This document shows, one piece after another, positions 1 through 64,000 of a stretch of 64,000 nt of DNA; the first letter of the stretch is position 1, and every line of letters starts with the position of its first letter. Made by a program: the position numbers and the translations under genes. The stretch covers positions 43,862,552-43,926,551 of the forward strand of contig CM075772.1 of assembly GCA_037974665.1 (NCBI GenBank), given 5' to 3'. A model generated the notes under the pieces. It was not told where the DNA came from. It saw nothing but the letters and a program-made list of their open reading frames with translations, and searched no databases. The stretch comes from Ehretia macrophylla. Lineage: Eukaryota; Streptophyta; Magnoliopsida; Boraginales; Ehretiaceae.

Positions 1-1335
1 AATACGTACGTGTTTCTCTTTCCAAGTAAATAAGCATAGCAAATTCACATGTCAAAATCAAATGAGTAATGATCAATAGGAAATTTGATGATAAAGTTGA
101 AGGATCAACTTTGAAATTTTAAAAAAAAAAAAAATTAGGAAGTGGGTTTGTTTCAAGGGAACTTCCATCAACAAACACTTTTTGCATAGAACAAACATTG
201 AGATCGGGTTGACTGGGCAGTTTTCTTTTATTTCCTTGGCTTCTTGCCTTGTTTCCATGTATTTGTTGTAGTTTATAATCTTCAGTACATGCATGGATCT
301 TGGTTTGTTGTAGTTTATGATCTTTTTAGTACATGCATGGTTCTTGCTTTCTTTTCGTCATTGGGCATCTTCAATGTACTTTGACTCTTATACTTTTCTT
401 TCATTAATAAAGGCGCATATTGGATTTATAATTATGGTCTTGACTTAGATTTGGGTTGCTACGTGATTGGTCAGGTTCCTACGTAATTGTGAGAGCTTTT
501 AGAAATAGATAAAAGGGGAGTTTCGACTCTTGGAATCGTGATTGGTTGAAATACCCGACTTAGGCCTCCCTTTGATTAAAAAATAATAAAAAAAACAAAA
601 AAAAAAACCTCTCTTCTGAATTAGCAAAAAAAAAAAAAGGGAGAAGTAAATGATAGCCCCAACTAGTTATAAGATGCATCTGCTTTATGAAAAGACAATT
701 TTAGAATGTTTATTGTCTTTCTATTTTTGGCTAATCCACAATTTGAACAAGAAAAAAACCTTTGTTTTCTTTTCTCTTCATGAATTTTTTTGTCTGTCTT
801 ATTTACATTCCTGAATCCAAACATATCGTAAAAGGAGAAATATCGCAGATAATTACAAGCCACGATGCAAGACGACTACTACGATTTCTTTTCGGTCACG
901 TCACATCAACTAGGAGTTTTGCATCCGACACATATTTAAATGAATAATACAATAAGTCATGTTCTAAAATTATATAATTTTGGTATGCAAAACACAATTT
1001 CATTTAGATACATAAATTAACTAACCTTTACCTAAATCCCTATTTGGTCATTAAGCTTTTAGTATTAACGCTATATTAGGATTCACTTTTTTGGAGAAAC
1101 GAAAAGGAAGGGAATGAATTAATTGAGGAATTCCTTCATCTGTTTAGATTTACCTTTGGAAGGAAGGAAAATAAATGAAGGGATTAAAATATCTTTTAAG
1201 GTTAAAATTTAGCAATCCTCTCAGTTTTGAATTTTTTGAAGGAAAAGCAAAGACCATAAAAAGTCCACTTGCCCGGTTTGTTCCTTTTGTTATTATTGCT
1301 GCCAATGATGTCTAACAACCATTCATGTGGAAATC
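1..1335. other. Upstream flank of gene 1A, no gene seen
   Basis: AT-rich non-coding DNA shared with 26579-27900 and 53130-54440. Short open frames on both strands are interrupted differently in the copies and resemble no family. The first part is also the 3' flank of the preceding array member, as seen at 26540-26580. The stretch around 690-960 is related to 12400-12660 upstream of gene 2, showing common descent of the two promoters. Confidence 0.7.
262..347. repeat. Two tandem copies of a ~40-bp repeat containing CATGCATG
   Basis: Two adjacent copies share TTGTTGTAGTTTAT followed by AGTACATGCATGG. The same pair is at about 26838-26920 and 53390-53475. CATGCATG contains the RY motif CATGCA known from seed-expressed plant promoters, but it lies more than 2 kb from gene 1, so a regulatory role is only a possibility. 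Confidence 0.7.
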
Positions 1336-2754
1336 GTGGGATTAGCAATCTCCCTTTGCAAAAGACAATAACGTCGAGGTTGTTATGAAAGAGAAGTGAA
1401 GTCGATCCAAGGTTAGGTATTTTTCATGTATATTACACCGGTACATTGTACGAGTATAAGATTAGTTTTATGGTGATGAAAGTTCCAAGTGGAAGTAGAA
1501 GGACTAGCAATCCACATCACTCCGCTAAAGACAAAAAGGAGGTGTTAAATGCAAGATTCTAAATTTGTAATCCTCTCAGTGAACAGCCATTCATATTGTA
1601 TATTAAGTTAATTTACTAAATGAGATACTCTAATTATCTAATTTATGTTATTAAAGAAATAGGAAATAGTAAATAGTTATTTTATACATTGTGTATTATC
1701 GTATCTAAGTGAAAATTCTTGGATTAGTAGTTCATGTGGCCGTCAAAGATAAAATGGAGGTCGTGGAATGCAAGAACCGTGAAAAAAAATGAAAATGAAA
1801 TAAAGGGAGTAAAAACACTATTTCTTGGATAAAAGAACACTAAAAAAAAGATTACTAAAAGACTTATGCTTTAACATGCAGAGGTGGATCTAATTTTTTT
1901 CTTTTTAATGAAAATTTTAGATCTTTGTAGACTAAGAATACCCCTATATTTAATATATGTTGTGGGATTAGTGGTGAATAAGAAGCACAAAAGAAAATAT
2001 AGTCTTAAAACGGTTATGATTATAGTGATTTTCAAACCTGTTAAATATATATTAGTTACAATTTTTATTATAAGTTATCGGGTAATTTACTAAAATAGTC
2101 CTACATCTTTATATTTTTTTTGACATTTAAGTCTTTTATCTTTTATTTTAGACAAAATTGTCATTCATCTTTTATTTTTGTGACAGTTATTAGGCCTTGT
2201 AGCAAAATTTGTCAAAAAATAACATTAATGAGCACGTAAATAACATGTGGTCGCAAAATACATAAACTTTAAAATGCTTATATTTTATTGTATGCCAATT
2301 TTACCCCTAAAGATTTGTGAATTTTGCGGCCACGTGCTATTCACGTGCTCACTAACGTTATTTTTTCTACAGATTTTGCTCTAAGGACTAATGATTATTA
2401 CCAAAATGAAAGATAAATGACCATTATGTCCAAAATGAAAGATAGAAGACTTAAATGTCAAAAAAAGTAAAAATCTAAGACTAATTCGATAAATTATCCT
2501 AAGTTATATTAAACGATTATGGTTATAGTTATTTTTTTATTTTTTTGCGACAATCGATTACTAAATTTGATATCAATGGCGTGCGTTGACAGAGACTTGT
2601 TAAAATTCTAAGAATTGTTTTTGATCTAGCGGTTAGCCACGTCATATTAGAACAAGACATGCAACTTCCTCCTCCTATAAAGACATGACGAGCTCGAGAA
2701 AGAAAACGCAGACGAAAGAAGTTTGTGACCTAGCAATACCATAAAAGAAACACG
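1336..2754 (+). promoter_or_regulatory. Promoter region of gene 1A with three copies of a ~50-bp element
   Basis: Three degenerate copies of one element lie at 1336-1390, 1501-1553 and 1721-1770. Shared features are GGATTAGCAAT at the left, a CTCCGCAAAAGACAAAAAGG-like core and a right end like GAGGTTGTTAAATG. A Mutator-like MITE occupies 2080-2499. A TATA-like box, TATAAAGA, is at 2676-2683, about 75 bp before the ATG, inside CCTCCTATAAA, which matches the gene 2 promoter. Transcription probably starts near 2710. Whether the repeated element acts in cis is inferred only from its recurrence. Confidence 0.55.
2080..2499. mobile_element. Mutator-like MITE in the gene 1A promoter
   Basis: A 420-bp non-coding element with long inverted arms (about 2080-2250 and 2335-2499). 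Both ends read GGRTAATTTA inward and share TTTGACATTTAAGTCTTCTAT-type sequence. It is flanked by a 9-bp duplication, TAAGTTATC at 2071-2079 and TAAGTTATA at 2500-2508, one base different. The related promoter remnant at 10885-10905 carries one copy of this site (TAAATTATC) without the element, which works as an empty site. The 9-bp duplication and long arms fit the Mutator superfamily. CACGTG cores lie in the inner parts of the arms. Confidence 0.85.
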
Positions 2755-3294
2755 ATGGTAAACACAACCCCAGCTTTGTATGAATGTGTGTGTGTGTGTG
2801 TGTGTGTTTTATGCTTCTGCATCGGCTTTTTTCTTATTATATAATGCTTCCGCAACTTAACAAGTGTTTTTGTCTCTTGTTTAATAGGGATATAGGATCC
2901 CGGCCATACCAGCAAGAGATCTTCAAATCCTTAATGGAAACAACCCATCTAAGTGGAGGTGGTCAAAAGATTCTGATGGGTGCTCTCTCTTTTTCTTTCT
3001 CTTTCTCTCTCGGCTATAACACACAATTTAGCATGCAGTCACATCATGATATGCAGGCATGCATGTTTTATGTTTGTTTGCAGAACGGAGTTTGCTGAGT
3101 TTGTAGACGACACTATGCTTAACATCGTGGGAGTGATAGACATTAGTCGGATAATAACACCTCCCTATCGAGTATGCCTTATGTACAAACTCGAGGACAA
3201 CCGCCTGAGTATTCGCTTGAAGGGGATCGATGATTATAATCTGAAATATGGTCTCAAAGTGAAGGTTATTGGACTCTGTCCTCGTAAACCCTAA
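2755..3294 (+). CDS. Mini PP2/Nictaba-like protein, gene 1A (101 aa, spliced)
   Basis: Gene model: exon 1 2755-2757 (ATG only), exon 2 2888-2979, exon 3 3084-3294. Introns begin GTAAAC and GTGCTC and end AATAG and TTTGCAG; intron 1 contains a (TG)n tract. The joined frame is open and gives 101 residues. Residues 9-26 contain PARDLQILNGNNPSKWRW, matching the N-terminal part of PP2/Nictaba domains, and the C-terminus keeps the last strands (RLKGIDDYNLKYGLKVK). Compared with gene 2, about 50 residues in the middle are missing, including the usual W-x-x-V/I-E-L-G motif, through an in-frame deletion just after LED (residue ~75). PP2/Nictaba proteins are lectins without signal peptides acting in phloem, cytoplasm or nucleus. 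Sugar binding by this version is doubtful. The copia element starts 23 bp after the stop codon. It could be a slowly decaying gene, but three copies keep the frame. Confidence 0.75.
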
Positions 3295-3337
3295 AATTAT
3301 GGAAACAAATTAATAAAGAGAAGATCAATTTCATGCA

Positions 3338-3362
3338 TTGGATTGTAATTGTTACAATCCAA
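3338..3362. repeat. Perfect 11-bp hairpin just after gene 1A
   Basis: TTGGATTGTAA and its reverse complement are separated by TTG, 44 bp after the gene 1A stop. The same hairpin follows gene 1B (near 29915). It belongs to the inserted copia-side DNA, since gene 1C lacks it. It could form an RNA hairpin in a read-through 3' UTR. Confidence 0.6.
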
Positions 3363-3792
3363 TAACATGCAAGATGATTGTCCAATCTAGCAATCTTCTT
3401 ATCTATTTTTGATTAGGTGTTTAAGATTAGATAATATACATATTATAGTGATAATATAGAATATTAACTCTTCATCTCTCTAGTCTAAAAACACATGACA
3501 TACACTAGCAAAAAGAAAGAGAAAAACCCTCTTATTCTTCACGTGACTCTCGGCCATTGAAGGTAAATAGAGGAAGCTTTTATTTTGTTTAGTAACATAC
3601 ACATAAAGCTTGCTTGTTTGAATACATGCTAGCACCTTTGGTCTTCAAACACTTGGGTAAACCATGGATGCTTGGTGGACCTACTAGTGCCTTCAAGTAA
3701 GGAGGAACCAAAGACTACATCATCAAGCTTGCATCATTTTGAAAGCTTCAAGAGGTATACCTTTGTACTTCTTCTCTTTCATTTAAGTACAT

Positions 3793-3820
3793 ACATGTAA
3801 TCTTCTATCTATGTCCATAA

Positions 3821-3862
<42 letters not shown>

Positions 3863-3890
3863 TTATGGACATAGATAGAAGATTACATGT
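3793..3890. repeat. 98-bp palindrome around an (AT)n tract
   Basis: The left arm, beginning ACATGTAATCTTC at 3793, is repeated in reverse complement at 3859-3890, with (AT)n between the 32-bp arms, so the whole segment is one palindrome. In unit B the corresponding left arm is absent and the right-arm sequence is instead duplicated head-to-tail at 30431 and 30583. The same locus therefore rearranged in two different ways. Confidence 0.85.
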
Positions 3891-3985
3891 TGAATCTTGC
3901 TATTGAGCTTGTAAAGTTTTTGAAATGTGCCTATATAAGGTTCGACCATGGCTAGTATTCATGTTAATCTTCTTAGATCTTGGTT

Positions 3986-4055
<70 letters not shown>

Positions 4056-4195
4056 TGTGTGTGTGTATGGCCAAATGGTGTATGTGTGCCAGTTTGGAGT
4101 TCTTGTGAAATTTTTGTTTGCATGTGTTGATCTAGATAGATCTTGTCTTGCATGTGTAGATCTAGATAGATCTTGTCTTGCATGTGTAGATCTAT
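3986..4195. repeat. (TA)n(TG)n microsatellite and 31-bp repeats
   Basis: TA repeats from about 3986 run into TG repeats to about 4070. Three successive copies of a 31-bp motif with AGATCTAGATAGATCTTG follow at about 4126-4195; unit B has one copy fewer and a shorter TG tract. This is ordinary slippage inside the copia leader. Confidence 0.9.
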
Positions 4196-6199
4196 GGTGC
4201 ATATGTATTATTTTCAATATGCATGTATAGATCTACAACTCCATATGGCCGAACCATGCATGCTAATAAATAATAATGTTTGGATGTAATTATATGTGAA
4301 GAAAGATAGTGCATTTGTTCTTTGCATGATTAACGTTTGACATTTGAAGAATATTTTAAAAGAAAGCTAAAAAGGTGTTGTTATAATAGTTGATTTTAGC
4401 ATTATAAAGTCAAAAGTGATAAAAAGAACAAGTTTGGAATTTTGTGTTGCCTTGGCCGAATCTACAATAGGAGTAGATTAAAAGATCTTGCTTCATGTTA
4501 GACATAAAAGAATGTAAATAGTTGCTAAGTAGTCCTCAACATGTTTGGTCAATATGAGTATTGATGTCACTTTTGTTAACATGAATTTTAAAAGTTAGTT
4601 TTAAACATATTATGATGTTGACATGTATGTGCTTTGAGAAAGGGGACTATTTGATGATTAAAATGTTTAATGGTCAAATTACAACTAGTCTATATGTGTT
4701 AGAATGGCAAGATTTGATTTTACACAAATGGAAGCTCATTTTGATTTTATCTTGGGTTTGGAGATGGTCTAATGTATTGTATAAGATGTTTCTATATTTG
4801 AGAAAAAGTTAAAATGAATTATATGATGATATAATGTTTAAAAGAGAGCTATTAGGCTTACATTAGTGTGCTTGGGCCAATAAGACATATTGATTTGGGC
4901 TTGGGCCCTATATGCATGTTTTAATGTTAAAGTTTAGCCTATTGGGCCACATTATGTGTATTGGGCCATGGACTTGTGTTTTTTTCTATCTTTGGACTTA
5001 AGTTTGCATGATTTACTATAAAGTGTTATAAGTAAATAGGTCAACATGAATTGCATTAATAAAAGGTGTTTTATGAATATGCAATGGACTTGGATGAAGT
5101 TTAATTAATCATATTGATGAATTAATTAAATTAGATTGTTAGCCAACTATGTGATGATTATTATATACTTGATATGAATGATCATACATATGAATATATG
5201 CATTTTGAAATGATAAATTTGATCATGGATTTGGGCTTTAGGGTCAATTTATTGGGTTGCAAATTGAGACATAAGTCTCATATTTATTATTCTTGTTTTG
5301 AGAGAATAATGTAGTAAGGATGATTATGTAATTCTTCAAGAGAGTCTTTTGCAAGACGGCCCAATGGACAATCCAAGGAGTTGGATGCCCAATGAAAATT
5401 TCAAGGAGTTGAAGATCTTTATTAGGGTAGTTTTATTTCTTAGGCCCAAACCCAAGCCCATGATCCACCATTCGTGCATCTTTGCATTCATATTCTATTA
5501 AATGCTATAATTGTGATTGTTAGCTAGTGATATGTTGAATGCATATTTATATGATGAGATCGAATTCAAACTTTATAACTCCCAAAGTGCAAACTAATAT
5601 TAGATTGAAATCAACAGTAAAAGGAGTTTTATCGTAGTCCTCCGCCATCCTAGGTTTTAATAGAACTTGAGATGAATACATTCCAACATAGCCACAAAGG
5701 TTTGAGAAATTGTTTCACAATAAAGTTTATTAAAAGTCACTAGAATGAAACATAGAGATGTGCTTATCTTCCAAAATCTAATAGCCAACATAGCCACAAA
5801 GATTTGAGGTTATTGATTCAATTTGTCGGATAACTAAGCGATGACGGGTATAATCTAACTAGATCACTTAATCAACATAGCGACAAAGGTTTGAAACCAA
5901 AGTAATTTAGGGACTAAATTTGACCATAGCCTATTTAAAGAAATAGACAACAAAGGAGTTGTTGACCTTTGGTATTTATATTTCAACATAGCCACAAAGG
6001 TTTGAGAAATATGTCATATTATAGGAAATTGGTCATCCCACTTAGAGTCTTTTTAGATTCACCATTTTCTCTTTTTGGGAGTATGAGATTCAAAGGAAAT
6101 AGTGGGAGTAACTATTTAATTTGCATAAATTTATAGCTATTTTCTTGTTAGCCTACAATCTTACTATCTATTACTTTTATTTTCTGCAGTTTATATGTT
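4196..6199. other. Copia leader with four CAACATAGCCACAAAGG repeats
   Basis: No coding sequence is recognisable. The motif CAACATAGCCACAAAGGTTT recurs with small changes near 5684, 5786, 5873 and 5984, ahead of the gag start at 6200. Stretches rich in TTGGGCC lie around 4860-4980. An AG acceptor-like TTCTGCAG ends just before the gag start. Confidence 0.6.
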
Positions 6200-6942
6200 A
6201 TGTCTTCTTTTATAAATCCGATTGTTTCCATTCTGAACCACGACTACTTAACCGGACCAAACTTTGAAAAATGGTACAAGAGCTTAAGATAGTTCTCCGT
6301 TTTGAGAGAATTGAGTATGTTCTAGTTTTTGAACCTTTGGCTCCCGTTGATGAAACTGCATTTGAAGCTGATAAGACCATATACGATAGATGGGTCAAGG
6401 ATGACTCACGCTCTAGAGGGTATATCTTATCATCGATGAGTGACAATCTACAACAATATTATGAGAGTATCTCTCGTTCCATAGATATCATTCGATCTTT
6501 GAGGGAATCCTTCAGAGAGCACAGTTGTGGCATAAGGTTCGAATTGACCCAAGAGCTTTTTAGCATGAGACTAAAGCAGGGAGGTGACGTTAACCAACAC
6601 TGCCTAAGGATGATTTATCTGATAACTCAGTTGGAGGTATACGGTTACGTCATGGACCCTCAACTTCAGATTGACTTGATCTTGCTGTCTCTACTACCAT
6701 CTTACTCTTCCCTGATACTAGATATCTATGTGCATAGGATTGATTGCATATTATCTGAGCTACCAGGGATTCTGACTGGCTGGCAGAGATATGGTTTGGA
6801 TATGGAGCCCATTCCCTATGTTGACTCTTCGCCTTCTGTGGCTGGTCCTAGTTACAACAAAAGAAGGAGGATGAGGAGACACAGGCGGAGCTGGGCTACT
6901 TTACACTTACCAGGAGATTTATCTTCAGGAGGAGATATTTGA
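6200..6942 (+). pseudogene. Copia gag, frameshifted, copy A
   Basis: The frame from ATG at 6200 reads into LNHDYLTGPNFEKWYKSL, a typical copia gag start, then hits a stop near 6290. The rest continues one frame over from 6271 (IVLRFERIEYVL onward) for about 220 residues. It contains the usual gag helical region (LRESFREH, MRLKQGGDVNQHCLRMIYL). The zinc knuckle expected near the C-terminus is not present before the stop at 6942. A single-base loss near 6290 explains the break. Copy B at 32879-33696 has the same shift, so it arose before the tandem duplication. Confidence 0.8.
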
Positions 6943-8304
6943 CTGTGAGTAGAATCTTTAGAGTCAAAATATAAACTTCTTTTGTAAAAGGATTTATCTT
7001 TGGGGATCGGTTTAGAATACGATCCTATTTTGAATATGATTGTGAATATGTTTATATTTTATTTTGAAGTTTCTTTTCCTCTTCTAATTAATGATGAAAG
7101 AAATAGTAGTGACTATTTGTTTCGATCTTGTCTTGCTGAGAAAATTTTGAATTTATCTTATGTAAGAAAATGATATGCGTTTTGTATCAAGTTTCATTAT
7201 AGTAATGAAATATTCGAAATGCACATCGAAAGGAAAAATGTCTTCAAATGAAAAATGCACAAATAAACATATTACATAGCATGTTTGAAATGGCTAGAAA
7301 CTAAATATTGATAAATGAAGTTATCATTTGAATCTTAAGACGTTGAGGTGTTCAAGAGTTAAAGATTTAAACAAATAAAGGGCCAAAATCTTTTCTTTTC
7401 TATTTAAAAGAGTTAAATAGATTTACTATTCTTTTGGTAAAATAGTTTGTCCAAAAGGGATAGTGGGAGGAAATGAAGAACATAGCTATCACATTCCTTG
7501 AATCATCGTCAAAAGAAATGTGTTGAGTTTTGATGAATGATTGCACTTTTTCGTAGGAATTAATAACAATTTAAGCAAAACAAAGAAAAACACTAATAAA
7601 GACCATTTATTTTCAATAGATTATTGTTGGAAATGAATGGACGGTTGAAAGATATGCTTGGTTAAAAAAGATGATTGGAGAATATCTCTTTTGTCACCAA
7701 AGTATTTCAAACCATTAAGAGCTTATCTTTGATATGAATGTTTCTACCTTACAGCGTGTATGTTAAATCAAAATCTTAAAATATTAAGATGAAGGGTTCT
7801 AAGAAATGCCTGGTCTCCAGCCTCTGAGGCAGGGCATCTATCTTTTCTTGTAGACTGCCTTCTGACTTTAGTTAGGATAAGATAGTGAAAAGATCACGTA
7901 TCTTACCCTTTTGCCATTTGTAGTCTCCTAGCCATGCAAATGCAAGTACATGGCTCATAGTGATGTAAAAGGTTGCATCGAGAAGGATCTAAGTATACGT
8001 AGTGATGATCTTATTGTAGTAAATAGTGATTTCCAGTTTTTAGGGAATCTTGACAAGTCTGTGGTAATAAGTGAAGTTATTTCGCAAGAATTCACATATT
8101 AATGGGAGCATTATTAGATTAATTGTTAAAGATTGGAAAGAGTTCTGAATAGTAAGTAATCGTTTGTCTTGTTACTTGAGCTAAAAAACATATCTTACAT
8201 TATCCCATTACCAGCAGGTGCGAACCCCATTGGTTAGAACCAAAGGGATTCAAAAGGAAGGCATTAAGATTTTACTCAAAAGGAAGGCATTAAATTTTTA
8301 AGAG

Positions 8305-8699
8305 ACTTTTACTCAAGTTTCAAAGAAAGACTCTTTCAGGATAATTTTGGGGAATGTTGCACATTTTGAATTTGAGTTACATCAAATGAATATTAAGATG
8401 GCGTTTCTCAATGGCAACATTGATGAGACGATGTACATGGTACAACCAGAAAACTTTGTGTTGAAAGACATAAAGAATATGGTTTGCAAATTAAAGAAAT
8501 TCATCTATGCACTCAAACAAACTTTTTGTTAAAGGTACTGCAAATTTCATCAAGTAATTATCTCCTTTGGTTTTGAGATAAATGTTGTTGATAATTGTAT
8601 GTAACTCAGGTTCAGTGGGAGTAAGAATATCTTCCTGGTTTTAAAAATTGATCACATACAGTTTGCTACTAATGATATATGCGTGTTGCACGAAACCAA
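8305..8699 (+). pseudogene. Copia reverse transcriptase fragment, copy A
   Basis: Translation from 8305 gives a clear copia RT start (VSKKDSFRIIL, then HFEFELHQMNIKMAFLNGNI and VCKLKKFIYALKQ). It is broken by a stop after 8529 and continues in pieces (FHQVIISFGFEINVVDN, then FSGSKNIFLVL). The place where copia RT carries its catalytic Y-V-D-D box reads KIDH (8644-8655), so the enzyme is dead even apart from the frame breaks. Unit B has lost this segment completely. Integrase was not recognised between 6942 and 8305. Confidence 0.82.
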
Positions 8700-9330
8700 C
8701 TTGGTGACGTCTCTTTTGTATTAGGGATTCAGATACAACGAGATTGCTCTCAGGGTATTCTTGGATTATAACAAAAGAGCTATATCAATAAGATACTTTA
8801 AAGTTTGGCATGCAGGACAATAAACCAGGTGATACTCCTATCATTAAGGAGAATTCAGAAAATGCCCAAAAGCTAATGTTAAATTTAAGGAAATTTAGAA
8901 GATCCCTTATGCATCAGCTGCAAGGAATCTTAAGAAAACTCAAGTATGTACGTGTCTGTATTGGATGTACATAGTAAGGATGTTAGTCATAAACTAAGGA
9001 ACCCTATAATGGATCATAAAAGAATTAGGACACAAATGGGTTATAAAGAATTGGTAGAGAATAAAAGATTACATGTTCACATATCGGAAGTCAGATCAGT
9101 TGTTGATCATTAGGTATTATGATTCTGATTCTTTGGGATTCCGAGACATTGAGAGATCCATCAAATGTCTAGGTACTTAAGAAAAGAGTACAGAGTGTAT
9201 AGATTTTTATAAAGCATATTGGGACAAACTCTATAATTGCGGATCCGCTTATTAAGGAACAACCACCCAATGTCTTTAATGAACACACTGCTCATAAGGG
9301 TGTAGTATTGTATGAAGATATTACGGTTTA
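8700..9330 (+). pseudogene. Copia RT end, RNase H and pol C-terminus, copy A
   Basis: Frame-hopping translation gives pieces typical of copia pol: GIQIQRDCSQGILGL-like and SYINKIL, MQDNKPGDTPIIK, IPYASAARNL, SDQLLIIRYYDSDSLG (RNase H start) and the terminal IIADPLIKEQPPNVFNEH near 9235-9300, with a stop at about 9330. Several shifts and stops make it non-functional. The same pieces are in unit B at 34706-35366. Confidence 0.8.
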
Positions 9331-9749
9331 GTGGGAGTTTGTATTTTGATGCTTTATGTATGGTTTAGGACTTACTTTTGTATTTGGTATTTAATATTTA
9401 GATATTTTTTGCAGAAATAAAGTATTTAGTTCAAATTCACTCTGTTACATTATGTTCGGTTTCGATCTCACTAAAGTAGGACCAGTTGAAAATAGACATG
9501 TCTGGATCACATTTCATGTAATTTTTCTTGCTACGCATCCATGATTGATCTATGTCATTTGGTTGTATTGATATACGTGACCATTGATGGGTTTAGTTAC
9601 ACTAAATGTGACGAAGACCGCTTTGATCCTATATCGATATAGTCAATGGACGAGATTGTCCGGATATACCCTAAGGTTGTGATAGCAAATTTTGGAGCTC
9701 ATAAAGCTAAACACATTTGTAAGGTTACATATGTGGCCTAGTGGGAGAT

Positions 9750-10283
9750 TGTTGAAAAATTTCAACATGTGGGGCCACACATGTAAATATTTAAATGTGT
9801 TGTGCTATCTGTTAATTAAGCCTAATTAAAGTTATCTAATTAAGAATTAAGTTTAGGCTTATGGGTATAATTGTCAAAGAATTAATGTGTAGATACTTTA
9901 CTGATATTTCTAATTTGATGAGGGGCCAAATAAGAAATATCTAAAACTTATAAATTATATTAGGGTTATGGTCCCCAAATTGTACGTACGTTGTTTTTCT
10001 ATGCATCCTCATCAACAGAGAAAATAGGCTATACCCTTGGCAAAGTTCGTACCAATTTGGAAGATCTCAACCTATTCATCTACCTTCGGTAATGGATTCA
10101 GGTACGCTTCCGTTTTTCTATATTTTTATTCTTTTGATTTGACATGGGTAGTAAAAGTGAATATTAGGATTTGTTAAAGAACTTGTAAAAACATGTTTTG
10201 GGTCTCTTTTGGGTTGAATTTATGAAGTTCTTAATGTTGTTAGAGACTGTGAACATGTTATTTATATTTGGCAAATCCTAACA
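9750..10283 (+). mobile_element. Copia 3' LTR, copy A (534 bp)
   Basis: Begins TGTTGAAAAATTTCAACATG after the purine tract GTGGGAGAT and ends CCTAACA at 10283. The copy in unit B (35784-36317) has exactly the same length. No partner LTR is found upstream. Confidence 0.78.
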
Positions 10284-11085
10284 CATAGGACTAGTTTCAT
10301 GGTGATGAAAGTTCCAAGTGGAAGTAGAAGGACTAGCAATTCAAGTCACTCCGCTAAAGACAAAAAGGAGATTACTAAATGCAACGACTCTAAATTTGTA
10401 GTCTTTTCCAATGAACGGCAATGCATATTGTTTATTAAGTTAATTTACTAAATCAGATACTTTAATTATCTAAAATATGTTACTAAAGAGAATTGGAAAT
10501 AGTAAATAGTTATTTTATACATCGTGCATTATCATACCTAAGTGAAAATTCTGGGATTAGCAGTTCATGTGGCCGCCAAAGATAATTAAAAGGAGGTCGT
10601 GGAATGCAAGAACCGTGAAGAAAAATGAAAATAATATAAAAGGAGTAAAAACACTATATATTTATGTAGATAAAAGAATACTAAAAGACTTGTGCTTTAA
10701 CATGCATAGGTGGATCTAAAATTTTTCTTTTTAATGAAAATTTATTGGCTTTGTAGACTAAGAATACCCCTATATTTAATAAATGTTGCGGGATTAGTGG
10801 TGAATATGAAACAAAAAAGAAAATATAGTCTTAAACGGGTATGGTTATAATGATTTTCAAACCCGTTAAATATATATGAGTTACGATTTTTATTGTAAAT
10901 TATCTTAAACGATTATGGTTATAGTTATTTCTTTTTTTTGCGACAATCGATTCTTAAATTTGATAACAATGGCGTCTTAATAAAATAAACGTTGACAGAG
11001 ACTTTTTAAAAATTTAAGAATTGTTTTTGATCTGAAATATGGTCTCAAAGTGAAAGGTATTGAAATCTGTACTCGTAAACCCTAA
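10284..11085 (+). pseudogene. PP2-like gene remnant 1'A: promoter fused to exon 3 end
   Basis: From 10284 the sequence follows the gene 1 promoter (two ~50-bp elements at 10329-10381 and 10552-10607, then the MITE-free site near 10890). At TTTTTGATCTG (about 11022-11032) it jumps straight to the last 17 codons of exon 3 (GAAATATGGTCTCAAAGTG) and the stop at 11083-11085, followed by the normal family 3' flank. TATA box, exons 1-2, both introns and most of exon 3 are gone. The junction has a short match (ATCT), suggesting deletion by end joining. It proves that another PP2 copy once stood here. Confidence 0.85.
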
Positions 11086-12670
11086 AATTATGGAAACAAA
11101 TTAATAAATCCGACTGTGTATGTCTTTCCTAGCTACTGTGTGTTATATGGGACAATTAGATATGGTGGTCCCTTTAATTATGATAATATTTCTATATTTG
11201 TATGTATGAATGTTTGTGAATATACCCAATAAAATCAGCCGGAATAAATAAATGATCAGAAATTTAAGTCCTGCTTTTGTGTTTCCTAACTAGTAGTCTT
11301 TGATGTTTGCTTTTTCCAGTTCCTTTAAATCTATTGTGAATTGTATTGATATTTATGTTGAAATTTTGCTTATGACGACTCTTTCTGAGTAAATAAGCAT
11401 AGCAAATTCTCATGTCGAAATCAAATAAGTAACGATAATGATAAAGTTGAAGGATCAACTTTGAAAAATTCAAAAAAAATAAAATTAGGAAGTGAGTTTG
11501 TTCCATATAAAAATAAATAAAGCCAAGAATGTGACGTTCAATGAACAAAAATTTGACACTTATTTTGGGCTGAAATTCATGTTCGTGGGTCCGACTATCA
11601 CTTTATTTTTTGATGCAACGTTTTGTTTAAATTCTATAATAAAAAAAATCAGCAATTATTCCACGATTTATTTTACAATTTATTCTAAAAATAGATAACA
11701 TAAATAACTATTCAACTTTTTGTTTTTGCATACTTAAATGATTTGCAAGATTAGTGGAGATGGTTACTGACTCTTCTCTTAATTAGTAACTATTTTCACT
11801 ATGATATTTTTTGGTAATTCTTATTACTTGTAATTGCTTTTAGCTTTTTGCAAAAATCTGATATAGGAATTTTGTAAAAAGAGGATGTTTGTGTCTCTTT
11901 TAGATTAGATTCGACAACGAGGCAGGTAAGTCCTGCGTCCTCTCATGGAGGTTTGGCTCTATCTTCCCCTCCATTCTTGTACGTCTTTTTGATATCAATA
12001 TAATCGTGTAGGATAGTTACCTTAAAAATAAATAAATATTTTCAAGATGCATTTTAGAAATAATCATAAAACCGAAATAAATGTCATTATTTAAAATTAA
12101 TCCCAAAAATAAAAAGGTCATCAGACTTCTTTGACCTTTGAAACCTTAGTCAGACGATGATTGAGTTTTGGTATTTGGTAATAAAATGTTATATAATAAT
12201 GAAAAATACTATAAAATGTAATACAGTAATATCTTGCTAATAAAGAATGACCAAGGAATAGCCATATAATACACACCCACAAACTTGCACATGTTTATAA
12301 TTTTTTTTTTTTTTGCCAGACACGTTTATAAACTAGAGAGAGGGAGTGCTATGATGATATCGTTTACAATGTGGAGTATTCCACGTTATAAGGTAATATA
12401 TATTGTCTTTCTATTTTTGTCTAATCTGCAATTTGAAAAGAAAAAACCCTTTGTTTTCTTTTCTCTTTATGATTTTTTTGTCTTATCTTATTTTCATTTC
12501 TTTCCCTGACGAATCGAAACATATCATAAAAGGAGAAATATAGCAGATAATAACAAGCCACGACGGAAGGCGACTACTACAATTTCTTTTCGGTGACGTC
12601 ACACCAACTAGGAGTTTTGCATCCGACATATTAAATGAATAATACAATAAGTCATGTTCTAAAATTATAT
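11086..12670. other. 3' flank of remnant 1' and intergenic DNA
   Basis: Starts with the family 3' flank, including poly(A)-type signals (AATAAAATCAGC near 11228). The stretch 11490-11830 matches 62725-63072 in unit C. Around 11905-12030 a sequence with TTGATATCAATATAAT resembles a LINE 3' tail, but it is too short to be sure. From about 12400 it becomes related to the gene 1 upstream flank. No gene is seen. Confidence 0.6.
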
Positions 12671-12819
12671 TTAATTGGATTTGAGAGCATATAATCTATC
12701 ACTGGCATAGGAGCCGATCATCAGTGTGGTTTTAGGCACGCATTCATGTAGGTCCGCACGCAATACAGTGAACTATGTGGTGCCGCTCATCTTGTATGGG
12801 AAATGCCGCTCTTGGATAT
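12671..12819. mobile_element. 149-bp insertion in the gene 2A upstream region
   Basis: Gene 1 upstream DNA reads AAAATTATATAATTTTGG (about 964-981). Here the same sequence is split by 149 bp with ATAT on both sides. No convincing inverted repeats or coding sequence are visible, so the element type is unknown. The identical insertion is at 38703-38851 in unit B. Confidence 0.6.
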
Positions 12820-15754
12820 AATTTTGGTATGCAAAACACAGTTTCATTTAGATACCTAAAATTAGTTCACCTTTACCTAAATTCCTTGGTCATTAAGTTT
12901 TTAGTATTAACGCTATATTACGATTCACTTTTTAAGAGAAACGAAAAGGAAGGGAAAGGATTAATTGAGGAATTCTTTCCTCTGTTTAAATTTACTTTTG
13001 GAAGGAAGGAAAATAAATGAATATTTTGTAAGGTCAAAATTTTGCAATCCTCTCAGTTTTTAATTTTTTGAAGGAAAAGCAAAGACTATAAGAAGTCCAC
13101 TGACCCGGTTTGTTCCTTTTGTTATTATTGCTGCCAGTGATGTCTAACAACCAATCATGTGGAAATCGTGGGATTAGCAATCTCCCTCTGGAAAAGACAA
13201 TAACGAGGTTGTTACGAAAGAGAAGTGAAGTTGATACAGCTAGAGTTGTCAAATATAACTAATTATGATAAAAGATTTCGAAGGTATGCTATCCTGTCAT
13301 AAATACTATTTGGAACTTAAGTGATTTAGGCATTGTTTGATGACCTGACTTTTTGACACTCAAAAGTGTTTCGTGTGAATTTAGAAGTTAATCTCACCTG
13401 TTTGACCCATTTCTGAAAGTACTTTTAAATAAAAGCTGAAGTTGAAAAAAGATGAAAAACAAGAAGATCCAAATAGGAGCTTTTTCAAAATAGAGTTTTG
13501 TGAAACTGTTTTTATATAATGAGGGAGACTATTTTCTTTTTGTTTCTCAAATATACCCTTCCACATTTTTTTAAGTACAATATTCCCTTCAAATTTTCTA
13601 AAAGCTCAATTGAGAGACTTTACTGAGAGTCTTAGGGTAGATCTAGTGTCGTTTTGCGTTGGATAAACTTCTTGTTATAAAAAGAAAACGAGGTTATTGA
13701 AATGTGCTATTTTATTTTGGAAAGACAACAATTTAATAGAAAAAGATACATGTATCTTTTGAAATGTTTGATCTTTGTAAATGGGTGCTTCCTATCTCAT
13801 TTCTAATAGGATTGGTGATGGTTGATAAACTTTCTCCTTGCATGATAATTGACACCCCTCAGACAATCTTCTTTTTCTACATAACATTAGAGTTTTCTAC
13901 CTTAATCTGGACAACAAAGTCTCAGATATCATTGATCATGGCCAAACCCAATGTTGAAAGGAATGACTCCTTTAGGTGAAAATGCTTGTGATAAGGGTAC
14001 TTTCACATTCAACAGCACTTGGGATCATATTGCACTCTCCGCACCCCTTAATTTTATGCTTGACATCACTTAATCTGGTTCTCCCATAATACGCACAAGC
14101 ATAGCTTTATCTCTTGGCTTGCAAGTTTGGACAAGTTAACCACTAGATACTGCCTCATGACTTAGGGCTTAGTTGATCGAGACAATTGTATCTTTTGTAA
14201 TCTTGTTTGTGAATCTAGAGACCACTTATTTTTTTAGTGTAGTTTCACCAAACGAATTTGGAAAGATAGCATGAATATGGTAAAAATTGACCCATGTTTT
14301 ACTACCTTTGACTATATTCTCACTCTTAAACTTTCTACTGCAAATAACATGGATATCAAAAGTTATATGTTCCGACTCCTGTTCTGTGCTACTGTTTATC
14401 CTATATGAACCGAAAGAAATGGAAGGATTTTCAGATTTGAAGCCCATACCGAGGAACGAATTATGGAGAAGATTCTATGAGATGTGTTTTTAAAGACTCA
14501 AAGAGAAAGATGAGTTACTACCACTAGCATCAATAGACATTTTGCTAAGAGAGTCTAGTTCTTGAGCATCACTTAGTTTGGGACTTTTTTGCTCATTGTT
14601 TTTGGTTGATTGGTTTTCTGGGTATTTGAGTGCCATTTCTATCTGATCGTTTTTTCCCTGGCATTGATTGCCGTTTTATGCTTTTGTTGGCTTGATGTCA
14701 ACTCTTTTCGTTTGTACATACTCTTGTATTTCTTCCTTTGAGAAAATCTAATTTTGCTTACTTTGTAAAACAAAAAAGGTAAGCGTTCTCAATAGAGCCC
14801 ATTTTCGCCCCGTTGCAAGGTGGTATAAAGGACATCTCTAGGCATCACCTTCCCGACAATATTCCTATGATAACATTTTGATTTTTCAAATGGTTGAAAT
14901 CAGTTTAGATAGTTAAATCTTCCGGTTACATCAATAACAATTTATAATTTTCCCAATCATTTTGACCTCTGTGTATACAGTGATGCTTCTAGATATATAT
15001 GGAGGGTTTATCTAGTCCAACACGTTGTAGCTAAAATTTGTGTCTCTTCCCTTGTAACAACCTTTTTATGGAATTCTGGGATTTGCAATTCACATCGCTC
15101 CACAAAAGACAAAAAGGAGGTTGTTGAGATATTTGTTTCGGTATCATCTATTTGGCTTCAAAATCATTTAATTTATTTCTCTATTCTCTCTCATTTTCAT
15201 ATTCGCTCCACAAAAGACAATAGGGAGGTTGTTAAAAAAATGTAATCAAAGAGAAGTGAAGTTTCTCCCAAAGGTTTGATGGAATTGTTTGGGCAACAAT
15301 TTATTATTTACAAATGTTTCAAGTTTGTATTTATATTTTTTCATCATAAATACTATTTATCTATTGTTTCAAGTTTGTATTTATATTTTTCAATAGTTCA
15401 ATTCACATCGTTCAGCAAAAGACAAAGAGGATGTTGTTAAATGAAGAATCTTTAAGCAAAAAATAAAAAATAAAAAGTAAAAAATGAAAAAATTCCATGT
15501 AACTTCCCCCTATAAATACATGAAGAATGGAGAAACTATCATTCAATTTATGTTTCGTGGGCTAATTGAGTGTAATATTTCTGAGAGTTATAAAAAATAG
15601 GGATAAGGGGAGGGGGGCATTGTGGGGTCAGACCACCACGTGAATGTAGGCAAGATATTGCATGCAATTTCCTCCTATAAATACATGACAAAGTGGAGAA
15701 AGAAAACGCAGAGAAAAGAAGTTTGAAGCGTAGCATTGGCATCAAAAGAACACG
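12820..15754 (+). promoter_or_regulatory. Upstream region of gene 2A with repeated elements
   Basis: The ~50-bp family element appears at 13171-13220, then a LINE-bearing stretch separates it from three further copies at 15078-15129, 15195-15236 and 15391-15444. The last three share CACATCGCTCCACAAAAGAC and GAGGTTGTT. Two TATAAATA boxes occur in similar surroundings, at 15511-15518 and 15676-15683; the second, about 72 bp before the ATG, fits as the working one. A 28-bp direct repeat with TTTCAAGTTTGTATTTATAT is at about 15310-15390. Confidence 0.55.
13760..14785 (+). pseudogene. L1-type LINE 3' fragment, copy A
   Basis: Broken frames encode the end of a plant LINE polyprotein. A degenerate D-N-W-H-P-type motif lies near 13835-13860. 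A zinc-binding RVT domain follows: NCIFCNLVCESRDHLFF, with Cys codons at 14187 and 14196, then SFTKRIWKDS. In A the codon before the last Cys is TAG (14235-14237); B has GAG there. The fragment ends near an A-rich stretch at about 14765-14780. The 5' boundary is unclear; inserted DNA could start as early as 13240, where similarity to the gene 1 promoter stops. Confidence 0.7.
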
Positions 15755-16536
15755 ATGGTAAACACAACACCCAGCTTAGTGTGGATGTGTGTATGTGTGT
15801 TTTTCTTTATGTTTCTTCATGGACTTAGTCTTTTATTACATAAACATATATTTTTTTAATTCATCCATGACGCATTTTAATTTCATAATAGTTCCGCAAG
15901 TTGACAATTGTTTTTTACTCTTGTTGAATAACAGGTCATCAAAATACCTGCAAGGAAGCTTGACATCACAGATGGAGACAACCCAGCATGTTGGGAGTGG
16001 AATACCCTTCCATCGCCTCCGGGGTTCTCTCTCTCTCTCTCTCACGGTCACACACACACAATGAATGAGAATAATTTCAATTGAAATGAGTAAATTAGCA
16101 TCTATTACCAAGGATGGATCCAGAATTTTTCTTTAGTGGAGGCTATAATATAATTATGTGCATGTTTATCATTGTTTGCAGAGAGGAGGTTGCTACGCTT
16201 AAAAGCGACACTGTGCTTAAAATTGGGGGCAAGATACCCCGTAGTCAGCTAAAAGAAAATTCCTCCTATACAGCATACTTTGTGTTCAAAGTTGATATCA
16301 GCTACAACGGTATCGATGAAGCATATGCTGCTGCAGGGTCTCGTAGGCAGAATCTGATTTCTCTCGCTAGGAGTCCATCAGTTCGACCTGACTTATGGTT
16401 TCAGGTTGAGCTTGGAACTTTTGACATCAATTCAGAAGGTGATGAGAACGTCCTTATAAGCTTAGCGGGGATTGATGAAAAAACTCAGAAATCTGGTCTC
16501 ATTGTGAGGGCTATTGAAATTTGTCCCGCGAAATAA
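15755..16536 (+). CDS. PP2/Nictaba-like lectin-domain protein, gene 2A (148 aa, spliced)
   Basis: Gene model: exon 1 15755-15757 (ATG only), exon 2 15935-16023, exon 3 16182-16536. Introns run GTAAAC...AACAG and GTTCTC...TTGCAG, the second with (CT)n and (CA)n tracts. An in-frame TAG lies upstream of the ATG, supporting this start. The 148-residue product is one PP2 domain: IPARKLDIT and DNPACWEW (residues 5-23), VLKIGGKI (42-49), YTAYFVFKV (60-68), DLWFQVELGTF (101-111) and KSGLIVRAIEI (134-144). It has no signal peptide or membrane segment, as expected for nucleocytoplasmic lectins. The position of the first N-terminal Trp, present in tobacco Nictaba just after IT, is Asp14 here, while Trp21 and Trp23 remain. 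Binding specificity is therefore uncertain. Predicted protein is identical in unit B. Confidence 0.87.
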
Positions 16537-16639
16537 TAATCGTATTGCTGTGTTAAAATGGAAACAAATGAATCCGACTGTATGTCTTTCCTTGGTGTTC
16601 TGTTTATCTCTACTAGTGTGTTAAGGGACTAGATATAGT

Positions 16640-16725
16640 GACCCTTTAATTATGATAATTCTATGTATGTATGTATGAATGTGAGTGTACCCAATAAAAT
16701 CAGTCGGAATAAATAAATAGCAAAT
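16640..16725 (+). terminator. Polyadenylation region of gene 2A
   Basis: AATAAA at 16693-16698 and further AATAAATAAATA from about 16709 lie 160-190 bp after the stop codon. The surrounding ACCCAATAAAATCAGTCGG is conserved after pseudogene 3, remnant 1', gene 2B and, in altered form, gene 1C. Confidence 0.5.
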
Positions 16726-17301
16726 TTAAATATTAGTTTTGTGTTTCGCCATCATCCTTATATAGTCTTCTATGCTTGCTTTTCCAAATTGCTTTAAATC
16801 TATTGTGAATTTTATTGATATCTATGTTGGAATTTGGTTTATTACCCGAGTGAAAATGCATTAAGTATCACACGTGTATATGTACTAGAGGGAGATAGAG
16901 TGAGTGCTGCCATTCGTGATTTGGTCTCGGTGTGAAGTATTATTCCACTCTTGAAATTGTTTGTGATTGTCATATATGTATAATTTCATTGGAGGAATCA
17001 TGTGGAATTGAAAAAGAAACATGAAAGAAGCGATATTAGTTCTATTCGATCTTTTTAACTGAGAAATCCATAGTTGGCAACCTAAGACAATCTGAAAAAT
17101 TAAAAAAACTGCAATTAGCTAGCAAAGGTCAAAACTAGAGATGGTAAGTTGAGAATTTTCGCGTAAACTATAACGGATAAAATGTAATATCATATATGTA
17201 TAAATTAGATTATGCTAATTATCACAATCCAATGCATTGGAAAATGAGAAAGGATCACAAGGATTCTGGGAAATTGACCATTTCTTAGATCATTCACAGG
17301 A
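16726..17301. other. Gene 2A downstream DNA, no gene seen
   Basis: The first ~130 bp follow the family 3' flank (TTTCGCCATCATC, GAATTTTATTGATATC). The remainder is AT-rich with no coding signal on either strand. Confidence 0.6.
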
Positions 17302-17582
17302 TGTTGAAGATAATAAAATAATATAATAAATTTATCTCTTATAACTTAAATTTTTAGAAGATGTGATCACTTGATATGGTATTCAAGTTTAGGTATCAAA
17401 ATGTCATATATAGGTTCAAAAATTTCCATCGTTATTCATTTAAGAAAACATTAAAACTGTTCAAGTACAAGATTCAAAAATTAATTCCACATGCACTTGT
17501 GGGGCCGTGTTGAAGATAAAAAAATAATATAATAAACTAATCTCTAATAGTTTAAACTTTTAGATGAGGTGGTCATTTAACA
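17302..17582 (+). mobile_element. Very small TRIM element, copy A (281 bp)
   Basis: Two 75-bp direct terminal repeats (17302-17376 and 17508-17582) both start TGTTGAAGATAA and contain ATAATATAATAAA. The left one is followed at once by TGGTATTCAAG, a decayed Met-tRNA primer site (B reads TGGTATCAAAG). A G-rich tract (TTGTGGGGCCG) precedes the right repeat. Flanks CAGGA (17297-17301) and CAGTA (17583-17587) look like a 5-bp target duplication with one change. No coding capacity. Confidence 0.8.
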
Positions 17583-19270
17583 CAGTATTACACCATCCAA
17601 TACTAAAAGTTATGTGACACAACTCTCACATCGAAGGACTAAGAGCAGATATAGAATATTTTTCTTAATAATGATTAAATAATTTTGAAAATCAAAATTA
17701 GTAGAGATGTGAGATTAAGTGGTAGCAAAATGATTTAGTAGACTAAAAATTACAGAAATATTTTAAAGTATTGTGTGCGATCAATGAGGACGAGTACAGT
17801 CCCCACGACCCACAGAATAGATATGGTCATAGTAACGACCTGTGATTTAGACAAAAAGAAAAAAAAGAAAAGATAATGACCTAAGATTGATAAATGCTAA
17901 CTTAATACGAAAGCGAGAAAAGCTGGATAAAAGAGAGGAAAAAAATGTAAATTTTCACTGACGACTACGTTTTCAAAGCGCTGAATCACTAAATTTAGAG
18001 GTAGAGACAAAAGACATTTTAGAAAGACAAAAGCAAACACCAAGTGTTGTTTCTGTGCAGATAGATTCTGTTTAATGGCTATTGTTCTTACGTAGAAAGG
18101 ACGAAGAAGGGTGGCAAGATTTGGAGAAATCAAAGATGAATGCGAAAAAAGAATATTCATCTTCATTTTTCACTTTCTGGAAAAGGTTTACAATATGGTC
18201 ATGTCATATGAATATGATAACGTCACTTATTCTTATTGAGAATCATCTCTATTATCAGCTTACTTCCGAAATGGGTAGAAAAGACCTTCTTATCTTGTGA
18301 TTTCAACATTTTAATCTCTTAGAAATTATGTCATATCAAGGATGATACAAAGAATGTACAAAATTACATTGAACGAAATCTTATTCCATTACTAGCTTAG
18401 GATAGGCTCGCAAAGAATGAATTAACTGTGTAAAATTAAATTTCAAAGGAAAATCAATATAGAATTAAGTAAATTAAAACTGGAGGCTCATCTAAGTAAA
18501 TGTCAAAGTTTTTTAAGTTTTCAATGCATAACTGGACCTAAATTGAACCAAAAGTCCATATAAGATAATGTTGACCACAGAAGAAAAGAGCTAATTAATA
18601 TGCTTCTATTGAGACGACCTTTACATATAGCTAAATATAAAACCTCCTATTATGAGTTGAGAACTAGACCACTTTATATCACTCTTTAAAAATATCCCTA
18701 AATTATTATAGTTCTCTTAAAAACATCCCCAAATGAGGAAATAAAAGAAAATATTATATGACAAAATCATGATGTAAAGAATATAAAGCTTTGTTTACCC
18801 TTTTCCCACCAAGACATTGGTATATGATTCATTAACTTAACTTTACAACTTCTTATTATTTCTTAATTAACAAATAATTAGACATTCTTTTGTGTTCTCT
18901 TAATTTAGTGGGCCCTGCTTCACTGTTTTTTTTTTTTTTGGGCAAAAGGCCCTGCTTCAGAGTTGATTGGCTCCATTCATGCGAAAGTGGCTATACTTCC
19001 TCTATCCCATTAATATTGTATGCCAACTTTGCCATGGGCAAAGTATTTAATTCGAAAACAAAGTTGTCCTTTACACTTCTATGTTTTTTTTTTTTTAACT
19101 GTTACACGTCTTTCTATGTTAAGATAATGGTTGCAATTTTTTAGTGAATAAAGATGTCAATATCAGAGTGTTTGCAGTAAGAGCTACACTTTAAATAAAA
19201 AATAAGCTTTTTTTGTTGGCTGAGTTGGAGAACTCAAGTAAATCAAAGTATCGTAGTAACGCTTCGATTG
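17583..19270. other. Intergenic DNA of unit A, no gene seen
   Basis: AT-rich DNA without recognisable genes. The segment 17828-18149 is unique to unit A and may represent the state before the unit B insertion. From 18150 it matches 50443 onward in unit B. A GGGCCCTGCTTC sequence is repeated on either side of a T tract at about 18910-18957. Confidence 0.6.
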
Positions 19271-19659
19271 GCATTTATTTTTGAGGCCCTTAATTTGATA
19301 ATCTCATCGCGAAGTAAGTTGGGACTTCCCCTCTTTAATATATCTCCAGAATTTATGTATTTACATTATTGGAATCGACTTTATAAATAGTAAACTGAGT
19401 TTTACTCAAAGATCGATATCGTTGATTATATGATTATTCTCATAATAGTAAATATTCTTCTTCTGATAATGTATAAAAGAAGATTTCGAGTAATTTTCAA
19501 ATTTCGTTTCATGTATATATATAACTTGCACGTTTGGCGGATAGTGAAAGTAGCGAGTAGGTGTCATGATACCATGCGTAGCTAGGAAACATGGGTGGAT
19601 TCAAGTTACCTACGCCCGTGAGCAAGATTTGGAACTTCTCAATTGAAGATTCTCCACTG

Positions 19660-20760
19660 CCTACTGCAATTGGTAGGCTCGAAATTCTTGAAAGGTTGAA
19701 ACTTCAAAACCATCTGCCTTTTGATGCCTATCGTCATTGATGGAAGCGAACTGTTTAGCTAGGTCGATTGGTAGGCATCGAAGATTGCTGCATGATGCCT
19801 ATCAACGTTGGTAGGCATCAAAGTTTTTACTTTATTTGGTTTTGATCAAAGTTATGCGCGGCTGCATTTCTTTGTTGATCAATCGTGGTCCAGTAGTCCA
19901 CTTGTAATTCTTCTAAATTGGAAAATACTAATGTTATAGCCGAGTAGACTACCGTAGTAACCTTTAATCTAAAGGCAAGCAAGGTACCATTGGGTATCGT
20001 TGACTCCTTTCGACTACTGTGGTTGGTAGCCCCTAACTTTATGGTGCTCTAGAACCAAGTGGTTGTCTACCGTAGTCGGTAGGGTTAGATACGCCAGTGG
20101 CAGGCCACATGGGCTTCTTAGATTGGCAATGTAAATTGAGCTAGCTCACTTGTTGCCTACCATTGCTGGTAGGATTGAATTGGTGGAGTCTTCCTACCAG
20201 GGAATGGTGGCACCCCGTTATCAAGTCACTTTTTTATCTTCTACAGCCAATTTCAAAGAGAATGGCTGCAAGTCGTGCCTCTCATAGTCTGTAGGTTTTG
20301 GACTCCAAACGACATTATATGCCACGTAGAGCCTACCATTGTTGGCCTTTTAAGCAAGCTTGTGGGAGACTACGCGGTAGCCCTCGATAACTGACATCTC
20401 GTTCGTTTCTTACCATGAGATTCTTCAAATGTTAGTACAATTTAGAATTGTATATTGTCACGGAACCTACCTTTTGGTAGGCTCCGCGCTCATATTATTG
20501 CAAAAGTAGATATGTTATCATATAGCCTACCGTGCTGGTAGCCTTTATGTCCATATCGCGTCAAACATGTATTAGTTATCATGGAGCCTACCATGTTGGT
20601 AGACTTGAAAAGATGTACGCGCCTCGTTGATATATTAAAAATTTTAGAGTGGTATCACGGAGCCTACCGTGTTGGTAGGCTCGAAAAATGATCTTCTAGC
20701 TTCATCGAAGATTGTGAAACTTGTGTCCACAGAGCCTACCATATTAGTAGGCTTGAAATA
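19660..20760. repeat. Array of GCCTACC...GGTAGGC hairpins
   Basis: At least eight short inverted repeats occur, for example near 19665, 20155, 20330, 20465, 20523, 20585, 20661 and 20735. The best is GAGCCTACC, five bases, GGTAGGCTC. The last five are spaced about 58-76 bp apart within a longer degenerate repeat. Confidence 0.75.
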
Positions 20761-20887
20761 TGCATGTAGGTTCCCCTAGAATGGTAGGCACCAATCAATG
20801 GGATGGTAGGCACCAACCCTTGGGCCCATATACGCTAGGTCAAACATATAGGTACCCTTAGTACAGTAGACACCAATCCTTGAGAAA

Positions 20888-21447
20888 GTAGGCACGGAGG
20901 ATCTTAGACTCCTCTCTTATGACTACAGTAGGTGCGGAGGGTCTTGGACGCATCTCTTATGATCACGGTAGGCGCATAAGGTCTTGGACTTCTCTCTTAT
21001 GATAGCGGTAGGCGCCAAAGGTCTTGGAATCGTTTCTTATGATCACGGTAGGTGCGGAGGGTCTTGGACTCTATTCTTATGATCACGGTAGGCGCGGAGG
21101 GTCAAGGACTCCTCTCTTATGATCACGGTAGGCATAGAGGGTCAAGGACTCCTCTCTTATGATCATGGTAGGCACAGAGGGTCTGAGACTCCTCTCTTAG
21201 GATTACGGGAGGCGCGGAGGGTCTTGGACTCCTCTTTTGCAATTATGGTAGGCTTAGAGGGTTCATAGCTCCTCTATAATATACGTAGTAGGCTTAGAGG
21301 GTTCGGGATGCCTCATTTGCGAGCATGGTAAGCTTAGAGGGCTCATAACTTCTCTTTAATATGTGTAGTAGGCTCAGAGGGTTTGGAACGCCTCATTTGC
21401 GAGCATGGTAAGCTTAGATGGTCCATGACCCTTCTTTAATAAATATA
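20888..21447. repeat. 40-bp minisatellite, 14 phased units
   Basis: Units start with GTAGG at 20888 and every 40 bp after that (20928, 20968, 21008 ... 21408), with a final partial unit at 21448. The left units carry GCGCGGAGGGTCTTGGACTC and TCTTATGATCACG; the last five or so are a diverged subtype with GGCTTAGAGGGTT. No indel disturbs the period despite many substitutions. Confidence 0.92.
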
Positions 21448-21948
21448 GTAGGCTAGTGACGTCCTGAGTCTGTTCTTGAACATTTAAGTTTAGGGGAAAT
21501 ATGACTCACCTCTTTTCCCTCCTTTATGTGAATGCGCCAGGTGTTGCTCAAATACATGGGTATTAGTTCTTGTTGTATTAGTTCGAATTATGTTGTCTCA
21601 TTAACATCAAGTTGAGTGTGATATAAGATGAAAATTTGAATAAAACTCCAAGTTGATCTTTATTCACCTTGAAAGGCAACTATACTGCCGTGTCCGTAGA
21701 CTTACTACATTGGTGTGCTTGTGAGCCTACTACATCAATTTTTCAATAGGCCTATCACTAAAGCGAATGACATGTTATTGAACACATGAAATGAAGCTAA
21801 TTCAGGCATGTATTTCCTAAGACTAATACTTTCAAAGATAAGTTGTATTCTAGCTATTTGGGCAGAGTGATATCCAAGGTAGGTTGGTTGGGATGAGATT
21901 ATTGTGTAACTTGCTCTAGTTAATATAGGACATCATGGTGAGGAACTC

Positions 21949-22141
21949 GAATACTGCAGTAGTAGTCACAAGAATCTCCTTGCTGCCCTCTTATCTCTCC
22001 AATCCCTTACTTGGTGGGGAACTTGATTACCTAGTGGTAGGTGGACAGAATGACCTTCATTTCATGGATCCATGGTCTCCCTAGAATGATGTTGTAGGGA
22101 GATTGACAATCCACCACTAAGAACCGAGTGTAGAGGTTTAT
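21949..22141 (-). pseudogene. Ty3/gypsy protease-to-RT linker fragment
   Basis: Minus-strand translation gives LYTRFLVVDCQSPYNIILGR, then PWIHEMKVILSTYH, VIKFPT, GIGEIRGQQ. These are diagnostic of the C-terminal protease region of plant gypsy Tat/Athila-type polyproteins. In-frame stops replace the residue after STYH and one after FPTK. The N-terminal protease part is cut off by the LTR that begins at 22163. Confidence 0.82.
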
Positions 22142-22162
22142 ACCTCTTGCATAAGTGGGGAG

Positions 22163-24835
22163 TGTCACCCCCCGACCTCAACCTATCACTAGGCTAATGC
22201 CGAAACATGACGTGTCAATACTTAATTGCTGCAAGATCAGAAGGTAGCAACCTGAACAGTCATAGTATACCACAAGAAGTTCCAAAAGACTTTCAAAGAG
22301 TCTCCCAAATCATTAGCTTTAAGGGATTACAACACCCTGTTACATATTACAAGACCTGAATTCATCCGTTTAATATTCCAAACCTAGGTCTAATAAGTAA
22401 ACTAATCAACTTAGCTAGGTGTCTATTGGACCAAAAGAATGTACCTCATGATAAGTTGATCAATTGTATAAAATCATGCTATTACAACAAGTAGTACATC
22501 TTCACAGCAAGCACGCATATCAAACAAAGCAGAAATCCAACTCATCACATCAATGAAGCATCCAACCATGCTTGCTCGACTAATCTTCACCTGAAATTGT
22601 CAAAAGAGGGGTGAGCTAATCCTGCATATAGCTAAGTGAGGATGAAATAGAAAGGGTTTTCACAAAGGTTTTATCTTTTCGTAAACTTCTTTTTGAAACC
22701 GTGTTATGCATATACAACAAAAGTAGCAGGATTATCATGTATGACAAGTACACAAAAACGAATTAAACAATGTACTAATCAAGCATCTCTACTCTCCGAG
22801 AACCTCAAGGGACCAAGCGAGAGTAGGATTCTCATAATAAAAGGATACCATATCTTGAAATTGTTGGAGATGGTTAGTCTCGATGCTTCATCAATATCAT
22901 AATCCCCGCACACCAATTACGAATGTGAAATCCGGATATATACCCTAATGCACAGTAGCATGTCCGTCTTTGCAAGCCCAATGTCACCAGGAGGTACAGT
23001 AAGTTCTACCATGGGGTCCATTTGATTGCTTAATTGTGTCATTTATATACCTTCCATCTCTCCAAGGTGATACCACAAGTGAGAGAGGAATTCAAAATAG
23101 GAAACAGGCTCGGAAGCAACAAAGTAGGTTGCCATCGATTAGTAATAATAATCAAAGACATAATAATATAATCATGATCCAAATAGAGTTCATAAAACAC
23201 ATAAACATTCAAGAGTAGATTGACCAAGTAGGATTCCCCCGATAGCCAAGCATAATCAAGAATGCAACAAGAAGTTCATATTAATTCAGTGCTCATAGCT
23301 AGGTTCTAATGAAATATATTTACATGTATAAGATAAAAAGCTAACTTATATGTTCAATGCTTACCAAATAAGAGTCCAAGAAGGTTCATGGAACAAGTAA
23401 GAATCAACGGAGCAAAGTGTGCAAAGAAATGGGGCAAAATAGGCTAAGCAAGTGAAGGGAGACAGGGGAGTCGGACAAGGCCTAACTTAAATAGTTAATT
23501 TTTCTACTCTCCTAAACTCTAAATTATCCAATTTTGGTATAGAATTAAATCTTATCGAAAGTAGATAGTCCTAAAATCAAACCAAACTCAATTCGGAGTT
23601 GAATTGACCGAGATATGGTCTTCGGAAAATTGTTGCACAAAGTTGAAAACCATCCAGTCGAGTGGATCCGATCGACTAGTCCTAGAATCAAACAGAACTC
23701 AATTCAGAGTTGAATTGACTGAGATATGGTCTTTGAAAAATTGTTGCGCAAAGCTGAAAACCATCCGGTCGATTGATCCGGTCGACTGGAGTCGACCGCG
23801 TCCACTCGACCGGATCTTGACCAGTGAAATCAGGACGACTGATCCGGTCGACTAGAGTCAGATCCTGTCGACTGGATCCTGCAGTACAAAACACGACTTT
23901 TTTGGCTTTTTTTTGCTTGCTAGCTTGTTACCCTTGCTTCTAACACTCATCCAACACATAATATACTCTACAAGCTCATCAATCAACAATAACACCCAAA
24001 ATTCAACAAGTTCATAAAACACATAAGAGCTCCAACTAGGTTCTAGGGTTCATATATTTCATTTCCACTCTTGTCAACTTCTATACCTATTCAACACAAA
24101 CAAGAACATCTCCTAGCTCATTTTATAACTCTACAACTCATCAAGATCATCAAATGCACAAAATGAAGCAAAGCCTTAGTTTAAACATCTCATAGAGTTC
24201 AAATCATACAACAACTCTTCGGTCATGCAATATCCACAAGAAAATCAAGACATACTCAACGTATCACTTTGAATGAGCTTTGAAGTCAACATTTGAAAAG
24301 TCCCTCACCTTTGCAAGAGTTTAATATGCAAGAATGATGTTAGTAGATGTAAGATGGTGCTTAAAAATGCTTGCTAATGACTTAGTTCTCCCTTCTTCTT
24401 CTTCTTCTTCTTTCTCTTTTCTCTTTTCTCTTTTCTCTTCTTGGGTTGTGTGGTTTAGTGTGTGTGGTGTGTGTGTTTGTGTCATGTATATGTGTGTGTG
24501 TGTGGTGTAATGTATATGTTAGGTAGAAAATATCTAGGTGCCCAAATGCCTAAATTGCCCTCCAACTAAAATCATATCCACTAGTTTGCCATTTAGTTCT
24601 ATTTCAACTTATTTAGTTAGCTATTGTAATTATGCAACAATTAATTAATGCCTACAATATCTACAACACTCAAATACACGTAAGTGAACATGAATGCACG
24701 TTAAAAGAGGCATGCACACGTAAAACGATATCAATGTATATTAATTGAAATAAATGCATATTAAATGATGCAAAAATACATGAAATGCTATAAAATGCAT
24801 ATGGGCTCTATACTGGCTCGGTGCGGGGTCTCGCA
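22163..24835 (-). mobile_element. Ty3/gypsy LTR, minus strand (2,673 bp)
   Basis: On the minus strand it begins TGCGAGACCCCGC after the polypurine tract AAGGAGGGGAGGA (plus 24836-24848) and ends GGGGGGTGACA (plus start TGTCACCCCCC at 22163). These ends are typical of plant gypsy LTRs. Internal low-complexity parts include a 111-bp direct duplication and a CTT / TTTTCTC run with TG repeats at about 24390-24510. No clean target duplication was seen (GGGAG against TCCTC), so it is probably not a simple solo LTR. Confidence 0.68.
23566..23880. repeat. 111-bp direct duplication followed by CGGTCGACTGG-type repeats
   Basis: The segment starting TAGTCCTAAAATCAAAC at 23566 is repeated at 23677 with scattered changes. 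It is followed by clustered near-palindromic GATCCGGTCGACTGGA and related words to about 23880. It lies inside the gypsy LTR. Confidence 0.8.
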
Positions 24836-25657
24836 TCCTCCCCTCCTTAACAGAATTGCTCCCACACAATTTTTTCTTCATTCTTGGAACAACTCGAATG
24901 TTGAAAGTAACCTAGGAATCCCAACCAAACAAATAAGAATCTGGTTCCATGAAAATAGCCAGACAACCACAAATGCATCACTGCTTATACAAACTCAAAT
25001 GATCACCAAGGACGAATACTAATGAGTAATCCTCAAATAAGAATTCCAGACAGGGGTGTTGAACACCGAAAACCGAATATCAAATAAAAGTTCCCATAAG
25101 AAACCCAGTAAGAATTCCAAGAAAATACCATGTAAGAAATTCCGAGAAAGGAGGCCAAATAAAGGCTCCGAATAAGAATACCAAGAAGAATACTCAATAA
25201 GTAAACCAAATCAAGATCAATTATGATTGCCGAAGATGGATATCAAATAAGAAGTACCAAATGAGAATTCCATTAGTCAACACCTCGTGGTAGGGTGACA
25301 TTTCTATATCCCGATCAACATGAATCCTACAAGATATTTGACAAGTCAACCTATACCCCCATAATTGCACAATCTTAAACATATGGTAAAACGAGGCATC
25401 AACAACTCTTAATCCTCAATCAGAATTCCTCACGTCCCAAATTCACATACTACTCAATCACCAACTTAGCATCATGCACATATGGACTTCAATTAGGTAA
25501 AACAACTTCCTACTTGCATATGAATACGTTGATCCCAAGGAGATATGTATAGATGATAGATAACGCAGAGGTTAATCAGTATTTTGACTTGCAAGTTTAT
25601 AAGTAGGTTTTACTTTCGGCTATGGCTACTGCCTGCAGTCTGTGCACATCTCCTCTC
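24836..25657 (-). other. Gypsy internal remnant with degenerate AATAAGAATTCC repeats
   Basis: Next to the polypurine tract lies non-coding internal DNA. Between about 25020 and 25280 short units like CAAATAAGAATTCC recur many times. From 25015 the sequence is shared with unit B (51563 onward). Integrase or RNase H remains were not recognised, so most of pol is missing between gag and LTR. Confidence 0.55.
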
Positions 25658-25768
25658 TCACTTGGTACAATCTTTGGCGTGATGGTTGTCACCCCCACAT
25701 CTCAAGCATATGCCAGACTTCCTCCAACATTGGGCTTCAATGTGCCCCTTTTTCATGCAATAATTATA
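25658..25768 (-). pseudogene. Gypsy gag zinc-knuckle fragment, copy A
   Basis: Minus-strand translation contains YCMKKGHIEAQCW and CLRCGGDNHHAKDC. The second is a perfect C-X2-C-X4-H-X4-C knuckle; the first has lost its first Cys. A stop follows after DCTK. It is a nucleic-acid-binding part of a retrotransposon gag, broken on both sides. Confidence 0.8.
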
Positions 25769-25914
25769 GGTAACAGGTTGAGAGATGACTGTGGTACTAG
25801 GCTGTAATCTAGTGGCAGCAAAAAACAGATATAAGATATAACAATCAGTTCAAAAGAAGATGATGTTCCAGTCTATACACAAAATACTATTCTCTCTCTC
25901 TCTCTCTCTCTCGG

Positions 25915-26270
25915 CGATTCCTCAGCTTGTAGACGACACTGTGCTTAACATCGTGGGAGTTATAGAAACTAGTCGGCTAATAACACCTCGCTATGGAGTA
26001 TACCTTGTCTCTCTCTCGAGGACAGCCGCCAAAATGTTGATGAGGCATATGCTGCTGTAGTGACTGAAGAATATATACCACTTGATTTGTCTCTCACCAC
26101 CTGTTCCGAGCGATAAATATTGGAGCTACGTTGAGCTTGGAGGTTATCCAACCAGCCCAGAAGGTGGTCATCGTGAGCTGCTGATTATTCGCTTGAAGGA
26201 GATCGATGATTATAATCAGAAATATGATCTCAAAGAGAAGGGTGTTGAATTCCGTCCTCGTAGACCCTAA
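25915..26270 (+). pseudogene. PP2-like pseudogene 3A, 5'-truncated and frameshifted
   Basis: Exon 3 similarity starts after a (CT)n tract with LVDDTVLNIVGVIETSRLITP and continues, with frame changes near 26005 and 26095, through NVDEAYAA, YWSYVELGGYPTSPEG and LIIRLKEIDDYNQKYDLK to the stop at 26270. Exons 1 and 2 and most of intron 2 are missing; the CTCTCTCGGC intron sequence is joined almost directly to exon 3. This copy still has the middle of the domain that gene 1 lacks, so it shows the ancestral form of the gene 1 subfamily. A native-type 3' flank with AATAAA follows. Confidence 0.85.
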
Positions 26271-27900
26271 AATTATGGAAACAAATTAATAAATCCGACT
26301 GTGTATGTCTTTCCTAGTGTGTGTTCTATGGGACGACTAGATATGGTGGTCCCTTTAATTATGATAATATTTCTATATATATATATATATGTATGTATGA
26401 ATGTTTGTGAGTATACCCAATAAAATCAGTCAGAATAAATAAATGATCAGAAATTTAAGTCCTGCTTTCGCGTTTCCTAACTAGTAGTCTTTGATGTTTG
26501 CTTTTTCCAGTTCCTTTAAATCTATTGTGAATTGTATTGATATTTATGTTGAAATTTTGCTTATGACGACTCAAGTGAATACGTACGCGTTTCTCTTTCC
26601 AAGTAAATAAGCATAGCAAATTCACATGTCAAAATCAAATGAGTAATGATCAATGGGAAATTTGATGATAAAGTTGAAGGATCAACTTTGAAATTTTTTT
26701 TTTAAAAAAAATTAGGAAGTGGGTTTGTTTCAAGGGAACTTCCATCAACAAACACTTTTTGCATAGAACAAACATTGAGATCGGGTTGACTGGGCAGTTT
26801 TCTTTTATTTCCTTGGCTTCTTGCCTTGTTTCCATGTATTTGTTGTAGTTTATAATCTTTAGTACATGCATGGATCTTGGTTTGTTGTAGTTTATGATCT
26901 TTAGTACATGCATGGATCTTGGTTTCTCTTCGGCATTGGGCATCTTCGATGTACTTTGACTCTTATACTTTTCTTTCATTAATAAAGGCGCAGATTGGAT
27001 TTCTAATTATGGTCTTAACTTAGATTTGGGTTGCCACAAGATTGGTCAGGTTCCTACGCAATTGCAAGAGCTTTTGGAAATGGATAAAAGGGGAATTTTG
27101 ACTCTAAGGATCGTGATTGGTTGAAATACCCGACTCAGGCCTCCCTTTGATCAAAAACAAAAAAAAAAACAGCTCTTGCTGAATTAGCCAAAAAAAAAGG
27201 GAATAGTAACCGATAGCCCCAACTGGTTATAAGTTGCATCCGCTTTGTGAAAAGACAATGTTAGAATGTTTATTGTCTTTCTATTTTTGTCTAATCTGCA
27301 ATTTGAAGAAGAAAAAACCCTTTGTTTTCTTTTCTCTTTATGAATTTTTTTGTCTGTCTTATTTACATTCCTGAATCCAAACATATCATAAAAGGAGAAA
27401 TATTACAGATAATGACAAGCCACGACACAAGGCGACTACTATGATTTCTTTTCGGTCATGTCACACCAACTGGGAGTTTTGCATCCGACACATATTTAAA
27501 TGAATAATACAATAAGTCATGTTCTAAAATTATATAATTTTGGTATGCAAAACACAATTTCATTTAGATACATAAATTAACTAACCTTTACCTAAATCCC
27601 TATTTGGTCATTAAGCTTTTAGTATTAACGCTATATTAGGATTCACTTTTTTGGAGAAACGAAAAGGAAGGGAATTAATTAATTGAGGAATTCCTTCATC
27701 TGTTTAGATTTACCTTTGGAAGGAAGGAAAATAAATGAAGGGATTAAAATATCTTTTAAGGTTAAAATTTAGCAATCCTCTCAGTTTTGAATTTTTTGAA
27801 GGAAAAGCAAAGACTATAAAAAGTCCATGCACTGACCCGGTTTGTTCCTTTTGTTATTATTGCTGCCAATGATGTCTAACAACCATTCATGTGGAAATCG
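26271..27900. other. Unit A/B junction and gene 1B upstream flank
   Basis: Pseudogene 3A 3' flank, with (TA)n at about 26373-26392, runs without a break into the gene 1B upstream flank. The same continuity occurs at the B/C junction (52819-53130). No gene is seen. Confidence 0.7.
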
Positions 27901-29325
27901 TGGGATTAGCAATCTCCCTCTGCAAAAGACAATAACGTCGAGGTTGTTATGAAAGAGAAGTGAAGTTGATCCAAGGTCAAGTATATTTAATGCATGTATT
28001 TATATTACAACGGTGCATTGTACGAGATATAAGACTAGTTTTATGGTGATGAAAGTTCCAAGTGAAAGTAGAAGGACTAGCAATCCACGTCACTCCGCTA
28101 AAGACAAAAAGGAGGTGTTAAATGCAAGATTCTAAATTTGTAATCCTCTCAGTGAACAGCCTTTCATATTGTATATTAAGTTAATTTACTAAATGAGATA
28201 CTCTAATTATCTAATTTATGTTATTAAAGAAATAGGAAATAGTAAATAGTTATTTTATACATTGTGTATTACCGTATCTAAGTGAAAATTCTTGGATTAG
28301 TAGTTCATGTGGCCGCCAAAGATAAAATGGAGGTCGTGGAATGCAAGAACCGTGAAAAAAAATGAAAATGATATAAAGGGAGTAAAAACACTATTTCTTG
28401 GATAAAAGAACACTAAAAAAAAGATTACTAAAAGACTTATGCTTTAACATGCAGAGGTGGATCTAATTTTTTTCTTTTTAATGAAAATTTTAGATCTTTG
28501 TAGACTAAGAATACCCCTATATTTAATATATGTTGTGGGATTAGTGGTGAATAAGAAGCACAAAAGAAAATATAGTCTTAAAACGGTTATGATTATAGTG
28601 ATTTTCAAACCTGTTAAATATATATTAGTTACAATTTTTATTATAAGTTATCGGGTAATTTACCAAAATGGTTTTAAATCTTTGTATTTTTTGACATTTA
28701 AGTCTTCTATTTTTTATTTTAGACAAAATGGTCCTTCATCTTTTATTTTTGTGACATCCATTAGTTCTTGGAGTAAAATCTGTCAAAAAATAACGTTAGT
28801 GAGCACGTGAATGGCACGTGGCTGCAAAATACATAAACTTTACGATTCTTATATTTTATCGTATGACAATTTGACCCCTAAAGATTTGTGAATTTTGCGG
28901 TCACGTGCTATCCACGTGCTCACTAACATTATTTTTTCTACAGATTTTGCTCTAAGGACTAATGATTATCACCAAAATGAAAGATAAATGACAATTATGT
29001 CCAAAATGAAAGATAGAAGACTTAAATGTCAAAAAAAGTAAAAATCTAAGACTAATTCGATAAATTATCCTAAGTTATATTAAACGATTATGGTTATAGT
29101 TATTTTTTTATTTTTTTGCGACAATCGATTACTAAATTTGATATCAATGGCGTGCGTTGACAGAGACTTGTTAAAATTCTAAGAATTGTTTTTGATCTAG
29201 CGGTTAGCCACGTCATATTAGAACAAGACATGCAACTTCCTCCTCCTAGAAATACATGACGAGCTCGAGAAAGAAAAGGCAGACGAAAGAAGTTTGTGAC
29301 CTAGCATTACCATAAAAGCAACACG
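27901..29325 (+). promoter_or_regulatory. Promoter region of gene 1B
   Basis: The ~50-bp element is at 27901-27958, 28073-28125 and 28293-28344. The MITE is at 28653-29070. The TATA position reads TAGAAATA (29247-29254) instead of TATAAAGA as in copy A, which should weaken a TATA-dependent promoter. Confidence 0.52.
28653..29070. mobile_element. Mutator-like MITE, copy B
   Basis: Same 9-bp flanking repeat (TAAGTTATC at 28644-28652) and ends as copy A; 418 bp. The arms are better paired than in A because A has gathered extra substitutions. Confidence 0.85.
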
Positions 29326-29355
29326 ATGGTAAACACAACCCCAGCTTTGTATGAA

Positions 29356-29387
<32 letters not shown>

Positions 29388-29871
29388 ATGCTTCTGCATC
29401 GGCTTTTTTCTTATTATATAATGCTTCCGCAACTTAACAAGTGTTTTTGTCTCTTGTTTAATAGGGATATAGGATCCCGGCCATACCAGCAAGAGATCTT
29501 CAAATCCTTAATGGAAACAACCCATCTAAGTGGAGGTGGTCAAAAGATTCTGATGGGTGCTCTCTCTTTTTCTTTCTCTTTCTCTCTCGGCTATAACACA
29601 CAATTTAGCATGCAGTCACATCATGATATGCAGGCATGCATGTTTTATGTTTGTTTGCAGAACGGAGTTTGCTGAGTTTGTAGACGACACTATGCTTAAC
29701 ATCGTGGGAGTGATAGACATTAGTCGGATAATAACACCTCCCTATCGAGTATGCCTTATGTACAAACTCGAGGACAACCGCCTGATTATTCGCTTGAAGG
29801 GGATCGATGATTATAATCTGAAATATGGTCTCAAAGTGAAGGGTATTGGACTCTGTCCTCGTAAACCCTAA
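29326..29871 (+). CDS. Mini PP2/Nictaba-like protein, gene 1B (101 aa, spliced)
   Basis: Exon 1 29326-29328, exon 2 29465-29556, exon 3 29661-29871, with the same splice sites as gene 1A and a longer (TG)n tract in intron 1. It differs from 1A by two residues near the C-terminus (NRLIIRL for NRLSIRL, KVKGIGL for KVKVIGL). The same ~50-residue internal deletion is present and the frame is open. The altered TATA sequence and the copia element starting at 29895 suggest its expression may differ from that of 1A and 1C. Confidence 0.74.
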
Positions 29872-30380
29872 AATTATGGAAACAAATTAATAAAGAGAAG
29901 ATCAATTTCATGCATTGGATTGTAATTGTTACAATCCAATAACATGCAAGATGATTATCCAATCTAGCAATCTTCTTATCTATTTTTGATTAGGTGTTTA
30001 AGATTAGATAATATACATATAATAGTGATAATATAGAATATTAACTCTTCATCTCTCTAGTCTAAAAACACATGACATACACTAGCAAAAAGAAAGAGAA
30101 AAACCCTCTTATTCTTCACGTGACTCTCGGCCATTGAAGGTAAATAGAGGAAGCTTTTATTTTGTTTAGTAACATACACATAAAGCTTGCTTGTTTGAAT
30201 ACATGCTAGCACCTTTGGTCTTCAAACACTTGGGTAAACCATGGATGCTTGGTGGACCTACTAGTGCCTTCAAGTAAGGAGGAACCAAAGACTACATCAT
30301 CAAGCTTGCATCCTTTTGAAAGCTTCAAGAGGTATACCTTTGTACTTCTTCTCTTTCATTTAAGTACATACACATGTTGC

Positions 30381-30383
<3 letters not shown>

Positions 30384-30434
<51 letters not shown>

Positions 30435-30708
30435 TTATGGACATAGATAGAAGATTACATGTTGAATCATGCTATTGAGCTTGTAAAGTTTTTGAAATGC
30501 GCCTATATAAGGTTTGACCATGGCTAGTATTCATGTTAATCTTCTTAGATCTTGGTTTATATATAAATATATATATATATATAGTTTATGGACATAGATA
30601 GAAGATTACATGTTGAATCTTGCTATTGAGCTTGTAAAGTTTTTGAAATGTGCCTATATAAGGTTCGACCATGGCTAGTATTCATGTTAATCTTCTTAGA
30701 TCTTGGTT

Positions 30709-30764
<56 letters not shown>

Positions 30765-30774
30765 TGTGTGTGTG
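30384..30774. repeat. (AT)n tracts with a ~152-bp head-to-tail duplication, then (TG)n
   Basis: Beyond an (AT)n tract (30384-30430), the segment from AGTTTTATGGACATAG at 30431 is repeated from 30583, each copy ending in an AT tract; the second continues into (TG)n to about 30774. Unit A has one copy plus an inverted arm instead. Confidence 0.85.
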
Positions 30775-32878
30775 TATGGCCAAATGGTGTATGTGTGCCA
30801 GTTTGGAGTTCTTGTGAAATTTTTGTTTGCATGTGTTGATCTAGATAGATCTTGTCTTGCATGTGTAGATCTATGGTGCATATGTATTATTTTCAATATG
30901 CATGTATAGATCTACAACTCCATATGGCCGAACCATGCATGCTAATAAATAATAATGTTTGGATGTAATTATATGTGAAGAAAGATAGTGCATTTGTTCT
31001 TTGCATGATTAACGTTTGACATTTGAAGAATATTTTAAAAGAAAGCTAAAAAGGTGTTGTTATAATAGTTGATTTTAGCATTATAAAGTCAAAAGTGATA
31101 AAAAGAACAAGTTTGGAATTTTGTGTTGCCTTGGCCGAATCTGCAATAGGAGTAGATTAAAAGATCTTGCTTCATGTTAGACATAAAAGAATGTAAATAG
31201 TTGCTAAGTAGTCCTCAACATGTTTGGTCAATATGAGTATTGATGTCACTTTTGTTAACATGAATTTTAAAAGTTAGTTTTAAACATATTATGATGTTGA
31301 CATGTATGTGCTTTGAGAAAGGGGACTATTTGATGATTAAAATGTTTAATGGTCAAATTACAACTAGTCTATATGTGTTAGAATGGCAAGATTTGATTTT
31401 ACACAAATGGAAGCTCATTTTGATTTTATCTTGGGTTTGGAGATGGTCTAATGTATTGTATAAGATGTTTCTAAATTTGAGAAAAAGTTAAAATGAATTA
31501 TATGATGATATAATGTTTAAAAGAGAGCTATTAGGCTTACATTAGTGTGCTTGGGCCAATAAGACATATTGATTTGGGCTTGGGCCCTATATGCATGTTT
31601 TAATGTTAAAGTTTAGCCTATTGGGCCACATTATGTGTATTGGGCCATGGACTTGTGTTTTTTTCTATCTTTGGACTTAAGTTTGCATGATTTACTATAA
31701 AGTGTTATAAGTAAATAGGTCAACATGAATTGCATTAATAAAAGGTGTTTTATGAATATGCAATGGACTTGGATGAAGTTTAATTAATCATATTGATGAA
31801 TTAATTAAATTAGATTGTTAGCCAACTATGTGATGATTATTATATACTTGATATGAATGATCATACATATGAATATATGCATTTTGAAATGATAAATTTG
31901 ATCATGGATTTGGGCTTTAGGGTCAATTTATTGGGTTGCAAATTGAGACATAAGTCTCATATTTATTATTCTTGTTTTGAGAGAATAATGTAGTAAGGAT
32001 GATTATGTAATTCTTCAAGAGAGTCTTTTGCAAGACGGCCCAATGGACAATCCAAGGAGTTGGATGCCCAATGAAAATTTCAAGGAGTTGAAGATCTTTA
32101 TTAGGGTAGTTTTATTTCTTAGGCCCAAACCCAAGCCCATGATCCACCATTCGTGCATCTTTGCATTCATATTCTATTAAATGCTATAATTGTGATTGTT
32201 AGCTAGTGATATGTTGAATGCATATTTATATGATGAGATCGAATTCAAACTTTATAACTCCCAAAGTGCAAACTAATATTAGATTGAAACCAACAGTAAA
32301 AGGAGTTTTATCGTAGTCCTCCGCCATCCTAGGTTTTAATAGAACTTGAGATGAATACATTCCAACATAGCCACAAAGGTTTGAGAAATTGTTTCACAAT
32401 AAAGTTTATTAAAAGTCACTAGAATGAAACATAGAGATGTGCTTATCTTCCAAAATCTAATAGCCAACATAGCCACAAAGATTTGAGGTTATTGATTCAA
32501 TTTGTCGGATAACTAAGCGATGACGGGTATAATCTAACTAGATCACTTAATCAACATAGCGACAAAGGTTTGAAACCAAAGTAATTTAGGGACTAAATTT
32601 GACCATAGCCTATTTAAAGAAATAGACAACAAAGGAGTTGTTGACCTTTGGTATTTATATTTCAACATAGCCACAAAGGTTTGAGAAATATGTCATATTA
32701 TAGGAAATTGGTCATCCCACTTAGAGTCTTTTTAGATTCACCATTTTCTCTTTTTGGGAGTATGAGATTCAAAGGAAATAGTGGAAGTAACTATTTAATT
32801 TGCATAAATTTATAGCTATATTCTTGTTAGCCTACAATCTTACTATCTATTACTTTTATTTTCTGCAGTTTATATGTT

Positions 32879-33696
32879 ATGTCTTCTTTTATAAATCCGA
32901 TTGTTTCCATTCTGAACCACGACTACTTAACCGGACCAAACTTTGAAAAATGGTACAAGAGCTTAAGATAGTTCTCCGTTTTGAGAGAATTGAGTATGTT
33001 CTAGTTTTTGAACCTTTGGCTCCCGTTGATGAAACTGTATTTGAAGCTGATAAGACCACATACGATAGATGGGTCAAGGATGACTCACGCTCTAGAGGGT
33101 ATATCTTATCATCGATGAGTGACAATCTACAACAATATTATGAGAGTATCTCTCGTTCCATAGATATCATTCGATCTTTGAGGGAATCCTTCAGAGAGCA
33201 CAATTGTGGCATAAGGTTCGAATTGACCCAAGAGCTTTTTAGCATGAGACTAGAGCAGGGAGGTGACGTTAACCAACACTGCCTAAGGATGATTTATCTG
33301 ATAACTCAGTTGGAGGTATACGGTTACGTCATGGACCCTCAGCTTCAGATTGACTTGATCTTACAGTCTCTACCACTGTCTTATTCTTCCCTGATACTGG
33401 ATATCCATGTGCATAGGATTGAGTACACACTGTCTGAGCTACCAGGCATTCTGACTGGTTGGCAGAGACATGGTTTGGATATGGAGCCTATTCCTTATGT
33501 TGACTCTTCTCCCTCTATGGCTGGTCCTAGTCATAACAAAAGAAAGAGGATGAGGAAACACAGACGGAGCTGGGGCAGCTTTATACTTACTAGGAGATCT
33601 ATCTTCAGGAGGAAATGTTTGATTGTGGGTAGAATCTTTAGAGTCAAAGTTATAAACTTATTTTGTAAAAGGATTTATCTTTGGGGATCGGTTTAG
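32879..33696 (+). pseudogene. Copia gag, frameshifted, copy B
   Basis: Same start (ATG at 32879) and same early frameshift as copy A. The second frame stays open to 33696, giving a 248-residue tail because the A stop at 6942 is not shared. A basic stretch (KRKRMRKHRR) precedes the end. Confidence 0.8.
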
Positions 33697-34705
33697 AATA
33701 CGATCCTATTTTGAATATGATTGTGAATATGTTTATATTTTATTTTGAAGTTTCTTTTCCTCTTCTAATTAATGATGAAAGAAATAGTAGCGACTATTTG
33801 TTTCGATCTTGTCTTGCTGAGAAAATTTTGAATTTATCTTATGTAAGAAAATGATATGCGTTTTGTATCAAGTTTCATTATAGTAATGAAATATTCGAAA
33901 TGCACATCGAAAGGAAAAATGTCTTCAAATGAAAAATGCACAAATAAACATATTACATAGCATGTTTGAAATGGCTAGAAACTAAATATTGATAAATGAA
34001 GTTATCATTTGAATCTTAAGACGTTGAGGTGTTCAAGAGTTAAAGATTTAAACAAATAAAGGGCCAAAATCTTTTCTTTTCTATTTAAAAGAGATAAATA
34101 GATTTACTATTCTTTTGGTAAAATAGTTTGTCCAAAAGGGATAGTGGGAGGAAATGAAGAACATAGCTATCACATTCCTTGAATCATCGTCAAAAGAAAT
34201 GTGTTGAGTTTTGATGAATGATTGCACTTTTTTGTAGGAATTATTAACAATTTAAGCAAAACAAAGAAAAACACTAATAAAGACCATTTATTTTCAATAG
34301 ATTATTGTTGGAAATGAATGGACGGTTGAAAGATATGCTTGGTTAAAAGAGATGATTGGAGAATATCTCTTTTGTCACCAAATTATTTCAAACCATTAAG
34401 AGCTTATCTTTGATATGAATGTTTCTACCTTACAGCGTGTATGTTAAATCAAAATCTTAAAATATTAAGATGAAGGGTTCTAAGAAATGCCTGGTCTCCA
34501 GCCTCTGAGGCAGGGCATCTATCTTTTCTTGTAGACTGCCTTCTGACTTTAGTTAGGATAAGATAGTGAAAAGATCACGTATCTTACCCTTTTGCCATTT
34601 GTAGTCTTCTAGCCATGCAAATGCAAGTACATGGCTCATAGTGATGTAAAAGGTTGCATCGAGAAGGATCTAAGTATACGTAGTGATCTAAGTATACGTA
34701 GTATA

Positions 34706-35366
34706 TATGCGTGTTGCACGAAACCAACTTGGTGACGTCTCTTTTGTATTAGGGATTCAGATACAACGAGATTGCTCTCAGGGTATTTTTGGATTATAAC
34801 AAGTGAGCTATATCGATAAGATACTTAAAAGTTTGGCATGCAAGACAATAAACCAGGTGACACTGCTATCATTAAGGAGAGTTCAATTTCAGAAAATGCC
34901 CGAAAGCTAATGCTAAATTTAAAGAAATTCAGAAGATCCCTTATGCATCAGCTGCAAGGAATCTTAAGAAAACTCAAGTATGTACGTGTCTGTATTGGAT
35001 GTACATAGTAAGGATGTTAGTCATAAACTAAGGAACCCTATAATGGATCATAAAAGAATTAGGACACAAATGGGTTATAAAGAATTGGTAGAGAATAAAA
35101 GATTACATGTTCACATATCGGAAGTCAGATCAGTTGTTGATCATTAGGTATTATGATTCTGATTCTTTGGGATTCCGAGACATTGAGAGATCCATCAAAT
35201 GTCTAGGTACTTAAGAAAAGAGTACAGAGTGTATAGATTTTTATAAAGCATATTGGGACAAACTCTATAATTGCGGATCCGCTTATTAAGGAACAACCAC
35301 CCAATGTCTTTAATGAACACACTGCTCATAAGGGTGTAGTATTGTATGAAGATATTACGGTTTAGT
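34706..35366 (+). pseudogene. Copia RNase H and pol C-terminus, copy B
   Basis: Contains the same degenerate motifs as 8700-9330 in A (NKPGDT, SDQLLIIRYYDSDS, ADPLIKEQPPNVFNEH), with a few extra changes. The preceding RT core is deleted. Confidence 0.75.
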
Positions 35367-35783
35367 GGGAGTTTGTATTTTGATGCTTTATGTATGGTTT
35401 AGGACTTACTTTTGTATTTGGTATTTAATATTTAGATATTTTTTGCAGAAATAAAGTATTTAGTTCAAATTCACTCTGTTACATTATGTTCGGTTTCGAT
35501 CTCACTAAAGTAGGACCAGTTGAAAATAGACATGTCTGGATCACATTTCATGTAATTTTTCTTGCTACGCATCCATGATTGATCTATGTCATTTGGTTGT
35601 ATTGATATACGTGACCATTGATGGGTTTAGTTACACTAAATGTGACGAAGACCGCTTTGATCCTATATCGATATAGTCAATGGACGAGATTGTCCGGATA
35701 TACCCTAAGGTTGTGATAGCAAATTTTGGAGCTCATAAAGCTAAACACATTTGTAAGGTTACATATGTGGCCTAGAGGGAGAT

Positions 35784-36317
35784 TGTTGAAAAATTTCAAC
35801 ATGTGGGGCCAAACATGTAAATATTTAAATGTGTTGTGCTATCTGTTAATTAAGCCTAATTAAAGTGATCTAATTAAGAATTAAGTTTAGGCTTATGGGT
35901 ATAATTGTCAAAGAATTAATGTGTAGATACTTTACTGATATTTCTAATTTGATGAGGGGCCAAATAAGAAATATCTAAAACTTATAAATTATATTAGGGT
36001 TATGGTCCCCAAATTGTACGTACGTTGTTTTTCTATGCATCCTCATCAACAGAGAAAATAGGCTATACCCTTGGCAAAGTTCGTACCAATTTGGAAGATC
36101 TCAACCTATTCATCTACCTTCGGTAATGGATTCAGGTACGCTTCCGTTTTTCTATATTTTTATTCTTTTGATTTGACATGGGTAGTAAAAGTGAATATTA
36201 GGGTTTGTTAAAGAACTTGTAGAAACATGTTTTGGGTCTCTTTTGGGTTGAATTTATGAAGTTCTTAATGTTGTTAGAGACTGTGAACATGTTATTTATA
36301 TTTGGCAAATCCTAACA
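35784..36317 (+). mobile_element. Copia 3' LTR, copy B (534 bp)
   Basis: Same ends and length as 9750-10283. The purine tract before it reads GAGGGAGAT. Confidence 0.78.
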
Positions 36318-37117
36318 CATAGGACTAGTTTCATAGTGATGAAAGTTCCAAGTGGAATTAGAAGGACTAGCAATCCACGTCACTCCACTAAAGACAAAAA
36401 GGAGATTGCTAAATGCAACGACTCTAAATTTGTAGTCTTTTCCAATGAACGACAATGCATATTGTTTATTAAGTTAATTTACTAAATCAGATACTCTAAT
36501 TATCTAAAATATGTTACTAAAGAGAATTGGAAATAGTAAATAGTTATTTTATACATCATGCATTATCGTATCTAAGTGAAAATTCTTGGATTAGCAGTTC
36601 ATGTGGCCACCAAAGATAAAAAGGTGGTCGTGGAATGCAAGAACCGTGAAGAAAAATGAAAATAATATAAAAGGAGTAAAAACACTATATATTTATGTAG
36701 ATAAAAGAATACTAAAAGACTTGTGCTTTAACATGCATAGGTGGATCTAAAATTTTTCTTTTTAATGAAAATTTATTGGCTTTGTAGACTAAGAATACCC
36801 CTATATTTAATAAATGTTGCGGGATTAGTGGTAAATATGAAACACAAAAGAAAATATAGTCTTAAACGGGTATGGTTATAATGATTTTCAAACCCGTTAA
36901 ATATATATGAGTTACGATTTTTATTGTAAATTATCTTAAACGATTATGGTTATAGTTATTTCTTTTTTTTTGCGACAATCGATTCTTAAATTTGATAACA
37001 ATGGCGTCTTAATAAAATAAACGTTGACAGAGACTTTTTAAAAATTTAAGAATTGTTTTTGATCTGAAATATGGTCTCAAAGTGAAAGGTATTGAAATCT
37101 GTACTCGTAAACCCTAA
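36318..37117 (+). pseudogene. PP2-like gene remnant 1'B
   Basis: Same promoter-to-exon-3 fusion as 1'A, with the junction at about 37054-37064 and the stop at 37115-37117. The deletion is therefore older than the 26.5-kb duplication. Confidence 0.85.
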
Positions 37118-38702
37118 AATTATGGAAACAAATTAATAAATCCGACTGTGTATGTCTTTCCTAGCTACTGTGTGTTATATGGGACAATTAGATATGGTGG
37201 TCCCTTTAATTATGATAATATTTCTCTATTTGTATGTATGAATGTTTGTGAATATACCCAATAAAATCAGCCGGAATAAATAAATGATCAGAAATTTAAG
37301 TCCTGCTTTTGTGTTTCCTAACTAGTAGTCTTTGATGTTTGCTTTTTCCAGTTCCTTTAAATCTATTGTGAATTGTATTGATATTTATGTTGAAATTTTG
37401 CTTATGACGACTCTTTCTGAGTAAATAAGCATAGCAAATTCTCATGTCGAAATCAAATAAGTAACGATAATGATAAAGTTGAAGGATCAACTTTGAAAAA
37501 TTCAAAAAAAATAAAATTAGGAAGTGAGTTTGTTCCATATAAAAATAAATAAAGCCAAGAATGTGACGTTCAATGAACAAAAATTTGACACTTATTTTGG
37601 GCTGAAATTCATGTTCGTGGGTCCGACTATCACTTTATTTTTTGATGCAACGTTTTGTTTAAATTCTATAATAAAAAAAATCAGCAATTATTCCACGATT
37701 TATTTTACAATTTATTCTAAAAATAGATAACATAAATAACTATTCAGCTTTTTGTTTTTGCATACTTAAATACTTTGCAAGATTAGTGGAGATGGTTACT
37801 GACTCTTCTTTTTAGTAACTATTTTCACTATGATATTTTTTGGTAATTCTTATTACTTGTAATTGCTTTTGGTTTTTTTGTAAAAATCTGATATAGGAAT
37901 TTTTGTAAGAAGAGGTTGTTTGTGTCTCTTTTAGATTAGATTCGACAACGAGGCAGGTAAGTCCTGCGTCCTCTCATGGAGGTTTGGCTCTATCTTCCCC
38001 TCCATTCTTGTACGTCTTTTTGATATCAATATAATCGTGTAGGATAGTTACCTTAAAAATAAATAAATATTTTCAAGATGCATTTTAGAAATAATCATAA
38101 AATCACAATAAATGTCATTATTTAAAATTAATCCCAAATATAAAATGGTCATCAGACTTCTTTGACCTTTGAAACCTTAGTCAGACGATGATTGAATTTT
38201 GGTATTTGGTAATAAAATGTTATATAATAATGAAAAATACTATAAAATGTAATACAGTAATATCTTGCTAATAAAGAATGACCAAGGAATAGCCATATAA
38301 TACACACCCACAAACTTGCACATGTTTATAATTTTTTTTTTTTTTTGCCAGACACGTTTATAAACTAGAGAGAGGGAGTGCTATGATGATATCGTTTACA
38401 ATGTGGAGTATTCCACGTTATAAGGTAATATATATTGTCTTTCTATTTTTGTCTAATCTGCAATTTGAAAAGAAAAAACCCTTTGTTTTCTTTTCTCTTT
38501 ATGATTTTTTTGTCTTATCTTATTTTCATTTCTTTCCCTGACGAATCGAAACATATCATAAAAGGAGAAATATAGCAGATAATAACAAGCCACGACGGAA
38601 GGCGACTACTACAATTTCTTTTCGGTGACGTCACACCAACTAGGAGTTTTGCATCCGACATATTAAATGAATAATACAATAAGTCATGTTCTAAAATTAT
38701 AT
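37118..38702. other. 3' flank of remnant 1'B and intergenic DNA
   Basis: Matches 11086-12670 with small differences. No gene is seen. Confidence 0.6.
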
Positions 38703-38851
38703 TTAATTGGATTTGAGAGCATATAATCTATCACTGGCATAGGAGCCGATCATCAGTGTGGTTTTAGGCACGCATTCATGTAGGTCCGCACGCAATACAG
38801 TGAACTATGTGGTGCCGCTCATCTTGTATGGGAAATGCCGCTCTTGGATAT
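38703..38851. mobile_element. 149-bp insertion upstream of gene 2B
   Basis: Identical in position and length to 12671-12819. Confidence 0.6.
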
Positions 38852-41781
38852 AATTTTGGTATGCAAAACACAGTTTCATTTAGATACCTAAAATTAGTTC
38901 ACCTTTACCTAAATTCCTTGGTCATTAAGTTTTTAGTATTAACGCTATATTACGATTCACTTTTTAAGAGAAACGAAAAGGAAGGGAAAGGATTAATTGA
39001 GGAATTCTTTCCTCTGTTTAAATTTACTTTTGGAAGGAAGGAAAATAAATGAATATTTTGTAAGGTCAAAATTTTGCAATCCTCTCAGTTTTTAATTTTT
39101 TGAAGGAAAAGCAAAGACTATAAGAAGTCCACTGACCCGGTTTGTTCCTTTTGTTATTATTGCTGCCAGTGATGTCTAACAACCAATCATGTGGAAATCG
39201 TGGGATTAGCAATCTCCCTCTGGAAAAGACAATAACGAGGTTGTTACGAAAGAGAAGTGAAGTTGATCCAGCTAGAGTTGTCAAATATAACTAATTATGA
39301 TAAAAGATTTCGAAGGTATGCTATCCTGTCATAAATACTATTTGGAACTTAAGTGATTTAGGCATTGTTTGATGACCTGACTTTTTGACACTCAAAAGTG
39401 TTTCGTGTGAATTTAGAAGTTAATCTCACCTGTTTGACCCATTTCTGAAAGTACTTTTAAATAAAAGCTGAAGTTGAAAAAAGATGAAAAACAAGAAGAT
39501 CCAAATAGGAGCTTTTTCAAAATAGAGTTTTGTGAAACTGTTTTTATATAATGAGGGAGACTATTTTCTTTTTGTTTCTCAAATATACCCTTCCACATTT
39601 TTTAAAGTACAATATTCCCCTCAAATTTTCTAAAAGCTCAATTGAGAGACTTTACTAAGAGTCTTAGGGTAGATCTAGTGTCGTTTTGCGTTGGATAAAC
39701 TTCTTGTTATAAAAAGAAAACGAGGTTATTGAAATGTGCTATTTTATTTTGGAAAGACAACAATTTAATAGAAAAAGATACATGTATCTTTTGAAATGTT
39801 TGATCTTTGTAAATGGGTGCTTCCTATCTCATTTCTAATAGGATTGGTGATGGTTGATAAACTTTCTCCTTGCATGATAATTGACACCCCTCAGACACTC
39901 TTCTTTTTCTACATAACATTAGAGTTTTCTACCTTAATCTGGACAACAAAGTCTCAGATATCATTGATCATGGCCAAACCCAATGTTGAAAGGAATGACT
40001 CCTTTAGGTGAAAATGCTTGTGATAAGGGTACATTCACATTCAACAGCACTTGGGATCATATTGCACTCTCCGTACCCCTTAATTTTATGCTTGACATCA
40101 CTTAATCTGGTTCTCCCATAATACGCACAAGCATAGCTTTATCTCTTGGCTTGCATGTTTGGACAAGTTAACCACTAGATACTGCCTCATGACTTAGGGC
40201 TTAGTTGATCGAGACAATTGTATCTTTTGTAATCTTGTTTGTGAATCTAGAGACCACTTATTTTTTGAGTGTAGTTTCACCAAACGAATTTGGAAAGATA
40301 GCATGAATATGGTAAAAATTGACCCATGTTTTACTACCTTTGACTATATTCTCACTCTTAAACTTTCTACTGCAAATAACATGGATATCAAAAGTTATAT
40401 GTTCCGACTCCTGTTCTGTGCTACTGTTTATCCTATATGAACCGAAAGAAATGGAAGGATTTTCAGATTTGAAGCCCATACCGAGGAACGAATTATGGAG
40501 AAGATTCTATCAGATGTGTTTTTAAAGACTCAAAGAGAAAGATGAGTTACTACCACTAGCATCAATAGACATTTTGCTAAGAGAGTCTAGTTCTTGAGCA
40601 TCACTTAGTTTGGGACTTTTTTGCTCATTGTTTTTGGTTGATTGGTTTTCTGGGTATTTGAGTGCCATTTCTATCTGATCGTTTTTTCCCTGGCATTGAT
40701 TGCCGTTTTATGCTTTTGTTGGCTTGATGTCAACTCTTTTCGTTTGTACATACTCTTGTATTTCTTCCTTTGAGAAAATCTAATTTTGCTTACTTTGTAA
40801 AACAAAAAAGGTAAGCGTTCTCAATAGAGCCCATTTTCGCCCCGTTGCAAGGTGGTATAAAGGACATCTCTAGGCATCACCTTCCCGACAATATTCCTAT
40901 GATAACATTTTGATTTTTCAAATGGTTGAAATCAGTTTAGATAGTTAAATCTTCCGGTTACATCAATAACAATTTATAATTTTCCCAATCATTTTGACCT
41001 CTGTGTATACAGTGATGCTTCTAGATATGGAGGGTTTATCTAGTCCAACTCGTTGTAGCTAAAATTGGTGTTTCTTCCCTTGTAACAACCTTTTTATGGA
41101 ATTCTCGGATTTGCAATTCACATCGCTCCACAAAAGACAGAAATGAGGTTGTTGAGATATTTGTTTCGGTATCATCTATTTGGCTTCAAAACCATTTATT
41201 TCTCTATTCTCTCTCATTTTCATATTCGCTCCACAACAGACAATAAGGAGGTTGTTAAAAATATGTAATCAAAGAGAAGTGAAGTTGCTCCCAAAGGTTA
41301 GATACATGGAATTGTTCTGACAACAATTTATTATGTACAAATGTTTCAAGTTTGTATTTATATTTTTTCATCATAAATACTATTTATCTATTGTTTCAAG
41401 TTTGTATTTATATTTTTCAATAGTTCAATTCACATCGTTCAGCAAAAGACAAAGAGGATGTTGTTAAATGAAGAATCTTTAAGCAAAAAATAAAAAATAA
41501 AAAGTAAAAAATGAAAAAATTCCATGTAACTTCCCCCTATAAATACATGAAGAATGGAGAAACTATCATTCAATTTATGTTTCGTGGGCTAATTGAGTGT
41601 AATATTTCTGAGAGTTATAAAAAATAGGGATAAGGGGAGGGGGGCATTGTGGGGTCAGACCACCACGTGAATGTAGGCAAGATATTGCATGCAATTTCCT
41701 CCTATAAATACATGACAAAGTGGAGAAAGAAAACGCAGAGAAAAGAAGTTTGAAGCGTAGCATTGGCATCAAAAGAATACG
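38852..41781 (+). promoter_or_regulatory. Upstream region of gene 2B
   Basis: The ~50-bp element is at 39202-39250, 41106-41156, 41221-41260 and 41418-41470. TATAAATA at 41703-41710 is 72 bp before the ATG. A LINE fragment lies between the first and the later elements. Confidence 0.55.
39792..40817 (+). pseudogene. L1-type LINE 3' fragment, copy B
   Basis: Orthologue of 13760-14785. The zinc-binding RVT segment reads further than in A because position 40267-40269 is GAG rather than TAG (SRDHLFFECSFTKRIW). Other stops and shifts remain. Confidence 0.7.
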
Positions 41782-42563
41782 ATGGTAAACACAACACCCA
41801 GCTTAGTGTGGATGTGTGTATGTGTGTTTTTCTTTATGTTTCTTCATGGACTTAGTCTTTTATTACATAAACATATATTTTTTTAATTCATCCATGACGC
41901 ATTTTAATTTCATAATAGTTCCGCAAGTTGACAATTGTTTTTTACTCTTGTTGAATAACAGGTCATCAAAATACCTGCAAGGAAGCTTGACATCACAGAT
42001 GGAGACAACCCAGCATGTTGGGAGTGGAATACCCTTCCATCGCCTCCGGGGTTCTCTCTCTCTCTCTCTCACGGTCACACACACACAATGAATGAGAATA
42101 ATTTCAATTGAAATGAGTAAATTAGCATCTATTACCAAGGATGGATCCAGAATTTTTCTTTAGTGGAGGCTATAATATAATTATGTGCATGTTTATCATT
42201 GTTTGCAGAGAGGAGGTTGCTACGCTTAAAAGCGACACTGTGCTTAAAATTGGGGGCAAGATACCCCGTAGTCAGCTAAAAGAAAATTCCTCCTATACAG
42301 CATACTTTGTGTTCAAAGTTGATATCAGCTACAACGGTATCGATGAAGCATATGCTGCTGCAGGGTCTCGTAGGCAGAATCTGATTTCTCTCGCTAGGAG
42401 TCCATCAGTTCGACCTGACTTATGGTTTCAGGTTGAGCTTGGAACTTTTGACATCAATTCAGAAGGTGATGAGAACGTCCTTATAAGCTTAGCGGGGATT
42501 GATGAAAAAACTCAGAAATCTGGTCTCATTGTGAGGGCTATTGAAATTTGTCCCGCGAAATAA
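41782..42563 (+). CDS. PP2/Nictaba-like lectin-domain protein, gene 2B (148 aa, spliced)
   Basis: Exon 1 41782-41784, exon 2 41962-42050, exon 3 42209-42563. Coding sequence, splice sites and predicted protein match gene 2A, so the duplication is recent or the pair is being homogenised. The only nearby change seen is in the 5' UTR (AAGAATACG before the ATG against AAGAACACG in A). Domain content and the Asp in place of the first N-terminal Trp are as described for 2A. Confidence 0.87.
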
Positions 42564-42666
42564 TAATCGTATTGCTGTGTTAAAATGGAAACAAATGAAT
42601 CCGACTGTATGTCTTTCCTTGGTGTTCTGTTTATCTCTACTAGTGTGTTAAGGGACTAGATATAGT

Positions 42667-42752
42667 GACCCTTTAATTATGATAATTCTATGTATGTATG
42701 TATGAATGTGAGTGTACCCAATAAAATCAGTCGGAATAAATAAATAGCAAAT
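42667..42752 (+). terminator. Polyadenylation region of gene 2B
   Basis: AATAAA near 42720 and AATAAATAAATA near 42736, as in gene 2A. Confidence 0.5.
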
Positions 42753-43328
42753 TTAAATATTAGTTTTGTGTTTCGCCATCATCCTTATATAGTCTTCTAT
42801 GCTTGCTTTTCCAAATTGCTTTAAATCTATTGTGAATTTTATTGATATCTATGTTGGAATTTGGTTTATTACCCGAGTGAAAATGCATTAAGTATCACAC
42901 GTGTATATGTACTAGAGGGAGATAGAGTGAGTGCTGCCATTCGTGATTTGGTCTCGGTGTGAAGTATTATTCCACTCTTGAAATTGTTTGTGATTGTCAT
43001 ATATGTATAATTTCATTGGAGGAATCATGTGGAATTGAAAAAGAAACATGAAAGAAGCGATATTAGTTCTATTCGATCTTTTTAACTGAGAAATCCATAG
43101 TTGGCAACCTAAGACAATCTGAAAAATTAAAAAAACTGCAATTAGCTAGCAAAGGTCAAAACTAGAGATGGTAAGTTGAGAATTTTCGCGTAAACTATAA
43201 CGGATAAAATGTAATATCATATATGTATAAATTAGATTATGCTAATTATCACAATCCAATGCATTGGAAAATGAGAAAGGATCACAAGGATTCTGGGAAA
43301 TTGACCATTTCTTAAATCATTCACAGGA

Positions 43329-43609
43329 TTTTGAAGATAATAAAATAATATAATAAATTCCTCTCTAATAACTTAAATTTTTAGAAGATGTGATCACTTG
43401 ATATGGTATCAAAGTTTAGGTATCAAAATGTCATATATAGGTTCAAAAATTACCATCGTTACTCATTTAAGAAAACATTAAAACTGTTCAAGTACAATGT
43501 TCAAAAATTAATTTCACATGCACTTGTGGGGCCGTGTTGAAGATAAAAAAATAATATAATAAACTAATCTCTAATAGTTTAAACGTTTAGATAAGGTGGT
43601 CATTTAACA
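43329..43609 (+). mobile_element. Very small TRIM element, copy B
   Basis: Orthologue of 17302-17582. The left repeat now begins TTTTGAAG instead of TGTTGAAG. The primer-site-like word TGGTATCAAAG is closer to the Met-tRNA consensus than in A. Confidence 0.78.
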
Positions 43610-43854
43610 CAGTATTACACCATCCAATACTAAAAGTTATGTGACACAACTCTCATATCGAAGGACTAAGAGCAGATATAGAATATTTTTCTTAATGATG
43701 ATTAAATAATTTTAAAAATCAAAATTAGTAGAGATGTGAGATTAAGTGGTAGCAAAATGATTTAGTAGACTAAAAATTACAGAAATATTTTAAAGTATTG
43801 TGTGCGATCAATGACGACAAGTACAGTCCCCACGACCCAAAGAGTAGATATGGT

Positions 43855-46800
43855 GTGACGCCCGAGACTTAGGGAATGCATACATCACTTATTGTGTACA
43901 TTTTGTGCATTTTTCACTTAAAACCTTATTTTTTTGAATAGTTACTATTCACATAAAAAATTTCTATTCCTTTTTCTGAATTTCATATTTTTTCCTTAAT
44001 ATTTGCTATTTTAGATGCATACATCCATTGAGTTTGCGTGCATAGCATAGCGGGAGCAACAGAAAAAAATTCGTAAGCGAGCGTAATGAATAGTGAAAAT
44101 TTTCTGGCATTTTCAATTTTGTTTCCACTTAAAATTCTTGTCCCATTTTGTATAAAAACTTGATCAATTTGCATTTTAACTTGACCCAAAACACCACCCA
44201 TTGACTCTTTGACCTTTGACCAACTTATAAAATACATTGTCTTCATTCAATAGTGTTAAAACAAAGCAAAATCAAAGCAAAAAAGAAGCCAAAACTGTAA
44301 GCTTCATGGTTGTCTTCAAAATATTCATTTTTCATTTTATTGCTCAAATTCTTCCTAGCTTGCTCAAGGATCATCCTTAGGCCCCACACAAGCTTTCTTC
44401 CTCTTGCATTAAGATAAGGGAATGCATCCATATGTGAGATTTTTCAACTCTAGTTGTAAACTTTATTTTTATGATCTATTAATATATTGGCAATCTATAC
44501 TTGTTTATGCTTCAAATACTTTCTATTGTGATTATAGAACATTGTTTTATAGTTAGATTACAAAGTTTATGGCTAAAAATGAAAAATGTAGGTTGAAGAA
44601 GACGATGAATAGTAAAAAATGTGAATAGTAAACCCTTGTTGTGATTTTTGTTCCGAATTGTGTTTGTTTAGGTGCTAGAAATGTTAGAATGCTTAAATGT
44701 ATGATTTAATTGGGTTGTACTTTGGAAAAATTGTGAAATTAGCCTTGAATTGCAAAGGGGATGTTTTGATCAAGTGTGGAATTCTCTCAGTTTGAGTGTT
44801 GGCATTGTCTTGGGAGGTCATGGAAGTACTTTTGGTGTGGTTATGGCATTAGTTGGGTGATCGGTTAATGTAGTCATAGTACAAATCGACTAAGGGGTCA
44901 AATGGAATTTTGTGGTTGTTATGGTTTAAAACGGGTTTTCTTTGCATTTAAGTGGATCATAATGTGGATAGGTTTGAGTGGTGAAATCAGATTTCTAGTA
45001 TCATAGCTCGTTGGGATGTGATAGCTTGAGAAAGTTCGAGAAATGAATAGTATTCTATTGAGTTTTGTGACTTTTGCTCGATTGATGGTTTTAGTGCTTG
45101 CATTAGGTGCCATAAATGTTACAGTTGCTAGATTGATGCCCAAATTGAGTAGATTGTGATTGGAGTTTGTTATGGTTGGTTTGAGTATAAAGGAGCTTTC
45201 TTGGTGGTGTTGGCCGCAAATGGATGATAATGTTTTGGATAGCTTAGTTGTGGTCCGAAAGTGAATGTGAAGTAGGTAGAATGCTTTTAATGTGTTTCCG
45301 TGATTATATGGCAAGTTTTGAAGTTATGGGGTGCAACGGGGGTTTAAGGTGGAAATGGTTAAGGTTGAATGTTCATAGGTTAAAAGGAGTTTGTAGAATA
45401 TTATTAGGATGATTGAATGACTAGAATGTGGTTTACATGGCTTTGGTTAGTATAAGCTTGAGTTGGGCTAAGGGATTAATTGGGGTTTAAGGTTAGACTA
45501 GGGTTAAAATGTGGTTTCACGTGGTTGAGAGGTGCCGTAAGATGTTTGGGAGTGATTAGTGTGGTTGAATTTGGGATTGGACGCCTTAGGTGTTGGTGTG
45601 TTACTTGTATGAGGCTTTTATGTTAATATCTAATGTCTTATTGATTACTTGTTATTAGGTGTTTAATTATGTTGTATTCATTTCTAAATTTATGAATCTT
45701 ATGTGATTTGCTAGCTTTGTGGTAAAGGGAGTGGATACGAGTGTTCGTGGCTTTCGAGTTGAGGGATGCATTTATATTTGCATTTATAATTATTGCTAAA
45801 CATATGTAATTCAATGTTTAAGTAAGGTATAGTGATATAATGAATGGATGAAATGTAGTATAGTGTTTTCTAAGTGTATATACGTGTACTCTATCCTTAT
45901 TATGATTTGATAGATAAAGTTGCATATAGTTCCATAAAGAAAATGAATTGAATAGTTGTTAATAAAGTTATAGTCTAGTTGAAGTATGTTAACAAATTGT
46001 TATTGCTTGAATTGAATGTGGTTAAATGCTACTTGATTGAATCAAGGAAAAGTGTTAATAGTATGCTAAAGTATGATTTTAAATAAAATTGGGTGAGTTA
46101 AGGTACTAATTGGATTAGCTTTGGAAAGTGAAATGCATGTTTGCTTAACTTATATTGAATGATTATGGTTGAATTTCCGATGTATTGTCTAATTATCGTA
46201 CTTGTGTTGTTATGTGCCCGTTTATGTGTTATTGTATTATATGGTTATCTTGCGGTTTCTTGTGTCACCTTGTAAATTCTCGTGTTACCTTGTGAATTAT
46301 CGCGTTCGTGTCAGGTTGCGCAACCTTTTGGGCATGGTCGACAGTTCAACTCCAGGCAGCATCGCGCTGTCAGTTTAGCTCACCTACCATGGTTCCCAAT
46401 CCCTCTCGCTAGGGTATAATCTTCTACCTCAGAGGTTTGGCCACCTCGTTGGAGCATAAAGATCTACCCTGGGAGAGTAGATTCGTATATCTTGCTCGTG
46501 CTCGTGGTCACAAAGATCTCCACAAATAAAGCATTTCATTTCACATCTCATAAGCAAATACAACAAAAGTCACCTTCACGGGTAGAGTTAGGCTATGCAA
46601 TGTTCCAATATCTACAAAAAATAGTAGTTTCTAAAGTATTGAGATATTTATGTTCTAAGCTAACTTTATCCCTAATATCAGAAAAGATTTTAGCGATAAC
46701 ATGGTCCTTTGTTTGCAGAGTGGCTCCAACGACTTTTCCATTACATTACGCTTTAACAAAATTCAAGTCAAAATTAAATAAAAATTCAAATGCTTGTTAT

Positions 46801-46871
46801 AGCGAAATTTTAGACAACATCAAAATTCAAATGTTCGCAATAACAAATTTCAAGTGCAAATGGGATTCATT
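43855..46871. mobile_element. Outer part of the unit B-specific insertion, unclassified LTR-like DNA
   Basis: Starts (T)GTGACGCCCGAGACTTAGG exactly where B departs from A (shared ATATGGT ends at 43854). Such a start is common in plant gypsy LTRs. Open frames here, such as 44919-45314 on the minus strand, show no recognised family. The text around 46320-46500 (GGGAGAGTAGATTCG and similar) resembles LTR non-coding DNA. No primer site or paired LTR was identified. Confidence 0.4.
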
Positions 46872-46876
46872 AATTT

Positions 46877-47427
46877 TGTAATATCCCACATCGATGGAAC
46901 ATAGTCTTTGTGAATAGTTTATAAGTAGATGTTCTGGGTATAAGGAATAACTTAGATTAACTATTTTGGACTAGTAGAAAAAAGGCCAAAGTAGTTGTTT
47001 TTAATGCCTAAAACACTAGTCGCGCTTACAGGCCTGAGGGTCTGGGGGTGATAGAATGGTATTCAGAGCAGGTCATTAACCAGTGCGGAAGCAAAGTTCT
47101 ATGTAGGGCAAAGTGCTATACCTAGAAGGCTGGTGAAAACTACCTCTTGAACCTGTAGGAGCCAATTCTAAATCCTACACAATCTGATTGGTCCTGGGTA
47201 TGTATGCCTTTAATGAGGACGTCAGGTCCTTAACTGGGGTGTGCGTAATATCCCACATCGATAAAATATAATATTTGTGAATGATTTATAAGGGGGTGTT
47301 GTGGGTATAAGGTAGTAAATTGGGTTAACCATTTCGGGCCAGTAGAAAAGAGGCTCAAGTAGTTGTTTCTTATGCCTACAACACCAGTCTCGCCTGAGAG
47401 TCCGGGTTCTGAGCTCAAAGTGTGACA
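46877..47427 (+). mobile_element. TRIM retrotransposon (551 bp)
   Basis: Terminal repeats at 46877-47053 and 47244-47427 share TAATATCCCACATCGAT, AGTAGAAAA(A/G)AGGC and AGTAGTTGTTT. TGGTATTCAGAGC, a Met-tRNA primer site with one inserted base, follows the left repeat at 47057-47069. A perfect 5-bp target duplication, AATTT, is at 46872-46876 and 47428-47432. No coding capacity. Just downstream (about 47433-47500) the LTR end plus flank, GTGTGACAAATTTGATAACC, is repeated once more, a mark of local duplication. Confidence 0.85.
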
Positions 47428-47734
47428 AATTTGATAACCAAAAATTATTAAACTATTCTGGGCTCGGGGTGTGACAAATTTGATAACCAAAGATCATTAA
47501 ACTAAAATTAAAATTTATGAACACAAATTTGAATTTTTTAAATGAGTTCCCTATGATAGTAAAAAATGAAACTAGGCTCCTATATATATTACAAAGTCAA
47601 AAAATATCAAACTTACATCTAAGCTCGTATCGACGTACTAAAAGAAATTACAAACTGGAAATGGACCATATGCTTCATAATGTGCCATTCACATACCCAT
47701 GTGCTTGTTGTATCTTATATGAAAACTTTATTTT

Positions 47735-49116
47735 TGTGAAGAATCATGGGGTGTCGTCTTAAAACCAATTGGTGCCAAGTGGAGTAGTCCAAGATCTTAT
47801 TAAGTAGTTTAAGAGTTTATGATTTTTCTATGTGGGACAAGCGTATATTCTAACACTCTCTTTCACGTGTGACCTGATTTGAGAGGGGTCACATGTGAAA
47901 GATTGAACACGCATAGACCTTATTTTGAGATGGTCACACTTGGAAGATTGAATACATGTGAACCGAATTTTTGAGATGGGTCACACATGGAAGATTGAAC
48001 ACACATGTGGTAGATAACACATGTGGAAGATTGAAAGTGCGTAGACTATGCACACACAAAGATTGAAGACAAGTAGACCTGATTTGAGATGGGTCACACG
48101 CGGAAGATGAATAAAACTAGACCATGGGCCTAGCTCTGATTCCATGTGAAGATAACTGGGTCTTGTAGTGATCATGAGAGCTTGTCCAGTCTTGTTCAGT
48201 CATATCCAGTTGTTCCCACAAACCTTTCATCTGAGAGTAAAATTCAGAGATACGTTGTCCAGGGAGTTGTTTTAGATGACGAATCTCAAGCTCAAGTTGA
48301 TAACGACGAGCAAATTCAGTCTGTAAATATGTATATTGAAGGGTATCCCAGATCTTCTTTGCAGAATCAGAATCGGATAAAGTCATACCAATAGATTTAG
48401 AGCAATTTATACGAATCAAGGCAATAATAAAATGATTGGTTTGTTCCCAATCAGAAATTTTCTTGACATCTGCAGTAGGCTTTGCAGATTCTCCATTAAC
48501 GATAGTCCACAGTCCAAAACCATTCAAGATAGATATCATAGCACGTGACCAATATAGCCAATTAGTACCATCAAACTCAATGTTGATAGTGCTGAGAGAA
48601 AATTTATCACTAGATGCCATGATTACAAAAAAAAGAATAATAGAATCTGCAACCCAAAGGAAATAAAAAAAAATGAATTGATTATGCTGATATTAATAAG
48701 GCATCCACAAAGAAGTCAACAAAATTGGCTTGTCCAGTGTTCAACACGAACGAGACGAAGATAGCAACGTTAAAACTTATTGGCAGCACATGAATCGGGC
48801 ACAGCGGCGGACAAGATCTGAAGGTTGTGTTTTTTTTTTGGAAAGATTGGAGACTTGTGCGGTAACAGAGAAAAAAAAACAAAAGGAAACCTACGACAGT
48901 GTATTATCGGCGGTTCAATTAGCGGCAGCCACGGATCGTAAATGGCTTATCGTGAGAGGATAATCACGATGACAAGAGCTTAAAGCTCTGAAACCATGTG
49001 AAGAATCATGGGGTTCCATCTTAAAACTAATTGGTGCCAAGTGGAGTAGCCCAAGCTCTTATTAAGTGGTCTAAGAGTTTATGATTTTTCTATGTCGACA
49101 AGCGTATATTCTAACA
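47735..49116 (-). mobile_element. Small gag-only LTR element (TR-GAG-like), 1.38 kb
   Basis: Direct repeats of 121 and 120 bp (47735-47855, 48997-49116) end each side. On the minus strand they run TGTTAGAATATACG to GATTCTTCACA. The 5' repeat is followed by TGGTTTCAGAGC, a Met-tRNA-type primer site (plus 48985-48996), and a purine run (GAAAGAGAG) precedes the 3' repeat. A single gag frame lies between. Degenerate ~50-bp repeats with GGTCACA and GGAAGATTGAA fill 47870-48120. No target duplication was seen. Size and content match the published TR-GAG class of non-autonomous plant LTR elements. Confidence 0.75.
48117..48620 (-). CDS. Copia-type gag of the small LTR element (167 aa)
   Basis: An open frame starting MASSDKFSLSTINIEFDGTN matches the N-terminal half of plant copia gag (FDGTNWLYWSRAM, WEQTNHFIIALI, AKKIWDTLQYTY, RISEFYSQMKGLWEQL). 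It stops before any zinc knuckle, and no protease or polymerase follows. It could encode the particle protein that makes the element mobile with help from an autonomous copia element. It is intact over this part, which suggests a fairly recent insertion. Confidence 0.78.
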   Translation of the reverse strand: MASSDKFSLSTINIEFDGTNWLYWSRAMISILNGFGLWTIVNGESAKPTADVKKISDWEQTNHFIIALIRINCSKSIGMTLSDSDSAKKIWDTLQYTYLQTEFARRYQLELEIRHLKQLPGQRISEFYSQMKGLWEQLDMTEQDWTSSHDHYKTQLSSHGIRARPMV

Positions 49117-49245
49117 CTAATATAATTACATACAATTCCATTTACATCTTCACTTAAAAAAATTTTATGAATGTGTTTGTCTAGTCGACACGCCAAAATA
49201 ACTAACTTTGATATTTTTTCCTCTTCTTTTGGCATATCAAATAAG

Positions 49246-49250
<5 letters not shown>

Positions 49251-49338
<88 letters not shown>
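49251..49338. repeat. (AC)n(AT)n microsatellite at the LINE tail
   Basis: AC repeats (about 49251-49275) followed by AT repeats to about 49338, directly between the LINE 3' end and its target duplication. Confidence 0.95.
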
Positions 49339-49343
<5 letters not shown>

Positions 49344-49586
49344 GAGGGACAGTGCCCTCCGAAATTTTATTAATACCAAAAAAGGTTACAAAAACGAAGG
49401 GGGACATATAGTCTAACCTTTGTGGGAGGATGGGAGACTTACATGCCCAATCATCCATCTATTCTAAAAGGAGTACACACACTCCTTTTTAGAAAGACCT
49501 ATAAAGAAATTAAATCTAGAAAACAAATTACAACCTAATCCTATGTCAGACCCTAAAACAAAGCAATCCAAGCTTATCTATCTTGA

Positions 49587-49817
49587 TCATTCCTTGAAGC
49601 TCTTGTGGTCTATTGCATCATGCAGTATAGTCGCATACAATGTTTTAGCTCCCAAATTAGCAAGATAGTCAGTCGATTGATTACCTTCATGGAGGATGTG
49701 AGTTAGAGTCCCATTGCAAGCATTTAGATATCTTATTGCTCTCCTTAGTTCCTGAGTAATATCCCATGAACCTTGTTTCTTCCTGCACACAAACTGAACT
49801 CCACTTAAAGAATCCAT
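49587..49817 (-). pseudogene. LINE RNase H C-terminal open frame
   Basis: A 76-residue frame that is the last part of the RNase H-like (RVT_3) domain. It includes TQELRRAIRYLNA and HILHEGNQSTDYLANLGA, typical of plant LINE and RNase H-like reverse-transcriptase relatives. The first part of the domain (from about 50030) is separated by stop codons. It is not an independent gene. Confidence 0.8.
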
Positions 49818-50442
49818 TTATGTCCAAACATTATAAAAGCCCAAATCTAAACACAATAGACCGTAGTTAAGAGCAAGTAACTCAACTTTTATATCAAATT
49901 GAGTGGAGAAAGGCACATAGAAACATCTAAGCAAGTTGCCTTTACTGTCTCGAATAATACCTCCTCATCCTGCTAGCTTTGATTGAACTTGAATACTTCC
50001 ATCAACATTAAGCTTCACATAATTGGAAATAGGTTTTAGCCATCGAACCACTTTAATTTCTTTCCTTTTCTTCCCAAAAACAGTACAATTGAAATGTTCA
50101 GAAATAGAGATATCACCCTTCCATTACTTCCATTTAATAAGGCCAACTTGATTTAATTGGTACACAAGATTACACACTTTCCAGATAACTTTCTGCCCAT
50201 ACATCTTCATGTTTAAATTTCTAGAAACATTTCTTGCTTCCCAAAGAAACCAAATGATATATGAAGGAATCATGATTCTCACATGACCTTTACAAATGAA
50301 GTCTCCGAAAAATAACCAAATAGAAAGCCAGTGAGAAAATTCAGAGTTAGGGCTATTAACTCCAAACGTATTAACAAAGAACATCCATCAAATAAGCATA
50401 TATATAGAACATGGTAAATTTAAGCATACATATAGAACATAT

Positions 50443-51562
50443 AGAATATTCATCTTCATTTTTCACTTTCTGGAAAAGGTTTACAATATGGTCATGTCAT
50501 ATGAATATGATAACGTCACTTATTCTTATTGAGAATCGTCTCTATTATCAGCTTACTTCCGAAATGGGTAGAAAAGACCTTCTTATCTTGTGATTTCAAC
50601 ATTTTAATCTCTTAGAAATTTTGTCATATCAAGGATGATACAAAGAATGTACAAAATTACATTGAACGAAATCTTATTCCATTACTAGCTTAGGATAGGC
50701 TCGCAAAGAATGAATTAACTGTGTAAAATTAAATTTCAAAGGAAAATCAATATAGAATTAAGTAAATTAAAAGTGTAGGCTCATCTAAGTAAATGTCAAA
50801 GTTTTTTAAGTTTTCAATGCATAACTGGACCTAAATTGAACCAAAAGTCCATATAAGATAATGTTGACCACAGAAGAAAAGAGCTAATTAATATGCTTCT
50901 ATTGAGACGACCTTTACATATAGCTAAATATAAAACCTCCTATTATGAGTTGAGAACTAGACCACTTTATATCACTCTTTAAAAATATCCCTAAATTATT
51001 ATAGTTCTCTTAAAAACATCCCCAAATGAGGAAATAAAAGAAAAAATTATATGACAAAATCATGATGTAAAGAATATAAAGCTTTGTTTACCCTTTTCCC
51101 ACCAAGACATTGGTATATGATTCATTAACTTAACTTTACAACTTCTTATTATTTCTTAATTAACAAATAATTAGACATTCTTTTGTGTTCTCTTAATTTA
51201 GTGGGCCCTGCTTCACAATTTTTTTTTTTTTTGGGCAAAAGGCCCTGCTTCAGAGTTGATTGGCTCCATTCATGCGAAAGTGGCTATACTTCCTCTATCC
51301 CATTAATATTGTATGCCAACTTTGCCATGGGCAAAGTATTTAATTCGAAAACAAAGTTGTCCTTTACACTTCTATGTTTTTTTTTTTTTACTGTTACACG
51401 TCTTTCTATGTTAAGATAATGGTTGCAATGTTTTAGTGAATAAAGATGTCAATATCAGAGTGTTTGCAGTAAGAGCTACACTTTAAATAAAAAATAAGCT
51501 TTTTTTGTTGGCTGAGTTGGAGAACTCAAGTAAATCAAAGTATCGTAGTAACGCTTCGATTG
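50443..51562. other. Intergenic DNA of unit B, matches 18150-19270
   Basis: Near-identical to the unit A segment; no gene seen. At 51562/51563 it joins directly to sequence that in A lies at 25015, marking loss of 5.7 kb here or gain in A. Confidence 0.65.
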
Positions 51563-52205
51563 AATACTAATGAGTAATCCTCAAATAAGAATTCCAGACA
51601 GGGGTGTTGAACACCGAAAACCGAATATCAAATAAAAGTTCCCATAAGAAACCCAGTAAGAATTCCAAGAAAATACCATGTAAGAAATTCCGAGAAAGGA
51701 GGCCAAATAAAGGCTCCGAATAAGAATACCAAGAAGAATACTCAATAAGTAAACCAAATCAAGATCAATTATGATTGCCGAAGATGGATATCAAATAAGA
51801 AGTACCAAATGAGAATTCCATTAGTCAACACCTCGTGGTAGGGTGACATTTCTATATCCCGATCAACATGAATCCTACAAGATATTTGACAAGTCAACCT
51901 ATACCCCCATAATTGCACAATCTTAAACAGATGGTAAAACGAGGCATCAACAACTCTTAATCCTCAATCAGAATTCCTCACGTCCCAAATTCACATACTA
52001 CTCAATCACCAACTTAGCATCATGCACATATGGACTTCAATTAGGTAAAACAACTTCCTACTTGCATATGAATACGTTGATCCCAAGGAGATATGTATAG
52101 ATGATAGATAACGCAGAGGTTAATCAGTATTTTGACTTGCAAGTTTATAAGTAGGTTTTACTTTCGGCTATGGCTACTGCCTGCAGTCTGTGCACATCTC
52201 CTCTC
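51563..52205 (-). other. Gypsy internal remnant, copy B
   Basis: Matches 25015-25657 including the AATAAGAATTCC-type repeats. The adjoining LTR of unit A is absent. Confidence 0.55.
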
Positions 52206-52316
52206 TCACTTGGTACAATCTTTGGCGTGATGGTTGTCACCCCCACATCTCAAGCATATGCCAGACTTCCTCCAACATTGGGCTTCAATGTGCCCCTTTT
52301 TCATGCAATAATTATA
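52206..52316 (-). pseudogene. Gypsy gag zinc-knuckle fragment, copy B
   Basis: Same two knuckle motifs as 25658-25768, with the same missing first Cys. Orphaned, as no LTR remains nearby. Confidence 0.8.
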
Positions 52317-52462
52317 GGTAACAGGTTGAGAGATGACTGTGGTACTAGGCTGTAATCTAGTGGCAGCAAAAAACAGATATAAGATATAACAATCAGTTCA
52401 AAAGAAGATGATGTTCCAGTCTATACACAAAATACTATTCTCTCTCTCTCTCTCTCTCTCGG

Positions 52463-52818
52463 CGATTCCTCAGCTTGTAGACGACACTGTGCTTAACATC
52501 GTGGGAGTTATAGAAACTAGTCGGCTAATAACACCTCGCTATGGAGTATACCTTGTCTCTCTCTCGAGGACAGCCGCCAAAATGTTGATGAGGCATATGC
52601 TGCTGTAGTGACTGAAGAATATATACCACTTGATTTGTCTCTCACCACCTGTTCCGAGCGATAAATATTGGAGCTACGTTGAGCTTGGAGGTTATCCAAC
52701 CAGCCCAGAAGGCGGTCATCGTGAGCTGCTGATTATTCGCTTGAAGGAGATCGATGATTATAATCAGAAATATGATCTCAAAGAGAAGGGTGTTGAATTC
52801 CGTCCTCGTAGACCCTAA
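52463..52818 (+). pseudogene. PP2-like pseudogene 3B
   Basis: Same truncation and same frameshifts as 3A, with single-base differences (for example GGCGGTCATC against GGTGGTCATC). It was dead before the tandem duplication. Confidence 0.85.
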
Positions 52819-54440
52819 ATTTATGGAAACAAATTAATAAATCCGACTGTGTATGTCTTTCCTAGTGTGTGTTATATGGGACGACTAGATATGGTGGTCC
52901 CTTTAATTATGATAATATTTCTATATATATATATATATATATGTATGTATGAATGTTTGTGAGTATACCCAATAAAATCAGTCAGAATAAATAAATGATC
53001 AGAAATTTAAGTCCTGCTTTCGCGTTTCCTAACTAGTAGTCTTTGATGTTTGCTTTTTCCAGTTCCTTTAAATCTATTGTGAATTGTATTGATATTTATG
53101 TTGAAATTTTGCTTATGACGACTCAAGTGAATACGTACGCGTTTCTCTTTCCAAGTAAATAAGCATAGCAAATTCACATGTCAAAATCAAATGAGTAATG
53201 ATCAATGGGAAATTTGATGATAAAGTTGAAGGATCAACTTTGAAATTTTTTTTTAAAAAAAAATTAGGAAGTGGGTTTGTTTCATGGGGACTTCCATCAA
53301 CAAGCACTTTTTGCATAAAACAAACATTGAGATCGGGTTGACTTGACAACTTCCTTTTATTTCCTTGGCTTCTTGCCTTGTTTTCATGTATTTGTTGTAG
53401 TTTATGATCTTTAGTACATGCATGGATCTTGGTTTGTTGTAGTTTATGATCTTTAGTACATGCATGGATCTTGGCTTCTCTTCGCCATTGGGCATCTTCG
53501 ATGTACTTTGACTCTTATACTTTTCTTTCATTAATAAAGGCGCAGATTGGATTTCTAATTATGGTCTTAACTTAGATTTGGGTTGACACAGAATTGGTCA
53601 GGTTCCTATGCAATTACGAGAGCTTTTGGAAATGGATAAAAGGGGAGTTTTGACTCTAAGGAACATGATTGGGTGAAATACCCGACTCAGGCCTCCCTTT
53701 GATCAAAAAAAAAAAAAAAACCTCTCTAGCTGAATTAGCCAAAAAAAAAAAAAGGAAGCAGTAAATGATAGCCCCAACTAGTTATAAGTTGCATCCGCTT
53801 TGTGAAAAGACAATTTTAGAATGTTTATTGTCTTTCTATTTTTGTCTAATCTGCAATTTGAACAAGAAAAAAACCTTTGTTTTCTTTTCTCTTTATGATT
53901 TTTTTACACTTCTGAATCCAAACATATCATAAAAGGAGAAATATTACAGATAATGACAAGCCACGATGCAAGACGACTACTACGATTCTTTTCGGTCACG
54001 TCACATCAACTAGGAGTTTTGCATCCGACACATATTTAAATGAATAATACAATAAGTCATGTTCTAAAATTATATAATTTTGGTATGCAAAACACAATTT
54101 CATTTAGATACATAAATTAACTAACCTTTACCTAAATCCCTATTTGGTCATTAAGCTTTTAGTATTAACGCTATATTAGGATTCACTTTTTTGGAGAAAC
54201 GAAAAGGAAGGGAATTAATTAATTGAGGAATTCCTTCATCTGTTTAGATTTACCTTTGGAAGGAAGGAAAATAAATGAAGGGATTAAAATATCTTTTAAG
54301 GTTAAAATTTAGCAATCCTCTCAGTTTTGAATTTTTTGAAGGAAAAGCAAAGTCTATAAAAAGTCCACTGACCCGGTTTGTTCCTTTTGTTATTATTGCT
54401 GCCAATGATGTCTAACAACCATTGATCATGTGTAAATCGT
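52819..54440. other. Unit B/C junction and gene 1C upstream flank
   Basis: Family 3' flank followed by the gene 1 upstream flank, as at 26271-27900. No gene is seen. The CATGCATG repeat pair is at about 53390-53475. Confidence 0.7.
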
Positions 54441-55862
54441 GGGATTAGCAATCTCCCTCTGCAAAAGACAATAACGATCGAGGTAGTTATGAAAGAGAAG
54501 TGAAGTTGATCCGAGGTTAGGTATTTTTAATGTATTTATATTTTCACCATTGCATTGTACGGGCATAGGACTAGTTTCATAGTGATGAAAGTTCCAAGTG
54601 GAAGTAGAAGGACTAGCAATCTACGTCACTCCGCTAAAGACAAAAAGGAGATTGTTAAATGCAACGACTCTAAATTTGTAATCCTCTCAGTGAACAGCCA
54701 TTCATATTGTATATTAAGTTAATTTACTAAATGAGATACTCTAATGATCTAATTTATGTTATTAAAGAAATAGGAAATAGTAAATAGTTATTTTATACAT
54801 CTTGCATTATGGTATCTAAGTTAAAATTCTTAGATTAATAGTTCATGTGGCCGCCAAAGATAAAATGAGGTCGTGGAAAGCAAGAACAGTAATAAAAAAA
54901 GAAAATAATATAAAAGGAGTAAAAACACTATTTCTTGGATAAAAGAACACTAAAAAAAAGATTACTAAAAGACTTATGCTTTAACATGCAGAGGTGGATC
55001 TAATTTTTTTCTTTTTAATGAAAATTTTAGATCTTTGTAGACTAAGAATACCCCTATATTTAATATATGTTGTGGGATTAGTGGTGAATAAGAAGCACAA
55101 AAGCAAATATAGTCTTAAAACGGTTATGATTATAGTGATTTTCAAACCTGTTAAATATATATTAGTTACAATTTTTATTATAAGTTATCGGGTAATTTAC
55201 CAAAATGGTTTTAAATCTTTGTATTTTTTGACATTTAAGTCTTCTATTTTTTATTTTAGACAAAATGGTCCTTCATCTTTTATTTTTGTGACAGACATTA
55301 GTCCTTGGAGTAAAATCTGTCAAAAAATAACGTTAGTGAGCACGTGAATGGCACGTGGCTGCAAAATACATAAACTTTACGATTCTTATATTTTATCGTA
55401 TGACAATTTGACCCCTAAAGATTTGTGAATTTTGAGGTCACGTGCTATCCACGTGCTCACTAACATTATTTTTTCTACAGATTTTGCTCTAAGGACTAAT
55501 GATTATCACCAAAATGAAAGATAAATGACCATTATGTCCAAAATGAAAGATAGAAGACTTAAATGTCAAAAAAAGTAAAAATCTAAGACTAATTCGATAA
55601 ATTATCCTAAGTTATATTAAACGATTATGGTTATAGTTATTTTTTTATTTTTTTGCGACAATCGATTACTAAATTTGATATCAATGGCGTGCGTTGACAG
55701 AGACTTGTTAAAATTCTAAGAATTGTTTTTGATCTAGCGGTTAGCCACGTCATATTAGAACAAGACATGCAACTTCCTCCTCCTAGAAATACATGACGAG
55801 CTCGAGAAAGAAAAGGCAGACGAAAGAAGTTTGTGACCTAGCATTACCATAAAAGCAACACG
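54441..55862 (+). promoter_or_regulatory. Promoter region of gene 1C
   Basis: The ~50-bp element is at 54441-54490, 54609-54662 and 54829-54881. The MITE is at 55200-55607. The TATA position reads TAGAAATA (55784-55791), as in gene 1B. Confidence 0.52.
55200..55607. mobile_element. Mutator-like MITE, copy C
   Basis: 408 bp, same ends and 9-bp flank (TAAGTTATC at 55191-55199). One change lies in the inner CACGTG region (TTTGAGGTCACG against TTTGCGGTCACG). Confidence 0.85.
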
Positions 55863-56408
55863 ATGGTAAACACAACCCCAGCTTTGTATGAATGTGTGTG
55901 TGTGTGTGTGTGTGTGTGTTTTATGCTTCTGCATCGGCTTTTTTCTTATTATATAATGCTTCCGCAACTTAACAAGTGTTTTTGCCTCTTGTTCAATAGG
56001 GAGATAGGATCCCGGCCATACCAGCAAGAGATCTTCAAATCCTTAGTGGACACAACCCATCTAAGTGGAGGTGGTCAAAAGATTCTGATGGGTGCTCTCT
56101 CTTTTTCTTTGTCTCTCGCTCTCTCGGCTATAACACACAATTTAGCATGCAGTCACATCATGATATGCACGCATGCATGTTTTATGTTTGTTTGCAGAAC
56201 GGAGTTTGCTGAGCTTGAAGACGACACTGTGCTTAACATCGTGGGAGTGATAGACACTAGTCGGCTAATAACACCTCCCTATCGAGTATGCCTTATGTAC
56301 AAACTCGAGGACAACCGCCTGATTATTCGCTTGAAGGGGATCGATGATAATAATCTGAAATATGGTCTCAAAGTGAAGGTTATTGGACTCTGTCCTCGTA
56401 AACCCTAA
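55863..56408 (+). CDS. Mini PP2/Nictaba-like protein, gene 1C (101 aa, spliced)
   Basis: Exon 1 55863-55865, exon 2 56000-56091, exon 3 56198-56408, with splice sites as in 1A and 1B. The protein begins MGDRIPAIPARDLQILSGHN and differs from 1A/1B at several sites (for example AELEDDTVL for AEFVDDTML, IDTSRLI for IDISRII), often agreeing with pseudogene 3 or gene 2, so it looks closer to the ancestor. It carries the same internal deletion. Unlike 1A and 1B it keeps the native 3' flank, with an altered poly(A)-type region (CCGATAAAATC near 56555). It is the mini gene with the most complete surroundings, apart from its TAGAAATA box. Confidence 0.76.
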   Translation: MVNTTPALYECVCVCVCVCFMLLHRLFSYYIMLPQLNKCFCLLFNREIGSRPYQQEIFKSLVDTTHLSGGGQKILMGALSFSLSLALSAITHNLACSHIMICTHACFMFVCRTEFAELEDDTVLNIVGVIDTSRLITPPYRVCLMYKLEDNRLIIRLKGIDDNNLKYGLKVKVIGLCPRKP

Positions 56409-56712
56409 AATTATGGAAACAAATTAATAAATCCGACTGTGTATGTCTTTCCTAGCTAGTGTGTGTAATATGGGACGACTAGATATGGTGATCCCTTTAG
56501 TTAAGATAATATTTCTATATATGTATGTATGAATTAATGTTCGTGAGTATACCCGATAAAATCTGTAGGAATAAATAAAATAATGATCAGAAATTTAAGT
56601 CCTGCTTTTGTGTTTCCTAACTAGTAGTCTTTGATGTTTTCTTTTTTTAATTCCTTTAAATCTATTGTGAATTATTGATATTTATGTTGAAATTTTGTTT
56701 ATGACGACTCAA
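56409..56712. other. Native 3' flank of gene 1C up to the CACTA insertion
   Basis: Shares TCCGACTGTGTATGTCTTTCCTAG and later family flank sequence with gene 2 and pseudogene 3. It ends at the CAA (56710-56712) that was duplicated by the CACTA element. Confidence 0.75.
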
Positions 56713-56734
56713 CATTACAAAAAAAATTAGATTT

Positions 56735-57175
56735 TGCGAGAGACGGTTCCCCTCACCGTGTCGTCGCTAATTTGGAATTTGTGACAGTGCGATGAGGGAA
56801 AATGTCCGTCAGACACGAGGTGGTCGCCAAAATCTTATCCCTCACCGTGTCATTACCAATTTGTCGACGGCTGCGAAACTATCTCCAGCCCGTCTCCAAT
56901 TCTTCCGTCACCAAGCCCTCGCCAAATTTTCCGTCTCCAAGCTGTCACAACAATTTGCTGTCACCATGCCCTCGCCAACTTAACCCGTCCCCGAACTGTC
57001 ACAAAAATTGTCCTCGCCAAGCCTTCACCAACCTTTCCCGTCACCAAGCACTCGCCAACTTAACCCCTCACCAAACCGTCACAAAAATTGTCATCACCAA
57101 GCCCTCGCCAACATTTTCCCTCCCCAATCCGTCACTAACATTTCCCGTCACCAAGCCCTCGCTAACTTAACCTTT
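56735..57175. repeat. CACTA 5' subterminal repeats (CGTCACCAAGCCCTCGCCAA type)
   Basis: About eight degenerate copies of CGTCACCAAGCCCTCGCCAA / CTTAACCCGTC words follow the 5' end. They create long but meaningless open frames at 56792-57170. Such subterminal arrays are the usual transposase-binding regions of CACTA elements. Confidence 0.75.
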
Positions 57176-60100
57176 CAATATATTTGAACTTCTCATAATA
57201 AATTCATAAATTTTAAAAAATCATCCCAAACTGAACTTGTTTGATATGTCAGCCACAATTTAAAATAATGTTGAAACTATATGATTCATATAATTAAAAT
57301 CGTGACTGTAATTTACAACTGTTACAAATAGAAATATATCAACACTTCGGAAGTGTATTTAACTTCAAAGTATACAGTTAACATTATAACAAATTATTCT
57401 TCATTTTCATCACTAGGTGAAGATGAAATAATGTTGCTCTTCAGGTTGAGTACAGATCTTTGTGTAGAGGACATCCAACACCTGGCTCTGCTTCTGCAAT
57501 TATTGCTGAAGTTGATTGATCAACTCGTTCCGACACTGTACAATCTGTCAACCCTTTTGCGATGAGCCTTCTTGAAAACCTCCGCATAAGTCACTATCCT
57601 CCCTAATTATGCATATTACGTGCAAGCTGATAAAGATAACAAACAATATTACAATCAAAGTTGAGACTTTGAAAGAAAAACAAGAAAAACATTTTTTCAA
57701 AAACCTACGCTTTTTCCTAACTTAGTGACAAGTAGCATTAACTAACTATAAACTATTTAAGAATTATTTCTTACTTTTCATTGCACATTCATGAATCCAA
57801 GTTGAACACTCTAAACACAGTAAATTAACCAATCGGTAAAGCTTGCAGTTCATATATAAAGTTATTTCACATAAGGTAGAAGTAATTCAATGGAATAGAT
57901 ATTGTAATATCTGAGACCGACCATGCATTTACAAATATTCTTATAATTATTTGTTTTTAAATTATAATTAGTCATCTCAATATCTAGGATTAAGTTATAC
58001 TTGAATTAATAAAACCTACTAGGTGCTTCTAGTTTTCATAACATGAATGAAACTCACAAATATATAACCTATCAAACTAAGCATTCATTTCAATTCAAGA
58101 AGAAATGATTAGTGTGGTAAGAACAGATAGATAGTTCAAGTTTGAGGTTTTGAAGTTAGTACTTTACTTGTATACTTGTCATTCATATTAAATAAACTTT
58201 TGTAGATTATTTTACTTAGGATTTGCTAGAGAATAATATGAGGATATAATAGTTGATAGGAAAATATTATTATAAGATCAAAGAAAGATATATATTGTCA
58301 ATCCTAGCTTATTAAGTGTAGGGTACTTTGCTTTAATACTAAGAGATATACTTAGATTTGCTAGAGAATAATACGAGGACATTATAGTTAGTTGCAGGGA
58401 AATAAACTAGTGACTAGGTATCAATTGTATAGCAATCCTAAAGGAAGGAAAAGTACTTTATCTTTTGGATTAAGTAACTATTATAGCCTTATTGACTAAA
58501 TAGATAAAAGCTATAGCTTATGAAGTAAGAAGAACTAGAATAATTAGCTAAATATGGTATATATATTAAATAGATTGCGAATTAAAAATAGCCAATGTTA
58601 CCCTTTATGATAATGGCTAAATAGCAAACTTCACTTGAGAGATATAGCAGATCTGACCTAGGAAACAAAAAAGGGAATTCCAGTATTAGTTGAACAATTT
58701 AATTTTATAGCATAGATTATTTGAAGACATTTAGAGTCATTATGAGCAAGATTAACTAAGATAGTATTTATTTGTATCTTACTCCGTTTCATAACATTAA
58801 TACAATAATCTTAGTTTACAAATAGAAAGTTTGGTACATCCTCTAATTAATTAACAGGTATATGAATATTTAGGTTTTGAATGATTAGGACACTAACTAA
58901 ATTAAGCAACCATCATCATCAAAACTCCACACGGCCTTAATAGAATTAAGCAACCAAACACTAAGTTATATTAGTTGCTTGCCATCTTGCACCTCTGCAC
59001 CATAGTTTGCAACGTTAGTAAATTATCATCAATTTCATCATTTGCTTCGCCATCATCATCAAAACTCCACCAAGCCTTCATCTAAACTGCCACCACCTGC
59101 TTAAGTTATTATTCCCAGCACACACACGGCATCACCATCATCCTCCAACCAAATGACTTCTTCAGCTTAACGTTGCATGGTAGACACGATAGTCTAACTA
59201 GCATTTATTCTAAGATGCAGATTATCATAATCTATTAATGCTAGATAGTTGAGCAATTTAACTCCATTGTAGCATTGTTTCAACTCATAGTCTGCAATAT
59301 AAATCAATATAATTTACTAAAAGCTAACCTTTTAGTTTTGAGCCTTGATATACTTTTCCAAGCCAAGCACTAACATGTATTCACAAAACAAATCATTAAC
59401 AAAATAAATACCGATAACACATCATATATTAATTAAAACCTATGTACAATGAAGATCGACAACAAGATAAAAGAAGAAAGTGAAATGAAAAAGAAGTTTC
59501 AAATTGAAGATATTAGAACCAGAATACTTTACTCAACATGGGTAATAAAAATACTAAACAAAAACTAAAGAGTAAGAAATATGGAAGGAAAAGAAAAATA
59601 GAAAGAAATAGGAATGATGAAGAAAGACGGTTGAGGCTCAGATATATATTAATCAAGGAAGAGTCAAAGTTGCAAGCTATATAGAATACTTTAACAACCT
59701 TTGGATTGTCGTCTCCAACAAGACTAAATCTAATTTAAAGTAGGACACAAAAACCATCTCAATCAGAAGGGAACAATATAAACGCCACACATGAAAAGAC
59801 AATAGTCATACAAAGCTGGCCAAAACTTAAACAATTACTAGGCACACTGACAATTGAAAACTAAAGACACAAATTTCAAGACAGTCACAGCATATGTGTA
59901 AAACCAAACACGGAAAATTGGCTAGTCCATGGGTCTAGTATGCTGGCATATATCAAAGTTCATGGCCAGCAAACTTTCAAAAGTATAAAGCAACATAGAA
60001 TTTCATATATATGATTCGAAGCACTAAAACTTGATGAAAAGGAAACAAAAAAGCAGAGGAAATAATTAAACCAATTTAAAAAGTCTGTACATAACATAAT

Positions 60101-60660
60101 CTATCCCAACTCTAGGCAATAATCTCTATCATCCTCCTTGTATATAAGAGGGAGCAATAAGGCCCCTTTCAATCAATAGTATTACTTCAAAGCTCAATTC
60201 CATTTTGCACAAACTAAAACTATCATATTAAGTAAATGCAAAGAAAGCAACACCCAATGAGAACATAAGACATTTTCTCAAAAATATCACGGATAAAAAT
60301 ATTAATTCAGAAAATGACTTGGAACTCACAACCACCTAACCGAACCACCCAACGCATAGTTCATAAGTAATCCATATCACATATTTGGACCCACTAAATA
60401 TGTATTCAATCTATCTTATCTCTTCACACACACACATATATACAGATAAACAAAAGAATTACAAATACATTCAGGCTGCCAAAGCTTCTAATGCTCATAA
60501 CTTCAGTTTTAAATCAATTGGTGTTAACAAAAGTACCACAATATCTTATATCGTAGTTTTAGAATTTGTGTTCTTATGACCTTTAGATACTTTGTTCCAA
60601 AGGAAATGAAAAAAACTTATCTGTTAGAAATATAGAAATAACTTATATGTGTTTATGCAG
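57176..60660. other. AT-rich CACTA interior, no gene recognised
   Basis: Only short unsupported open frames occur. The last part may be intron DNA carried along with the ABCB exon, because the exon is preceded by TTTATGCAG. No transposase motif was found on either strand by eye. Confidence 0.5.
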
Positions 60661-60996
60661 GTCGGTGAGAGAGGTGTACAAATGTCTGGAAGACAAAACC
60701 AGAGAATAGCAATTGCAAGAGCCATTATTAAAGCACCCAAAATTCTCAAAATTGACGACGGTACCAGTGGATTGGACTCAAAATCAGAGCGAACTGTCCA
60801 AGAAGCTCTGGACAAGGCAGCTTTGGGGCGTACTACCCTCGTCATTGCGCATTGCCTTTCCATCATAAAAAGAGCTGACATCATTACTGCGGTCCAAAAT
60901 GGCCAGGTCGTGGAAATTGGCTCACATGAGGAGCTCATTGAGATTGAAAATGGTCAATACGCATCACTTATTCAGCTGCAACAAACTGAAAATTGA
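60661..60996 (+). pseudogene. ABCB-type ABC transporter nucleotide-binding domain fragment, captured
   Basis: After an intron acceptor (ATGCAG) an open frame of 111 residues covers the second half of an ABC ATPase domain, most like plant ABCB15-type exporters: [20 protein letters not shown], Walker B region [14 protein letters not shown]-loop, and IAHCLS at the switch His (residue 64), ending LIQLQQTEN and a stop. Key positions are damaged: signature MSGGQ is MSGRQ, LLLDEATSALD is [11 protein letters not shown] (catalytic Glu to Asp), and AHRLS is AHCLS. Walker A, the membrane domains and the second half-transporter are absent. It is a gene fragment carried by the CACTA element, not a working transporter. 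Whether it is transcribed as antisense or chimeric RNA is unknown. Confidence 0.85.
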
Positions 60997-61129
60997 TATA
61001 CATGACACAAAAAAAGTAAATTAAAATAAATATAGAAAAATATTGTATATAATGTATGTAGATGTATGTATACATGTGTATATATAGATACATATACATA
61101 AACTTATATATGTATATGTATGGGATATA

Positions 61130-61335
61130 TTTGGGGGGTGACAGATCTGGGGGGGTAGTGATTCGCAGGGGTAGGGGTGGTGCTTCGCGAGGGTGGTGGT
61201 GGTACTTCGCGGGGGTGGTAGTGGTGCTTCGCGGGGGGTGGGGGTGGTGCTTCGCGGGGGTGGTAGTGGTGGTGCTTCGCGAGGGGTGGGGGTGGTGCTT
61301 CGCAGGGGTGGTGGTGGTGACATATATGGTTGGTG
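61130..61335. repeat. G-rich minisatellite (GGTGCTTCGCGGGGGTGGTGGTGG type)
   Basis: About eight units of GTGGTGCTTCGCGGGGGTGG-like sequence, 21-36 bp long, give long frames of low-complexity protein on both strands. Runs of four or more G recur on the plus strand, so G-quadruplex formation is possible. It is a compositional island in AT-rich DNA. Confidence 0.88.
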
Positions 61336-61454
61336 GGGAGGCGGGTGTTCTTCGCTGGAAGGGAGAGGGCGTGTAGCTGTATGTATACATAGTCAAACAT
61401 CAAATAAAATTTATGTACTATTTAATTAATTCTTTAATTAGTTAATACAAATTT

Positions 61455-61615
61455 AAATCTCCATTGGAGACAGCCTGCGTTTGCTGTCTCCAATTTGGAG
61501 ATGGCAAAGGCTCCTGTCTCCAAAGTTGCAGACGGGGTTCATCTCTCGTCTCCAACTTTGGAGATGGGATTGATCCCGTCTCCATTAGAGATGGCCTGTG
61601 TTCCTCGTTTTTAAT
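61455..61615. repeat. CACTA internal GGAGACGG/CTGTCTCC inverted repeats
   Basis: Alternating GGAGACAG and CTGTCTCCAA words occur in both orientations, related to the 3' subterminal repeats at 62245-62399. Confidence 0.7.
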
Positions 61616-62244
61616 ACGTAGAATGTAAAAAATTATAATTAATTATTTTTAAAAATTAAAATTATGAAAATTATAATAATAAAAAAAATTGTATATTTAA
61701 AGTTATTAAATTTAATCTTATTAATTAAATAAAAAAACTTTATTAATGTCTTTGTTCTCTTTTTTTTATTATAATAAATGATTGAAGGATAAGTCAACAA
61801 GTGAAAGGTTCTTAGTTCAAAACGCGCCTAGCTATGTTAATTCACTAATCACTTCCTGCGATGCAATTTAATGATTCAAAAGGTGAAATTAGAAGATTTA
61901 ATATAAATAACTAAAACCAATCAATATAGAGAATAGTAAAATAATTATTTCATGCAATTCATTCAAATGTAGATTAATTAATTATAATTACTAAAATATT
62001 CAGATAGCTCGTCCAGTTTCGAGCAACTAAGTAAATAAATATAATTATTTAAAATAATCTTTTAGCCCGTTCAGATCCGGACGCGGGCTTCCTGATCGAA
62101 CTGTAAAAAAAATTAAATTTTAAGACATGTAAAATAATTTTAAAATAATTAAAATAATATAGGGGTGGGGGTGGGGGGTGGGGGTAAGGCGGATGGGGTA
62201 AGGATGGGGGATTATGAAAATAAATTGTTTTGGGCGAGGGATTG

Positions 62245-62399
62245 GAGACGGAAGGCGCTGTCATCTCCAATTTTGGAGACGGGAGGCGCTGCTGCCTCCA
62301 AAATTGGAGACGGGAGGCGCTGCCGCCTCCAAAATTGGAGACGGGAGGCGATACCGTCTCTAATTTTGGTGACGGAAAGCGCTGCCATCTCCAATTTTG
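62245..62399. repeat. 31-bp tandem repeat, five phased units, CACTA 3' subterminal
   Basis: GAGACGG starts at 62245, 62276, 62307 and 62338, and a GTGACGG variant at 62369. Each unit ends CCAATTTTG or CCAAAATTG, making small hairpins (TCTCCAATTTTGGAGA) across unit borders. Confidence 0.92.
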
Positions 62400-62581
62400 G
62401 AGACGACAAACTTTGTCGTCACTGTTGGTGACAGCTTGGTGACGTTTTTTTCCGTCTCATACTATGCGGTCACTGACCTGTCACAAAATTGGCTTCAACC
62501 TTTCCCTTCACAAAGTCGTCGCCGTATTAGCGACGGGATGGCAACGGCCCGTCGCAAAATTTAATTTTTTTTGTAGTGCAA

Positions 62582-63072
62582 GTGAATATATACGTGTTTC
62601 TCTTTCCGAGTAAGTAAGCATAGCAAATTCACATGTCAAAATTAAATGAGTAATGATCAATGAGAAATTTGATGATAAAGCTGAAGGATCAACTTTAAAA
62701 AATAAAAAAATAAAAAAAAAATTAGGAAATGGGTTTGTTCCATATAAAAATAAATAAAGCCAAGAATGTCACGTTATATGAACAAAATTTGACACTTGTT
62801 TTGTGCTCGAATTCATGTTCGTGGGTTCGATTATCACTTTATTTTTTGATGCAACATTTTTTTTTTAAAAAAATTCTACAAAAAAAATTGGGCAATTATT
62901 CCACAATTTATTTTACAATTTATTCTAAAATAGATAACATAAATAAATATTCAGCTTTTTGTTTTTGCATACTTAAATGCTTTGCAAGATTAGTGGAGAT
63001 GGTTACTGACTCTTATCTTTAGTAACTATTTTCACTATGATATTTTTTGGTAATTCTTATTACTTGTAATTG
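62582..63072. other. Unit C flank resuming after the CACTA element
   Basis: Matches the start of the unit (TGAATATATACGTGTTTCTC) and then 11490-11830 of unit A. This order shows the arrangement without the copia element and remnant promoter. No gene is seen. Confidence 0.7.
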
Positions 63073-63644
63073 TGATGTGTAAAGCTACTTTGGGAAAGTA
63101 AAGAATAAATAAATAAAATGGGAGACAAATATGCATTGGTTTCCATATGCATTGGTTTCCATATTAAATGGAAAGATGATGATGGATAAGAATAAAATAT
63201 GAAGAAGTTGGTGAAGTAATATGCTATCCAGCATGGAAAGTTGTTCCTACAATGTGCACAACAGATCAACAATGCGGTTTCATTATGCTATAAATAGCAG
63301 GCCATTTCTTCAGCTCTAATCATCCCAAAATGGAGAGAAAACATTGTGAGTTTTCTTGAGTGTTATCTTTTTTATTTGTTGTCTTTACTTTGTGAGTAAG
63401 AATTAGTTTCTCCTATTATTTGAGAGAGTGGAATTATTCTCTTCTTATATTAGAGAGAAGGCCATTGTAAAATATTTTTACATCATAGTGAATCCTTTTA
63501 TACTTGCCCGTAGTTTTTTCCTTAATTTGTTTAAGGGTTTTCCACGTAAAAATATTGTGTCTCAATTATCCTATTTTTCTCAGTCCTATTTTAGCTGTGT
63601 GATACCGCTTCGCCCCAAACGTTCTGCTGCGTCGATACCCAACA
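63073..63644 (+). mobile_element. Copia 5' LTR (572 bp) with primer site
   Basis: Begins TGATGTGTAAAGC right where similarity to unit A stops (after GTAATTG) and ends GATACCCAACA. It is followed by TGGTATCAGAGCC (63646-63658), a perfect Met-tRNA primer-binding site. The LTR has a TATA-like CTATAAATAG near 63290. The expected target duplication would be AATTG; its second copy lies beyond the window. Confidence 0.88.
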
Positions 63645-63770
63645 GTGGTATCAGAGCCACTGGTTGCGGGGTTACTGTTCACGGTTTTGATGTTATTCAC
63701 GTGTATGGTACTATTCACAGTGAAATAGTGGGAGCCGGTTCAAGTTGAAAAGCAGATCATCGTTAACACT

Positions 63771-64000
63771 ATGCCGGCAAAATTTGAAATCGAGAAGTTC
63801 AACAGGAGCAAATTTTTCCTTTGGAAATTGAAGATGAAGGCAATCTTGAGAAAGGAGAATTGCTTGGCCGCAATCGGAGACAAACCAGAGGAGGTGACAG
63901 ATGACAATAAGTGGATATAAATGGATAACAATGCTATGGCTAATTTGCATATGGCGTTGGCAGATTCGGTACTGTCAAGCGTGGAGGAAAAGAAGTCAGC
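63771..64000 (+). pseudogene. Copia gag, N-terminal part, stop codon at residue 50, runs off the window
   Basis: ATG at 63771 starts a frame with FEIEKFNRSKFFLWKLKMKA and NCLAAIGDKPEEVTDDNKW, typical of Tnt1-like copia gag. A TAA at 63918-63920 interrupts it, after which the same frame continues with MANLHMALADSVLSSVEEKK to the window edge. The single stop suggests a fairly young but inactive copy. Pol should follow outside the window. Confidence 0.85.

Follow-up and report, generated by a model that had tools for sequence, protein, structure and literature searches.

PP2 lectins are abundant in phloem, and PP2 proteins dimerise. NLR genes and venom toxins form birth-and-death arrays under diversifying selection. 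Structures are available for the tobacco lectin Nictaba (PDB 8ad2; Pfam PF14299) and for the phloem lectin PP2 (PDB 7vs6 and related entries), whose fold is predicted to be shared by the full-length members of the gene array described here. The PP2 lectins are termed enigmatic in one report (PMC6048116), and two others state that Arabidopsis PP2-A1 represses phloem feeding by aphids (PMC3030531, PMC4131498). In citrus, PP2 genes number 26, and two pairs among them come from tandem duplication (PMC12966013). A literature search, which left most subscription journals outside its reach, returned no paper with positive or diversifying selection on PP2/Nictaba as its topic by title.

Here we analysed a window of 64,000 nucleotides of Ehretia macrophylla DNA that carries three copies of a shortened PP2 gene, referred to below as the mini gene, together with its relatives elsewhere in the genome. 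The mini gene is probably a decaying remnant, derived by deletion from a full-length PP2/Nictaba gene and carried along by duplication in a fast-turning tandem array.

A shared exon-3 deletion within a tandem duplication

The three mini genes of the window lie on the forward strand: 1A at 2755..3294 (exons 2755-2787, 2888-2979 and 3084-3294, including the stop), 1B at 29326..29871 (exons 29326-29358, 29465-29556 and 29661-29871) and 1C at 55863..56408 (exons 55863-55895, 56000-56091 and 56198-56408). Each has exons of 33, 92 and 211 nt and an open frame, and the family-consistent splice model yields a protein of 111 residues instead of the 101 given in the original prediction. The in-frame loss said to be common to all three was confirmed, with about 50 codons of the PP2/Nictaba exon 3 gone. 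A whole-genome search recovered two further minis, D (C9:44200866) and E (C9:44265075), which lie 0.3-0.4 Mb from 1A-1C, and the deletion junction, near 3204-3206 in 1A, is the same in all five copies. Measured by hand from alignment offsets, the deletion comprises 147 nt relative to F44009, 150 nt relative to F43360, 151 nt relative to pseudogene 3 and 156 nt relative to F43275. Pseudogene 3 does retain the middle part with the W-x-x-V-E-L-G motif, as had been noted; the unit A copy (25911..26270, + strand) is a frameshifted exon-3 relic that reads WSYVELG, and a second copy lies in unit B (52459..52818, + strand). Comparison of the mini protein with viral contigs gave six pattern stretches and no relatives.

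The description of the mini gene as conserved in three copies was misleading, as 1A, 1B and 1C are parts of a recent duplication and not independent survivals. They occur one per unit of a tandem segmental array with a period of ~ 26.5 kb, which consists of unit A (1..26577), unit B (26578..53129), whose middle part is unlike that of A, and the start of unit C (53130..56712), none of them assigned a strand; the main blocks are 94-99% identical. When copies stem from a recent segmental duplication, neither their number nor their open frames and splice sites are proof of function. A full-length PP2 gene, gene 2, is present in unit A (15755..16536, + strand; exon 3 matching PF14299 with 72.6 bits) and in unit B (41782..42563, + strand), with exons and introns identical between the two. 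We dropped a reading of this identity as purifying selection, as the introns are equally identical (0/309 differing), so that recency or gene conversion accounts for the identical copies.

Lesions and substitutions in the mini genes

Every mini is altered at some family-conserved element: the TATA box in all five, the 3′ flank in 1A and 1B, the first donor in D and the stop in E. At the TATA box position, 1A (2676..2683, + strand) reads TATAAAGA where the family has TATAAATA, and both 1B (from 29247) and 1C (from 55784) read TAGAAATA. Of 23 non-mini contexts, 21 have the family sequence TATAAATA upstream of the ATG, and all five minis lack it. The variant TATAAAGA, which also occurs in one full-length array gene (L042), may be a still-working TATA box. 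Starting 23 nt past the stop of 1A, the native 3′ flank is replaced by other DNA (3318..10280, + strand; right border approximate), and that of 1B is replaced likewise. A Copia-type gag domain in the replacing DNA (Retrotran_gag_2 in 6268-6939 and 32947-33693) points to retroelement insertion behind the replaced flanks; no long direct repeats or long terminal repeats were found around the element after 1A with the settings used. At the first donor, as placed in the rest of the family, mini D has AT in place of GT, and a 49-bp deletion in mini E took the stop and the last four codons. The earlier statement that splice sites and frame are kept holds for 1A-1C and fails for the wider set, in which D has lost its donor and E its end, although in four of the five minis the frame runs unbroken to the native stop and most splice positions are preserved.

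The 14 coding differences among the five minis comprise 13 nonsynonymous changes and one synonymous change. Codon models were run on gap-free exon 3 codons only, excluding mini E with its missing end. For exon 3 of the four minis with complete ends, omega was 3.8; omega = 1 was not rejected (chi-square p = 0.13), and 7 of 60 null simulations reached the observed value. An omega of 0.3 was ~ 5 lnL units worse, which disfavours purifying selection. When the four minis were combined with the full-length relatives F43096, F43275 and F44009, omega was 2.6 (chi-square p = 0.0054) and 0/60 null simulations were as high; in the mini/full-length sister group, introns and promoter are less diverged than the coding sequence. 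A three-point estimate placed nonsynonymous change on the mini branch somewhat above neutral (9.5/188 versus 7/301, p = 0.13), with ~ 9.5 nonsynonymous changes on that branch versus ~ 23.5 on the branch to F44144 and ~ 25 on that to F43275. Exon and intron variation in the minis could not be distinguished (14/336 versus 12/192, p = 0.30). Numerically, exon variation is the lower of the two, and much of the intron variation sits in a CT tract.

We then have a gene for which the idea that it is kept for function is not supported by the checks of dN/dS and of frame, omega = 1 not being rejected and one of five copies having a broken end. The 13:1 ratio, the omega values of 3.8 and 2.6 and the four open frames would also suit a small working protein shaped by positive selection, with a new role drawn from a rapidly diversifying array. 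We regard this as unlikely, given that the minis alone fail to reject omega = 1, that the mini branch carries fewer nonsynonymous changes than the branches to F44144 and F43275 that each mini has a promoter, 3′ flank, donor or stop lesion and that no fold is predicted for the mini exon 3. In the favoured derivation by deletion and decay, a single in-frame deletion removed the exon 3 codons, and the deleted allele was then multiplied by segmental tandem duplication, as the five copies with one junction in two places show. The minis would now drift without detectable constraint, as the substitution pattern and the lesions suggest, and are presumably not expressed.

Domain content and predicted fold

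The spliced mini protein (111 aa) matches PF14299 with 36.6 bits (cut-off 25), covering only profile positions 5-87 of 148, and aligns to Nictaba residues 7-74, with the last strands aligning weakly; exon 3 of 1C alone scores 18.3 bits, under the cut-off. Relative to Nictaba, the mini is without ~ 50 residues; of the seven predicted strands it has lost three, and the fixed W and LG are missing as well. A single-chain model of the mini exon 3 had a mean pLDDT of 49.1 and a pTM of 0.26, so this part is not predicted to fold, and its best fold match in the PDB had an E-value of only 6.8. The exon-3 model of a full-length sister reached a mean pLDDT of 65.8 and a pTM of 0.60 and matched Nictaba (PDB 8ad2) with E 3.9e-07 and a TM of 0.79 of the query. 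Full-length array members match PF14299, and one of them, in exon 3, has the predicted Nictaba fold, whereas the mini lacks a complete beta-sandwich with its W and LG core. Because of the lost strands, W and LG and the remainder of exon 3 not being predicted to fold, the mini most likely makes no working lectin.

In the reading offered by the original prediction, the mini would bind full-length PP2 as a partner and poison or modulate the resulting dimer, in favour of which stand the retained N-terminal stretch and, weakly, the last strands. This is very improbable, as the strands and fixed residues named above are gone, the mini exon 3 has no predicted fold and the purifying selection needed for a conserved interface is not seen (omega 0.3 fits worse); exon 3 of the four copies shows no purifying selection of the kind that would keep an interaction surface in a microProtein-type regulator. 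Just as improbable, despite the near-identity of the ~ 26.5-kb units, is that the extra copies are assembly artefacts with haplotypes placed in tandem, since the units differ by 1-6% in a patchy manner, the middle of unit B is different and D and E lie elsewhere, 2-4% from 1A.

Probable selection in the surrounding array and comparison with known systems

The minis belong to a 1.5-Mb PP2 array at C9:43.0-44.5 Mb with at least 46 listed PP2 matches (counted by hand; single exon pieces), many with open frames, so that, contrary to the original claim, the neighbouring family members have not all decayed. From the match list, 20 array exons were chosen by hand as mostly open and full-length, and the sample therefore leans to intact genes. 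The alignment excluded L057, whose 5′ end is incomplete; the 16-sequence set also omitted L042 and L049, whose proteins are the same as those of L041 and L044, and four members of a longer subtype, and F44009, L034 and L037 were added to it. Exon 3 of the intact full-length members gave omega 2.07 (16 sequences) and 1.88 (11 sequences) in models that ignore recombination between copies, values as high being found in 0/60 null simulations for each set. The chi-square was too liberal for the 16-sequence set, in which null simulations exceeded 3.84 in 10/60 and 9.3 in 3/60 with a maximum of 13.8; the observed 26.8 and the omega of 2.07 were above all 60. Tests on halves and subsets, without a null calibration of their own, gave 2dlnL of 5.9-21.0. 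As controls, two PP2 arrays elsewhere in this genome had omega 0.52 and 0.53, where the C14 control comprised 8 of 14 sequences and lacked L003-L008, which were not caught by the motif. The longer subtype (L038/L039/L040/L043) had an omega of 0.88, not different from 1, and shallow array pairs ranged from ~ 0.6 to 1.3, with one pair at 6 nonsynonymous to 0 synonymous changes. Raw noncoding distances for deep pairs, with K up to 1.0, had non-homologous upstream DNA mixed in, and masked local alignments were used instead.

It is likely that the intact array members are under diversifying selection, which would explain the large amino acid differences between the minis and their full-length sisters. 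Within a single genome, the contrast between one cluster whose dN/dS is near 2 and two whose values are near 0.5 would suggest that the phloem is the site of an arms race; it would also single out genes and residues worth testing. Aphid phloem feeding is a possible driver of this selection. In contrast to the citrus PP2 set, the genes here include at least 46 listed matches within a single array, and dN/dS is near 2 for the intact members sampled from it. In structure, the full-length exon-3 model also matched hinokiresinol synthase (PDB 8jmq) with E 2.0e-04, which suggests a fold able to take new roles; that protein is a synthase by its entry title, and the likeness to it is one of predicted fold.

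With a fixed core and variation at many other positions, the array is reminiscent of defence or venom families. We tentatively propose, at somewhat less than even confidence, that it serves as a repertoire of lectins for recognition or against herbivores and diversifies like NLR or venom families, in which a fixed beta-sandwich core would be kept, other positions would be under recurrent positive selection, genes would arise and die in tandem and the minis would be by-products or even new weapons. The PP2 array is neither NLR nor venom in sequence; the likeness to those arrays lies in tandem copies, several pseudogenes, an omega above 1 and, in the mini/sister group, a coding divergence greater than that of introns and promoter.

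The shared deletion and its family

A Pfam PP2 search of the plant genome (1.58 Gb, 20 contigs), in which the window occupies C9:43862552–43926551, returned at least 154 matches. By hand count, 46 among the matches listed lie in the array at C9:43.00–44.54 Mb that encloses the window, and other clusters were found at C9:66.0–66.3, C14:57.4–58.1 and C20:18.7–19.0 Mb. Within the window, the mini PP2 genes 1A, 1B and 1C have three exons each (33, 92 and 211 nt), and the family-consistent model has 111 codons rather than the 101 residues originally predicted. This splice model is supported because the full-length sisters L034 and L037 have an exon 1, MVNTTPALYEC, identical to that of the minis.

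When the whole genome was searched with the DNA of 1A exon 3, the deletion junction was found in five copies: 1A, 1B, 1C and the two more distant minis D (97% identity to 1A exon 3) and E (95%, the match stopping at 197 of 212). Undeleted relatives match both sides of the junction at offsets of 147–156 nt, worked out by hand, which bears out the in-frame deletion of about 150 bp seen originally. The deletion is genuine, and the copies carry it through common descent. Closest to the minis are F44144, which has lost its 3′ half, F43509, with an interrupted exon 3, F43412 and F43360, each incomplete, and two open full-length genes, F43096 (L037) and F43275 (L034).

AlphaFold2 was run on exon 3 alone. 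For L034 the model (18-sequence alignment; pLDDT 65.8, pTM 0.60) matched Nictaba 8ad2 at E 3.9e-07, and also entries for phloem lectin PP2. The mini 1A model (21-sequence alignment; pLDDT 49.1, pTM 0.26) had a best structural match of only E 6.8, and such a low-confidence model carries little weight by itself. Strands 46–51, 57–60 and 75–82 of the sister model are lost through the deletion.

Tandem units and lesions in the minis

Self-comparison of the window revealed repeated units with a period of ~26.5 kb, matching at 1–4004 with 26578–30576, 1–3317 with 53130–56431 and 8675–17827 with 34703–43854. Identity between units is patchy (92–100% per 500-base step), as expected for duplication with gene conversion, and the second intron is identical in 1A and 1B. 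Genes 1A–1C look conserved because they sit in these duplicated units. Gene 2, a full-length PP2 gene (15755–16536 and 41782–42563), is identical between units A and B, introns included, while the third matching block, which surrounds it, differs by 0–3% per 500-base step; this identity probably marks a recent exchange patch. Three more copies of gene 2 were present in the 200 kb fetched, two with identical exons 2 and 3 and one interrupted. Exon 1 of gene 2 is one base longer than in the family, which puts the usual donor position out of frame, and an alternative GT within the repeat is in phase.

A 64–65-base fragment from the 3′ end of a PP2 gene lies within 11022–11381 and 37054–37413. It occurs six times across the 264 kb examined, and its copies in the window share a similar flank downstream. 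The self-comparison matched nothing in unit A to one stretch of unit B (43855–50442), inside which a Copia-type gag domain lies on the minus strand (48117–48692). An open frame at 60628–60996 resembles the final part of an ABC transporter nucleotide-binding domain, scoring 23.1 bits where the cut-off is 25.

The original prediction held that splice sites and frame were kept in 1A–1C. Four of the five mini frames are open, but D has AT at the family position of the first donor, with in-frame GT alternatives in the repeat, and E has lost its stop to a 49-bp deletion. In the DNA examined, 21 of the 23 non-mini contexts carry TATAAATA 71–92 bases upstream of the ATG; the element is altered in all five minis, to TATAAAGA in 1A, D and E and to TAGAAATA in 1B and 1C. 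Judged from sequence, TATAAAGA or an alternative donor may still work. The native 3′ flank of 1A and 1B stops 23 nt past the stop codon and gives way to other DNA, with a Copia-type gag domain ~3 kb further on.

The first intron of the minis and of many array genes starts within a (GT)n microsatellite. This repeat also serves as the splice donor, and its length differs among copies (in the minis, about 2785–2807, 29356–29384 and 55893–55919). In 1C (55842–56408) the frame is open across both introns (188 residues), and intron retention would therefore not stop translation; among the open frames listed, none of this kind belongs to 1A or 1B.

Selection on the minis

Most likely the mini gene is a decaying relic. 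That it encodes a positively selected small protein is unlikely, even though 13 of the 14 variable coding sites among the five minis are nonsynonymous and the exon 3 codon model, fitted to the four copies with complete ends, gave an omega (dN/dS) of 3.8. This value does not differ from 1 (2dlnL 2.24, p = 0.13) and was matched or exceeded in 7 of 60 null simulations; one synonymous site or fewer among 14 has a probability of 0.07–0.12 under no constraint, depending on transition weight. Variable sites are not distinguishably rarer in exons (14/336) than in introns (12/192; p = 0.30), where a CT tract holds part of the variation.

Omega 0.3, the level of a conserved protein, fits worse by ~5 lnL units. 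Frame conservation, previously read as a sign of function, gains no support as one: four open frames in five need no selection, because 54–62% of such sets would lack a nonsense change under neutrality.

Probable diversification of the full-length array

What deserves following up here is the array and its probable diversification. Between D and full-length F43275, 43.5/255 nonsynonymous and 3.5/75 synonymous sites differ, as do 7/248 noncoding bases (promoter and trimmed introns), or 21/308 once a 3′ stretch of poor alignment is included. The excess of nonsynonymous over noncoding change is significant either way (p = 3e-08, and 2e-04 with the 3′ stretch) and recurs between F44144 and F43275 (49/195 versus 9/246). 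A three-point estimate places ~9.5 nonsynonymous changes on the mini branch, 23.5 on F44144 and 25 on F43275.

For the intact array members sampled, the exon 3 codon model put omega at 1.88 with 11 sequences (2dlnL 9.3) and at 2.07 with 16 (2dlnL 26.8). The dN/dS comparison proposed in the original prediction left the minis indistinguishable from 1 and placed these relatives above it. Sixty simulations per set under omega 1 never reached the observed values (maxima of omega and 2dlnL: 1.46 and 5.7 for 11 members, 1.50 and 13.8 for 16), and omega stayed above 1 (1.60–2.33) in both alignment halves and three sequence subsets. By the same codon method, two control PP2 arrays of this genome gave 0.52 (11 unique of 12 sequences, p = 0.036 versus 1) and 0.53 (8 sequences, p = 0.00015).

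In sister numbering, the amino acids W74, L79, G80, L11, G15, G109, L110 and V112 are invariant among the 16, and positions 18, 68, 71, 81, 83, 95, 106 and 120 changed 8 to 13 times each. Loops averaged 3.6 changes per site, against 3.0 for strands and helix; the part deleted from the minis averaged 3.6, the remainder 3.2. We infer that array members are folded proteins with a diversifying surface and not drifting pseudogenes. Counting against a simple diversification reading, omega is near 1 in shallow array pairs and 0.88 in a longer subtype of four members from the same region, and noncoding divergence in core pairs (0.09–0.13 across most of the longer alignments) falls only moderately short of dN (0.15–0.20).

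Arabidopsis PP2-A1 represses phloem feeding by aphids (PMC3030531), and glycan binding differs between Nictaba domains (PMC4131498). The full-length array members may face changing glycoproteins of phloem feeders or pathogens.
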